NCBI RefSeq assembly: GCF_004193775.1
Contig: NC_041002.1
Location: 18,967,535-19,031,534 of the forward strand
From: Glycine soja
Taxonomy: Eukaryota > Streptophyta > Magnoliopsida > Fabales > Fabaceae
Direction: 5' to 3'
DNA length: 64,000 bases
Shown here: piece after piece, positions 1 to 64,000 of the stretch
How the letters are laid out: each line of letters opens with the position of its first letter
Numbering within the stretch: the first letter of the stretch is position 1
The notes under the pieces: generated by a model
Seen by the model: the letters and a program-made list of their open reading frames with translations, nothing else
Database searches by the model: none
Told to the model about the DNA's origin: nothing
Position numbers and translations under genes: made by a program

Positions 1-269
1 TTAGCAGGGCCATCAATTCTTCATGGATGGGTGCAGTCATACCTGTGGCTATCTTCACTTCCTTTTTCCCACTACCAGTTCCTAAGTCTACTGGTTCAGT
101 CTCTTCTTGATGAGGCCCCATCTCTTGGTCCTTATGGGCAACTATCTTCTCCAACTCCAGGGGAAGTCCCACATCCTCATCCTCTTCACTCTCCATGTGA
201 TCCGTTTCTTGCTTGAAATCGATGGTCGGGTCCCAGGTATTAGTACCTTTGAGGGACTCGTCGTCGGAT
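1..269 (-). CDS. Element A pol exon 2: acidic linker before the reverse transcriptase (partial)
   Basis: Read on the minus strand from 269, this is one open frame of about 89 codons to the window edge with no stop. It begins SDDESLKG, is rich in Asp and Glu, and runs through VDLGTG and KKEVKIATGM, a type of linker that precedes RT in soybean Tat elements. There is no start codon; the frame only makes sense if joined by splicing to the protease exon ending at 449. The RT itself would be left of the window. It is the least damaged coding stretch of element A. Confidence 0.7.
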
Positions 270-448
270 CTGGCGTTTTAAGCGTAAAGAAATAAACATG
301 CAAATGAATGAGAATGGGTAGAGGCGCAGGAACAGATGAAGAAAGATCTTTATATTATAAATTCAGGAACAAAAGACATAAAGTCTTAACAAAAGGAAAC
401 TCTAAAGCCTAGGCCCAACCGTAGAGTTTAAAAGCCACAAAGGGTTAC
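270..448 (-). other. Predicted Ogre-type intron between protease and RT exons (179 bp)
   Basis: The minus strand has a GTAACC donor at 448 and a pyrimidine-rich tract ending in CCAG at 270. The protease frame would stop at TAA (447-445), inside the donor. Splicing joins ATA-AT to A-TCC and enters the open acidic linker in frame. An intron at this place is an established Ogre feature. The exact sites were chosen by eye. Confidence 0.65.
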
Positions 449-2335
449 ATTATGCTTGTCGCGTAAATGTCCGGGCACTCCTCCAGTCGCCAATTTCCTA
501 GTCGGAAACCAGGAGGGCATGGTCGTACCAAATCTGACCTACTCGGAGAGTCATCCTCGCATATTGTAACGACTTGGCCTTCGTGTCCTAGACCCGCACA
601 TATAAAGCTCCTACTGATGTGGCAGGGCGGGCCCCCTTCGACTTTTCGTCCCAATTTCGAACCTTGGCTTCCGCTCTTCCTTCCCGTGACACTTTTCCTT
701 ATGTCCGCTTGCGTGGGTTTATAGCCTAATCCAAACTTCCCACGGTTTCCTCTGGTGCTTATCAGGCTGGTTTTGCCGCCGTTGTTCTTGCCTAAACCCA
801 TTCCGGGCTCGTAACCATTCCCCAACATCACCCGGGCCACCATCATTGCTGTATCGGACAAGAAAGGTTGCCCAGAGAAGGAATCTACGGAGGCAATGCT
901 TACTACCTCAAAAGATTGGAAGGCTGTTTCCAATGAATCCTCCGCGGCTTCCACATATGGCATAGAGGACGGGAAACTTACCAAGATGTCTTCCTCCCCC
1001 GACACAATGACCAAATGCCCCTCTACCACGAACTTCAGTTTTTGGTGGAGTGTAGAGGGAACGACTCCCACCGAGTGGATCCACGAGCGTCCCAAAAGAC
1101 AGCTGTAAGCTGGGTTAATATCCATTACTTGGAAGGTAACCTGACAGGTATGAGGGCCTATCTGTACAGGGAGGTCGATCTCTCCCCTCACCTCTCGGTG
1201 GTTTCCGTTGAAGGCACGGACCACCATGGAACTTGGCCTTAGATGGGAAGCGTTAAATGACAATTTCTCCAAGGTGCTTTTGGGAATTACGTTTAAACTG
1301 GAACTGTTATCGATGAGTACCTTGGCCACGACGTGGTCCATGAATTTGACTGACACATGCAAAGTACTGTTATGCCTTCTCCCCTTGACAGGGATTTCTT
1401 CTTCAGCGAAGGCGAGATAGTTGTTGGCGGTGATGTTATTGACGAGTCCTCCAAATCCTTCTATGGAGATGTCTTGAGCTACATGAGCTTCGTTCAAGAC
1501 CTTCACTAGCAAAGCCCGATGAGGCTCAGAGCTCACGAGGAGTTCCAAAAGAGAGACTCTGGCCGGGGTTTTGTTGAGCTACTCAATGACCTTGAACTCG
1601 CTTTGCTGAATAATGCGGAGGAACTCGCCTGTCTCCTCTAGCGATACTTCTTTCTTGCCACATCCATCCTTTTTCTCCGAAAGACCTTTCACTGGAATAT
1701 TCTCATTCGAAGTGGGGATTATTTTGTCATCTTTTCCTTCCGTTATCTTTGCCTTTCCTTTAACGTTTGCGGGTTGTGTCAGCAGGTCAGGGGGTGCAAA
1801 CACGCGACTGTTGCGGGTCATGCCGCTCAGTCCCGTGATATTGGTTACCTTGGCCGATAATGAGTTGATGTCAGTGGCTTCTTCGTTCCTTTCGCTCGGA
1901 GGCGCATACCTCCACGGAACTGCATGGCTGTTTCGGTATGCAAACGGAACAGGTTTAACTACTGAGGGGTATCGGGGCGTTTGGGGAGCTGCGTCTCTGG
2001 TGAAATATACCACCAAAGGCTTAGGCCTTCCAAAACTTCTCTCATCTGCAGACCGCATACATATATGCTGCTCTTCACTCCCCTCATCACCGACTTCCAG
2101 CCGGCCTCGATCTATCATCTGTTGCAACATGTCCTCCACTCCTAAACATGTTTCCATGTTATGTAGCTCGCCGGGATGCATCAAACAGGAATCTTCCCCA
2201 TGCCCACCGTGGGGAATTACGCCTCCCTTTTGTAGGGCCTCATAGATAAACCTCCTAGGGGTCGCCACATCCATCAAAGGCTTGGACCTGCGCGGCCTAC
2301 CCGACTCGACGGCATTAACTGCTCCCCCTTCTTGG
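449..2335 (-). pseudogene. Element A protease region with G-patch domain, one nonsense codon
   Basis: Aspartic protease part of the polyprotein. The minus-strand frame runs from the end of gag (MDVATPRRF near 2277) through a Pro/Ser-rich spacer to the protease core VLIDNSSSLNVIP (about 1310-1270). The active-site triplet reads Asp-Asn-Ser where Asp-Asn-Gly is usual in this lineage, so catalysis is doubtful. A G-patch follows (LGNGYEPGMGLGKNNGG, about 825-770, then RGNRGKFGLGY), a glycine-rich RNA-binding motif known after proteases of some retroelements. A TAG (1581-1579) interrupts the frame. The 3' end leads into the predicted intron. Confidence 0.8.
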
Positions 2336-3913
2336 GAAAGGAGGCAGGTAGATCTTCCCGAGAGATATCACAGCCAACTGGTTGGCGATGAGGGACGGCA
2401 AGAGGTCTTCGTATGTCATTTGGATCCGGGTGAATTCTGGAGTTGGCCTCGGGGGAAAGTTCCTTATTGCATTGGAACCGGCGCCAAAGTGGGCGTTGCC
2501 GGCCGGGCGAGTCGGGGTTGGAGCCGGAGCTTGGGGGGCCTCCCTCTGGATGGGCGCGAGCGCTCTAGGTTGTACGGGTGCTGAATTGGAAGAGTCCCCG
2601 GCGCGAGCTAAGAAGCTCGGGTGATGTTGCACGTACTGATGGGTATCGTGAGAGATCTGCGGTGCTTTGATCCATGCAGGCGTTGAAGTTACAGCATGGG
2701 TATCTCCTTCCTTCCTTTTTGCCCCAGTTGCTCTGATCCTCCTAGCGTTGGTACTTGTGGAGGAGACGTAATCGAACTTCACTCTCTTCAAACCTACTTC
2801 AATCCTTTCCCCGGCGAATTCCAAGTCCACGAAGCTGGAGGGCATGTAGCCCACTAACTTCTCATAGTAAAACACCGGCAAGGTGTCTACCATCATGGTA
2901 ATCATTTCCCTTTCAACCATGGGAGGGGCCACTTGTGCTGTCAGGTCCCTCCACCGCTGAGCGTACTCTTTAAAGGTCTCACTTTCCTTTTTAACCATGT
3001 TCTGCAACTGAGTGCAATCGGGAGCCATATCAGAATTGTACTGATATTGCCTAAGGAAGGCAGTAATCAGATCCTTCCAAGTGCGGATGCAGGAAGCTTC
3101 CAGATTAGTGTACCAACTGACCACGGCTCCAGCCAAGCTATCTTGGAAAAAGTGCATTAACAACTTTTCATCCCTAGAATGTGCCCCCATCTTGCGACAA
3201 TACACCTTGAGATGGTTCTTAGGACTAGTCGTCCCTTTGTACTTGTCGAAATCAGGTACCTTGAATTTTGGGGGGATGACGACGTCCGGTACCAAGCAAA
3301 GATCCGCCAAGTCCGCAAACGGATAGTCGCCAAAGCCTTCAACAGCTCTCAATCTCTTTTCAATGAAATCGAGTTTCCTTCTTTCTTCCACTGTCGGGGG
3401 TGGTCCTTCTGTGGACAAGAATATTGGCTGTGCTGGGAGGTTGGGCTGAGGCAGTATGTTGGGTGCTGGCCCCTTGATGGGGACCGGGGGGTAGAAATTG
3501 ACGTCTCCTTGGGCATACTCTCTATGATCCTCCTAAACCTCGTCCGACTGTCCAGGAGGCTCCCCTTCAAGGATGGGGGAAGGGACATGACCCGCGTCAT
3601 CACGCATGACTGGTGGCGTGAAATTAGGTGGTAATCCATAAGGGTAAGCCACCCGGTTGTATCCTAAATGGAGGTTGCTGATGTGCCCCAGTGTGCTTCT
3701 TTCTCGTCCTACCACGTTTGGGAGAGGATGGTGCACGGTAGCTGGGAGAGTTGGGTCTGCTTCGGCAGCCCAACTAACAGCGGCAGTGGTGGCCACGTTA
3801 TTCTCCATAAGTTATCTCATTCCTAACATGGCATCCATCATGGAAGCCATTTGCTCTTTCAAAGCCAACATGTCGGCTTTCATCTATTCCTGTGTCTCCT
3901 CTTGGTCACCCAT
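2315..3913 (-). pseudogene. Element A gag (capsid) with three nonsense codons and a lost zinc knuckle
   Basis: Structural protein that would form the cytoplasmic particle. The frame starts at ATG 3913 (MGDQEETQE), with TAG 3886-3884, TAA 3814-3812 and TAG 3535-3533, then is open for 406 codons to 2315. The retrotransposon gag core is clear: GFGDYPFADL, LLMHFFQDSLAGAVVSWY, SETFKEYAQRWRDL and PPMVEREMITMMVDTLP. After PPFPR (near 2330) the frame breaks and jumps to the protease N-terminal region. The Cys/His stretch expected there is absent, apparently by deletion. The start was chosen because the same MGD-EE-QE context begins gag in element L. Confidence 0.85.
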
Positions 3914-3977
3914 CGTCGTAGATTTAGATCTAGTGCGATATGGATGCCTTGGGGTGCGTTTAGTTATGGCATTTTTC

Positions 3978-3993
3978 CTAAGAAACAAAACGT
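3978..3993 (-). promoter_or_regulatory. Putative 3' splice site ahead of gag (element A)
   Basis: On the minus strand TTTTGTTTCTTAG ends at 3978, about 65 nt before the gag ATG. Similar pyrimidine tracts ending in TTTAG lie before gag in J (33682-33683) and L (38608-38609), each followed by CATAACTAAA or CTATAACTAAA. Confidence 0.5.
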
Positions 3994-4145
3994 GAGGAGT
4001 AGGTAAAGAAAAATGAATGCATGCTAGAGATAAAATGCGGGAGTGATTTGATTCGCACTGATCTTTGGAGTAAAAACGTGGGATAAACTCATTTTATTCA
4101 GAAAGTTTATAACTAGTCAAGATCTGAGTGACAATACAAACTTCA

Positions 4146-6390
4146 TAGCTGTTTCTAATTATATGGGCCATTAAGTCTATCATATGCTGACAATATGATG
4201 CAATCCTACCTCGTGGGCGTTGGTTATGTTATTTGCGTTCTTGTTTTGTTCTTGTTCTTGTTTCTTGTGTCTTTCACACTTTGTGTCAAAAAAAAAGTTG
4301 CAAAAATTTTGAAAAAAAAAAAGTCCTTATTACAAAGACAACTCAAAATGCCCCGAAATACAAGGCTAAAATCCTATACTACTAGAATGGCCAAAATACA
4401 AGGCCTTGACGAAGGAAAAACCTATTCTAATATTTACAAAGATAAGCGGGCTCATACTTAGCCCATGGGCTCGATATCTACCCTAAGGCTCATGAGAACC
4501 CTAGGGCCTTTCCTTGGATCTCTAGCCCAATCTACTTGGAGTCTTCTAACCAACGCCCTTGCGGGGTAGGATTGCATCACAATAGCTGAGAAGTCCGTGG
4601 ATTTCCTCGGGGGTGGAGTAGGTGTCCGCCATTGCTTTGGCCATTGCTAGCAATCGGGGAAGTTCTTGACTCCCGTTCAAAGTAAGAGCAAATCGGTCCA
4701 TCCATATTGTTGCCTCTTGATGTAACGAGTCGATCACCCTTCCTCTAGCCTCCTTTTCCGCATACACTCGGGCATACTCGCCCGCCACTTTGTGCTCGTG
4801 GGTCGTGGCTAGATTTAATTCTTCTTGGTACTTCCTGACAATGGCTAACATGTTGGTCTCTGTCTCGCATAAATGTTTAGACAAGCTTCTCTTGGACCTT
4901 GAGCAAGCAGCTAACTCCTCTTTTAAGACCATGCTATGTGCTCATGATTGGTCTCTCTCTTCCCTTCGAAGCTTGAGCTCACTGTTGCTGCCCAACAAAG
5001 CTCCACGGAATTTGTCTCGGCCATGCTCTTCCTTGCGAGCCCTCTTGGTTTCTCGTTCAAAGGCTCTTGCGGTAGCTGCATTTTCTTCTCATAACTCGGC
5101 ACATTCTTTCCGGACGTCTATAGCGACTAACTTGAATTTTTCTTTGGCAAGTCTTGCTTTTCCTAATTCTATTTTTAGAGCTCGGACTTCTTCATCCTCT
5201 TATGGAGCTTCGAAGTTCTCCTCGTTGATAATTTTCAACTTGGAGAGCCAATCTAACCCTCGTGTACGAACTTTCAGCCATTCATGATAACCACCGATGA
5301 TGCCATTACGGATGCCCCTAAGTTCTTTATCTTTCCTTAATGGGCTTTCCCACGCCTTGCGGACTCTTTGTATAACCTTGAAACTTTGCGTGCCGAAATC
5401 TCTCACAAGGAAAGGAGAGAGGCTCTCTTTCGCCGGTGCACCCCTCATGGGGTACCCTAACTATCTTATAGCAAGTTCGGGATTGTAGTTAATACAACCC
5501 CTCGTCCCTATCAACGAGATGTTTGGGTAGTCCCCACATGAGAAGAGAACTCCCTCCTTTCCTTCCTTCCATCGAGGAAACTAGTTGATTGTTCTGCCTC
5601 TTATCCCAGCCAAGTGTTGGTCCCAATCTACTCTTCTCTTTTCGACACACGAGCGATGGCTTCGGAGCGGACATGGGTGTCTTATGTCTTGTTGGAATAG
5701 ATGCGAAACCAACCATACACAAAGAGCAGGTAAGCAGCAGATGATCCATGCACTACTCTTCTCGCACCTTCGGTCAAATGTATCAAATAAGTCCGCCAAG
5801 ATAGCTACCACCAGGCTCTCTTTGCTATGGTGATATGCAAGGAAAGCATCAATCGCGGCTAGGTCCACCAAACCGTCCACGTTTGGAAAGAGGACAACCC
5901 CAAAGATTAGCAATGCTAATATGTCCACATACGGGACCCACTCCTCTTGATTCGCCATATCCCTTGCCTTGCCTTCCAAGTACTTCCGTGGTAGGCCCAC
6001 TACGCCGTTTCGAGTTTTCTTTACACGATCCAACTCTCATGCCGAACCCCTGACCACAACTGCAATCTTGCTCAAGGAGGGAAGAAAAAGATACGGTTTT
6101 CTTCCCCCAAGAGGACATCCTAGAATCTCCTCAAATTCTTCAACAGTCGGTACTAATTGGAAGTCTCCAAACGTGAAGCATCTCAAAGGCTAGTCATAGT
6201 ATTGGGTGAGGGATACAACGACTTCCGTGAATATCTCCGCTATGGTTAAATCTAAAATCTTTCCGTACGCCTTGCGGAAGGCTTGCATTTGGAGAGGTCC
6301 CATCAACCGCCCCAACTCCTTAAGGTTGGTGACATCTAGGCCCTTAATCTTGACTTGATAGAATCTTTTTCCAGTTTGATTTGTTCCCAT
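4146..6390 (-). pseudogene. Element A ORF1: DUF7745-like protein with C-terminal coiled coil, disrupted
   Basis: Accessory protein of unknown function encoded ahead of gag. It starts MGTNQTGKRFYQVK at 6390. One frame carries the globular part (KELGRLMGPLQMQAFRK, GVVGLPRKYLEGKARDM, LLIFGVVLFPNVDGLVDLAA, CCLPALCVWLVSHLF), which resembles the plant DUF7745/plant-mobile-domain-like family. A long Lys/Glu/Arg-rich coiled coil follows (5200-4650). Stops occur at 6192-6190, near 6036, 5583-5581 and 5202-5200. The C-terminus is split by the insertion 4196-4579; the frame resumes beyond it with QHMIDLMAHIIRN. Intact length would be roughly 600 residues. Confidence 0.8.
4196..4579. mobile_element. 384-bp LTR-derived insertion with terminal inverted repeats and 5-bp TSD
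   Basis: The left end (TGATGCAATCCTACC, then GGGCGTTGGTTA) is repeated inverted at the right end, giving inverted repeats of about 33 bp with a 2-nt indel. Flanks are CAATA (4191-4195) and CAATA (4580-4584). The right 250 bp match the minus-strand start of the element D LTR (compare 21440-21696). The left interior is T-rich and not LTR-like. It interrupts the last codons of ORF1 in A. Confidence 0.8.
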
Positions 6391-7254
6391 GTTTTACTAA
6401 AGTGAAACAAAACCAGTGTGAATCAAAACTCCAACATCTATCATGGCTGGAATGGATGAATGCATGAAGAAATACATATGACACAGATGCAATTTCATGA
6501 ATACGGGAGCCCGGGAAACTATCTCCTTCCTAGATACAACGTTTGGGGCAGCACGGCGCCCGAAATATGTATTTAAGAAGGTGACACGGACCCTCCGTTG
6601 GTTTGCCAAAGCGAGGGGATCAAGATGAAACCTGCACATGATGCATATGCGAAAGGCACAACACGGGGATGTACATAGTATGACAATATCCACAAACAAA
6701 TATAATCAAAGGGGTACACAACATTAGACTACATGCATGGCAGTGTAAAAAAGGGCACACAACGTGTTTGCTTCGTGCCCCTATTTTAGGGATCTACATG
6801 GGAGGGAGCTAAAAGGGCTTTTAGTGATAATTCCCAAGGTGGTCATATCTCTCTTGATGATCTCTAGAGGTATCATCCCCTTCGAAGAACATATTGTGGC
6901 AGTAGGGACTACTAGCAACAATATGTTATCAAAGAGAAAAACTCTAGATGAGGGTTCACTGTAATCAAGCAAGTCGGAGACCTAGCATGACCACAGATTC
7001 ACCTCCACTCCTTATGTTCCCACAAACCCGGGTATAGGGCCCTTTTTCAACTCACTGTATGTGCAAATAGTGTTGGTGTTTGTGTGCATCAAATGAATAA
7101 ATATTTACCTCATGCATACCTTTTAAAACACACTAAAAGCATCTAAGAGTTTATATACACGAGAACATAAGAAAAAAAGACAAAGAAAAAGAACAAAAGA
7201 GAAGTCATAGTAAGGAAAGCACACTGATTGATTGGCCTAACTCTCTAACAATAA
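6391..7254 (-). other. Element A untranslated leader with putative ORF1 splice acceptor
   Basis: Non-coding stretch between the primer site and ORF1, colinear with the J and H leaders. It carries a CACCCGCGGGTTTG-like block and a TGATGATACCTCTAGAGA block found in J and H too. Next to ORF1 the minus strand reads CACTTTAG (AG at 6398-6397) six nt before the ATG, comparable with TTTTTAG before ORF1 in J and H. Confidence 0.6.
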
Positions 7255-7272
7255 TCCCCAGTGGAGTCGCCA
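7255..7272 (-). other. Primer binding site of element A (tRNA-Arg type)
   Basis: The minus strand reads TGGCGACTCCACTGGGGA two nt inside the LTR end. TGGCGACTCCA is the complement of the CCA end and acceptor stem of a plant tRNA-Arg beginning GACTCCA, as reported for Ogre. An identical site is in J (31069-31086). Confidence 0.85.
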
Positions 7273-7274
7273 AC

Positions 7275-9024
7275 TGTCGCAACCAACACTTCGGCGGGAG
7301 GGCGACGCGAGACTCACAGGTGCATCTTCCAAAGAAGGAAAACACACGAAGTCACCACCAACGTTTATTCGAGGAAAACGTTGGAAAAACTGGAAAAGGT
7401 GTGGTCTACGAACTTTAAGTATGAAAGGTTCGGGAGTTGTACTTACGCACGGGGAAGGTATTAGCACCCCACGCGTCTATCACAAGGGACGACAGCCTTT
7501 AATCAAATGTGCAAACATGACTTCAATTTGTTTTATTTTCTCTTTTTTACGCTTTTTATGTCTTTTTATGCCTTTTATATTTTTTATCTTTTTGTGGTCG
7601 GTAAGGGTGTTTCCCTTGCTCCTATGTATTCCTCAATTGTGATAAGGAAATCAAACTTACGTAGTTCTTTGAGAACTAAATGTTGGCTAAATTGTTTTTA
7701 TCCTTTTTTGCAAGATATATTTTGATTGAATGAAAGGTCATTTAAGGCATTGGACCATTAAACGATCTTTCGATTCTTTTGAAAGGAAAGAAAACATTAA
7801 GGCATTGGACCATTAATGATCTCTTGGTTTTTTTGAAAGAGGTGACAAAGCTTATGTGTTGGTTTTAGGTCTTTAAAATCCACGTTTAACCAATAAAATC
7901 GAAAAGGACCATTTCAAGGAGTTGGATGTTAAAAATGGTTTTTTAGGTGATGACAAAAGCTTGGTTTATGAATTGATTTTAGCCTTAGTTTCACTTTGGT
8001 TATTAGTCAATTTGATTAAGAAAGAAAATCCCAAAGAAAAATGTCCGATTGATTTTTTTTTATTATTTTATTTAAAGATATTTTTTTGATTATTATATTA
8101 TTATTTTGCCTCTTTTTGGTTTTAAACATGGTTACAGCATGAAAGATCGGCCAGATTTTATTCTAACAGAAATTAAAAGACGTTAAAACTCAAGTGATCA
8201 GTGGAAATTTATTTTATTTTTTGATTAGGCGAGAAAGTGACTTAAATATATGACTAAAGCACACCAAAAGGGGGTACAGAAAGCAAATGAAATAAAAATA
8301 AAAGCACGCGAAACAAGTGGGGACCACTAAGGGTACATAGAATGAATTGAATGGTTCGATTTCGGAAACTTACCGGTTGAAGACCAAACAACGACGAAGA
8401 ACGATGAAGAATGGTGGAAAACCTTCGCGAAATCGCCCACGGAAACGTCTCGGAAGCGTTACGGAAGCGCCTCGGCTTGGATTTTCTTCACGTAAACATT
8501 TTTTCTCACTAATTTTAAGTGATTCTCAGATAGCAGGAGGGTTGAACGGATTTGTTCTACCCTCCTTCCCCTATCTATAGGGAAAAGAGGGAGGTGGTTG
8601 CCGCCTAGCTCGCCTAGGCGAGCTGGGTTGCTTCCACCAGAAGGCACCGCCTTCTGTTGGAACATCCTAGAAGGCCCAAGTGGGTCTGATTGCTATTTGC
8701 ACACCCCTATTTACTAAATACACCCTCTGTTCTTTTTTTGCTGATTCTTTTTCCGTAACGTTACAGAACTTTACGAATTATGTAACGATACTTGTTTTCT
8801 TTCCGTAATGTCATGAAAACTTACGGATTACGCAATCGTCCCCTCTTTGGCTTCCGGAATGTTACGGAACTTTACGGATTGCACATTGACACTTCCTTTC
8901 AACTCCCAACATGTCGTGGAACTTCACGGATTGCCTAACAATAGGTGTCAAGTACCTCGAAGTGGTCAAGCGAAGGTCGCATCTCACCAAACAGATGGTC
9001 CCCGCATGAAATTAGGGTATGACA
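7275..9024 (-). repeat. 5' LTR of element A (1750 bp)
   Basis: On the minus strand it begins TGTCATACCC at 9024 and ends TTGCGACA at 7275, like the LTRs of B, J, H and I. Inside are a U3 rich in TTCCGTAAC/GTTACGGAA repeats, an 18-bp palindrome and TATA box, a GTAAGT donor, GCGTTGGACC-type stem-loops and a TACGTA module (about 7617-7675). Confidence 0.88.
8369..8624 (-). promoter_or_regulatory. LTR promoter and first-exon splice donor of element A
   Basis: A perfect palindrome AGCTCGCCTAGGCGAGCT (8624-8607) lies upstream of CCCTATAGATAGGGG (about 8580-8568), in a TATA context. About 200 nt further the minus strand has CAACCG|GTAAGT (GT at 8373-8372). The same order is in B, J and H. Start site and splicing are inferred. 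Confidence 0.6.
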
Positions 9025-9026
9025 AG

Positions 9027-12000
9027 CACATATTACCTCTAAATCCTGAGTGTTCCCCGGTAAAACAAAAGTTGAGGAGGATGAAGCCCGAGACGTCCTT
9101 GAAAATAAAAGAAGAGGTAAAGAAACAATTTGACGCTGGTTTTTTGGCTGTCGCTCGATACCCGGAATGGGCTGCCAACATTGTACCAGTCCCTAAGAAG
9201 GATGGGAAGGTACGAATGTGCATAGATTATCGGGACCTGAATCGAGCCAATCCCAAGGACAATTTCCCTCTGCCGCACATTGATATCCTCGTGGATAATA
9301 CGACCAATTTCGCTTTGTTTTCCTTCATGGACGGGTTCTCCGGTTATAATCAGATAAAAATGGCGCTTGAGGATATGGAAAAGACTATCTTCGTCATCCT
9401 GTGGGGGATGTTTTGTTATAAGGTGATGTCTTTTGGGCTCAAGAACACCGAGGCAACTTATCAACGGGCTATGGTGGCTTTGTTCCATGATATGATGCAC
9501 CGAGAAATCGAGGTCTATGTCGACGACATGATCGCCAAGTCTAAGACCGAGGAGGAACACCTTGTCAACTTGCGAAAGTTGTTCGAAAGGCTTAGGAAGT
9601 ATCGATTGAGGTTAAACCCCGCTAAGTGCACCTTCGGGGTCAAGTCAAGGAAATTACTGGGTTTCATCGTAATCCAGAAAGGGATAGAGGTTGACCCTGA
9701 AAAGGTGAAAGCCATCTTTGAAATGCCAGAACCTCGTACCGAGAGGAAGGTCCGAGGTTTCTTAGGGCGTTTGAACTACATCGCCAGATTCATATCACAG
9801 CTCACCGCTATCTGTGAGTCGTTGTTCAAGCTCTTACGCAAAACCCAATCCGTCCGCTGGAACGAGGACTGTCAAGAGGCGTTTGGAAGGATCAAACAGT
9901 GCCTCATGAACCCTCCCGTGCTTATGCCACCGGTGCCCGGAAGACCTCTCATCTTGTATATGAATATTTTGGACGAGTTAATGGGGTGTATGCTGGGGCA
10001 ACATTACGAGTCTGGGAAAATAGAGCGCGTCGTCTACTATTTGAGTAAGAAGTTCATGACCTGTGAAATGAACTACTCCCTGTTGGTAAGAACGTGTTGT
10101 GCTTTAGTCTGGGCGTTCCACTGTCTAAGACAATACATGTTGAGCCATACCACCTGGCTGATATCCAAGATGGACCCGATCAAGTACATCTTTGAGAAGC
10201 CTGCTCTAATGGGGCGGATCGCCTGGTGGCAAGTTTTGCTATCTGAGTTCGATATAATCTATGTCACCCAAAAGGCGATAAAGGGAAGCGCCTTGGCAAA
10301 TTATTTGGCTCAGCAGCCTCTCAACGACTATCAACCCATGCATCCCGAGTTTCTGGATGAGGACATCATGGCCTTGTTTGAGGAAAAGCTAGATGAGGAC
10401 CGGGACAAGTGGATCGTGTGGTTTGATGGAGCGTCAAACGTTCTAGGCCATGGCGTTGGGGCTGCATTGGTCTCTCCGGAAAATCAATGTATACCTTTCA
10501 CAGCCAGGTTGGGGTTCAACTGCACCAACTACATGGTTGAATATGAAGCATGTGCCTTGGCCGTCCAGGTAGCAATTAACTTCGATGTCAAGTTACTCAA
10601 GGTATACGAAGACTCGGCGCTGGTGATTCACCAGCTGAGAGGGGAATGGGAAACTAGAGACCACAAGTTGATACCCTACCAGGCCTATATCAAGGAATTG
10701 GCTGGTTTCTTTGATGAGATCTCCTTCCATCATGTTCCCCGAGAGGAAAATCAAATGGCGGATGCGCTTGCCACTTTAGTGTCCATGTTCCAGCTAACAC
10801 CGCATGGAGACCTACCGTACATTGAGTTCAGGTGTCGTGGAAAACCCGCATATTGTTGTCTGGTGGAAGAAGAACGGGACGGTAAGCCTTGGTATTTCGA
10901 TATCAAGCGATACGTTGAAAGCAAAGAGTACTCACCGGAGACTTCCGAAAACGACAAAAGGATGTTGAGGAGATTGGCGGCCAACTTCTTCGTGAGCGGA
11001 AGCATACTATACAAGAGAAACCATGACATGGTTCTGCTACGCTACGTGAACACTAAGGAAGCTGAAAACATGCTGGGGGAGGTCCATGAGGGCTCTTTTG
11101 GTGTGCACGCTTATGGACACGCCATGGCTAGGAAGATCTTAAGGGCGGGTTACTATTGGCTCACCATGGAGAGCGATTGTTGTCTCTATGTGAGGAAGTG
11201 TCACAAATGCCAGACGTTTGCAGACAATGTCAATGCTCCGCCCTTGCCTCTGAATGTCTTGGCCGCACCGTGGCCGTTTTCCATGTGAGGAATAGATGTG
11301 ATTGGGGCCATAGAGCCTAAAGCTGCAAACGGACACTGTTTCATCCTAGTGGCGATCGATTACTTCACTAAGTGGGTCGAAGCCGCATCGTACACTAGCG
11401 TCACCAGGAGTGTGGTGGTCAGGTTCATTAAGAGGGAGATCATCTGCCGATATGGTTTGCCGAGGAAGATTATCATAGACAATGGCACCAACTTGAATAA
11501 CAAGATGATGGGGGAAATGTGCGAGGAGTTTAAGATCCAACATCACAATTCCACACCCTACAGACCAAAGATGAATGGAGCCGTGGAGGCAACCAATATG
11601 AATATCTAGAAGATGACCGTGTCATACAAGGATTGGCACGAGATGCTCCCATTCACATTACATGGTTACCGAACCTCAGTGTGCACGTCAACCAGGGCAA
11701 CACCGTTCTCATTAGTATATGGAATGGAGGTTGTGCTACCGTTTGAGGTGGAAGTCCTGTCATTAAGAGTCTTGGCGGAATCCGGATTAAAGGAATCGGA
11801 GTGGGCCCAAGCACGTTTCGATCAACTTAATTTCATAGAAGGCAGGCATTTGGCCGCCATGAGTCACGGGCATTTATATCAGAAACGAGTGAAGAACGCT
11901 TTTGACAAGAAGGTATGCACGCACATGTTCAGCGAAGGGGACTTGGTGCTGAAGAAAGTCTCCCAAGCTCTGAAAGACAACAGAGGAAAGTGGGTCCCGA

Positions 12001-12125
12001 ACTACGAAGGGCCTTTCATTGTAAAAAGGGCTTTCTTGGGAGGGGCCCTGGTGCTCGCCAACATGGATAGCGAGGAGCTACCTTCACCCGTGAACTCCGA
12101 TGTTGTCAAGCGATACTATGCTTAA
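9027..12125 (+). pseudogene. Element B pol: RT, two RNase H domains, integrase; two nonsense codons
   Basis: Single frame of about 1,030 codons. RT has KKDGKVRMCIDYRDLN, FSFMDGFSGYNQ and the catalytic YVDD (near 9520). The first RNase H-like domain (about 9940-10310) seems degenerate at its catalytic Asp. A second, archaeal-like RNase H (WFDGASN about 10420, YEACAL, DSALVIHQL, MADALA about 10760) is typical of Tat elements. Integrase has an HHCC finger (11085-11215) and the D, D, E residues in IDYF, IDNGTN and GAVEA. TGA (11286-11288) and TAG (11607-11609) interrupt it, and three codons are missing after 11609 relative to L. The natural stop is at 12123. Confidence 0.93.
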
Positions 12126-12818
12126 GATCTGGGGCAATTGAGGAAGTCGCTGCATGTTTTTATTTTTGTGTGTTCTTTTTGGTTTCCCCCAGGGATTCCT
12201 GTCCTCTGTAATTTTCTCATCACAGTCTTTTAAAAAAGAAGAACGTAGGATTGAGGTTTCGGTCCTCGCTTTGTGCTTTAAATGATGTGTAGTATTTGAT
12301 AACCTGAGCCTTTTCGCTCAGTCCATGGGATGCCCCAAGCGCTTAATTGAAACTGAACTCGACCAGCTTTTGCTAAAAAGATTATTGGATTTGAAAACGC
12401 TCATGCATACGCATACACATGCATATTTTTTTATCTTATGATAGGAGCAGGATCGTCTTAGGCGATGGTCAAATACCGAGCCAAATCCAAAGACAGATAC
12501 AAATCGAGGTAAGCAGTAACACGACCATGATTTGCTGTGCAATGTCATTTCCTGCTTTTAGGTACTTAGGGACGGACGCGAGTAGAGGCTAGGCCCATGA
12601 TCAACGGATTGTCGTCCCATGTCCAGCTCCGGACAAGCGAAAAGCACTGCTGGGAGGCAGCCTCATATCCTTTAAATTCCTAGTTATTATTACTGTTGTG
12701 TCATTAAGGTGATGGTCAGATGCCTAATTTACCCTGAGGGGGTTCGAGTAAGTGAACGCTGACCCATAGAGAGTGCGTACCTATGTTTTTTAAAAAAAAA
12801 AATAAAAAATGCAGGGTT
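12126..12818 (+). other. Spacer between integrase and the 3' transcription unit of B
   Basis: No supported coding. Blocks near 12300-12345 and 12560-12670 (AGGCAGCCT at the end) are conserved in the same order in element L (40630-41010). The function of these blocks is unknown. Confidence 0.6.
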
Positions 12819-12871
12819 AGCTCACTTGGGCGAGCACCCCCTAGACGAAGTGGTTTAAAAAAGAGAGGGGG
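12819..12871 (+). promoter_or_regulatory. Putative internal promoter for ORF3 of B
   Basis: An imperfect palindrome AGCTCACTTGGGCGAGC (12819-12835) is followed 19 bp later by TTTAAAAAAGAGAGGGGG, an AT-box plus G-run. The LTR promoters show GCTCGCC-TGGGCGAGC followed by TATAAATAGGGG. L has the same arrangement at 41153-41198. Promoter activity is inferred. Confidence 0.45.
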
Positions 12872-13007
12872 AGTGCAGTTTTCCCCCAAGAAACATCTCC
12901 CCTTCACTTGAAAAACGCTGCACTCATGGGATTGCTGGTTTTTCTGATCCTAGGCCACCATTGTGTGCTTTTTGCTTCCATTTTTGTGTCCTTGCCATTC
13001 CATACAA

Positions 13008-14090
13008 GTAAGTGCACTATCCTTTGGTTTCTAGCTTTCCATTGATGCCTTTTACGCTTTAAATTATACATGATTTGACAAATTTCGTGAGACAATTTGG
13101 GGCTAATGTATGCTTTGAATTGAGGGGTTGTAGGGGATGGCCTTAGGCCTAGGTTTTGTTCTGAAATGATGGGGCAAGCCACATTGCCCCCATTCCCTTG
13201 TTGTTGGTACCCAAAAGTGCGCCCACCAAGTGCTCGGTGAAATGCCTCAATGGTGTTTTCACCTAAGTTTGTGAATATGGCTTTTAGATTGGGTTTGGGT
13301 ATGTATGATTACCATTTTTGGGATGCGAACAGCTTGCGAAAGTTAGGATAAATGCCAAAACATGATTTAGGCCTAGGGGGCCCAAGCCTTTGTTTTTGAA
13401 ATGCAAGAAGGCATGAAAGTGAGAGCATGTTGGTTAGGTTTCCCCTTAAGGCCAACACTTGGTTTGAGCTGCACCATGTTTTCTTTGTACCTAGATAGTG
13501 TGAAAATGTTGTCCACCACGTATATGTGTATGTTGAATAGGTAGCTAAATGCTTTGCAAATGTGCATATATGTTGAAAATGGCACGAAAATGCTTCTCAA
13601 AATAGGAACATATGATATGAAATTGCCTTTTAAGAATGTGAATGAGTAGTACAAAAATTGCTTTTCCAATGAAGGTGCGATATGAAATTGTTTTCAAATG
13701 AGTGTAAATATGTGCGAATATATAGCATGAAGTTGCCTCTCCAATGCATGAACATGTATGTGAATGAAATGTGAACATATAGCAAAAAAATGGGGTAGGT
13801 AGGTAGCAAATGCCTTGGAAAATATGTATGGATAGTTTGACATATAGCGCAAGGAATTTCTTGGCAAAAAAATGAAAGTAGGTGCATCTTATAGGATGTC
13901 GTTCATCGAGGGAAAGATAGGTATAAATGTATGAATATCCTAGGAGAACCCGTGCATTAATGCGTAAGCATTCCTTTCAAAATTTGTATGGATACTCATG
14001 CTTTGTTGGAAAAAGGGTATGCTGTTTGGCTTGATCTGGCTTTTGTTTTGATTAAGTTTTCGTGAACTAACTTTTCAAATTTTTTTGTAG
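13008..14090 (+). other. Predicted intron upstream of ORF3 in B (1083 bp)
   Basis: The donor ACAA|GTAAGTGCA (GT at 13008) and the acceptor TTTTTTTGTAG (AG at 14089-14090) bracket a U-rich, non-coding stretch. L keeps both sites (41344 and 43573-43574) although its intervening sequence has changed greatly. The acceptor is 3 nt before the ORF3 ATG. Confidence 0.6.
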
Positions 14091-14093
14091 GAA

Positions 14094-15343
14094 ATGGTTC
14101 CGAAGAAACTCTCCATGAAGAGGTCTAGAAGAGACACCACCGGAGAAGGGTCCAGTGCCGCCCCCGAGTTTGATAGTCATCGTTTCCGGAGTGTCGAGCA
14201 CCAGCAGCGCTTCGAGGCCATCAAAGGATGGTCGTTCCACAGAGAGAGGCGTGTCCAGCTCAGGGAGGATGAGTATACGGGCTTTCAGGAGGAGATAGCT
14301 CGCAGACGTTGGACACCGCTGGTGACTCCCATGGCCAAGTTTGACCCTGAGATAGTCCTAGAGTTCTATGCTAATGCTTGGCCCACAGAGGAGGGAGTGC
14401 GAGACATGCATTTGTGGGTGAGGGGTCAGTGGACTCCCTTTGACGCAGATGCCCTCAGCCAGTTCCTGGGTGACCTGCTAGTTTTGGAGGAAGGCCAACA
14501 GTGTGAGTTTAGCCAGAGGAGGAACAGGGCTGACGGTTCGATGAGGAATCCATTGCCCAGCTGTTGTTTACACCGTGGCAGGATTTCACCCGGACCGCTG
14601 CAGGGAGAAGGGTGCAGATCATGCGCACCAATATGACCACTTTGACCTAGACATGGATGACACTGCTACTCAGCAATGTCTTGCCTAGCGATCATAACTC
14701 TGATCTCCCTCTGCCTAAGTGCCAGTTGGTGTATGCCATCCTGACACGGATGAGAGTCCATGTGGCCCAGATGATTGTTGACGCCATTTATTTGTTTACA
14801 GGTATGGCGCCTACCCGGCACCCTCTGGACCCAGATAAGTCCAACAAGGCCCTGGGGTTTCCGGCGCTGATCACGGGCCTCTGCCAATCCTATGGAGTTC
14901 CCGTCACCCCTAGTAAAGTAATCCCACCACCGATCACCCGGGCTTTCATCGAGAAGTACTGCACGCCTAGGCAGGCGCAGGGTGATGCACATCAGGCCGC
15001 AGACGCGCCGCCACCACCTCGGCAGGCCGATCCAGCTGGGTCACTGGGCGTGGAGCGTTATCTACATCATTTGGTTTGCCAGCAGGCGGCCAACCACCAT
15101 GGGCAGGTGTAGATACACGAGTGTCTCTACCAGTTCAGCCTCAATCAGCAGGGGCAGGGTTCTGCCCCTTTTGCATGCCCTACTCCAGAGCAGTTTGGGG
15201 CTGAGGTCGCATGGCCTGGAGACTGGCCCGATGCCCAGGTAGGGGAGGAGCTTGCAGGATCCCTCGGTGAGCCAGATGAGTCCCATATGGATGAAGATAT
15301 GATTGACTTGCTCGGTTTCTTGGGAGGGAGCGGAGCCACATGA
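14094..15343 (+). pseudogene. Element B ORF3: PF20167-like 'putative plant transposon protein', disrupted
   Basis: About 416 codons. It starts MVPKKLSMKRSRRD, then has HRFRSVEHQQRFEAIKGWSF, FDPEIVLEFYANAWPTEEGV, VRGQWTPFDADALSQFLGD, LLLSNVLPSDHNSDLPLPK and GFPALITGLCQSYGVPV, features I associate with the PF20167 family common in legume repeats; biochemical function unknown. A 1-nt deletion near 14535 shifts the frame, and TAG codons at 14648 and 15110 interrupt the rest. The tail is acidic and ends at TGA 15341. The start is fixed by the splice acceptor just upstream. A homologue is in L (43578-44808). Confidence 0.8.
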
Positions 15344-17189
15344 CCAAGGTATCCGTACTTTTGTTATTAACATTACTGTTTTCTGTTATTGTCTATGTTG
15401 CTATTAACATTACTGTTTTCTGTTATTGTCTATGTTGTTACTAACATTACTGTTTTCAGTTACTGTTTTTTTTTCTGCTAGAATTTGGCATTATGGCTCT
15501 CAGTTATTTCACCACTGTTTTTTTGCGACTTACCATTTCGTGCGCTTTTTCGTTTACCTTGTGGTTAGACGTGAAGAGGTAGTGTGCGCCCTCGTCCACA
15601 CGACCTTTTCAGAAAAAAAGGAAATAAACAAATGATAATAACTTAAAAAGAGGGGAAAGAAAGAAAAAAGAGAGAGAAAAAAGAAAAATAAGTTGTCTAG
15701 CTGAAAAACCAACATGCTTTTGAAAAGAGATAACTTTCAGCTTTTCTTTGAAAAAAAATTCACTGATCATAACCAGTTTTTGAAAGAAAATGTGTGTAAT
15801 ACACCTGAAGGGTGAATGCTGTGAAAATTTTCCTGAACACCCAAAATAAACTCAGATGAATGCATGAATTGATAAAAGAACATATTTTGGAAACACTGGG
15901 TTGACTTAAATAGAGAAAATGAATCCTGAGCCCTAGTATCACATGACCAAAAAAACTTGATGCTTGAGTGTCCACATAGGTGCATGCATAACCAGTTTTG
16001 CATGAAATTTCCTAATCATCATTGTTGCATGTGTATCATGGAAATAATGTGGGGCATCCCCTTTATCCCCGAACCGTTGGCCAAATCCTGACATATATCA
16101 TGTCCAGCCGTTCTACAAGCCTTGAGCCAAAATCCCAACTTACCATAAACCTTGACCCAGGGTGAGAATGTCAATCCTTGCCCTCAGAAGAAAACAAAAA
16201 AGAAAGAAAATTCTCCATCAAAAGAGGGGGAGAAAGCAAAAAAAATAAAAAAGAAAGAAAGAAAATTCCCAATCGAAGAGTGGGAGAAAGCAAAAAAAGA
16301 AAGAAAATTCCCAATCAAGGATCGAAAAAAAGCAGAAGAAATATGCAGAAAGGTCTTTGGACTAGACAATATCTGAACAATACAGAATTGTCACCAAGTA
16401 AACAAAAAAAGAAAGGAAACCACGACCTAAAGTGGTCCTCTCCCTTTGATTGCCAACCAAAATCATGTGCGTCGGTGGCTTGTTCACCTCACACTAAACA
16501 AAAACAGAAATGGAAAAGGCCAAGAACACTCAAAGCCAAAATTCTCACAAAGAAACAAACCGTTCCCAAGAAAAAGTCCTATTGATCCATGATCACGCAT
16601 GTAATCTTTGATTTGATAGGAAATGATTCGCAAAATCAAGTCATGACATATCTATGGTTTGGAATTAGGATAAAACACTTACCTGTGTGAAGTTGAATCA
16701 CATTGAGTGATTTTCTTCTATTTTTGTTGAACCCAGTGATTCCTCTAAATGGTCATTTAGAAATGAAATGCTGACATCCAAAATCTCATTTATGGTTATG
16801 AGAAAATTTCATCAGTATACTCTCCTTCTCCGATAAACACATCGTTTTCCATCCAAAAAAAGCATATGTTGCTCTGATCAGTTGGAAGTTTTGTCTCTTT
16901 ACTAAAGCATGTTCACATTTTAGTGAAGAAAACAACGAGACTATTTTAGTCTCACAGTTATCAAGAACTACGTAGGTCTGAGTTCCTCATCACAAATTGA
17001 GGATACCTATGAGCAAGAGCCTCGCTTTTGTCGGCCGCCCCACAATCTCTGTCACACTAACCCTGAAGTCAGGTGACATGCAGAGATACATAAGTAATTT
17101 CTCCGCACCAGACTACCTCTGTCAAGCACTAACCTGTGAAGTTAGGGGGCAAGCGGAAATACCGAAGTGGTTATCCGTATAAACATTCT
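15344..17189 (+). other. Element B 3' UTR, unique part
   Basis: No supported coding. It includes a 37-bp direct repeat x3 (about 15365-15460, spaced ACATTACTGTTTTC), purine-rich repeats, and at 16961-17022 a copy of the LTR-type module AACTACGTAGGTCTGA ... GAGGATAC. Several short open frames look like chance. Confidence 0.6.
16190..16340 (+). repeat. Purine-rich tandem repeats in the B 3' UTR
   Basis: Three imperfect units of 42-54 bp share AAGAAAGAAAATTC followed by CAATC and GGGAGAAAGCAAAAAA. The strand is almost pure purine. Confidence 0.75.
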
Positions 17190-18050
17190 TTTGCTATCTG
17201 TAAGACTCAACGCCTGATAGCACGCAGAGACTAACGTTGTCATTTGCACCTTTGTCATCCAAGAGAGAGCGAGTCCGATGAAAAGCGGGGGTACCTTATG
17301 GTTATCCGCACCTTTTTTCAACCAGAGGCAAGCGAGCTCGTTGACACGCAGAGACTAACGTCATCATCTGCACCATTGTTAGCCAGAGACGGCGAGTCCG
17401 ATGACATGCGGGGGTACCTTATGGTTATCCGCACCTTTTGTCAACCAGAGGCAAGCGAGCTCGTTGACACGCAGAGACTAACGTCGTCATCTGTACCTTT
17501 GTCATCCAGAGACGGCGAGTCCGATGACATGCGGGGGTACCTTATGGTTATCCGCACCTTTTTTCAACCAGAGGCAAGCGAGCCCATTGACACGCAGAGA
17601 CTAACGTCATCATCTGCACCTTTGTCATCCAGAGACGGCGAGTCCAATGACATGCGGGGGTACCTTATGGTTATCCGCACCTGTTGTCAACCAAAGGCAA
17701 GCGAGCCCATTGACATGTCGAGACTAACGTCGTCATCTGCACCTTTGTCATTCAGAGACGGCGAATCCGATGGCATGTGGGGGTACCTTATGGTTATCCG
17801 CACCTTTTGTCAACCAGAGGCAAGCGAGCCTGTTGACGCACAGAGACTAACATTGTCATCTGCACCTTTGTCATCCAGAGACGGCGAGTCCGATGACACA
17901 TGGGATTACCTTATGGTTACTCGCACCTTTTGTCAACTAGGGGGCAAACGAGCCCATTGACGCAAAGAGACCAACATCGTCTTCTGCACCTTTTGTCATC
18001 CAGGGACAGCGTGTCAGGTTTTTACTCTCACCGTCCATAAACATTCAAGC
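17190..18050 (+). repeat. 123-bp tandem array before the 3' LTR of B
   Basis: AGACTAAC recurs with spacings of 123-124 bp (17228, 17352, 17475, 17598, 17721, 17844, about 17968). Each unit consists of two diverged half-units of about 61 bp, both beginning CACCTTT-TGTCA and ending in TTATCCG or CATCTG. The period is 41 codons, so a frame stays open from 17244 to 17960. The same repeat type, reversed, is at 63775-64000 in element I. Confidence 0.9.
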
Positions 18051-18198
18051 CCGATGACACGTGGGATTCTTCTTTGCTGGGCAAAGACGATTGGGTGCAA
18101 TGGCGAAGGTCCCGCTGGCGGGGATATTGACCGATCGAATGATGGTCCGCTCAAACAAAATTAGTGTCTTATCTTTACTTCGCTTTTATCTCCAATAA

Positions 18199-18220
18199 AA
18201 GAAAAGTAAAGAGGGGCAAC
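18199..18220 (+). other. Polypurine tract of element B
   Basis: AAAAGAAAAGTAAAGAGGGG followed by CAAC directly precedes the TGTCATACCC start of the 3' LTR. The same tract is at 38128-38149 and, on the minus strand, at 62633-62650. Confidence 0.8.
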
Positions 18221-19912
18221 TGTCATACCCTAATTTCGTCCGAGGACCATTTGTTTGGTGGGATGCGACCTTCGCTTGACCACTTCGAGGTACTTGACAC
18301 CCATCATTAGGCAATCCATGAAGTTCCATAACATTCCAGAAGTCAAAGAGGGGATGGTTGCGTAATCCATAAAGTTTCGTGACATTACTGAAAGAAAACA
18401 AGTATCGTTACGTAATTCATAAAGTTCCGTAACATTACAGAAAAAGAATCAGCAAAAAGGGCAAAGAGGGGATGTATTTAGTAAACAAGGGTGTGCAAAT
18501 AGCAACCAGGCCCACTTGGACCTTCTAGGGTGTTCCAACAGAAGGTCGTGCCTTCTGGTGGAAGCAACCCAGCTCGCCTGGGCGAGCTGGGCGACAACCA
18601 CCTCCCTTTTTTCCCTTATAAATAGGGGAAAGAGGGCAAAGCAAATTTGTTCAACCCTCCTGGTATCTGAGATTCACTTGAAATTAGTGAGAAAAATTGT
18701 TTCCGTGAAGAAAATCCAAGCCGAGGCGCTTCCTTAACGCTTCCGAGACATTTCCGTGGGCGATTTCGTGAAGGTTTTCCACCGTTCTTCATCGTTCTTC
18801 GTTCGTTCTTCGATCTTCAACCGGTAAGTTCCCAAAATCGAACCTTTCAATTCTTTCTATGTGCCCTTACTGGTCCCCACTTGTTTCGCGTGCTTTTATT
18901 TTTATTTTGTTTGCTTTCCGTACCCCCTTTTGACGTGCTTTAACCATTTATTTAAGTCATTTTCTCGCCTAAATCAAAAATAAAATAAATTTCCACTGAT
19001 CATTTGAGTTGTAATATCTTTTAATCTCTGTTAGAATAAAATTCGACCAATATTTCACGCCGTAACCACGTTTAAAACCAAAAAGAGGCAAAATAATAAT
19101 ATAATAATAAAAAAATATCTTTAAATAAAATAATAAAAAAAATCAATCAGACGTTTTTCTTTGGGATTTTCTTTCTTAATCGAATTGACTAATAACCAAA
19201 GTGAAACTAAGGCTAAAATCAACTCACAAATCAAGCTTTTGTCATCACCTAAAAACCATTTTAAAAGGTCCAACGCCTTGAAATGGTCCTATTCACTTTT
19301 ATTGGTTAAACATGGACTTTTAAAAGCCTAAAATCAACACATAACTTTGTCACCTCTTTCAAAAAACCAAGAGATCATTAATGATCCAACGCCTTAATGT
19401 TTTCTCTCCTTTCAAAAGAATCGAAAGATCGTTTGATGGTCCAACGCCTTAAAACGACCTTTTGTTCAATCAAAATATATCTTGCAAAAAGGATAAAAAC
19501 ATCTTAACCAACGTTTAGTTCTCAAAGAACTACGTAGGTCTGATTTCTTTATCACAATTAAGGAATACGTAGGAGCAAGGGAAACACCCTTGTCGACCAC
19601 AAAAAGATAAAAAAAAAGGGCGTAAAAAGACATAAACATAAAAAAGGGGAAAATAAAACAATTGAAGTCATATTTGCACACTTGATTAAAGGTTGTCGTC
19701 CCTTGTGACGGACGCATGGGGTGCTAATACCTTCCCCGTGCGTAAATACAACTCCTGAACCTTTCACACTTAAAGTTCGTAGACCACACCTTTCCGGTTT
19801 TTCCGACGTTTTCCTCGAATAAACATTGGTGGCAACTCCGCGCATTTTCCTTCCTTGGAAGACGCACGCGTGAGGGCCGCGTTGCCCTCCCGCCGAAGGG
19901 TAGGTTGCGACA
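18221..19912 (+). repeat. 3' LTR of element B (1692 bp)
   Basis: Starts TGTCATACCC and ends GGTTGCGACA. It contains the U3 repeats, the palindrome (18570-18588), TATAAATA (18617-18624), the donor CAACCG|GTAAGT (18824), three stem-loops (19256-19287, 19376-19399, 19430-19456) and the TACGTA module (19527-19585). Confidence 0.9.
18570..18829 (+). promoter_or_regulatory. LTR promoter and splice donor of B
   Basis: AGCTCGCCTGGGCGAGCT at 18571-18588, then TATAAATAGGGG at 18617, then about 200 nt of GC-balanced sequence rich in TTCTTCGTTCGTTC and a consensus GTAAGT donor at 18824. The distances are similar in the other Tat LTRs. Confidence 0.6.
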
Positions 19913-20406
19913 ACACCTAACCACACTTAGTGGAGAATCTTGGAATTGATCTTGGATTAGTGGGCTGAACCAAAACTAAAATTCACTAATCATAATTAGT
20001 GAAATTTTGGCTCCAAAGTTTGGCTCCACAAATTCAAGTGAAATTTGAATTGAAATTCAAATTTCCCTCCAATTTTGTGTGACACTTAGGCTATAAATAG
20101 AGGTCATGTGTGTGCATTTTTTTGAACTTTGATCATTTAAATATTAAACTTCAGATTTCAGAGCTCTTTTAGAACACAAAATTTCATGCTCTTCTCTTCC
20201 TCTCCCTTCATTCATCTCCTTCTTCCTCCAAGCTCTTATCCGTGGCCTCCAATGGTGGTGAGCTTCTTCTAGACTCATCTTCTCCTTGAAGTGGCATCTC
20301 CTCTCTCTCTTCCTTCTCCATTCCGCTGCCATTCATCTTCCAAGAAGCAAAGAATCCATTGATGAAGAAGATCCTAGGCCTACAAGCTCCAATGGAGCTT
20401 ACATCA
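19913..20406 (+). repeat. 3' half of a D-related (E-type) LTR, cut by element B
   Basis: Colinear with 45336-45818 from ACACCTAA to the terminal CTTACATCA. No primer site follows; the next base enters gag of element F, so this looks like a solo LTR that had landed in F gag. Its left half should lie beyond element B. Confidence 0.8.
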
Positions 20407-20788
20407 ATGTGTAAAAAGGAGCATGAATCTTTCAAAGAATACACCCAAAGGTGGAGGGATCTGGCACCTCAAGTAGTGCCCCCAATGATGGAATAGGAGA
20501 TGATAACAATGATAGTGGACATGTTACCACTGTTCTACTATGAGAAGATGGTGGGTTACACACCTTCAAGCTTTGCCAATTTAGTTTTCGCCGGCGAAAG
20601 GATCGAAGTGTGTTTGAGAAGAGGCAAATTTGATTATTCTGCTTTGATGAATAGGAAGCCTGGGGCAAATGGAGAGAATGAGAAGGAGCGAGGAACCCAT
20701 GCTGTGACTGCCGTTCCTATGTGGCCAAATTTCCCACCAGCTCAACAATATCAATACTCAGCCAATATTAGCCCTTCTCATTAAACAC
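20407..20788 (+). pseudogene. Element F gag fragment, part 1
   Basis: The frame MCKKEHESFKEYTQRWRDL, PPMME-stop-EMITMIVDMLP, YYEKMVGYTPSSFANLVFAGERIEV is the middle of a Tat gag, homologous to A gag about 3000-2700. A TAG (around 20494) interrupts it. It lacks the N-terminal half, which would be left of the upstream LTR. Element D cuts it at 20789 and the gag continues at 26154. Confidence 0.85.
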
Positions 20789-21696
20789 TGATGGAAGCTT
20801 GCTTGTGGAGCTTCTATGGAGGCTGGATCTTTGAGCTTCAATAAGGCCCTTTAATGGTGATTTTCCACCATGGAGATGTAGTGGAAGACAAAGGAGAAGA
20901 GGTAAGAGGCGGCGCCATCCACTAGGGAATAAGCCATGGAAGAAGGAGCTTCACCACCAAGATGAGCCTTGGATAAGAAGCTTGGAGAGGATGCTTCAAT
21001 GGAGGAAAAGAAAGAGGGAGAGAAAGAGAGAGGGGGGAGCACGAAATTGAAGGAAGAAAAAGGGAGAGAAGTTGAACTTTGAGTTGTGTCTCACAAGACT
21101 CTCATTCATCAAACTTACAACAAGTGTTACACATGCTTCTATTTATAGACTAGGTAGCTTCCTTGAGAAGCTTTCTTGAGAAAATTTCCTTGAGAAGCTT
21201 CTTTGAGAAAACTTCCTTGAGAAGCTAGAGCTTAGCTACACACACCCCTCTCATAACTAAGCTCGCCTCCTTGAGAAGCTTCCTTAAGAAGATTCCTAAA
21301 GAAGCTAGAGCTTAGCTACACATACCTCTCTAATAGCTAAGCTCACCTCCTTGAGATGAGAAGCTAGAACTTAGCTACACACCCCTATAATAGCTAAGCT
21401 CACCCCCATGACAAAATACATGAAAATACAAAAAAAAAAGTCCTTACAACATAGACTACTCAAAATGCCCCGAAATACAAGGCTAAAACCCTATACTACT
21501 AGAATGGCCAAAATACAAGGCCGAAACAAAGGAAAAACCTATTCTAATATTTACAAAGATAAGTGGGCTCATACTTAGCCCATGGACTCGAAATCTACCC
21601 TAAGGCTCATGAGAACCCTAGGGCCTTCCCTTGGATCTCTAGCCCAATCTACTTGGAGTCTTCTACCCAATGCCCTTGCGGGATAGGATTGCATCA
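20789..21696 (-). repeat. 3' LTR of element D
   Basis: On the minus strand it starts TGATGCAATCCTATCCC (21696) and ends AAGCTTCCATCA (20789). Nearly identical to 25247-26153, including repeated TTCCTTGAGAAGCTT blocks. Confidence 0.9.
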
Positions 21697-21711
21697 TTCC
21701 CTCCACCTTGG
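21697..21711 (-). other. Polypurine tract of element D
   Basis: The minus strand reads CCAAGGTGGAGGGAA directly before the LTR start. The comparable tract at 44853-44867 precedes the E-type LTR. Confidence 0.75.
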
Positions 21712-21724
21712 AAAGGATTTGACC

Positions 21725-23281
21725 TCAAATCCCGAGGTTCTTCATACTCTGGGTCCTTCCCTCAACACCTGTAAAAAGAACAAAAACATATGTATTAGTG
21801 GTGTTTGGTATGTTGAAGTAAGGTAAGGTCTGAAAACCCATTTCCTGGGCATCTTCCCATGAAGGAACACAGTTTCTCACCAACTCAATGAGTGGTGCTA
21901 CAAGTATAGAAAAATGTGGGACAAACCTTTTGTAAAGGTTTGTTAAGTCATGGAAGCCCCAAATTTTTCTTATACTTGGTGGAGTGGGCCACTCAGGAAT
22001 GACCTTTATTCTCTTAGGGTTCATGGGAACCCCTTGAGCACTATTTGAAAAATTAAGAAAAGTAACGCAATAAAACATACCTTTTTCTGTATTTTCATAT
22101 TGATTATTCCTACCAAAAAGTATGACAAACCTAAGGTGTCCCATATGAGTACCTAAGTTTGTATTGAAACTAAAAATAAGAACAAACGTACCTAATGGGA
22201 CCCTATGTACACACACCATGAAGATGTTAGGTGTACGAGTGATTTTACAAAAGAGGGTTGCACCACTCAAAACATTCATCATACCACCTATTTTAGGGAC
22301 TTGGTGCCTAATAATACCTATTTTGGGCACCAACAAAGCACAAGGATTTAAGCTCTTGCGAACCAAACCCTCATCCAACAACTTCTTTACTTGAGGAATA
22401 AACTCAAGCCCAAGAGGTGTGGCAATGCTAGCAAGTTCCTTTTTACAAAAGAGAAAATGTGGAGGTTGTCTAAGAGGGAAAGTTTCTTTAATGTTTGTCT
22501 TTATTGTAAAATGAGTTTCCTTCTTAGCTAAACTCTTGGAGGAGACACTTACCTCCTTACACTTCTCTTTAACCACTAATGGTTGTCCTTCTTCTTGGGG
22601 GTAGATTTCTTCACTAGATTCTTCCCCTTTTGCTTTTTCACTTTCACTAGAGGAAGGTGAAGTAGTAGCCTCATCTTGGCTACTATAAATGTCTTGGCCC
22701 CTCATAATCATGGTTTTTGTGGTGGGGCATTGAGAAGTAATGTGTCCTCTTCCAAGCCATTTAAAGAACTTTATAGAGCTAGTTTTCTCTTGCATACTAG
22801 CCTTAGGGGCTTGCTTTTCTATTGTCTTCCCCTTATAATCTTTGGGCTTAGAAGGTGTCACCCCTAAGATGCCTTGACCTTGGTCTTTCTTTGGATAAGA
22901 GTGAGAGCCATAAGATTTTGAAGTAGACTTCTTTTTAAGTTGTTGCTCTACCTTTATTTCCCAATCTAAGTTAGCCTCTACATTGTCCTTCCCATGGAAG
23001 TATGAGAGTTTTATGTTATCCTCTTGAGGCTTTCTTTCCTTGTCTCTTCTATGGGAGTGAGGTCTAAGATGTGACCTATGCCTTCCTTCGTAATAGTCAC
23101 GAAGTTCTTCACTTAGGCTTTTGCAAGAGTTATGACTACTATAGGAGGCATGTTTGTCTCTTTTCATTTCTTTCATTATTTTTCTTCTTTCTTCCTCTCT
23201 TATTTTCTTTCTTTCATCTTGACTTATTTCTTCCACTCTTTTTTTTTTCCTTTTTCTTTTCTCTCTTGTTTTTCTTTCCAT
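21725..23281 (-). CDS. Element D ORF: gag fragment fused to RT/RNase H remnants (518 aa)
   Basis: Uninterrupted frame from ATG 23281. The N-terminus is a very basic Lys/Arg/Glu stretch (residues 1-45), then a gag piece with LSYFHGKDNVEANLDWEIKVEQQLKKK, where the usual capsid middle is missing. The zinc-knuckle area reads FFKWLGRGHITSQCP, with one Cys replaced by Trp. An acidic Ser-rich spacer (SSSESEKAKGEESSEE) and RT N-terminal motifs (LLDEGLVRKSLNPCALLVPK) follow, then, after deletion of the catalytic palm, RNase H-proximal motifs (EWPTPPSIRKIWGFHDL, RFVPHFS, PLIELV). No enzyme activity is expected; a particle-binding role is possible but unproven. Confidence 0.75.
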   Translation of the reverse strand: MERKTREKRKRKKKRVEEISQDERKKIREEERRKIMKEMKRDKHASYSSHNSCKSLSEELRDYYEGRHRSHLRPHSHRRDKERKPQEDNIKLSYFHGKDNVEANLDWEIKVEQQLKKKSTSKSYGSHSYPKKDQGQGILGVTPSKPKDYKGKTIEKQAPKASMQEKTSSIKFFKWLGRGHITSQCPTTKTMIMRGQDIYSSQDEATTSPSSSESEKAKGEESSEEIYPQEEGQPLVVKEKCKEVSVSSKSLAKKETHFTIKTNIKETFPLRQPPHFLFCKKELASIATPLGLEFIPQVKKLLDEGLVRKSLNPCALLVPKIGIIRHQVPKIGGMMNVLSGATLFCKITRTPNIFMVCVHRVPLGTFVLIFSFNTNLGTHMGHLRFVILFGRNNQYENTEKGMFYCVTFLNFSNSAQGVPMNPKRIKVIPEWPTPPSIRKIWGFHDLTNLYKRFVPHFSILVAPLIELVRNCVPSWEDAQEMGFQTLPYFNIPNTTNTYVFVLFTGVEGRTQSMKNLGI

Positions 23282-25232
23282 AACTTGAGGGAACTCAACT
23301 CATCTAAGATTCTAGATAAAGGGTCTTTATGACTAGTACCCTTGCCATTAACACTAGATGAATGATGAGTCATGTTGGTTCCTAAGTTGTGGTTCTTTCT
23401 TGTTGGAGGTTTGAAAACAAAAGGTAAAAGAAACTATGGTTGAAACTAGCCAAATAAACACTAAAAGAGGTGTGAAAGATAAGGTAAAAAACTAATTGGT
23501 AAAATGAAAGCTATCTAGGCGGTTTGACAATGGAAGGTAAAGGAAATAAGCTATGAAAGTAAGCAAGAAATGTAAACTAGGCGAATCCTAAGAGTGTTTG
23601 GATGACCACATTGAAGGTTCCCAACAAAACACTCACTATCCTAAGGAAAAATTGCCTAAAATTATTACACATAAATGGAAATTTGGTAACCTATTGGAGG
23701 CTCCCAACACACTTCCAATGAAAGGCCTTTTTGTTACAAAACTTGAAAGCAATGAAGGTAAGTAAATTGCAAATTACAAAATTACAAAACGGTCCTCAAT
23801 TTTGGTGGTTGTTCTCTCTTTGGTGATTCACTCAATTTGGAGTGCTTCTTAGTCCAATAGCTCTTAAGGTGGTTGGCCCCTTGCTTCTGGACTCAAATTC
23901 TTCAAGGGATGGCACCAATCCTCCTTCCAATTCCCTATATGGCAACCCACAAACAAGGAAACAAAGAGACAAGCAATAACCAAAGACCCAAAAAAATGAA
24001 ATGAAAGCTAAACCAATGGAGTTTTAACAAGACAATTTTTCAAGTATTATTCAACAATTAAAGCAATGAAAAGGACATAGAAGCAGGCTAGGATTCAAAG
24101 AGAAACTTAGAATGGCTCTAGAGTAGAGTAAAAAAACTGAAAAAAAGACTCAACAAACCTCTAGCTTTGGCACCTGTCTTCACACTAATTTTCAATTGAA
24201 ATTTCCAATTGTAGAATAAATTTTGAGCCAAAACAACAAGCACACTTCCCTTTCACCTTTTTTTTTTCTGGATACTGATTTTCCTGCCAACTTGTGTGAT
24301 TTTTAGTATTTTTTAATTTTATCCAAATCACTTGTTTCTTTTTTTATAACTTTTTTCCAGATGTCTAGAAAATTAATTAAAAATTTCAGCTCAAAATTCG
24401 AAGTAAGCAATTCTTAGTAATTTTTACAAGTTTGTATGTCCAAGCTGCCAGCACCAGCGATTTGTTTCTTTAAGCATGGTATATTGATTGCCTTGGGCTT
24501 ACTTTCAACCTTCCTATGTATGTTGAACTCACTAGGATTGTTTACCACTGTTTTAGGAGTTCAATATTCACTTAGGATCAACATTTCAGCCAACAATTCA
24601 ATCACCAGAACTCAAATTCACAATAGACACAATCATAAGGAAACCTAAAAGTTCAAGAAAAGGTTCACAATCAAATACTCTCTAAGAATTTTGCATGAAC
24701 ATGTTAAGGACTAATTAACATGAAATATTTGACTCAAATCAAATAATAGGCTAAAAGAATTTCATACACTCATGAACAAATGAGTTAGACAAAGAAACAA
24801 GAAAATAAAATTCAGCACAACATAAGAAATCTTATGTGACAAGTTTCATGACTAGACATGACTTCTATGACAAAACTACAATAGGTGAACAAGTCACTCT
24901 AGATTTTTGAGGTTTTCTTCTACTTTAATATTTTTGCAAGAATTTTATGGTTTAGGTTTCAGCCACAAAAAATAACAAGACAAAACTCAAAGGAACCTAA
25001 AGTCAACACAATTCACGGTTCAAGAACAAGAACAAGAAATTTGAACCATAGAAAATCAAATCTAGCTTCTATAGCAAGTTTAATCGGTGGAAACTCTAAA
25101 GAATCATGTTAACAACATTTAGCACAAGACATGTGAGTAGATACATGAGAAAAATGAAGAAACCACAATGGAAGAGAAGGTAAAGCAAAAAATTTAATGG
25201 AGATTTAAGGAGCACCTACTTGAAGCTCTTGT
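23282..25232 (-). other. Element D untranslated leader
   Basis: About 1.95 kb, AT-rich, without a convincing frame, between primer site and ORF. Long for this family; it may hold remnants of deleted gag, but I could not recognise them. Confidence 0.6.
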
Positions 25233-25244
25233 GCTCTGATACCA
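25233..25244 (-). other. Primer binding site of element D (tRNA-Met type)
   Basis: The minus strand reads TGGTATCAGAGC two nt from the LTR end, the standard complement of initiator tRNA-Met. Confidence 0.9.
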
Positions 25245-25246
25245 CT

Positions 25247-26153
25247 TGATGGAAGCTTGCTTGTGGAGCTTCTCTGGAGGCTGGATCTTTGAGCTTCAAT
25301 GAGGTCCTTTAATGGTGATTTTCCACCATGGAGATGCAGCGGAAGACAAAGGAGAAGAGGTAAGAAGCGACGCCATCCACTTGGGAATAAGCCATGGAAG
25401 AAGGAGCTTCACCACCAAGATGAGCCTTGGATAAGAAGCTTGGAGAGGATGCTTCAATGGAGGAAAAGAAAGAGGGAGAGAAAGAGAGAGGGGGGAGCAC
25501 GAAATTGAAGGAAGAAAAAGGGAGAGAAGTTGAACTTTGAGTTGTGTCTCACAAGACTCTCATTCATCAAAGTTACAACAAGTGTTACACATGCTTCTAT
25601 TTATAGACTAGGTAGCTTCCTTGAGAAGCTTTCTTGAGAAAACTTCCTTGAGAAGCTTCTTTGAGAAAACTTCCTTGAGAAGCTAGAGCTTAGCTACACA
25701 CACCCCTCTCATAACTAAGCTCGTCTCCTTGAGAAGCTTCCTTAAGAAGATTCCTAAAGAAGCTAGAGCTTAGCTACACATACCTCTCTAATAGCTAAGC
25801 TCACCTCCTTGAGATGAGAAGCTAGAACTTAGCTACACACCCCCTATAATAGCTAAGCTCACCCCCATGACAAAAAACATAAAAATACAAAAAAAATTCC
25901 TTACTACAAAGACTACTCAAAATGCCCCGAAATACAAGGCTAAAACCCTATACTACTAGAATGGCCAAAATACAAGGCCCAAACGAAGGAAAAACCTATT
26001 CTAATATTTACAAAGATAAGCGGGCTCATACTTAGCCCATGGGCTCGAAATCTACCCTAAGGCTCATGAGAACCCTAGGGCCTTCTCTTGGATCTCTAGC
26101 CTAATCTACTTGGAGTCTTCTACCCAATGCCCTTGCGGGATAGGATTGCATCA
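25247..26153 (-). repeat. 5' LTR of element D
   Basis: Partner of 20789-21696. A few substitutions and one-base indels are visible, so D is fairly young but not new. Confidence 0.9.
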
Positions 26154-26585
26154 CCCACCACCCTATCAACCAAGAACCCTAAATCATCCACAAAGGCCAC
26201 TCCTAAATCAGCCACAAAGCCCGCCTGCCGCACATCCAATACCAAACACCACCCTTAACACAAACCAAAACACCAACCAGGGAAGGAATTTTCCAACAAA
26301 GAAGCCTGTAGAATTCACCCCAATTTCGGTGTCGTTTGCTAACTTACTCCCATATCTACTCAATAATGCAATGGTAGCCATAACCCCAGCCAAGGTTCCT
26401 GAACCTCCATTTTTCTGAGGATACAACTCGAACACAACATGTGCTTATCATGGAGGAGTTTCGAGGCGTTCCATTGAGCATTGTATGACCCTGAAACATA
26501 AGGTGCAAAATCTGATTGATGGAGGATGGCTAAAATTTGAGGAGGATAATCGCTTGTGAATTCAGACGTTGGCAAGCGACACTAT
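26154..26585 (+). pseudogene. Element F gag part 2 fused to the last codons of integrase
   Basis: Pro/Gln/Asn-rich gag tail, then VEFTPISVSFANLLPYLLNNAMVAI, a TGA (26416), and a gag C-terminus with AYHGGVSRRSIEHCMTLKHKVQNLIDGGWLKFEEDNRL ending near 26554. The next bases encode VNSDVGKRHYA, the integrase C-terminus seen in B as VNSDVVKRYYA. Everything from protease to most of integrase is therefore missing at one junction (26552-26558). F is a deletion derivative. Confidence 0.8.
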
Positions 26586-27800
26586 GCATGGGGCAATTTG
26601 AAGGTTGTTGTTAGATGTCTCGAATGACTCATTAGGGTTTTCAAGTTTATGCAATTATTGTAAACAATGGTCGCAATGCTAATAATATGGATAAATTTGA
26701 TGTCCTTATCTCATACTCTCATAATTACATCTTTGCTTATTTAACTTTCACTGGAATGTGAATGTAAGCCATTGGTTTCTTTGCTCAAGTCTTGCGCTCC
26801 TGAGTTGATCTCCAAGTCTATTCAATTAGATACTTCTCGTTCTATATGTTTGGTAGGGGTGTCGTAAAAGTTTTCTTTTTGAGAGAAAAGTGAGTTATAA
26901 AGAGTCATTTGACTTAATCTGTCAATTAAAAATCTTTTAAATATTTCTTGTCCTTGAAAATTGATTTTCGAGAACCTGCACAGTTTCTTTCTTTTTTTTC
27001 CTTGCTACAAGGTCATGACAAAAGACAACAATGGATACCTCAGAGCCCTACACTGCGGCAATGAGAGGCACCATGCATGAGCCTCAAGCGAACCTAGGGG
27101 CAGATCAAAAGTTCTCACCCGGTAGGTTGAAAACCCAAAAGGGTGACCTAAGACAAAATTAGGGTTGATATAAAAAAAAAGCAATCAGGGGCGTGTTATT
27201 AATGTTTTGTCCGAAAATCCAAACTACAAAAGGATCTAAGTCAAAATTTGAAATGACACATGGCTATGTTTCAACATCCCAAACACTATTTTATCCTTTG
27301 CTACCCCCTCCGAGCCAAAGCATATTTGTTTTCTAAAAACAAAAACAACAAAAAATAGAAAAAGCAAAATAGAAACCCTGAGTGGGAACTATCGCTAAAC
27401 CGTCGGGAAGGGAAATGCAAAGAACACATGCATGAAGTTGGGCAACAATTAAAGGAAAAAGAAAACGAAATCCACCAAAGGCGAGTGAAGAAAGAAAAGA
27501 CACAAAAGATCTCCAAATTTTGCAAGAAAGGCACAAAAGTGCAATAAGGATTAATGTATAAGACAAAAGGAGTAGAGCCTAACCCAAGAGTTGAAAGGAA
27601 CCAAAGTACAAGCAAGACTCTCAAGGTCTCTACTCAATATAACACTTAAACACTCTTTGAGCCTCTCTAATCCTTTCCTTCATAGCCCTCTTATCCCCTG
27701 ACCACGTTACAAGCCTAGTAAAACCCATGTGGATCAAGGAATGACTAATTTTGCTTTTAAGTTGGGATTCTAGAATGAAACCTGCACATGCTTTTGATTG

Positions 27801-27877
<77 letters not shown>

Positions 27878-28740
27878 AGAATCCTTGAGGTTTCGCACTT
27901 GCACGTTTGAGAAGAAAACTCATTCGACTAGGAGCTCGTGAAAAATGCCCAAAAACAATTGTGATAGTAGGGTACATTTGATGTTAGTCACTCATGCAGA
28001 CTCCTTAGGATTCCTTTTGAATCCAAGGGTGCCCTTTGTTGTATAAAATCTTTCAGGATCAGCCCATGTCATCAAGCTTCAACGGGATCGACAGACCCTT
28101 GGCATCACTCTACGATCTTAAATCGGGAAAGTTTCACTTGGTTACATACCAAAGTGTGACAATCCATTGCCATCCTTCAATGGGGCACACGACTGATCCG
28201 AAAGCCTTATGTTTTCTTACTATGTAGAATAATCGAATTTTTTTTAAAAAAAGGGGAAAACCCTAGGATCAATATTTCGGTTGATTGATTAAATGTCAAA
28301 TGGCTCCATTGTCGTCATCCAAAATTGTCAAGTGATTAAACAAAACATACTCTTTGAAGGAGTCCCCGAAGAGATTTGCAAAAAAAAAAAAATAGAATAA
28401 GGTTGCATGAATTATCACATCTTCTAGAAAGAGGCAATCAATTTGTGTTTTTCATAAAAAAAAAAGAAGAAAAAAAAATCAAATCAAAATCAAAATCACA
28501 AAAAAATAGGAAAGGTTGTCATGTGCATTACACAATTTTCATGATTCAAAACCTTTTGCATTACTAGCATTTCAAGATGAAGGTTACATGCATCTGCATC
28601 CCAAATCATGTTCATATTAGGCTATAAGTGCATAGATTTCTCTTTATATACCACTTTCCCAAATCTAATCTTTCAAGTTTATGATGAGAGCCCTTCTCAA
28701 AGAGTCAACCTCTTGCTTTTTCCTAAGGTTAAGCCCTTTG
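26586..28740 (+). other. Element F 3' UTR, unique part
   Basis: No supported gene. AT-rich with several A-runs and one TA microsatellite. Unlike B and L it shows no ORF3, so F belongs to a different Tat subfamily or has lost it. Confidence 0.55.
27805..27875. repeat. (TA)n microsatellite
   Basis: About 35 uninterrupted AT dinucleotides. Confidence 0.98.
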
Positions 28741-28756
28741 GTACTAGTACCTATTG

Positions 28757-28960
28757 GCTTGTTTCATAGGACTCAAAGTCCTCACATTTATCTTTCACAC
28801 AGGACTCAAGTTCTCGCTTTTATCTATCATAGGACTCAAAGTCCCCGCATTTATCCTTCATAGGACTTAAAGTCCTCACCTTTATCTTTCATAGGACTCA
28901 AAGTCCTCTGTCTTTATCTTTCATAGGACTCAAAGACCTCTATCTTTATGCATTCAAAAG
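28757..28960 (+). repeat. About 31-bp repeats with AGGACT...AGTCCT hairpins
   Basis: CATAGGACTCAAAGTCCT recurs every 30-34 bp, each copy a short inverted repeat (AGGACT/AGTCCT). It grades into the AAGAC/GTCTT array that follows. Confidence 0.85.
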
Positions 28961-28967
28961 ACTACAA

Positions 28968-29442
28968 TATCTTTTTTACATTTCAAAGACATCAATGTCT
29001 TTTGTAAAGACTTCAATAATGTATTCTTTACATTTCAAAGACTTCAATGTCTTCAGTCATTTACGCCTTCAAAAGATAACAATGTCTTCATTTACATTTC
29101 AAAGACTTCAATGTCTTCAGTCATTTACGCTTTCAAAAGACGACAATGTCTTCATCTACATTTCAAAAGACTTCAATGTCTTCAGTCATTTATGCTTTCA
29201 AAAGATGACAATGTCTTCATTTACATTTCAAAAGACTTCAATGTCTTCAGTCAATTACGCTTTTAAAAGACCACAATGTCATCATTTACATTTCAAAAGA
29301 CTTGAATGTCTTCAGTCATTTACGCTTTTAAAATACCACAATGTCTTCATTTACATTTCAAAAGACTTCAATGTCTTCAGTCATTTACGCTTTTAAAAGA
29401 CCACAATGTCTTCATTTACATTTCAAAAGACTTCAATGTCTT
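28968..29442 (+). repeat. Hairpin tandem array of element F, left part
   Basis: Alternating AAGACTTCAATGTCTT and AAGAC-ACAATGTCTT inverted repeats, with TCAGTCATTTACGCTTT and TCATTTACATTTC between them, give a dimer of about 66-67 bp. The array is cut by J at 29443 and resumes at 36946. Confidence 0.9.
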
Positions 29443-31066
29443 TGTCACACCCTAATTTCATCCGGGTACCATTGTTTGATGGCATGCAACCTTTGCTTGA
29501 CCGCTTCGAGGTACTTGGCACCCTTTGTTGCACAATACGTGAAGTTCCGTGACATGCCGGGGATCAAAAGGAAGCATTGTTGCACAATCCGTGAGTTTCC
29601 GTAACATGCCATAAATCAAAAGGAAGCATTGTTACGCAATCCGTGAGGTTCCGTAACATTCCGAAAGCAAAAATAAGAGTAATTACGTGACCCGTAAAGT
29701 TCCGTAACCTTACGGAAAGAAAACAAGTATCGTTACGAAATTCGTAAAATTTTGTAACGTTACGGAAAAAGAATCACCAAAAAAAGCAAAAGGGTGTACT
29801 TAGAAAAAAAGGGGGTGCAAATAGAAACCAGGCCCACTTGGGCCTTCCAGGATGTTCCTCCACAAGGCGGTTGCTTCTGGAGGAAGCAACCTGGCTCGCC
29901 TGGGTGAGCTGGGTGGCAAGCTCCTCCCCTATTTTCCTATAAATAGGGGGAGGAGTGGAGGAGAAAGGGGTTCAGCCCTTCTGGTACTTCGTAATCACTT
30001 AAAATTAGTGAGAAAAATTGTTTTCGTGAAGAAAATCCAAGCCGAGGCGCTTCCGTAACGTTTTCGTAACGTTTCCGTGGGTGATTTCGCGAAGATTTTC
30101 AACCGTTCTTCGTCGTTCATCGTTCGTTCTTCGTCGTTCTTCGGTCTTCAACCGGTAAGTTCCCGAAATCGAACTTTTCAATTCATTCTATGTACCCTTG
30201 GTGGTCCCCATTTGTTTCGGGTACTTTTATTCTCGTTTCATTTACTTTCCGTACCCCCTTTTGACGTGCTTTAGTCATTTACTTAAGTCATTTTCTCGCC
30301 TAATCAAAAAATAAAATAAATTTCCACCGATCATTTGATTTGTAATGTCCGTTAATTTCTGTTAAAATGAAATCCGACCGTTCGGTCATGCTGTAACCAC
30401 ATTGGAAACCAAAAAGAGGTAAAATAATAATATAATAATCAAAAAATATCTTTTAGTAAAATAAACCAAAAGAAAATCAATCGGACGTTTCTCTTTTTGG
30501 GATTTCTCTTTCTTAATTGAATTGACTATTAACTAAAGTGAAACTAAGGCTAAAATCAACCCGAAAAGTCAAGCTCGTCCGCAAAAAAAAATCACTAAAA
30601 AGGATTTTAAGGTTTGATGCCTCAATTTTTCTCACCAAGTAAAAATGGGTCATTTTAAGGTCCAACGCCTTAAAAGGACCTCCTTCCATGTAAAAAGAAT
30701 CGCTTGATTTGCCCCTTTAGAAAGAACTACGTAGGTCTGATTTCCTCTTCAATGAAGGGTACGTAGGAGCAAGAGCCTCGCTTTTGTCGACCTCAAAAAT
30801 AAAAAGAAATAATAGATTAGGTACACAATTTCACACAATTCTAAAATTAAGGCTGTTGTCCTTTGGGACAAACGTGAAAGTTGCTAATACCTTCCTCAAA
30901 CGTAAATACAACTCCTGAATCTGGAATATTCTTCATGACCGGTTTCCTTCGGTTTTTCCGATGTTTTCCACAAATAAACGTTGGTGGCGACTCCGCGCAT
31001 TTTCCTCCTTTGGAAGACGCACCCGTGAGCCTCGCCTCGCTCGCCCGCAAAAGGGTAGGTTGCGAC
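29443..31066 (+). repeat. 5' LTR of element J (1624 bp)
   Basis: Starts TGTCACACCC and ends GGTTGCGACA. Contains GGCTCGCCTGGGTGAGCT near 29893, TATAAATAGGGG near 29939, donor CAACCG|GTAAGT (30155) and the TACGTA module (30723-30775). Confidence 0.92.
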
Positions 31067-31068
31067 AG

Positions 31069-31086
31069 TTGGCGACTCCACTGGGG
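31069..31086 (+). other. Primer binding site of element J (tRNA-Arg type)
   Basis: TGGCGACTCCACTGGGGA, two nt after the LTR end; identical to the site in A. Confidence 0.88.
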
Positions 31087-31780
31087 ACTATTTTTGTGAG
31101 TTAGGCCTATTTTGGGAATTTGTGGAATTGTGAAACTTTGTGTGTGCATTTTTTTTGAACTGTGTAAATATAATAAATGTTGTCTTTTCCACAATTTTAC
31201 ACTGCATTCTAAGCACCCACGGGTTTGAGTAAAAAAGGGGCCCTATACCCAGGTCCATGGGAATTTAAGGAGTGGAGGTGAATCTATGGTCATGCTTGGT
31301 CTCTGACTTGCTTGATAATAGTGAAACCTCATCTAGAGCTTTCTCTCTTTATAATGTGTTGTCTCTGGTATTCCATACCGCCGCAATATTATTATCTTGA
31401 GTGATGATACCTCTAGAGAATAGCCATGTGAGATATGGATCATTGGGAGTAGTTATTAGAGACCCCTAGATATTATCCTATAGGTCCCCAAATAGGGGCA
31501 TGGAGCAAACACGCTCTGTGCCATTTGTTCTCATGCATTCTTCTACGAATAGCACATAAATTATAGTTTTGCTGTATAGCTAGTGATATCTTGTCTCTTT
31601 AGAGTAATGCGTTACTTTTTAATGCATACGTTGGGGCGCCGCAATGCCTAGAACGTAGTATTAAAAAGAGGGATCTTTTTCGGTCTCGTATATGTAAATT
31701 ACCACTTGTTTTTCTTTTCGTCTCATGCATACACATTGCATCATTCATATCGGAGCCTTGATTCACCCCTTTTTAGGTAA
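31087..31780 (+). other. Leader of element J with putative ORF1 splice acceptor
   Basis: Non-coding, colinear with the H leader (57816-58489). Ends CCCCTTTTTAG (AG 31775-31776) then GTAA and the ORF1 ATG at 31781. Confidence 0.65.
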
Positions 31781-33500
31781 ATGATGGGGACAAATCAAAT
31801 CGGAAAAAGATTCTATTAAGTCAAGATTAAGGGCCTAGATGTCACCAGCCTTAAGGAGTTGGGATGGTTGATGGGACCACAAAGTGTACAGAAAGATTTT
31901 TGATTCGACCACAGCGGAGGTATTTACGGAAGCCGTTGTATCCCTCGCCCAATACTATGACCAGCCGTTGAGATGCTTCACGTTTGGGGACTTCCAAATA
32001 GTACCGACTTTTGAAGAATTTGAGGAGATATTAGGATGCCCTCTTGGGAGAAGAAAACCGTATCTTTTCTTCGGGTTTCTTCCCTCCTTGAGCAAGATTG
32101 CAGCTGTGGTCGGGGATTCGGCGAGGGAGTTGGATCGTATGAAGCAAACTCGAAACGGCGTAGTGGGCCTACCGCGGAAATACTTGGAAGGCAAGGCAAG
32201 GGATATGGCGAGTCAAGAAGAGTGGGTCCCATTTGCGAATATACTAGCTTTGCTAATCTTTGGGGTTGTCCTCTTTCCAAACATGGACGGTGTGGTGGAC
32301 CTAGCTGCAATTGATGCTTTCCTTGCATAACACCATAGCAAGGAGAGCCCAGTGGTAGCTATCTTGGCGGACTTATTTGATACATTTGACCGAAGGTGCG
32401 AGAAGAACAACGCACGGATTGTCTGTTGTTTACCCGCTCTTTGTGTGTAGTTGGTTTCGCACCTATTCCAACAAGACATAAGGCACCCATGTCCGCTTCA
32501 AAGTTATCGCTCGTGCGTCGAAAAGAGAAGAGTAGATTGGGACCAATACTTGGCTGGGATAGGAGGCAGCACAATCAACTGGTTTCCTCGATGGAAGGAA
32601 GGAAAGGAGGGAGTGCTCTTCTCATGTGGGGACTACCCAAACGTTCCGTTGATAGGGACGAGGGGTTGTATTAACTATAATCCCGCACTTGCTATAAGAC
32701 AGTTAGGGTACCCTATGAGGGGAGCAGGGACAGAAGAGAGGCATGAATGGCTAAGAGTTCATACACGAGGGTTAGATTGGCTCTCCAAGTTGAAAATTAT
32801 CAATGAGGAGAAGTTCGAAGCTTTGGAAGAGGATGAAGAAGTCCAAGCTCTAAAATCAGAGCTAGGAAAGGCAAGACTCACCAAAGAAAAATTCAAGTTA
32901 GTCGCTATAGACATCCGGAAAGAGTGTGCCAGATTACGAGAGGAAAATGCGGCTACCGCAAGAGCCCTCGAACGAGAAACCAAGAGGGCTCGCAAGGAAG
33001 AGCATGGCCAAGATAAATTCCGAGGAGCTTTGTGGGGCAGCAACAATGAACTCAAGCTCTGGAGAGAGGAAAGAGACCAGTCACGAGTACACGACATGGT
33101 CTTAAAGGAGGAGTTAGCTGCTTGCTCAAGATCTAAGAGGAGTTTGGCCCAACACTTAGAAGCCACGGAGCAAAGCATGCTAGCTATAATAGGGTAATAC
33201 AAAGAAGAGTTAAACTAGTCTTTGACCCATGAACAAAAACTTGTAGAGGACTTCGCACAAGCATACACCGAGAAGGAAGCAAGAGGGAGAGTGATTGATG
33301 CATTGCATCAAGAAGCGACCATGTGGATGGATAGGTTCGCCTTGACCTTAAATGGAAGATGGAAGTCAAGACCTCCCGCGACTACTAGCCAAAGCAAAGC
33401 CATCGCTGAAGTGTGTTCAGCCCCAGAGGAAATTCACGGGCTAATCAATTACTGTCAACACATGATAGATTTAATGGCCCATATAATTAGAAACCGTTAG
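31781..33500 (+). pseudogene. Element J ORF1 (DUF7745-like), heavily disrupted
   Basis: Same protein as ORF1 of A and H: MMGTNQ start, TAEVFTEAVVSLAQYYDQPLRCF, EILGCPLGRRKPYLFFGF, GVVGLPRKYLEGKARDM, then a Lys/Glu-rich coiled coil and the C-terminus CQHMIDLMAHIIRNR. Faults include TAA in the 12th-15th codon area (31816), a deletion near 31875, TAA after LA (32327), TAG (32446), loss of about 50 codons near 32725 (MRGA jumps to EERHEWLRV) and TAA at 33195. The C-terminal end, missing in A, is intact here. Confidence 0.82.
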
Positions 33501-33744
33501 TTTATGTTGTAACACTTTTGTATGATCTTGGCTAGATAAAAGCTTTTGTTCCTTTTTATAAAAAGAGAAGTTTTGAAACTCATCACGTTGTCTAAAAAGG
33601 CCTTGAGGTGGATCCAAGTGCTCTGATCATTCATTAGCATATTCATGTTTTGGTGGCATACTCACCACTGTTTGTTTCTTTAGGGAACTCACCATAACTA
33701 AAAAAGCGCAATGGAACCCCTATAACACCCGATCCAGAAGTAAG

Positions 33745-33957
33745 ATGGAAAACGAAGAAGGAGTGCAAGAACAGATGAAGGCCGACCTATCGGCCTTAAA
33801 AGATCAAATGGCTTCTATCACGGAGGCCATGCTAAGGCTTCAAAAAACTATAGAAGATAATGCTACGAAGGCCGCTTCCAATACAGCTAGGGAAGCGGAA
33901 CCGGTGCTACAGCTCGCAATAAACTTGGGCCGAGACAGAGGAAAGAGAGACGGGAGT
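33745..33957 (+). pseudogene. Element J gag N-terminal fragment
   Basis: MENEEGVQEQMKADLSALKDQMASITEAML, colinear with the gag starts of A and L, followed by EAEPVLQLAIN and then a direct run into LTR sequence (TTACGAAATTCGTAAAATT). A TTTCTTTAG acceptor-like site lies at 33674-33683. The tenth codon here is CAG, where A and L have TAG. Confidence 0.75.
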
Positions 33958-34533
33958 TACGAAATTCGTAAAATTTTGTAACGTTACGGAAAAAGAATCA
34001 CCAAAAAAAAGCAAAGGGGGATGTACTTAGTAAAAAAGGGGGTGCAAATAGCAACCAGGCCCACTTGGGCCTTCCAGGGTGTTTCACCGCCTTCTGGAGG
34101 AAGCAACCTGGCTCGCCTGGGCGAGCTGGGTGGCAAGCTCCTCCCCTATTTTCCTATAAATAGGGGGAGGAGTAGAGGGGAAAGGGGTTCAGCCCTTCTG
34201 GTACTTCGTAATCACTTAAAATTAGTGAGGAAAATTGTTTCCGTGAAGAAAATTCAAGCCGAGGCGCTTCCCTAACGTTTCTGTGGGTGATTTCGTGAAG
34301 ATTTCCAACCGTTCTTCGTCGTTCGTTGTTTGTTCTTCGTCGTTCTTCGGTCTTCAACCGGTAAGTTTCCGAAATTGAACTTTTCAATTCATTCTATGTA
34401 CCCTTGGTGGTCCCCATTTGTTTCGCGTACTTTTATTCTCGTTTCATTTACTTTCCATACCCCCTTTTGCCGTGCTTTAGTCATTTACTTAAGTCATTTT
34501 CTCGCCTAATCAAAAAATAAAATAAATTTCCAT
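33958..34533 (+). repeat. 3' LTR of element J, left part (5'-truncated)
   Basis: Matches the 5' LTR from about 29730 onward. Palindrome near 34112, TATAAATAGGGG near 34156, donor GTAAGT at 34361. Interrupted by K at 34534. Confidence 0.88.
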
Positions 34534-36198
34534 TGTTGGATCGAGTGGCCTCAGAATAATTAAGAGGGGGGGGGGTTGAATTAATTATTCCTAAAACTTT
34601 ACCAATTAAAAATTAATCTTTTAAGGCTTTTACTTTTGTTGTTAAGAAAATATGGAGTAGAAGAGAAACTTAACAGAAAGTAAAAGCTAAAATTAAATGC
34701 ACAGCGGAAAGTAAAAAAGTAGGGAAGAAGGAAACAAACACACAAGAGTTTTTATACTGGTTCAGCAACAACTCGTGCCTACCTCCAGTCCCCAAGCGAC
34801 CTGCGGTCCTTGAGATTTCTTTCAACCTTGTAAAAATCCTTTTACAAGCAAAGATCCACAAGGGATGTACCCTCCCTTGTTCTCTTTGAAACCCTAGTGG
34901 ATGTACCCTCCACTAGAACTGATCCATAAGAGATGTACCCTCTCTTGTTCTCAGTCAAACCCAAGTAGATGTACCCTCTACTTGTACCACAAAGGATGTA
35001 CCCTCCAATGTGTTAAGAAAAAGATCTCAGGCTGTTACACCTTTGATACTTTGTGAATGGGGATACAAAAGAATTCTCAGGCGGTTAAACCTTTGAACGC
35101 TTTTGTATTAGGGAATGGGAAGAATCAAAAGAATTCTCAGACTGTGTCGTTTTGAATTCTTTGACAAGGGAGAAGGGAGACACAAAAGAATTCAGGCGGT
35201 TAGTCCCTTGTTCTTTTGGAAAAGAGAGAAGAGAGACACAAAAAGAATTCAGGCGGTTAGTCCTTGGCGAATTATTTTTGGCAAAGGGAGAAGAGAATGA
35301 AAAGGATGAATAGCACAAGTTTTCAAGGTTTAGAAAACCAGAAAACTTCAAAAAGCTTTTGGTACAAAGAAGAAGAAGAAGTTCAAAGAGATTCAAGGCT
35401 TGTAAAGGATTGTATGAAATAAGTGTTCAAGATTGTTGTTAGAAAGATTGATTCAAAATGCAAAACAAAGCCTTGCTTTTATAGACTCTTCATGTCTGGT
35501 CAAGAAGGCCATTCAGAAGAGTTATAACTTTTTAGAAAAACTTAAAACCCATTTGAAAAAGTCAAAACCTTTTTGAAGAGTTACATCTTTTGATTTTTCA
35601 GAAACAGTCACTGGTAATCGATTACCAAATAAGTGTAATCGATTACACAAAGCTTTTGAGTGAAACAATGTGACTCTTCATTTTTAAATTTGAATTTCAA
35701 CGTTCAAGGACACTGGTAATCGATTACCAAAACATTGTAATCGATTGCAGCCTTTTGAAAATATTTGGAACGTTGTAAATTCAGTTTGAAAACTTTTTCA
35801 AACTCATTTTGCTACTGGTAATCGGTTACAACAATATGGTAATCGATTACCAGAGAGTAAAAACTCGTTGGTAAAGGTTTTGTCAAAAACTCGTGTGCTA
35901 TTCAAAGTTTTGAAAAAACTTTTTAATACTTATCTTGATTGAGTCTTTTCTTCATTCTTGAATCTTGATCTTGATTCTTGAGATCTTGAATCTTGATTCA
36001 TGATTGTAGACTTTCTTCTTGAGTCTTGAATTCTTCTTGATTCTTGAACTCTTGACTTGTTCTTGATTCACTTGAGTTGTTCTTTGATCTTTTGAGCTTT
36101 TTGTTCATTACCTTTGTCATCATCTTTTGTTGTCATCATTGTTATCATCAAAACACCTTTGAATCATTGTTGATTCGTCATGAAGCTTTGCTTCCACA
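34534..36198 (+). mobile_element. Element K: solo LTR (1665 bp), probably SIRE/copia-like
   Basis: Starts TGTTGGATCGAG and ends TTCCACA, with flanks TCCAT (34529-34533) and TCCAC (36199-36203); the uninterrupted J LTR reads TCCAC. No internal region is seen. It contains several GGTAATCGATTACCA palindromes (35600-35860), repeated GATGTACCCTC blocks and repeated CTTGATTCTTGA. The family name is from memory. Confidence 0.75.
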
Positions 36199-36940
36199 TC
36201 CACCGATCATTTGATTTGTAATATCCGTTAATTTCTGTTAAAATGAAATCTGACCGTTCGGTCATGCCGTAACCATGTTGGAAACCAAAAAGAGGTAAAA
36301 TAATAATATAATAATCAAAAAATATCTTTTAGTAAAATAAACCAAAAAAAATCAATCGGACGTTTCTCTTTGGGATTTCTCTTTCTTAATTGAATTGACT
36401 ATTAACTAAAGTGAAACTAAGGCTAAAATCAACCCGCAAAGTCAAGCTCGTCTGCAAAAAAAAATCACTAAAAAGGATTTTAAGATTCGATACCTCAGTT
36501 TTTCTCACCAAGTAAAAATGGGTCATTTTAAGGTCCAACGCCTTAAAAGGACATCCTTCCAAGTAAAAAGAATCGCTTGATTTGCTCCTTTAGAAAGAAC
36601 TACGTAGGTTTGATTTCCTCTTCGATGGAGGGTACGTAGGAGCAAGAGCCCTGCTTTTGTCGACCTCAAAAATAAAAAGAAATAAAAGATTAGGTACACA
36701 ATTTCACACAATTCTAAAATTAAGGCTGTTGTCCTTTGGGACAAACGTGAGAGGTTCTAATACCTTCCTCAAACGTAAATACAACTCCCGAATCAAGAAT
36801 ATTCTTCATGACCGGTTTCCATCGGTTTTTCCGACGTTTTCCACAAATAAACGTTGGTTGCAACTCCGTGCATTTTCCTCCTTTGGAAGACGCACCCGTG
36901 AGCCTCACCTCACTCGCCCGCAAAAGGGTAGGTTGCGACA
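36199..36940 (+). repeat. 3' LTR of element J, right part
   Basis: Resumes at CCACCGATCATTTG and ends GGTTGCGACA. TACGTA module at 36596-36648. Followed by the TSD GTCTT. Confidence 0.9.
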
Positions 36941-36945
36941 GTCTT

Positions 36946-37880
36946 CAATCATTTATGCTTTCAAAAGACGACAATGTCTTTATTTACATTTCAAAAGACT
37001 TCAATGTCTTCAGTCATTTACGCTTTCAAAAGACGACAATGTCTTCATTTACATTTCAAAAGACTTCATTGTCTTCAGTCATTTACGCTTTCAAAAGACG
37101 ACAATGTCTTCATTTACATTTCAAAAGACTTCAATTTCTTCAGTCATTTACGCTTTCAAAAGACGACAATGTCTTCATTTACATTTTAAAGACTTCAATG
37201 TCTTCAGTCGTTTATGCTTTCAAAAGACGACAACGTCTTCATTTACATTTTAAAGACTTCAATGTCTTCAGTCGTTTATGCTTTCAAAAGACGACAATGT
37301 CTTCATTTACATTTCAAAAGACTTCAATGTCTTCAGTCATTTACGCTTTCAAAAGATGACAATGTCTTCATTTACATTTCAAAAGACTTCAATGTCTTCA
37401 ACCATTTACGCTTTCAAAATACGACAATGTCTTCATTTACATTTCAAAAGACTTCAATGTCTTTAGTCATTTACGCTTTCAAAAGACGACAGTCATTTAT
37501 GCTTTCAAAAGACGACAATGTCTTCATTTACATTTCAAAAGACTTCAATGTCTTCAGTCGTTTACGCTTTCAAAAGACAACAATGTCTTCATTTACATTT
37601 CTAAAGACTTCAATGTCTTTAGTCATTTACGCTTTCAAAAGACGACAATGTCTTCATTTAAATTTCAAAAGACTTCAATGTCTTCAGTCGTTTACACTTT
37701 CAAAAGACATCAATGTCTTCATTTACATTTCATAAGACTTCAATGTCTTCAGTCATTTACGCTTTGAAAACACGACAATGTCTTCCTTTACATTTTGAAT
37801 GATTTCAATGTCTTCAACCATTTACGCTTTGAAAAGGCTGAAACATGTTCATTTACATTTCAAAGACTTCAACGTCTTTA
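36946..37880 (+). repeat. Hairpin tandem array of element F, right part
   Basis: Continuation of the 66-67-bp dimer array with AAGACGACAATGTCTT and AAGACTTCAATGTCTT. About 13 dimers, decaying towards the right. Long open frames cross it only because the period is near a multiple of three. Confidence 0.9.
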
Positions 37881-38149
37881 GTCTTTTACAGGACTCAATG
37901 TCCTTGTTTGTGCTTCATAGGACATGATGTCCTCTATTTTTATTCTTTGAAAAAAAAAGGAAAAGAAAAAAAGAAGAACTTTAGATGTCTTCCACTCTAC
38001 AAAACTTCAATGTCCTCATGTTTTCTTGGTTTCACTTCCTTGGTTTTTGCCAGTTGCCTGGTCGAATAGCAAGATCACTCGAACGAAATTAGTGTCCTTA
38101 TCTTTACTTCCCTTTTATTTCCAATAAAAGATAAGTAAAGAGGGGCAAC
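37881..38149 (+). other. End of the F 3' UTR with polypurine tract
   Basis: Degenerate repeat units and A-runs, then TTAGTGTCCTTATCTTTACT and the tract AAAAGATAAGTAAAGAGGGG with CAAC (about 38126-38149). Same architecture as before the B 3' LTR. Confidence 0.7.
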
Positions 38150-38607
38150 TGTCATACCCTAATTTCATCCGGGGACTATCGTTTGTTGATCTTTTGATCC
38201 TTGTTTGTCAACTTACGGTGTTGAATGCTAGTTATAGTGAGAAACAGATGATCATTCAATGTTTTGATCAAGAATGCGAAAGATATCGAAAGAGAGGGGT
38301 AAAAGGGTCATTTCAGGGGGCTTTTCTGGACCTTGGCTCGCCCAGGCTAGCCTCTAGCTTGCCTAGGTCCTCCAAATAGCTTAGGGGTGAAGTAACCAGC
38401 TTGCCTGGGTTAGCAAGGTTACTTCAGGTTGTATTTCGCTTTAATTTTGAGGAGATGAACAATTTTGTTCCTTAATCAAAATGATTTTGGTTCAATCCTA
38501 TGTTTTTGCTCAAAACTTTGTGCGATTCCAATGCTTTGACAACTTATCTTTGGCATTCATTCATGTTTAGTTCTTTGTCACATTACTCACTGCATTTTTG
38601 TCCTTTT
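38150..38607 (+). repeat. Start of the F 3' LTR, then LTR-like orphan sequence and L gag leader
   Basis: TGTCATACCCTAATTTCATC and about 20 more bases match Tat LTRs; then the sequence diverges. GGCTCGCCCAGGCTAGCC and GCTTGCCTGGGTTAGC near 38335-38415 look like decayed promoter palindromes. The last ~100 bases resemble the leader before gag, ending in the acceptor-like TCCTTTTAG (38608-38609). The boundary between F and L is not resolved. Confidence 0.5.
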
Positions 38608-38674
38608 AGGAGAAAACACTATAACTAAACATGCTCTAAGGCACCCCTATCGAACCCGTTCTAGGACTAGAGTC

Positions 38675-39589
38675 ATGGGTGACGTAGAAGAGGTGCAAGA
38701 ATAGATGAAGGCTGATATGGTAGCCTTGAAAGATCAAATGGATTCCATGATGGAAGCCATGTTAAGCATAAAAAGACTGATAGAAAGTAACATGGCCATG
38801 ATTGCCACCGCCAGCACTACTGCTGAGGCAGATCCTACTCATCCGTCTGCCATAAATCAAGCACATCAACCCGCCCCAGACATGGCGGGACGAGGAGGGG
38901 AGGTGTTAGGAAGCACCGGTGGCTCGCACATGGGGTATAATAGAAAGGCTTACCACCAATTATACGCTACCCACCATGCACGAGAACATTGATCATGCTG
39001 TTGCCGTTACCATCGAGGGCTAGTAACCCCAACCTATAAGGGGCGCCCGTGAAGAGCCTCAGGAATGTGCCCAAGGTGACTTCGACTCATATCCCCCGTT
39101 CACCACCAAGGGGCCAACGCTCAATGCTGTGCCTAAACCCAACACCGCGAGATCATCTCAACCCCACCCTTTGTGACCGCTGCATTTCCCTGTAGGGGGC
39201 CACCTCCGGTAGTGGAAGGAAGAGAGAAACTTGATCTCATTGAAGAGAGATTAAGATTTGTCGAAGGGTTTGGTGATTACCCTTTCGCTGACATGAAAAA
39301 TTTGTGTTTGGTACTAGATGTCGTCATCCCTCCAAAATTTAAGGTATCAGATTTTGATAGATACAAGGGGACCACTTGCCCCAAAAATCACTTGAAGATG
39401 TATTGCCGGAAAATGAGGACGTACTCTAGGGATGAGAAGCTTTTGATGCATTTCTTCCAAGATAGTTTGGCCGGAGCAACGGTCATCTGGTATACCAATT
39501 TGGAGGCTTCTCGCATCCGCTCATAGAAAGATTTGATTACTTCTTTCATTAGGCGGTACCAATATAACACTCAAATGGCTCTCGACAGA
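38675..39589 (+). pseudogene. Element L gag, disrupted and truncated
   Basis: MGDVEEVQE then TAG (38702), MKADMVALKDQMDSMMEAML, AEADPTHPSA, a frame-shifted stretch (about 39000-39170), then PPPVVEGREKLDLIEERLRFVEGFGDYPFAD and LLMHFFQDSLAGATVIWYTNLEASRIRS with TAG (39524, a Trp position in A). It runs through RRYQYNTQMALDR and at about 39588 changes abruptly to integrase. Confidence 0.82.
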
Positions 39590-40418
39590 TGTGATTAGAG
39601 CTATTGAGCCCAAGGTGTCAAACGGACATCGCTTCATCTTGGTCACCATTGACTACTTCATCAAATGGGTTGAAGCGACTTCTTACACGAGTGTGACAAG
39701 GAGCGTGGTGGTTAGGTTCATCAAGAAAGAGATAATCTACCGATATAGATTACCAAGGAACATTATCACTGACATCGCCACCAATCTAAACAACAAAATG
39801 ATGAAAGAGATGTATGAGGATTTCAAAATCCAACATCACAATTCCACGCCTTATAGACCCAAGATGAATGGGGCAGTTGAGGCAGCAAGCAAAAACATCA
39901 AGAAGATCGTTCAGAAAATGATCGTGTCATATAAGGATTGGCATGAGATGCTCCCTTTCACACTGCACGGTTATCAAACCTCAATACACACATCAACTAG
40001 GGCAACTCCGTTTTCAATGGTATATGGGATGGAAGTCGTGTTGCCATTTGAAGTAGAGGTCCCTTCTTTAAGAATTCTGGTAGAGTCTGGGTTAAAAGAG
40101 TTAGAATGGGCCCAAACACGCTTTGATCAGCTAAACCTTATAGAAGGTAAGAGACTGGCAGCCATGAGCCACGAGCGATTATATCAAAGACGGGTGAAGA
40201 ATGCTTTCGACAAGAAGGTACGCCCATGCAAGTTCAACGAAGGGGATCTTGTCTTGAAGAAAGCATCTCAAGCCCAAAAGGACCATAGGGGAAAGTGGGC
40301 CCCAAATTACGAGGGACCGTTTGTCACGAAGAAAGCATTTTCGGGAGGAGCGTTAGTACTAGCTAGCATGGACGATGAAGAATTGCCTTCGCCCGTGAAT
40401 TCTAATGTCGTCAAGTGA
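39590..40418 (+). CDS. Element L integrase core and C-terminus (partial, no stop)
   Basis: 275 codons open from ATG 39591 to the TGA at 40416. Homologous to B 11295-12125. It has the catalytic D in TIDYF, the second D in ITDIATN (usually DNGTN, here two substitutions after the Asp) and E in NGAVEAA, then the C-terminal KFNEGDLVLKK and GKWAPNYEGPF. It ends two codons early relative to B. The HHCC finger is missing because of the gag-integrase deletion, so it is probably non-functional despite the open frame. Confidence 0.85.
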
Positions 40419-41150
40419 TATTATGCCTAGTGCTTGGGGCAGCCAAAAAAGTTTGATGTGTGGTTTTGTCCCCCCAAGAGCTCATTGGGATCTCCGAAGT
40501 TTTTCCAATCTTTTGTAAACCATGATTACAACATTTAATAAACTTTGGATTGATGATATGCATTTCAACTCCTTGTGTTGTGTCTTTTATTATGTTAGAG
40601 TACACACTCTCGTTTTTGAATCCCAAGCCATTTGGCTCAAATCTATGGGGTTCCTAAAGTGTTTAAGTAAAATTGAACACAAATAACACCTGTTTAATTG
40701 TTGTACTTAATGATTAGTCATAAACATGCATGCATTCGCATCTGCATCTCATCGTCCTGCGGATCGAAGGATAAGTAAAAGTCATTTTGGGCGATGGTCA
40801 ATACCACACCAAAATCTAGATAAAAGGTAAGCGAAAGGTAATATCGGTTTTGTGATGTTGTTTTGCATTTACTGCATGTTGTCATTTCTTGTATTCAAAA
40901 GCTTAGGGGCAGGTACGAGTAGGTGCTGGGCCCGCGATCAATAGATCATCATCCCAGGTCCGGCTCAAGACGTTAAAGAAGCGCTACTAGGAGGCAGCCT
41001 AGTACCTTTAAAATTTCTGCTTCTTATTTTTCATCTATTTTCTTAAGTTACATTCGAATATGCCTAGTTTATTTGCAATCCTTGGAATTAAGGAAATACA
41101 CAAGCATGACAAGGGGGCATTTAAATTTTTGCCAAAAAAAAATGATCATG
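40419..41150 (+). other. Element L spacer after integrase
   Basis: Colinear with B 12126-12818. Conserved blocks near 40620-40660 and 40905-41005. No coding supported. Confidence 0.6.
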
Positions 41151-41198
41151 TTAGCTAGCCTAGGCGAGCACCCTTGGACCAGAAAACATAAAAAGGGG
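41151..41198 (+). promoter_or_regulatory. Putative internal promoter for ORF3 of L
   Basis: TTAGCTAGCCTAGGCGAGC (41151-41169) followed by CATAAAAAGGGG (41187-41198). Same order and spacing as B 12819-12871. Confidence 0.45.
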
Positions 41199-41591
41199 CA
41201 GGGGTGAAGCTTTCTTCACCCGATTTTCTTCCCCCCCACCTTCTAAGAACGCCAAGGCTACGGGATTCATGAAAACCAGCAGCCCTAGGTCCTTGTTTGC
41301 ACATTTTTTCTTCCATTTGCTGCTTTGTGTTCACTCCCTACAAGTAAGTGCAATCCCCCTTGATTCTTTGGCTCTCCATTGATGTATTTTAGTGCCTTAG
41401 TTGTTTAGTTTTTGCCAATTTTGTGAGACAATGTATGCTTGGATTTATGCTTATTTTGTTTGAATTGGAGGGTTGTAGGGGATGGCCTTAGGCCTAGTGT
41501 GAATTCTGAAATGATTGGGCATGACACATTGTCCCCATTCCCTACTTTTTCATGCCTAAATGTGCGCCCACCAAGTGCTCGGTGAAATACC

Positions 41592-41903
41592 TTAAGGAAT
41601 AGTTCTGTAGCACAATACATCAATTATTTTCTCCAACTCAAAGCTCAATAGTAGCAATTTGTTGAGGGCCTTAAGAAGGAGCCTACAAGTATTACACGAC
41701 CATGATATTGGTATATTTCGTTGTCTTAGAGAAATTATTAGGTGGTTTAATAAACCTACGTGTCCACAATTGTAATTAATTTTCATTCAAGTTTTTAAAT
41801 TGTAAAAAAATAACAATTCATTATATATAGAGATTAATGAGGATTATAATAGTTTCAGACTATCCATTAGTTTTTCTTGTATTCAAGTAAACATGATCAT
41901 TAA
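41592..41903 (+). other. Unidentified insertion next to the MITE
   Basis: B continues from GGTGAAAT directly to sequence found here only after the MITE. This 310 bp is extra. The plus strand carries a short frame (LLRALRRSLQVLHDHD, then IFRCLREIIRWFNKP) of about 45 codons ending near 41780, possibly a captured gene piece. I do not recognise it. Confidence 0.4.
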
Positions 41904-42351
41904 GAGTATGTTTGGATGTGGAAATTTAAAATTTTGAGAAATTTTAAATTCTAAGAATTTCAAATACTTCAATTGAAATTCTTTTATTTTCAAAATTTTG
42001 TGTTTGGATAAAAAAAATTAAAATTATGAGGATGAAAAAATGAATGAAAAAAAGAGAAGATATGATTGATGTGCTAGTTATACGTGTTCCTCTATGCTCA
42101 CACCCGATCGATATTTTAAGAGCTAAAACAGTGTTTCTTGAAGAAGATTGTAAGAAGAGAATTTCAATTTCTCACCTTTTAGAAGGAAATTAAAATTCCA
42201 GATTTTTAGTTGTTTAAAATTCTGTTTTAAAATTCCAAAATTTTAAATTCTTCTTAAAAAAAACATCCAAACAATGAATTCTAAATTACAGAAATTCAAA
42301 TTCTCTGATAAATTACTTTCCTTACTTAAAATTCTCTATCCAAACGCACTC
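41904..42351. mobile_element. MITE, Tourist/PIF-Harbinger-like (448 bp), TSD TAA
   Basis: Ends GAGTATGTTTGGATG and TATCCAAACGCACTC form imperfect terminal inverted repeats; flanked by TAA on both sides (41901-41903, 42352-42354). The interior is AT-rich with no coding capacity. Confidence 0.75.
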
Positions 42352-42929
42352 TAATGGCATTTGCGCACAACTTTAAGAAATTCTGCTTGTGGAGCAAATT
42401 GATGCATGTATGGGTAGTTTGTGGAGTTTAGGATAGATGCCAAAATGTGGTTTAGGCCTAGGGACCCAAGCCTTTTGTTTTTCAAATGCAAGAAGGCAAG
42501 AAAATGAAAGCATGTGAGTGAGGTTTCCCCTTTAGGCCAGCATTTGTTTTGGGCTGCACCATGAGGTTTTTCTTTGCGCCTAGATGGTTTGAAAAGGTTT
42601 TTCACCATGTACATGTGTGTATAGAGTAGGTAGCAAGAGGCAAATGCCTTTCAAATAAAGCGTATGTATGTTGAATAGGTAGCCAAGCGCTTTACAACAT
42701 GTACATATATGGGCATGGCACGAAAATGCTTCTCAAAATATGAACATATGACATGGAAATTGCCTTGCAAAAATGTGAATAGGTAGCATAAAAATTGCCT
42801 TTCAAATGAATGCATATATGCATAAATGTGTAACATGATTTTTCTCTTCAAATGAATGTGAATATGTGTTAATATATAGCATCAAGTTGCCTCTCAAGGG
42901 TATGTACATATATGTGTGAATAAAATGTG

Positions 42930-43330
42930 CCATTCAAAATGGAGGGGATAGGTAGCAAAATGCTTTGGAAATATGTATGTATGTTTAGATAGGTAGCAAA
43001 GATGCCTTGGAAATATGTATGTATGTATAGATAGGTAGCAAAAATGCCTTAGAAATATGTATGTATGTTTAGATAGGTAGCAAAAATGCCTTAGAAATAT
43101 GTATGTATGTTTAGATGGGTAGCAAAAATGCTTAGAAATATGTATGTATGTTTAGATAGGTAGCAAAGTGCCTCACAAATATGTATGTATGCTTAGGTAG
43201 GTAGCAAAGTGCCTTGCAACATATATGTATGAGTAGGTAGGTAGCAAAAGGGCTTTAGAAATAGGTATATGTGTTAAGATAGATAACACAAGCGCCTTGG
43301 AAATATGTATGTACGTTGGATAGTTTAGCA
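42930..43330 (+). repeat. About 42-bp minisatellite in the L intron
   Basis: GATAGGTAGCAAAAATGCCTTAGAAATATGTATGTATGTTTA-type units, about nine copies with decay at both ends. Degenerate single versions are at the same place in B (13540-13830). Confidence 0.85.
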
Positions 43331-43577
43331 TAGGAAAATTCTTTCCAAACGGAAGAGGGTGTATCTCATAAAATATTTTGACCAAGGAAAAAGTGTGTGC
43401 ATAAATATAGTATGTCCTGGGATAACCCACGCACTGATGTGTAAGTTTTTCTCTAAATTCACGTTGACATTTGCATTTTTTTGGAATGAAGTGTACGCCA
43501 TTTTTGCTTGATTGGCTTTCTTGTAATAAATTATTGTTTCCTTATAAACTAACTTTACAAATGTGTCCTTGCAGGAG

Positions 43578-44808
43578 ATGACTTTGAGAAAACTCTTCAC
43601 CAAGAGGTTCAGGAAAGACGCCACTAGAGAGGGTTCCAGTGCGGCCCCATGAGGAGATGTGGACTTCAACAGACACAGGTTCCGAAGTACAGAACACCAG
43701 CCGCGATTTGAGACTATCAAAGGCCGGTCGTTCCTCAGAGAGAGACGTGCCCAGCTGAGGGACGATGAGTTTGCTAAGTTCTAGGAGAAGATAGCCCGGA
43801 GGCATTAGGCTCCACTTGCATCACCCATGTCTAAGTTTGATCCCGAGATAGTCATGGAGTTTTATGCTAATGCCTGGCCTACAGAAGAAGGAGTCAGGGA
43901 TATGCGCTCTTGGGTTAGGGGTCAGTGGATACCTTTTGATGGGGACGCCATCAACCAGTTCCTAGGGCATCCACTAGTTTTGGAGGAAGACCAGCAGTGT
44001 GAGTATAGCCAAAGGAGGAGCCAGGCCTCGGGCTTCGATGAGGAGGCTATTGGTTAGTTGTTATGCATGCCGAGGTAGGACTTTGCCCAGACTGCGGTAG
44101 GGAGATAAGTGCGGATCATGCGCACCAATATGACCACTATCACGCAGATTTGGAAGACGTTGCTGCTTAGCAACATTCTCCCCAATGACCATAACTCGGA
44201 CCTCCCCCTATCAAAGTGTCAGCTGGTCTATGTCATCCTGACATAGGTGAGTGTACATGTGGCTCAACTGATCTCTGATGCTATTTACCAGTTTGCAGGG
44301 ATTGCACCTACGAGACACCTAGTGGACCCGAAGAAATCCAACAGGGCACTGGGATTTCCTGCTCTGATTACAGGCCTCTGTCAATTCTATGGAGTGCTGG
44401 TCGCCCCCAGCAAGCTCATCCGGCCTCCTATTAATAGGGCTTTCATCGAGAAGTACTGCATGCCTAGGAAGACACAGGGCCAGGTGCCACAGTAGCCAGC
44501 GGAGGACCAGCAGCAGGCAACTGCAGATCCATTGTCACCACCACGATGGTGGCCGACATCTCCAGAGTCCACCTCTGGTCACCTGTGGAGGTTGGAGCGC
44601 TATATTCGACATGTGGCTGACTAGCAGGTGGCCAATCATAAGGGATAGGTACAGCTGAACGAGAGCTTTTATCGGCAGAGCCAGGATCCCAGTGCTTATG
44701 CGTGGCCTACTCCTGAGCAGTTCGAGGCTGCAGTGGTGTGGCCTTGAGATCGGCCCGATTCTCATACAGGGGCAGGGCATGCGGGGACCTGTGGAGATGG
44801 AGGGAAAA
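43578..44808 (+). pseudogene. Element L ORF3 (PF20167-like), many nonsense codons
   Basis: Starts MTLRKLFTKRFRKD and keeps HRFRSTEHQPRFETIKG, FDPEIVMEFYANAWPTEEGV, VRGQWIPFDGDAINQFLGHP, SDLPLSKCQLVYVIL and GFPALITGLCQFYGVLV in the same order as B. About ten stops, mostly TAG at positions where B has Gln or Trp (for example near 43782, 43808, 44055 and 44246). Useful as a second witness of the full ORF3 layout. The end is blurred by the following LTR fragment. Confidence 0.8.
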
Positions 44809-45818
44809 ATTAATGAGTTTCAAGAACCTCTAGATTTGAGGTCAAATCCTTTTCAAGGGGGAGGGAATGATGCAATCCTACCCCCCAAGGGCATTGGATA
44901 GAAGACTCCAAGAAGATTGGGCCAAAGATGCAAAAGAAGGCCCTAGGGTTCTCATGAGCCTTAGGGTAGATTTCTGAGCCCATGGGCCAAGGTTGGGTCC
45001 AATTATCTTTGTACATATTAGACTAGGATGTCATTATATTTGGTCCTTGTATTTAGGGCTCCATATTTTAGGTAGGGTATCCTAGAAATATAGGATTTTT
45101 CAGCCCTTGTATTTTAGGGCACCTAGACTAGTTTTTGTATTAGGGGTAGTTTTGTAATTTCATATGCACTAAGTGGATATTTGATGTGTGTGGTTGGAAA
45201 TAAATTTAATTGAATTGGTAGAAGCCCAATCCAATTAAATTTTAGATGGGGAGGTGAGCATTTGCTTACTACACCCCATTGCCACATCATATAGTCACAC
45301 TTTGTGCATGTCCTTCATGCTTTACATGCCTCATGACACCTAAGCACACTTAGTGGAGAATCTTGGAATTGATCTTGGATTAGTGGGCTGAACCATAACT
45401 AAAATTCACTAATCATAATTAGTGAAATTTTGGCTCCACAAATTCAATTTCAAATTCAAGTGAAATTTGAATTTCCCTCCAATTTTGTGTGACACTTAGG
45501 CTATAAATAGAGGTCATGTGTGTGCATTTTTTTTCAACTTTGATCATTTGAATATTAAACTTCAGATTTCAAAGCTCATTTGGAGCACAAAATTTCGTGC
45601 TCTTCTCTCCCTCTCCCTTCATTCATCTCCTTCTTCCTCCAAGCTCTTATCCATGGCCTCCTATGGTGGTGAGCTTCTTCTAGACTCATCTTCTCCTTGA
45701 AGTGGCGTCTCCTCTCTCTATTCCTTCTCCATTCCGCTGCCATTTATCTTCCAAGAAGCAAAGGAATCCATTGATGAAGAAGATCCTAGGCCTACAAGCT
45801 CCAATGGAGCTTACATCA
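44809..45818 (+). repeat. 3' end and LTR of a D-related (E-type) gypsy element
   Basis: GATTTGAGGTCAAATCC and the polypurine tract CAAGGGGGAGGGAA (to 44867) precede an LTR of 951 bp (44868-45818) from TGATGCAATCC to CTTACATCA. The first ~250 bp match the D LTR; the rest is different, with TATA sequence CTATAAATAGAGG near 45500. No 5' part of the element is present. Confidence 0.82.
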
Positions 45819-46830
45819 CTTAGTGAGCATATTTAACTGAAATTAGTGAGAAGGAGAAAAAGGAAGAAAAATCAACGCCGAGGTGCTTCCATAACGCTTC
45901 CATGACGTTTCCGTGATCAATTCCATGAACGTTCTTCGTCGTTCTTCATCATTTCTTCGTTGTTCATCGTTCTTCGACCGGTTAATTTTTTATTTCGAAG
46001 CTTTGAATTCATTCTATGCACCCTTAGGGGTCCATCCTTGCTTTGTATGTCTTCATCTTCATTCTTCGGTATTCTTTTTCTTTGTTTTAAGCAAGTTTCG
46101 ACCGATCGTTTAAGCTGTAATCTCACTTAATGTTAAAATGAATTTCAACCGACTGTTTGTGTTGTAATCTCGTTTAATCACCTGTAAAATAAAATTCAAC
46201 CGATCGTTTATGTTGTAACCTCGGTAAATCATCAAAAAGGTAAGTTTCAACCAGTCATTTACTTTGAAAGTTCGCTTTTAATGAGTTAAGAAATAACCAA
46301 TTGAAACCAAAGCTAAAATCAACTCACAAATCAAGCTTTGTCCACAAGAAGATCGTTTCAATCCATTCAAAGGTACAACGCCTTAACGGTCCCTTTTTAC
46401 TTTTACGGTTAAAACAAACCGTTTAAAAGTCTAAATTCAACACCCCGCATAACTCTTTTGCTTTTTAAAGAATTACGTAGGTCCGAGTTCTTCATCACAA
46501 TTGAGGATACATAGAAGAAAAAGCCCCACTTTTGTCGACCCCAAAAGGATAAAAACATAAAAAGGGAAATAAAATAAATTAGAAGTCCTGATTTTGCACA
46601 TTTGATTAAAGGTCGCCATCCCTTGTGACGGACGCGTGGGGTGCTAATACCTTCCCCGTGCGTAAACAACTCCTGAACCTTTTATTCTTAAGATTCATAG
46701 ACTCACATTTTTGGTTTTTTTTAACGTTTTCCTCGAATAAACATTGGTGGCGACTCCGTGTGTTTTCCTTCCTTGGAAGACACATTCGTGAGCCTCGCGT
46801 TGCCCTCCCGCCGAAGGGTAGGTTGCGACA
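45819..46830 (+). repeat. Truncated Tat LTR (3' two-thirds)
   Basis: Begins within the transcribed leader (AAATTAGTGAGAA) and ends GGTTGCGACA. The donor position is mutated (CGACCG|GTTAAT at 45981). Degenerate TACGTA module at 46470-46520. U3 and promoter are missing. Confidence 0.82.
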
Positions 46831-47092
46831 TCTGTCTTACAAAGTTTCTCTTTATATGATTTCTTTGTTTTTCATGAAGAAAGACTTTAAAAATTACTAA
46901 AGTCACAACTCAATCTCTCTTCTTGTGATATTGACCTTTACTATTTGGTATTAGAGCTTATCCTCTAAGGGTTGTACACCCGATAGTGTCTAGAGGAAAA
47001 GATCTTGATGGCAGATAACAACAATAATAATTATTTCATTGCTAAGGGAGCATCCCTCACGAGGCCACTAGGCTTCACTCAAGAGGACTATC
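46831..47092 (+). pseudogene. Copia-like fragment: LTR tail, primer site and first gag codons
   Basis: TTTGGTATTAGAGC (about 46944-46957) resembles a tRNA-Met primer site with one change. A short frame from ATG 47008 (MADNNNNNYFIAKGAS, then TRPLGFTQEDY) is typical of copia gag N-termini. Cut at 47093. Confidence 0.6.
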
Positions 47093-47115
47093 TGATGCAA
47101 TCCTACCCCGTAAGG
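47093..47115 (+). repeat. First 23 bp of a D/E-type LTR
   Basis: TGATGCAATCCTACCCCGTAAGG, cut by element G. The rest would lie beyond G and its nested insertions. Confidence 0.7.
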
Positions 47116-49855
47116 TGTAACAACCCGCCTCGTCGCTACGATATCCACACTCTAATATTCAATAATTTCAATTTTTATAAAAAGATCTCCCTTAATTTTT
47201 GATTATGAAAATAGAAGTGATTTTGTCACAACATAAATTCATCCAACAACACACCATTACTTAAGTGAATATGCATAATTACATAGAAACAATAAGTCAG
47301 TACATGTCATACACATAAGGAAAATTAAATATGTTCATATATATATATAATTAAAATTCCAGTTTTACATCTTTAACTCAACAAACTAAAACTTAAAAAC
47401 CAACTACGGAGGAGTTGATTACAAAACACAACTCTCTCCCAAAAATAACGCCAACGTCATCACGTCGGCTCGGCGGCTCCTTACCAGAATCTTACTCCCT
47501 ACACCCTGCCACTGTCATTCTGATCCCACGAACAAGGTTCATGATCATCATAGGTATCAACCACACGATACAAAATTGCAAGGGTGAATTTATTATAAAA
47601 CAACCAATACCAATTCCAAATAACCACAATTAGCAAGGAACATAGGCAAACATGATACGCATACACAACAATCATTATTCAACCTTCATATCCAACAAAT
47701 ATTCATCATTCACATCCAACAATTACTCATCATCCATCCATGGACCCAATCAAGACTGCACAGAATGATGCATGCACCTGACTCAACACTCAGATGCAAT
47801 GTGGTACATACCAACAACAACCAAATCTCAGGAAATAGCCTAAGCGTGTCCACACGACACTCTCACTTAGGGAACTGCGTTGAGTTTGTCGAGACCACCC
47901 GGTTGTGCACGTAACAGCCCTCCTCCCATAGGTGATCAGCCTGGGAGCCCAAAGGTGTTCCCTACCAGGTGAAAAGCCCCCTAGTACAAAGTACACTTGG
48001 CCACAGTTACTCTATTTCCTGTGTCGTATGAGCTATGATCACGGCCAAAAGTAAATGCCAAAGACCATGGACCAATTAAATCGCCTAAGCATCCCCTCAG
48101 AAATGCTTAGATTCTCTAACCATGCTAGTTACCCGCGTCTGGGCCATTCGACAAGGTCAGTGAACTCTACCCCCATGACATACACTCCATACGACGTATG
48201 ATCATGGCCAAAAGCTAGTGCCAAAGACCCTGGAAGGTCAGTGCATAGTGCCCCCCACGAACGTACACAACATGCACATGCTAATGCATTTCCAACATCA
48301 ATCAACATTCCATTTCCATGTCATTCACAACATAAATATCATCTCATCTCAATGACGTTATCAACAACAACAACAACCTCATTTCATATTCACATATTCA
48401 TCAATAATAACAATTCATGTTGACATGGTCTTTATTAACAACGTCATCTTAAATCAATATCATCATAATTATCATTATCATCACATATCAATTAAAATCC
48501 TCAATAGCAACATCAACAACAATTCAAACACACACAACAATATCATTTCCACACGCACGGTCTTCAAACAACACATTTCAAACAACCAAAACAATATCAT
48601 TCATCACAATACATATATATATCGCATCCCATTAGTTAAAACGCAATTTTCTTTGAAGAAAAAACAGCATGCAATGGGGACAGGCAGATATCCTCACAGC
48701 TAGGTTCCCTGACCCTAACTATCGTGTTAAAACGGTAAATTTTATAATAAACTCCCCTTACCTATCGTGAGCTACCCTACAGATTCCTCATCGCATCACT
48801 TGAAGATTCCTTTTTGTCCTTGCTCGTTGATTCCACACAAGCCTCTACCATGCCAAAACGAAGGAGACTTAGTATGGATTTCAGAAAACAAAGCTAGTAA
48901 CAGTGCTCTGGATCAAACACCCACATCACTACATGAAAGAGCTGAGAGCATTTCGGGTTTTACAAAGGAACGTCATTTGGAAATTCTGACCATGCTAATA
49001 TGACCGGGGTTCAGTGTAGGTTACGAAAATAACATGCATTTCATGAAAGGATAACGTTTACAAAGTCTCTTTCTCTAACATTTTGCAAAGGAAGCATAAG
49101 ACATGCAATGGCGGTTCCAAAGTCAGAAAAGATGCAAAGACAAGATGAAACTAACAAGAAACAAGCATAGAACCATGGTTACCTCGAAAGAAAACGAAAG
49201 GTCAGATTAGGGTTTTCGTTCTCTACCGAAACCGCAAGCCAAGTTGGAAGATTCTGCTTCGGTTGAAGGGTTCCTCTCGGTGTGGGTTTTCAATGGAGAA
49301 CAATGATGGTTTGTGGTGGCTAATGGTGGCTGTGGGTGATGGTGAAAGTGCTTGGAACTTTAGAAATGGCTTTGGAAGAAAGAAAGAAGAAGAAATGACT
49401 TTTTTCCTAAGCTACACGAAAGCAATGGCTGAAATGCTTAAATAAGAGATGCTCTCGGGAACGGAAGCTTCTAGCACACTCCAAACATTTTCTCAAAGAT
49501 CCCAACGGTAAGATCATGGAAAATTGTCTTGCAAAGTTGCAGACCAAAATTTCGAGAAGATCCAGCGGTTAATGAAAGCTGGGTAGTGTTTTTACCGAGG
49601 CAGCTTCATGTAGCTTTCTCTAGAAGCTTCATTAAGAGGCTTCCTCCAGAAGCTTCATTAAGAGGCTTCCTCCAGAAGCTTCATTAAGGGGCTTCCTCCA
49701 GAAGCTTCATTAAGAGGCTTCCTCCAGAAGCTTCCTCGTGGCTTCTTTGAGAAGCTAGATCCTTATCTATCCACACCCCTATATTAACTAAGTTAACCTC
49801 CTTAAAAATAACACAACAAATAATCAAACATCAAACATAATTACTAATAATATAT

Positions 49856-49895
<40 letters not shown>

Positions 49896-49905
49896 GGGTG
49901 TTACA
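47116..49905 (-). repeat. 3' LTR of element G (2790 bp)
   Basis: Plus-strand ends are TGTAACAACC and GGGTGTTACA. It contains a 26-bp tandem repeat AAGCTTCATTAAGAGG (49616-49735), a TA microsatellite (about 49855-49893), a TATTTAAG box on the minus strand (49437-49446), and many repeated CATCAT/CAACAA triplets. Compared with the other LTR a few percent of positions differ by eye, plus indels. Confidence 0.92.
49855..49893. repeat. (TA)n microsatellite in the G LTR
   Basis: About 19 AT dinucleotides. Confidence 0.95.
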
Positions 49906-49945
49906 ACTCTCCCACCCTTTTAGAAATTTCGTCCTCGAAATTTAC
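49906..49945 (-). other. Polypurine tract of element G
   Basis: The minus strand reads CGAGGACGAAATTTC then TAAAAGGGTGGGAGAGT next to the LTR; GAGGACGAAATTT is a well-known signature before 3' LTRs of plant chromoviruses. Confidence 0.8.
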
Positions 49946-52900
49946 CTTAATCAAACAAGGATGGGTGAGCTTCTCGCATCTAACTTTCTAATTCCCACAT
50001 GGCATCTTCTCCTGATGCACCTCCACAGATCACCTTGACCAACGGAATCTCTTTCCCTCTTAGGTGTTTTGTTCGCCTATCCTTGATCCTCAAAGGCAAT
50101 GTTTCATATGTCAAATTCTCCTTCACTTCTACATCATCCAATTCAATCACATGGGATGGATCACGGATATACTTATGGAGTTGAGACACATAAAAGACAT
50201 TGTGAAGATTAGAAAGAGACGGGGGTAGTGCAATTTGGTATGCCACAGGGCCAACTTTCTTAAGAATTTGGAAAGGACCAATAAAGCGAGGTGTGAGTTT
50301 TCGGGATTTCAATGCTCGACCAACCCCAGACCATGGAGTGACTCTCAAGAATACATGATCACCAACCTCGAATTCCAGATCTTTCCTCCTCTTATCATGA
50401 TAACTTTTCTGCCAACTCTGAGCAGTTCTCATCCTTTCCTAAATTAACTTAACTTTCTCAGTGGTTTGCTGTACCACTTCTGGTCCTAAGGTGAGGCCTT
50501 CTCCGGGCTCTAACCAACATAAGGGTGTCCTACACCTTCTACCATTCAAATATTCATAGGGAGCTATGCCAATGGTAGAGTGAAAGCTGTTATTATAAGT
50601 GATCTCTATCAATGGAAGAAAACTCTCCCAGCTTCCCTTCTGCTCTAAGACACATGCTCTTAAAAGGTCCTCCAACGACTGAATGGTCCGTTCAGTTTGG
50701 CCATCAGTCTGAGGATGTAGGCTAAACTCAGTCTAAGCTTGGTTCCCAACGCTCTGTTCAAGCTCTCCCAAAATCTAAAGGTAAATCTAGGATCTCTATC
50801 AGATACTATGCTAGATGGCACACCATGTAACCTGACAACCTCACTTATATACAAGGTGGTAAACTTCTCCAAGGAAAATCTGATATTAATGGGAATGAAG
50901 TGAGCAGACTTAGTCAATCTGTCAACAATAACCCAGATAGAATCTAAACCTCTAGGGGTTCTAGGTAGTCCTACCACAAAATCCATGGAAATACTGTCCC
51001 ACTTCCACTGGGGTATCTCTAAGGGTTGTAACTTCCCTTAAGGTCTCTGATGTTCTATCTTAGCCTTCTGACAGACTAGGCATGCATACACAAACTCACT
51101 AACCTCTCTCTTCATGTTGGGCCACCAAAAAATCATCTTTAAATCTTGATACATCTTGGTAGCACCAGGATGGATGCTCAAATTACTCCTATGTCCTTCC
51201 TCTAAGATCATCTTCCTAAGTTCAGGCACATTGGGAACACAAATCCTATCTTGAAATCTCAAAACTCCATCTGATCCAACATTGAAACTACTCTCCCTTC
51301 CTGACTCTATAGCCTCTAACTGAGTCCTTAGAAAAGGATCAATCTTCTGACCTTCCCTGATATCACCTAGTAACTCACTAGTGATCCTCAAAGTTCCTAA
51401 TCTCACACTATTAGGAGTAACCTCACATTCAAGACTAAGGTCTCTAAACTGTTCCAGGAGATCCATCTCTCTAACCATCAAGGAAGACATATGTACAAAT
51501 TTCCTACTCAAGGCATCAGCCACTACATTGGCTTTACCGGGGTGGTAGCTAAGCTCAAAATCATAATCCTTAAGAAACTCTAACCATCTCCTTTGTCTCA
51601 TGTTTAGCTCTTTCTGACTAAACAAGTATTTAAGGCTCTTATGATCACTAAACACCTCGAACTTAGAGCCAAACAGATAATGTCTCCAAATCTTAAGGGC
51701 AAAAACTACAACAGCCAACTCTAGATCATGGGTGGGATAATTCCTCTCATGAGTCTTAAGTTGTCTAGAAGCATAGGCCACCACTTGGCCATTTTGCATC
51801 AACACTCCACCTAAACCCATCTTTGATGCATCACAATACACCTCAAAAGGTTCTCTCGGGTTAGGCAAAACTAGCACTGGAGCGGTCGTCAATCTTTCCT
51901 TAAGGGTCTGGAAACTATGCTCACATTGGGTATCCCACACAAAAGCTTGACCCTTACGAGTCAGTTTAGTTAAAGGTAAAGCCAACTTGGAAAAACCTTC
52001 TATGAATCTCCGGTAGTATCTTGCTAAGCGCAGAAAACTCTTAATCTCAAAAACAGACTTAGGACTCTCCCACTTAAGAACAACTTCTATCTTAGAGGGA
52101 TCCACAACTATACCCCCTTGAGATATCACATGCCCTAGGAAACTAACTTTCTCTAACTAGAACTCTCACTTGGACAACTTAGCATAGAGTTGTCGGTCCT
52201 TAAGGGTATGCAACATAATCCTCAAATGTTCTTCATGCTCCTCTCTAGTCTTGGAGTATACCAAAATGTCATCTATAAATACTACCACAAAATTATCAAG
52301 GTAAGGGTGAAAAACTCTATTCATGTAGTCCATAAACACTCCAGGAGCATTAGTCACACCAAAGGGCATGACTAGATACTCATAGTGACCGTAACGGGTC
52401 CTAAAAGTAGTCTTTGGTATATCCTCAGACTTCACTTGGATCTGATGATAACCCGACCTAAGGTCTATCTTACTAAACACACAAGCTCCTACCAGCTGGT
52501 CCATAAGGTCATCTATTCTAGGCAAAGGGTACTTATTCTTAATCGTTACCTTATTCAACTGACGATAATCCACACACAACCTCATGGTTCCATCTTTCTT
52601 CTTCACTAGCAACACTGGGGCTCCCCACGGAGATACACTAGGCCTAATAAACTACTTATCCAACAACTCCTCTAACTGTTTCTTAAGCTCAGCTAACTCT
52701 ATAGGAGACATCCTATAAGGAGCTATGGATATGGGTCCAGCACCAGGTACTAAGTCTATGGAAAACTCTATCTCTCTCTCAGGTGGCAAACCGGATATAT
52801 CCTCAGGAAACACTTCCAGAAACTCTCTAACAACAGGGAGGTCACACATAGAAACCTTTGTCTCTACTTCCAGGCTAGACAAGATCATGTATACTTGACC

Positions 52901-53230
52901 ATCTTCCTTTAAAGATGTCACAACTTGGTTGGCAGAGATAAACATCATACCCTTACTCACTCAAGAATCATCAAACACCACACTTTTATCAAAACAGTTC
53001 AACAAGACATGGTTGGAAGATAACCACTCCATACCAAGAATAACATAAATCTGGCTCAAAGGCAAACAAATCAAATCAATCAAGAATATCCTACCAGAAA
53101 TCTCCACAGAACAATTCAAACACACATCAGAAGTTAACACAAAACCACTAGTAGGGGTCTCTACTACTAGATCTTTATTTAAAGAAAACACAGAAAGCAT
53201 AAGTTTTCCTACACACAAACAAAGAACCAC
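49930..53230 (-). pseudogene. Element G pol: protease tail, RT, RNase H, integrase, chromodomain-like end
   Basis: Minus strand from 53230: protease C-terminal part (LSQIYVILGMEWLSSNH) without the catalytic Asp; RT with [41 protein letters not shown] and [10 protein letters not shown]; RNase H with VYCDASKMGLGGVL and the DALSRK end; integrase finger HPGATK/CLVCQKAK and core MDFVVGLPRT, VSDRDPRF; C-terminal domain GPFQILKKVGPVAYQIALP and a chromo-like tail with KHLRGKEIPLVKVIC. Stops at 52961, 52652, 52166, about 52154, 51038, 50433 and 49977; a 1-nt deletion near 50715 shifts the frame. Not functional. Confidence 0.92.
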
Positions 53231-53621
53231 ACAACAATCATAACCATCACAAATTCCTACTTAGTTATTCTTGAGAGATGATGACTCAAGACATTAACAC
53301 CCACTTTCCATCATTTTCATTTTCTGATCGCTTGCCATATCATTCCACTGCCCTTCACAAATTATACAGGTGGCCAGTCTGATAATCCATGACCCGGCAT
53401 TGAAATTCATGGTATAACAGACATCATAAAAACAAATTCAATATAACTACAACAATCAAATCTCTATAGCTCATTAAAACACAACTATTGAGTAAGTGCT
53501 AATAGAAAACAATGAACATCAAACATCAGAAAACAACCAACACCAAGCATTCAACAAACAACCAGAGAATGCACAGAAAAACATACCAGACTCACAACTC
53601 ACTGGCCGAAAGGTTCGACCT
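53231..53621 (-). other. Leader of element G directly abutting pol (gag deleted)
   Basis: Only about 390 bp separate the primer site from the protease tail. No gag codons or CCHC knuckle are recognisable, so a deletion joins leader and protease near 53175-53235. Confidence 0.7.
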
Positions 53622-53633
53622 GCTCTGATACCA
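53622..53633 (-). other. Primer binding site of element G (tRNA-Met type)
   Basis: The minus strand reads TGGTATCAGAGC, 5 nt from the LTR. Confidence 0.88.
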
Positions 53634-53638
53634 CTAAA

Positions 53639-56198
53639 TGTAACGACCTGCCTCGTCGCTACGGTATCCACACTCTAATATTCGATAATTTCAATTTTTA
53701 TAAAAAGAACTCCCTTAATTTTTTATTATGAAAATAGAAGTGATTTCGTCACAACATAAATTCATCCAACAACATGCCATTACTTATGTGAATATGCATA
53801 ATTACACATAACGAAAATTAAATATGTTCATATATATATAATTAAAATTCCAGTTTTACATCTTTAACTCAACAAAATAAAACTTAAAAACCAACTACGG
53901 AGGAGTTGATTACAAAACACACCTTTATCCCAAAATAACGCCAACGTCATCACGTCGGCTCGGCGGCTCCTCACCAGAATCTTACTCCCTACACCCTGCC
54001 ACTGTCATTCTGATCCCACGAACAAGGATCATGATCATCACAGGTATCAACCACACGATACAAAATTGCAAGGGTGAATTTATTATAAAAGAACTAATAC
54101 CAATTCCAAATCACCACAATTAACAAGGAACATAGGCAAACATGATAAGCATACACAACAATCATTATTCAACACTCATATCCAACAAATATTCATCATT
54201 CACATCCCACAATTACTCATCATCCATCCATGGACCCAATCAAGACTGCACAGAATGATGCATGCACCTGACTCAACACTCAGAAGCAATGTGGTACGTA
54301 CCAACAACAACCAAATCTTAGGAAATAGCCTAAGCATGTCCACACGACACTCTCACTTAGGGAACTGTGCTGAGTTTGTCGAGACCACCCGGTTGTGCAT
54401 GTAACAGTCCCCCTCCCATAGGTGATCAGCCTGGGAGCCCAAAGGTGTTCCCTACCAGGTGACAAGGCCCCTAGTACAAAGTACACTTGGCCACAGTTAC
54501 TCTATTTCCTGTGTCGTATGAGCTGTGATCACGGCCAAAAGTAAGTGCCAAAGACCATGGACCAATTAAAGCGCCTAAGCATCCCCTCAGAAATGCTTAG
54601 ATTCTCTATCCATGCTAGTTACCCACGTTTGGGCCATCCGACAAGGTTAGTGCACTCTACCCCCTTGACATACACTCCATACGACGTATGATCGTGGCCA
54701 AAAGCTAGTGCCAAAGACCCTAGAAGGTCAGTGCACAGTGCCCCCCACGAACATACACAACATGCACATGCCAATGCATTTCCAACATCAATCAACATTC
54801 CATTTCCATGTCATTCACAACATAAATATCATCTCATCTCAATGACGTTATCAACAACAACAACAACCTCATTTCATATTCACATATTCATCAATAATAA
54901 CAATTCATGTTGACATGGTCTTTATTAACAACGTCATCTCAAATCAATATCATCATAATTATCATTATCATCACATATCAATTAAAATCCTCAAAAGCAA
55001 CATCAACAACAATCCAAACAAACACAACAATGTCATTTGCACACGCACGGTCTTCAAACAACACATTTCAAACATCCAAAACAATATCATTCATCACAAT
55101 ACATATATATATCGCATCCCATTAGTTAAAACGTAATTTTCTTTGAAGAAAAATCAGCATGCAACAGGGACAAGCAGATATCCTCATAGCTAGGTTCCCA
55201 GACCCTAACTATGGTGTTAAAACGGTAAATTTTATAATAAACTCCCCTTACCTATCGTAAGCTACCCCGCGGATTCCTCGTTGCGTCACTTGAAGATTCC
55301 TTTTTGGCCTTGCTCTTAGTATGGATTTCAAAAAACAAAGCTAGTAACAGTGCTCTGGGTCAAACACCCACATCACTACATGAAAGAACTGAGAGCATTT
55401 CGGGTTTTACAAAGGAACGTCATTTGGAAATTCCGACCACGCCAATGTGACCGGGGTTCAGTGTAGGTTACGAAAATAACATGCATTTCATGAAAGGATA
55501 ACGTTTACAAAGTCTCTTTCTCTAAGGTTTTTCAAAGGAAGCATAAGACATGCAATGGCAGTTCCCAAGTCAGAAAAGATGCAAAGACAAGATGAAACTA
55601 ACAAGAAACAAGCATAGAACCATGGTTACCTCAAAAGAAAACAAAAGGTCAGATTACGGTTTTCGTTCTCTACCGAAACCGCAAGCCAAGTTGGAAGATT
55701 CCGCTTCGGTTGAAGGGTTCCTCTCGGTGTGGGTTTTCAATGGAGAACAATGATGGTTTGTGGTGGCTAATGGTGGCTGTGGGTGATGGAGAAAGTGCTT
55801 GGAACTTTAGAAATGGCTTTGGAAGAAAGAAAGAAGAGGAAATGACTTTTTTCCTAAGCTACACGAAAGCAAAGGCTGAAATGCTTAAATAAGAGATGCT
55901 CTCGGGAACGGAAGCTTCTAGCATACTCCAGACATTTTCTCAACGATCCCAATGGTCTGATCATGGACAAGTGTCTTTGGAAGTTGCAGACCAAATTTCG
56001 AGTAGATCCAACGGTTAACGAAAGCTGCGAAGCATTTTTACTAGGGCAGCTTCATGTAGCTTTCTCTAGGAGCTTCATTAAGAGGCTTCCTCCAGAAGCT
56101 TCATTAAGAGGCTCCCTCCAGAAGCTTCATTAAGCGGCTTCCTCCAGAAGCTTCATTAAGAGGCTTCCTCCAGAAGCTTCATTAAGAGGCTTCCTCTA
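53639..56198 (-). repeat. 5' LTR of element G, interrupted by H
   Basis: Colinear with 47116 to about 49735; lacks about 40 bp near 53790-53810. It stops inside the 26-bp repeat block (CTTCCTCTA), where H begins. Confidence 0.9.
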
Positions 56199-57805
56199 TG
56201 TCATACCCTAATTTCGTCCGGGGATTATTACTTGTTGACATGCAACCTTTGGTTAGCCGCTTTGAGATACTTGGCGTCCTTTGTTTGCACAATAAATGAA
56301 GTCCCGAGACGTGTCAGAAATCAAAAGGAAGTAGACTAGCGTAATCCGTGAAATTCTGTGATGTGGCGGAAATCGAAAAGAGGTGTTTTTGCGTAATCCG
56401 TGGGTTTCCGTAACTTCTTCAAAAGCTAAAAAAGAGTAAATATATATTCCGTAAGGATTCGTAACCTTGCGGAAGGAAAATAAGTATCGTTACGAAATTC
56501 GTAAGGTTTCATAACGTTACGAAAAAAGAATTACCAAAAAAATAGAAGGGGGGTGCATTTAGTAAAAAAGGGGGTACAAATAGCAATCTGGCCCACTTGG
56601 GCCTTCAAGATCCTTCCTCCAGAAGGCTGTTGCTTCTGGAGGAAGCAACCTTGCTCGCCTGGGCGAGCTGGGTGCCAAGCTCCTCCCCTATTTTGCTATA
56701 AATAGGGGGAGGAGTGAAGAAGAAAAGGGTTCAGCCTTCTTGGCATTTCTTATTCTCTTAAATTTGCTAAGGAAAATTGTTTCCGTGAAGAAAATCCAAG
56801 CCGAGGCGCTTCCGTAACGTTTCTGTGAGTAATTACGCGAAGATTCTCGATCGTTCTTCAAATATTCATCGTTCGTTCTTCGTTTTCTTCAGTCTTCAAC
56901 GGGTAAGTACTTCAAACCGAGTTTTTCAATTCATTCTATGTACCCGTGGTGGTCCACATTTTGTTTCATGTATTTTTATTCTCGTTTTCATTCGCTTTTT
57001 ATACCCCCTTTTGACGTGCTTAAGCCATTTATTTAAGTCATTTCTCGCCTAATCTAAAAATAAAATAAATTTCCACCGATCGTTTGAATTGTATCATCCG
57101 TTAATTTCGGTTAAAATGAATTCCGACCGTTCGGTTGTATCGTAACCACGTTGGAAATCAAAAAAGAGGTAAAATAATAATATAATAATAAAAAAAATGC
57201 CTTTTAGTAAAATAAAGCGAAAAAAAACAATCGGACGTTTTTCTCTTTGGGATTTCTCATTCTTAATTGAATTGACTAATAACTAAAGTGAAACTAAGGC
57301 TAAAATCAACTCGCCTAGTCAAGCTCGTCCACAAAAATAGGGTTTTGAAAGTTTATCATTTCAGTTTCTTACCAAGTAAAATGGATCATTTTTAAGGTCC
57401 AACGCCTTAAAATGATCACCTTTCAAGTAAAAAGAATCGCTTGATTCACGCTTAAGAAAGAACTACGTAGGTCTGATTTCCTCTCCAAAGGAGGGTACGT
57501 AGGAGCAAAAGCCCCGCTTTTGTCGACCTCAAAAAATAAAAAGAAATAAAATTTAAGGTAACACAATTTCCACAAATCTAAAAAATAGGCTGTTGTCCTT
57601 TGAGACAAACGTGAGAGGAGCTAATACCTTCCTCAAGCGTAAATACAACTCCCGAACTTAGAATTTTCCTTTTGACCGGTTTCTTTCAGTTTTTCCGACG
57701 TTTTCCACAAATAAACGTTGGTGGCGACTCCGTGCATCTTTCCTCCTTTGGAAAGCGCACCCGTGAGCCTCGCCCTCGCTCGCCTACGAAGGGCACCTTG
57801 CGACT
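56199..57805 (+). repeat. 5' LTR of element H
   Basis: Starts TGTCATACCC; the end reads CTTGCGACT instead of GGTTGCGACA. GCTCGCCTGGGCGAGCTG near 56644, TATAAATAGGGG near 56697, donor CAACGG|GTAAGT (56903), TACGTA module 57459-57510. Confidence 0.9.
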
Positions 57806-57807
57806 GT

Positions 57808-57815
57808 TGGCGACT
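57808..57815 (+). other. Primer binding site remnant of element H
   Basis: Only TGGCGACT remains; the next 12 bases present in J are missing, and the deletion ends share GACT. Priming should be lost. Confidence 0.75.
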
Positions 57816-58489
57816 ATTTTTGTGAGTTAGGCCTATTTTAAGGAATTGTGGATTTGTGAAACTTCGTGTGTGCATTTGTTGAACTGTGTAAAATGTAAAT
57901 AACTGTTGTCTATTTCGCATTCTTTTCACTGCATGCTAAGCACCCACGGGTTTGAGTAAAAAAGGGCCCTATACCCGGGTTCATGGGAATTTAAGGAGTG
58001 GACGTGAATCTATCACCATGCTAGGTCTCCGACTTGCTTGATAATAGTGAAACCTCGTCTAGAGCTTTCTCTCTTTATAATGTGTTGTCGCTGGTATTCC
58101 ATACCGCCACAATATTATTATCTTGAGTGATGATACCTCTAGAGAATGGCCGTGTGAGTTATAAATTGTTGGGAAGTAGTTATTAGAGACCCCTAGATAT
58201 TGTCCTATAGGTTCCCAAATAGGGGCAAAGAGCAAACACGCTCCTGTGCCATTCGTTCTCATGCATTTTTGGTTTATAGTTTTTGCTAGTGATGTTTGGT
58301 TTCTTTAGAGTAATACGTAACCTTTTTAATGCTACGTTGAGGTGCCATCATGCCCAAAACGTAGCATTAAAATTGGGTCTCTGCAGTCTCGTATGTATGA
58401 ATTACCCCTTTTTCTTGTTTTCTTTCCGTTTCATGCATACGCATCGCATCATTCATGTTGGAGTCTTGATCCACCCCTTTTTTAGGTAA
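57816..58489 (+). other. Leader of element H with putative ORF1 acceptor
   Basis: Colinear with the J leader. Ends CCCCTTTTTTAG (AG 58484-58485), then GTAA and the ORF1 ATG at 58490. Confidence 0.65.
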
Positions 58490-60313
58490 ATGATGGGGAC
58501 AAATCAAAACGGCAAAAGGTTTTATCAAGTCAAGGTTAAAAGTCTAGATGTCACTAGCCTCAAGGAATAAGGACGATTGATGGGACCTCTCCAAAGGCAA
58601 GCCTTCCGCAAAGTGTACGGGAAGATTCTAGATTTGGCCGCAGCGGAGGTATTTACGGAAGCTATCGTATCCCTCGCCCAATACTATGACCAGCCGTTGA
58701 GGTGTTTCACGTTTGGGGACTTCCAAATGGTACCAACTATTGAATAGTTTGAGGAAATATTAGGATGCCCTCTTGGGGGGAGAAAACCGTATCTTTTCTC
58801 CGGCTTTCTTCCTTCCTTGAGCAAGATTCCAGCTGTGGTTGGTGATTCAGCAAAAGAGTTGGATCGCACGAAGCAAACTCGGAACGGCGTAGTGGGCCTG
58901 CCTCGGAAATACTTGGAAGGTAAGGCAAGGGATATGGCGAGCCAAGAGAAGTGGGGCCCGTTTGCAGATATTTTAGCTTTGCTGATTTTTGGGGTTGTCC
59001 TCTTCCCGAACGTCGACGGTTTGGTAGACTTAGCCGCCATTGATGCTTTCCTCGCATATCACCATAGCAAGGAAAGTCCAGTGGTGGCTATCTTGGCAGA
59101 TTTATTTGACACCTTTGACCGGAGGTGTGAGAAAAATAGTGCACGGATTGTCTGTTGTTTACCCGCTCTCTGTGTGTGGTTGATTTCACACCTATTCCAA
59201 CAAGACACGAGACACCCGTGTCCGCTTCAAAGCTATCGCTCATGCGCCGAAAAAGGAAGAGTCGATTGGGACCAACATTTGGCTGGGATAGGGGGCAGCG
59301 CGATCAATTGGTTTCCTCGTTGGAAGGAAGGCAAGGAAGGAGTTCTTTTCTCGTGTGGGGACTACGCTAATATTCCATTGATAGGGACTAGGGGGTGTAT
59401 TAATTATAATCCCGCACTCGCCATAAGACAACTAGGGTACCCCATGAGGGGAGCGCCAACCGAAGAAAGTCTCTCGCCTTTCCTTGTGAGGAATCTAGGC
59501 GCACAAAGTCTCAAGGTGATACAAAGAGTCCACAAGGCATGGAGAAGTCCGTTGAGGAAAGACAAGGAGCTTAGGGGCATCCGTAATGGCGTCATCGGAG
59601 GTTATCATGGATGGCTAAGAATTCACATGCGGGGGTTAGATTGGCTCTCCAAGTTGAAAGTTATCGATGAGGAGGACTTCGAAGCTCCGGAGGAAGATGA
59701 AGAAGTCCGAGCTCTAAAATTAGAGTTAGGGAAGGCAAGACTCGCCAAGGAGAAGTTCAAGTCAGCTGCTACACACATCCGGAAGGAGTGCACCGAGTTA
59801 CAAGAGGAAAACGCGGCCACTGCAAAAGCACTTGAACAAGAAACCAAAAGGGCCCGCAAGGAGGAATATGGCCGAGAGAAATTCCGAGGAGCATTGTGGG
59901 GTAGCAACAATGAGCTCAAGCTCCGAAGAGAGGAGAGAGACCGGTCACGGGTGCATGGCATGATCTTAAAAGAAGAGTTAGTTGCTTGCGCGAGGTCCAA
60001 AAGGAGTTTGGCTCAACACTTGGAAAAGTTGAACTAGTCTGTGGCCCATGAACAAAAGCTAGTGGAGGATTTTGCACAAGTGTACGCTGAAAAAGAAGCA
60101 AGAGGGAGGGTGATTGATGCATTGCATAAAGAAGCGACTATGTGGATGGATAGGTTCGCCTTGACCTTGAATGGAAGTCAAGACCTCCCGCGTCTACTAG
60201 CCAAAGCGAAAGCCATGGCCGAAGTGTGTACGGCCCCCGAGGAGATTCATGGGCTAATCAATTATTGTCAACACATGATAGATTTGATGGCCCACATAAT
60301 TAGAAATCGTTAG
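58490..60313 (+). pseudogene. Element H ORF1 (DUF7745-like plus coiled coil), three nonsense codons
   Basis: The best-preserved ORF1 here: about 607 codons in one frame with stops only near 58568 (TAA), 58745 (TAG) and 60035 (TAG). The longest open part is 406 codons (58817-60037). Globular region: QAFRKVYGKILDL, PLRCFTFGDFQMVP, EILGCPLGGRKPYLFSGF, RKYLEGKARDM, FGVVLFPNVDGLVDLAAIDAFLAYHH, DTFDRRCEKN, WDQHLAGIGGSAINWFPRW and GCINYNPALAIRQLGYPMRG. Then a coiled coil rich in Lys/Glu/Arg (about residues 395-560) and the end HGLINYCQHMIDLMAHIIRNR. No catalytic motif recognised. Confidence 0.85.
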
Positions 60314-60474
60314 GTTCTCTTATAACACCTTTGTATAATCTTGGCTAGATGAAAGCTTTGTTCTTTTTATAAAATGAGAAAGTTCTGGACTCATTACGTT
60401 ACCTAAAAACCTTTGGGTGGATCCAAGTGCACCGATCATTCATTTGCATATTCATGTTTTGGTGGCATACTCAC
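60314..60474 (+). other. Element H spacer between ORF1 and gag, cut by I
   Basis: Colinear with J 33501-33667 up to GGCATACTCAC, where the LTR of I begins. Last five bases CTCAC (60470-60474) are the candidate TSD. Confidence 0.7.
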
Positions 60475-62632
60475 TGTCGCAACCTACCCTTCGGCCGGAG
60501 GGCGACGCGTGACTCGCGGGATGCGTGTTCCACGAAAGGAATACGCGCGGAGTCGCCACCAACGTTTATTTGAGGAAAACGTCAGAAAAACCAGAAAAGA
60601 CGCGATCTACGAACTTTTAAGTGAAAGGTTCGGGAGTTGTATTTACGCACGGGGAAGGTATTGGCACCCCACACGTCCGCCCCAAGGGACGGCAGCCTTT
60701 AATCGAATGTGCAAACATGACTTTGATTTTTACGTTCCCTTTTATGTCCTTATATCCTTTATACCCTTTTTATATTTTTTCTTTTTTGTGGTCGACAAGG
60801 GTGTTTCCCTTTGCTCCTACGTATTCCTCAATTTGGGATGAGAAAATCAGACCTACGTAGTTCTTTCGGAACAAAGTGTTTGGTTTAAGTTTGTTTTTTG
60901 TCTTTTTTGCAAAATATGTTTTTTATTTGAACAAAAGGTCATTTAAGGTGTTGGACCATTAAACGGTCTTTTGATTTTGAAAGGAGAGAAACGTTAAGGC
61001 GTTGGACCATTAACGATCTCTTGTTTTTGAAAGGAGAGAAACGTTAAGGCATTTGGACCATTAACGATCTCTTGGGGTGGTCGACAAAAGCGGGGCTTTT
61101 GCTCCTACGTATCCTCAATTGCGATGAGGAAATCAGACCTACGTAGTTCTTGCAAAAGCGGTAAAGTCACATGTTGATTTTATGCTTTTGAACGGTCCAT
61201 GTTAACCGATAAAAGCAAAGAGGATCGTTTAAGGCGTTGGACCTTAAAACGGTTTTTAGTGATTTTTCGGAAAAAAACTTGATTTGTGAGTTGATTTTAG
61301 TCTTAGTTTCACTTTGGTTATTAATCAATTCATTCAAGGAAACTTTCAAAGAAAAACGTCCGATTGATTTTTTTTATTATTTTATTCAAAGATATTTTGA
61401 TTATTTTATTATTATTTTTCGAGATATTTTGATTATTTTATTATTATTTTACTTTTTTTGGTTTAACCGAGGTTATAGCGTGAACGATCGGTTAGATTTC
61501 GTTTTAACAGTGATTAAACGAGATTACAACACAAATGATCGGTTGAAATTCATTTTATCATTTATTAGACGAGAAAACGGCTTAAATAAATGGTTAAAGC
61601 ACGTTAAAAACTGAAGAAAAGAAAACTGAAAGTAAACGAAATTAAAGTGAAAGTACACAAAACAAGAAATGAATTGAAAGTCTCGGATTCGAAAACTTAC
61701 CCGTTGAAGAACGAAGAACGGATGAAGAACGGTGAAGAACGACGAAGAACGATGAAGAATTTCCACAGAATCGCTTACGGAAGCGTTACGGAAGTACTTC
61801 GACTTGATTTTTCTTCACGAAAACGTGTTTTTTGCCCAAAATAGCCGAAATGCATAGCCAAAGGGGTCTTGAACATTTTGAAACAGCTCCCCCCTCCCCT
61901 ATTTATAGAAAAAAGGGAGGTGCTTGCCGCCCAAAGACTTAATGAAGAAGATTTCTAAGCGCACCCGAATTACTAAGTTCACCCCCCTTTTCGTATTTTA
62001 CGGAAAAGTTACGGAAGCCTTACGGAACTGTTTTCGAATTTGATTTTCATCTTTTTTCTTTTCCCTTTTACCAATGTTAAGTGGAATATGCTTACCCAAG
62101 GTTTTCGGAAATTTTACGGAAGTATTACAGAAGCCGCGGAAGCCCCGAAAACCATTTTTCAAAAACGTGGAGGAGCTTGCCGCCCAGTTGCTTCCTCCTT
62201 AAGCAACCCAACTTCCAAAATGTTCTGGAAGGGCCTAGATTTGAATTGCTATTTACACCCCTATCTTGATAAGTTCACCCCCTTACCTTTTTTGGTGATT
62301 CTTTTTTCGTAAAGTTACGGAAACTTACGAATCTCGTAACGATACTTGTTTTCTTTCCGTAATGTTACGGAACCTTGCGGATTACATAATCATCCCCCTT
62401 TTGACTTACGGAATGTTACGGAACCTCACTTAATTATGCAACGATGCTTCCATTTGATTTCCGGTGTGTCACGGAAACTTACGGATTGTGCATCAATATA
62501 TTTTTTTTGGTTTTTCGGCATGTCCTGGAATTTCACAAATTGCCCAATGATGGATGCCAAGCACCTCACAAGGACCAAAGAAAGGTCACATGTCATCAAG
62601 CAAAGGTCCCCGGACGAAATTAGGGTATGACA
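60475..62632 (-). repeat. 3' LTR of element I (2158 bp)
   Basis: Minus-strand start TGTCATACCC (62632) and end GGTTGCGACA (60475). Longer than the other Tat LTRs through duplications: two TACGTA modules (60810-60868, 61105-61160) and four stem-loops (60941, 60992, 61042, 61226). TATAAATAGGGG on the minus strand near 61906; donor GTAAGT at 61700-61699. The GCTCGCC palindrome is missing. Confidence 0.88.
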
Positions 62633-62650
62633 GTTGCCCCTCTTTACTTG
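62633..62650 (-). other. Polypurine tract of element I
   Basis: The minus strand reads CAAGTAAAGAGGGGCAAC directly before the LTR. Confidence 0.8.
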
Positions 62651-62727
62651 TCTTTTATTGGAGATAAAAGGAAAGTAAAGACAAGACACTAATTTCGTTC
62701 CTCTCGATTTGACGAGAGTCGCGGGTG

Positions 62728-63770
62728 ACCATAAAATCTCCACATGCAAATGACTTGTTGTTCCCGGATTTTCACAAATCGCCTAATGATGGGTGCCAAG
62801 CACCTCACAAGGACCAAAGAAAGGTCGCATGTCATCAAGCAAAGGTCCCCGGACGAAAATTAGTGTATGACACTAATTTCGCTCCTCTCGGTTGACGAGA
62901 GTCGCGGGTGACCATGACTTGTCGTTCCCGGAATTTCTCAAATCGCCTAATGATGGGTGCCAAGCACCTCACAAGGACCAAAGAAAGGTCGCATGTCATC
63001 AAGCAAAGGTCCCCGGACGAAAATTAGGGTATGACACTAATTTCGCTCCTCTCGGTTAACGAGAGTCGCAGGTGACCATGACTTGTCGTTCTCGGAATTT
63101 CTCAAATCGCCTAATGATGGGTGCCAAGCACCTCACAAGGACCAAAGAAAGGTCGCATGTCATCAAGCAAAGGTCCCCGGACGAAAATTAGTGTATGACA
63201 CTAATTTCGCTCCTCTCGGTTGACGAGAGTCGCGGGTGACCATGACTTGTCGTTCCTGGAATTTCTCAAATCGCCTAATGATGGGTGCCAAGCACCTCAC
63301 AAGGACCAAAGAAAGGTCGCATGTCATCAAGCAAAGGTCCCCGGACGAAAATTAGGGTATGACACTAATTTCGCTCCTCTCGGTTAACGAGAGTCGCAGG
63401 TGACCATGACTTGTCGTTCTCGGAATTTCTCAAATCGCCTAATGATGGGTGCCAAGCACCTCACAAGGACCAAAGAAAGGTCGCATGTCATCAAGCAAAG
63501 GTCCCCGGACGAAAATTAGTGTATGACACTAATTTCGCTCCTCTCGGTTGACGAGAGTCGCGGGTGACCATGACTTGTCGTTCTCGGAATTTCACAAATC
63601 GCCTAATGATGGGTGCCAAGCACCTCACAAGCACCAAAGAAAGGTCGCATGTCATCAAGCAAAGGTCCCCGGACGAAAATTAGTGTATGACACTAATTTC
63701 GCTCCTCTCGGTTGACGAGAGTCGCGGGTGACCATGAAATTTCCACATGTAAATGACTTGTTGTTCCCGG
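62728..63770 (-). repeat. 164-bp tandem array built from the U3/3' UTR junction
   Basis: ACCATGACTTGTC-type starts at 62911, 63075, 63239, 63403, 63567 and 63731: exactly 164 bp apart; the first unit (62728-62910) is 183 bp. Every unit contains the LTR terminus TGTCATAC plus about 95 bp of U3 and the adjacent 3' UTR, without the polypurine block. Confidence 0.95.
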
Positions 63771-63774
63771 AGGA

Positions 63775-64000
63775 ACAAAAGGTGCAGAAGACTATGTCAG
63801 CCTCCGCATGCTATCAAGCGTTCTGTCTTACAGATAGCAAAAGAATGTTTATACGGATAACCACTCGGGTATTTCCGCGTATCATCGGGCCCGCCGCCTC
63901 TGGATGATACAAGGGTGCAGAATGACCAAATTTGGTCTCTGCTTGTCATCGGGCCCGCCGCCTCTGGATGACAAAAGGGTGCGGATAACCGTAAGGTATC
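63775..64000 (-). repeat. 123-bp-type repeat of element I, partial
   Basis: Reverse complement related to B 17160-17400, including the ATACGGATAACCACT flank and CTTACAGATAGCAAAAGAATG. Half-units of about 64 bp (TCATCGGGCCCGCCGCCTCT at 63882 and 63946). Confidence 0.8.

What the first reader, a model, noticed from the sequence alone, without database searches (positions are those of the whole stretch)
8369..56908. Conserved GTAAGT splice donor inside Tat LTRs, with acceptors before ORF1 and gag
Seen: six LTRs have a GTAAGT donor 150-210 bp after the TATA box (8373 minus, 18824, 30155, 34361, 56903, 61700 minus), five of them as CAACCG|GTAAGT or CAACGG|GTAAGT. Pyrimidine-rich AG sites precede ORF1 (6397 minus, 31776, 58485) and gag (3978 minus, 33683, 38609). 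Inference: a short untranslated LTR exon is spliced alternatively to ORF1 or gag, while unspliced RNA keeps the primer site. The pro-RT intron of Ogre is known; an LTR-located common donor with ORF-specific acceptors would be a complex-retrovirus-like programme.
Basis: partly seen in the sequence, partly recalled or inferred. Interest (0 to 1): 0.82.

Follow-up and report, generated by a model that had tools for sequence, protein, structure and literature searches.

The report
LTR splice donor in Ogre retrotransposons
A very abundant family of plant jumping genes carries, inside its terminal repeats, a well-preserved RNA-splicing start signal, with matching end signals just before two of its genes, which suggests that it makes spliced messages as complex retroviruses do, although no RNA evidence was available to prove it.

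Summary
All six LTRs carry CAAC[C/G]G|GTAAGT, 206-217 bp after a TATA box, and all six acceptor AGs lie where stated. A seventh related LTR has lost the donor. The donor motif occurs 9,673 times in the same genome, its reversed control 0 times. Of 60 LTRs picked without regard to the donor, 51 keep GTAAGT. The best support is anatomical: in 17 of 17 ORF1-bearing elements a TTTAG lies 5-7 nt before the ORF1 ATG; splicing from the LTR would remove 19-43 upstream ATGs and in 13 of 17 leave none. The gag acceptor is strong but present in only 8 of 17 aligned elements. The donor lies upstream of a conserved AATAAA, an order known from foamy viruses. Best reading: an LTR leader exon is spliced to ORF1 in this Ogre lineage, and to gag in one branch. 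Against it: no transcript data, no spliced retrocopy, and a neighbouring block about as conserved. A new variant of a known kind; the regulatory programme is inference.

The parts
29938..29945 (+). TATA box of the 5' LTR of element B (217 bp before the donor)
29970..30154 (+). predicted leader exon 1 of element B (start placed 32 nt after the TATA start); no ATG
   Evidence: the start of transcription is inferred, not measured
30155..30160 (+). splice donor GTAAGT in the LTR, element B
31070..31088 (+). primer binding site TGGCGACTCCACTGGGGAC, element B
31752..31776 (+). ORF1 acceptor, intron end ...CCCCTTTTTAG; ORF1 ATG 7 nt later; predicted intron 1622 nt
31872..33197 (+). ORF1 (DUF7745) of element B, in pieces in this copy (31872-32330 and 32451-33197)
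   Evidence: only the second piece was scanned
33659..33683 (+). gag acceptor, intron end ...TTTGTTTCTTTAG, element B; predicted intron 3529 nt
56903..56908 (+). splice donor GTAAGT, element C
58461..58485 (+). ORF1 acceptor, element C; predicted intron 1583 nt
58748..60037 (+). ORF1 (DUF7745), element C
   Evidence: E 2.8e-76
8368..8373 (-). splice donor GTAAGT, element A
7254..7272 (-). primer binding site TGGCGACTCCACTGGGGAT, element A
6397..6421 (-). ORF1 acceptor, element A (intron end ...TTTCACTTTAG, ATG 6 nt later); predicted intron 1977 nt
5581..6036 (-). ORF1 (DUF7745) piece, element A
3978..4002 (-). gag acceptor, element A; predicted intron 4396 nt
2315..3532 (-). gag (Retrotrans_gag), element A
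445..1578 (-). aspartic protease with G-patch, element A
18824..18829 (+). splice donor GTAAGT in an LTR without a primer site after its end
34361..34366 (+). splice donor GTAAGT in an LTR interrupted after about 34532
61695..61700 (-). splice donor GTAAGT in a more diverged LTR without a primer site after its end
38585..38609 (+). gag acceptor of a further gag fragment
45973..45986 (+). homologous place in a seventh LTR; donor lost (TTCGACCG|GTTAAT)

Best explanation
The elements are Ogre-like (Tat) LTR retrotransposons. Transcription starts about 30 nt after the LTR TATA box. The first 165-185 nt or so form an untranslated, mostly AUG-free leader exon that ends at the GTAAGT donor inside the LTR. 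In part of the RNA this exon is joined to an acceptor 5-7 nt before the ORF1 AUG, which makes ORF1 the first open frame of a capped message. In one branch a second acceptor about 60 nt before the gag AUG does the same for gag. Both splices remove the rest of the LTR and the primer site, so only unspliced RNA can be copied, and translation and replication would use separate RNA pools. Shown by sequence: the sites, their order, their conservation and the upstream-AUG arithmetic. Inferred: the start of transcription, actual splicing, alternative use of the two acceptors, and any regulation.
For: Donor exact at 6 of 6 sites and close to the generic consensus. 9,673 genome copies of TCTTCAAC[CG]GGTAAGT, 0 for the reversed control. 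51 of 60 donor-unbiased LTRs keep GTAAGT; of the 9 losses 7 are G+1 to A, 1 is GTAGGT and 1 GTAAGC. On a 67-LTR tree, positions +2 to +6 need 3 changes in all. ORF1 acceptor TTTAG 5-7 nt before the ATG in 17 of 17; exon 1 without ATG in 13 of 17; 19-43 ATGs between donor and acceptor. GC falls from 0.40-0.46 in exon 1 to 0.26-0.34 in the next 400 nt, in the 23 of 26 LTRs where the script placed a TATA box. gag acceptor ranks 1-2 of 254-299 AGs in 7 of 8 elements, with no ATG between it and the gag ATG in the 5 fetched loci that have it. A second DUF7745-bearing group with different LTRs has TAG 2 nt before its ORF1 ATG in 8 of 8, and in 5 of 8 a segment with 0-2 ATGs that ends ACAAAG|GTAGTT.
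Against: No transcript data. No genomic copy with the exon 1-ORF1 junction, although spliced RNA lacks the primer site, so none is expected; the gag-junction search did not complete. The donor hexamer is not uniquely conserved: 8.8% of 443 hexamers need as few changes, and a block at +22 to +33 is about as constant. Over the whole predicted ORF1 intron GC is 0.37-0.42 and T content about that of exon 1, so the drop in GC is confined to its first part. The ORF1 acceptor is only rank 18-26 by a home-made score in 6 of 8 elements, and a stronger AG lies about 390 nt upstream of ORF1 in four. The gag acceptor is absent in 8 and mutated in 1 of 17 aligned elements, and in the two window copies scored one ATG lies between it and the gag ATG. 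One of four window-type elements picked by ORF1 (L097) lacks GTAAGT. ATG absence in exon 1 is not significant per element (shuffles give none in 14-61%), and the elements are related. The second group has no GTAAGT in the stretch fetched upstream of its primer site, and in 5 of its 8 loci the ORF1 frame stays open upstream with an in-frame ATG.
Confidence: 0.62

Rival explanations
1. The donor mainly binds U1 snRNP to silence the poly(A) signal of the 5' LTR, as in foamy viruses; splicing from it is secondary.
For: The first AATAAA lies 133-156 nt after the donor in 59 of the 63 LTRs (of 67) in which the script placed the donor, and 134-156 nt after it in 6 of 6 window LTRs. This is the order of foamy viruses, where U1 on the LTR donor suppresses 5' poly(A) (PMC3694450, abstract and passages).
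Against: Does not explain the acceptors next to ORF1 and gag or the upstream-ATG pattern. AATAAA words are common in AT-rich sequence, and plant poly(A) signals are loose (recalled).
Confidence: 0.15
2. An ordinary 5' UTR intron: the donor is joined to an acceptor upstream of ORF1 or inside the LTR, which raises expression without choosing between ORFs.
For: A strong acceptor-like site, TTCTCTCCCTTATAG|GTCC, about 390 nt before ORF1 ranks first in L015, L016 and L020, and a TTGTAG variant of it first in L017.
Against: Such a splice would leave ATGs ahead of ORF1 (visible in the alignment); the TTTAG next to the ATG is common to all 17 elements.
Confidence: 0.13
3. GTAAGT is an incidental part of a conserved LTR block with another role (promoter, R region, strand transfer), and the likeness among copies is shared descent.
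For: The block TCTTCAAC..GGTAAGT and a second block at +22 to +33 both vary little; the six LTRs are homologous.
Against: Near-perfect donor consensus, change of base composition just after the site, acceptors at the two ORF starts, and a similar layout in a diverged group.
Confidence: 0.1

Closest known systems
Ogre lineage of Tat Ty3/gypsy elements
   Same: ORF1 before gag; a non-coding gap between pro and RT whose end looks acceptor-like by eye; an extra RNase H-like domain between RH and INT. An intron between gag-pro and RT-RH-INT is known from pea and Medicago (PMC6317226, passages).
   Different: No LTR donor or intron upstream of ORF1 or gag is described in the passages seen. The experimental paper (Steinbauerova 2008) is not held.
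Diaspora, a soybean element of the Athila lineage
   Same: Long leader; five donors predicted in the LTR and two acceptors flanking the gag start (PMC1142308, passages).
   Different: Another lineage, prediction only, no ORF1. The authors state that no intron upstream of gag had been reported in any LTR element, Ogre included (2005).
Foamy viruses
   Same: Major splice donor inside the LTR R region, upstream of the poly(A) signal (PMC3694450, abstract and passages).
   Different: Animal retroviruses with other genes; no DUF7745 ORF. Here neither splicing nor poly(A) sites are shown.
Cer1 and its CERV protein (C. elegans)
   Same: Ty3/gypsy element with a spliced message for a further protein (PMC3315495, passages), which is needed for export of unspliced RNA (PMC10309623, abstract).
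   Different: CERV includes peptides shared with the start of gag; its role is shown by experiment, that of ORF1 is unknown.
Insect endogenous retroviruses (ZAM, Beagle subclades)
   Same: A short exon upstream of gag acts as the donor exon of a spliced message (PMC12992720, passages).
   Different: The exon codes a short peptide and is joined to env, downstream of pol; here it is untranslated, ends inside the LTR and would be joined to ORF1 or gag.
BARE1 (barley Ty1/copia)
   Same: Splicing and separate RNA pools for translation and replication (PMC3735527, passages).
   Different: The intron lies at the end of gag, not from an LTR donor.

Membership tests
Ogre lineage (Tat) | extra ORF between the 5' LTR and gag | tested here: met
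   DUF7745 in window ORFs; 11 of 20 fetched loci show ORF1 between the primer site and gag, 9 of 20 do not
Ogre lineage (Tat) | gag-pro and RT-RH-INT frames separated by a short gap | tested here: met
   non-coding gap after pro, then RT, in the five loci looked at (L011, L012, L015, L017, L020); splicing there not tested
Ogre lineage (Tat) | additional RNase H between RH and INT | tested here: met
   RVT_3 between RT_RNaseH and Integrase_H2C2 in window 8817-11288; that frame lies in a separate fragment, but 79-87% identical RT sequence follows pro in five of the family's loci
Ogre lineage (Tat) | primer site for tRNA-Arg | tested here: inconclusive
   TGGCGACTCCACTGGGGAC or a variant or truncated form after the LTR in 15 of 20 loci; assignment to tRNA-Arg is recalled
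Ogre lineage (Tat) | placement in a reverse-transcriptase tree | not tested
   no tree of RT built
Foamy-type LTR donor | donor inside the LTR upstream of a poly(A) signal | tested here: met
   AATAAA 133-156 nt after the donor in 59 of 63 LTRs placed; sequence only, the signal is not shown to work
Foamy-type LTR donor | splicing from the donor and poly(A) silencing by U1 | not testable with these tools
   needs RNA and reporter assays
Complex-retrovirus-like programme | one common donor used with ORF-specific acceptors | tested here: inconclusive
   acceptor-like sites at ORF1 in 17 of 17 and at gag in 8 of 17; use not shown
Complex-retrovirus-like programme | a spliced product that controls export or expression of unspliced RNA | not testable with these tools
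   ORF1 function unknown

The most novel reading that the evidence does not exclude
An abundant plant retrotransposon lineage runs a complex-retrovirus-like programme: an LTR donor placed upstream of the poly(A) signal both silences the 5' poly(A) site and feeds a spliced early ORF1 message and a spliced gag message, while unspliced RNA is kept for replication, with ORF1 acting like Rev or CERV in export of that RNA.
Probability: 0.2. Interest if true: 0.85.

Novelty: new variant of a known kind. Interest (0 to 1): 0.6.

Why it matters
It offers an answer to how ORF1 (behind 19-43 upstream ATGs) and gag of these elements can be translated at all, and how translation and copying of one RNA are kept apart. 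It is directly testable in existing RNA data. It also means that the host genome holds 9,673 exact copies of this donor motif; those still next to a working promoter are promoter-plus-donor cassettes that could start chimeric messages into nearby genes (inference).

Tried and rejected
Spliced retrocopies: a pattern for the exon 1-ORF1 junction gave 0 hits in the whole genome. The matching search for the exon 1-gag junction did not complete, so nothing is known there.

Exon 1 coding the start of gag: rejected, since an A-run length difference between L015 and L016 shifts its frame relative to gag.

GTATGT in the second group about 360 nt before the primer site as its donor: conserved (GTATGT in 7 of 8, GTACGT in L089), but it lies in AT-rich sequence far downstream of the GC-richer segment; not adopted, not excluded.

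Literature: 10 of 10 paper searches used. In the listings and passages seen, none shows an LTR-located donor in use in a plant element; the library is open-licence PMC only, and the key Ogre splicing paper is not held.

The site scores use consensus values recalled from memory, not a trained program.

Full report
What was checked. All six donors follow CAACCG or CAACGG and lie 206-217 bp after the start of a TATA box. GTAAGT occurs 28 times in the window on both strands, so the hexamer alone means little. The LTR sites are strong ones: they match a generic donor consensus (recalled) at 8 or 9 of 11 positions; 1.1% of 6,680 GT sites reach 8 or more and 0.15% reach 9 or more.

Anatomy. Three elements in the window begin with a donor-bearing LTR that is followed by a primer-site sequence. 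A runs from about 8.9 kb leftwards on the minus strand; B from about 29.5 kb and C from about 56.2 kb run on the plus strand. The LTR ends in TTGCGACA in A and B; two bases later comes TGGCGACTCCACTGGGGA, the primer site (truncated in C). ORF1 is a DUF7745 protein; in A it is followed by gag and by a protease with a G-patch. The order is TATA, donor, rest of LTR, primer site, ORF1, gag, so a splice from the donor to ORF1 or gag removes the primer site. Predicted introns are 1977, 1622 and 1583 nt to ORF1 (A, B, C) and 4396 and 3529 nt to gag (A, B).

The same genome. G000, the window's own unnamed assembly of 1.01 Gb, holds 9,673 exact copies of TCTTCAAC[CG]GGTAAGT and none of the reversed control. 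I fetched 20 loci of 9.6 kb, chosen from the 100 places listed as same-strand pairs about 10-21 kb apart; these are biased towards an intact donor. Of the 20, 15 show the primer site (variants and a truncated one counted), 11 an ORF1 match and 16 a gag match. For a sample blind to the donor I used a motif about 100-140 bp upstream of it (3,960 hits, control 0) and took the first 60 places listed, all on contig C1. GTAAGT is at the donor place in 51 of 60. Seven of the nine losses are G to A at +1, consistent with decay of a methylated CHG site; the others are GTAGGT and GTAAGC.

Conservation, told both ways. On a tree of 67 LTRs (the 60 plus the window's seven) the donor hexamer needs 10 changes, 7 of them at G+1, against a median of 22 for the 443 hexamers compared. 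But 8.8% of hexamers need as few, and the bases just before the donor block (TCTTCAA) and a block at +22 to +33 (TTTCAATTCATT) vary about as little. The donor is part of a constrained stretch, not a lone island.

ORF1 acceptor. In 17 of 17 ORF1-bearing elements examined (11 loci, L094-L096 and the three window elements) a TTTAG lies 5-7 nt before the ORF1 ATG. In two branches the AG sits one base apart in the alignment, so the signal is kept while its exact place moved (by eye). L097, picked by ORF1, has the acceptor but no GTAAGT. Between donor and acceptor lie 19-43 ATGs; exon 1 has none in 13 of 17. ATG absence in exon 1 alone is not significant: shuffles give none in 14-61% of cases, and the elements are related. 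Its weight lies in the combination: unspliced RNA hides ORF1 behind 19-43 ATGs, spliced RNA puts it first. By a home-made acceptor score the ORF1 site ranks 3 in two elements and 18-26 of 254-299 AGs in six, so it is not the best-looking AG in most.

Composition. GC falls from 0.40-0.46 in exon 1 to 0.26-0.34 in the 400 nt after the donor, in the 23 of 26 LTRs where the script placed a TATA box. Over the whole predicted ORF1 intron GC is 0.37-0.42 and T content is close to that of exon 1, so the intron is not U-rich throughout.

gag acceptor. TTTGGTTTTTTAG|G or its like precedes the gag ATG by 58-65 nt. It ranks 1 or 2 in 7 of 8 elements scored and is lost in L017; no ATG intervenes in the five fetched loci that have it, one does in each of the two window copies. 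Across the 17 elements aligned it is present in 8, mutated in 1 and absent in 8; two further loci with gag matches (L010, L013) were not put into that alignment.

A second group. A search for DUF7745 in G000 scored 118 of 7,867 candidates and showed two score classes, near 460 and near 355 bits; the window's family is of the second kind. Eight loci of the first class have the same primer site but different LTR sequence and no GTAAGT in the stretch fetched upstream of the primer site. All eight have TAG two bases before the ORF1 ATG. Five of eight show a segment with 0-2 ATGs and GC 0.42-0.55 that ends ACAAAG|GTAGTT, followed by 45-51 ATGs up to the acceptor; in the other three the script did not find that site. 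In five of the eight the ORF1 frame stays open upstream with an in-frame ATG, so splicing is not the only way to a start there, although the length of the T run between differs among copies. This looks like the same plan built from different sequence, but the donor there is weak and its use is a guess.

Poly(A). The first AATAAA lies 133-156 nt after the donor in 59 of the 63 LTRs (of 67) in which the script placed the donor. If it is the working signal, the donor lies inside R and upstream of the poly(A) signal, the order described for foamy viruses, where U1 bound to the LTR donor silences the 5' poly(A) site (PMC3694450, abstract and passages).

What could not be shown. No RNA data are within reach. 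A search for genomic copies with the exon 1-ORF1 junction found none, which is neutral, since spliced RNA lacks the primer site. The same search for gag did not complete.

Mechanism. Most likely: a capped transcript with a short LTR leader exon; partial splicing to ORF1, and in one branch to gag; unspliced RNA for copying. Whether ORF1 helps unspliced RNA leave the nucleus, as CERV does in Cer1 (PMC10309623, abstract), is speculation that the layout invites.

Against what is known. Ogre splicing between gag-pro and RT is established (cited in PMC6317226, passages). For Diaspora, a soybean element related to Athila, LTR donors and acceptors around the gag start were predicted in 2005, with the remark that no intron upstream of gag had been reported in any LTR element, Ogre included (PMC1142308, passages). 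Insect endogenous retroviruses join an exon upstream of gag to env (PMC12992720, passages). My ten paper searches listed no demonstration of an LTR donor in a plant element, within an open-licence library. The finding is a new variant of a known kind: an LTR-donor leader intron in a lineage already known to splice elsewhere.

Noticed in passing
L011, L015, L016, L020 and L007, L009, L019, L021, L024; upstream of the gag ATG: The gag frame is similar in peptide (as KRA-RHPYRTRSKSR-M) upstream of its first ATG in both gag types; a non-AUG start is possible.
   Followed up: partly
+22 to +33 after the donor in the LTR: Block TTTCAATTCATT varies about as little as the donor in 67 LTRs; role unknown.
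   Followed up: no
L006-L025, 85-87 bp before the primer site where that is present: A second primer-site-like TGGCGACTCC lies inside the LTR near its 3' end in 19 of 20 loci.
   Followed up: no
window 28988-29547 and 36816-37984; 62750-63869; 17139-18053: Tandem arrays of 65-, 164- and 123-bp units, three of them a few hundred bp upstream of LTR promoters.
   Followed up: no
L006, L007, L009, L019: Loci with donor and gag but no ORF1 match and no TTTAG-ATGG site.
   Followed up: partly
G000 C12, C16, C28 and others: 33 DUF7745 matches of the higher score class with open frames of 471-575 aa, 32 of them without a stop inside, suggesting young copies.
   Followed up: no
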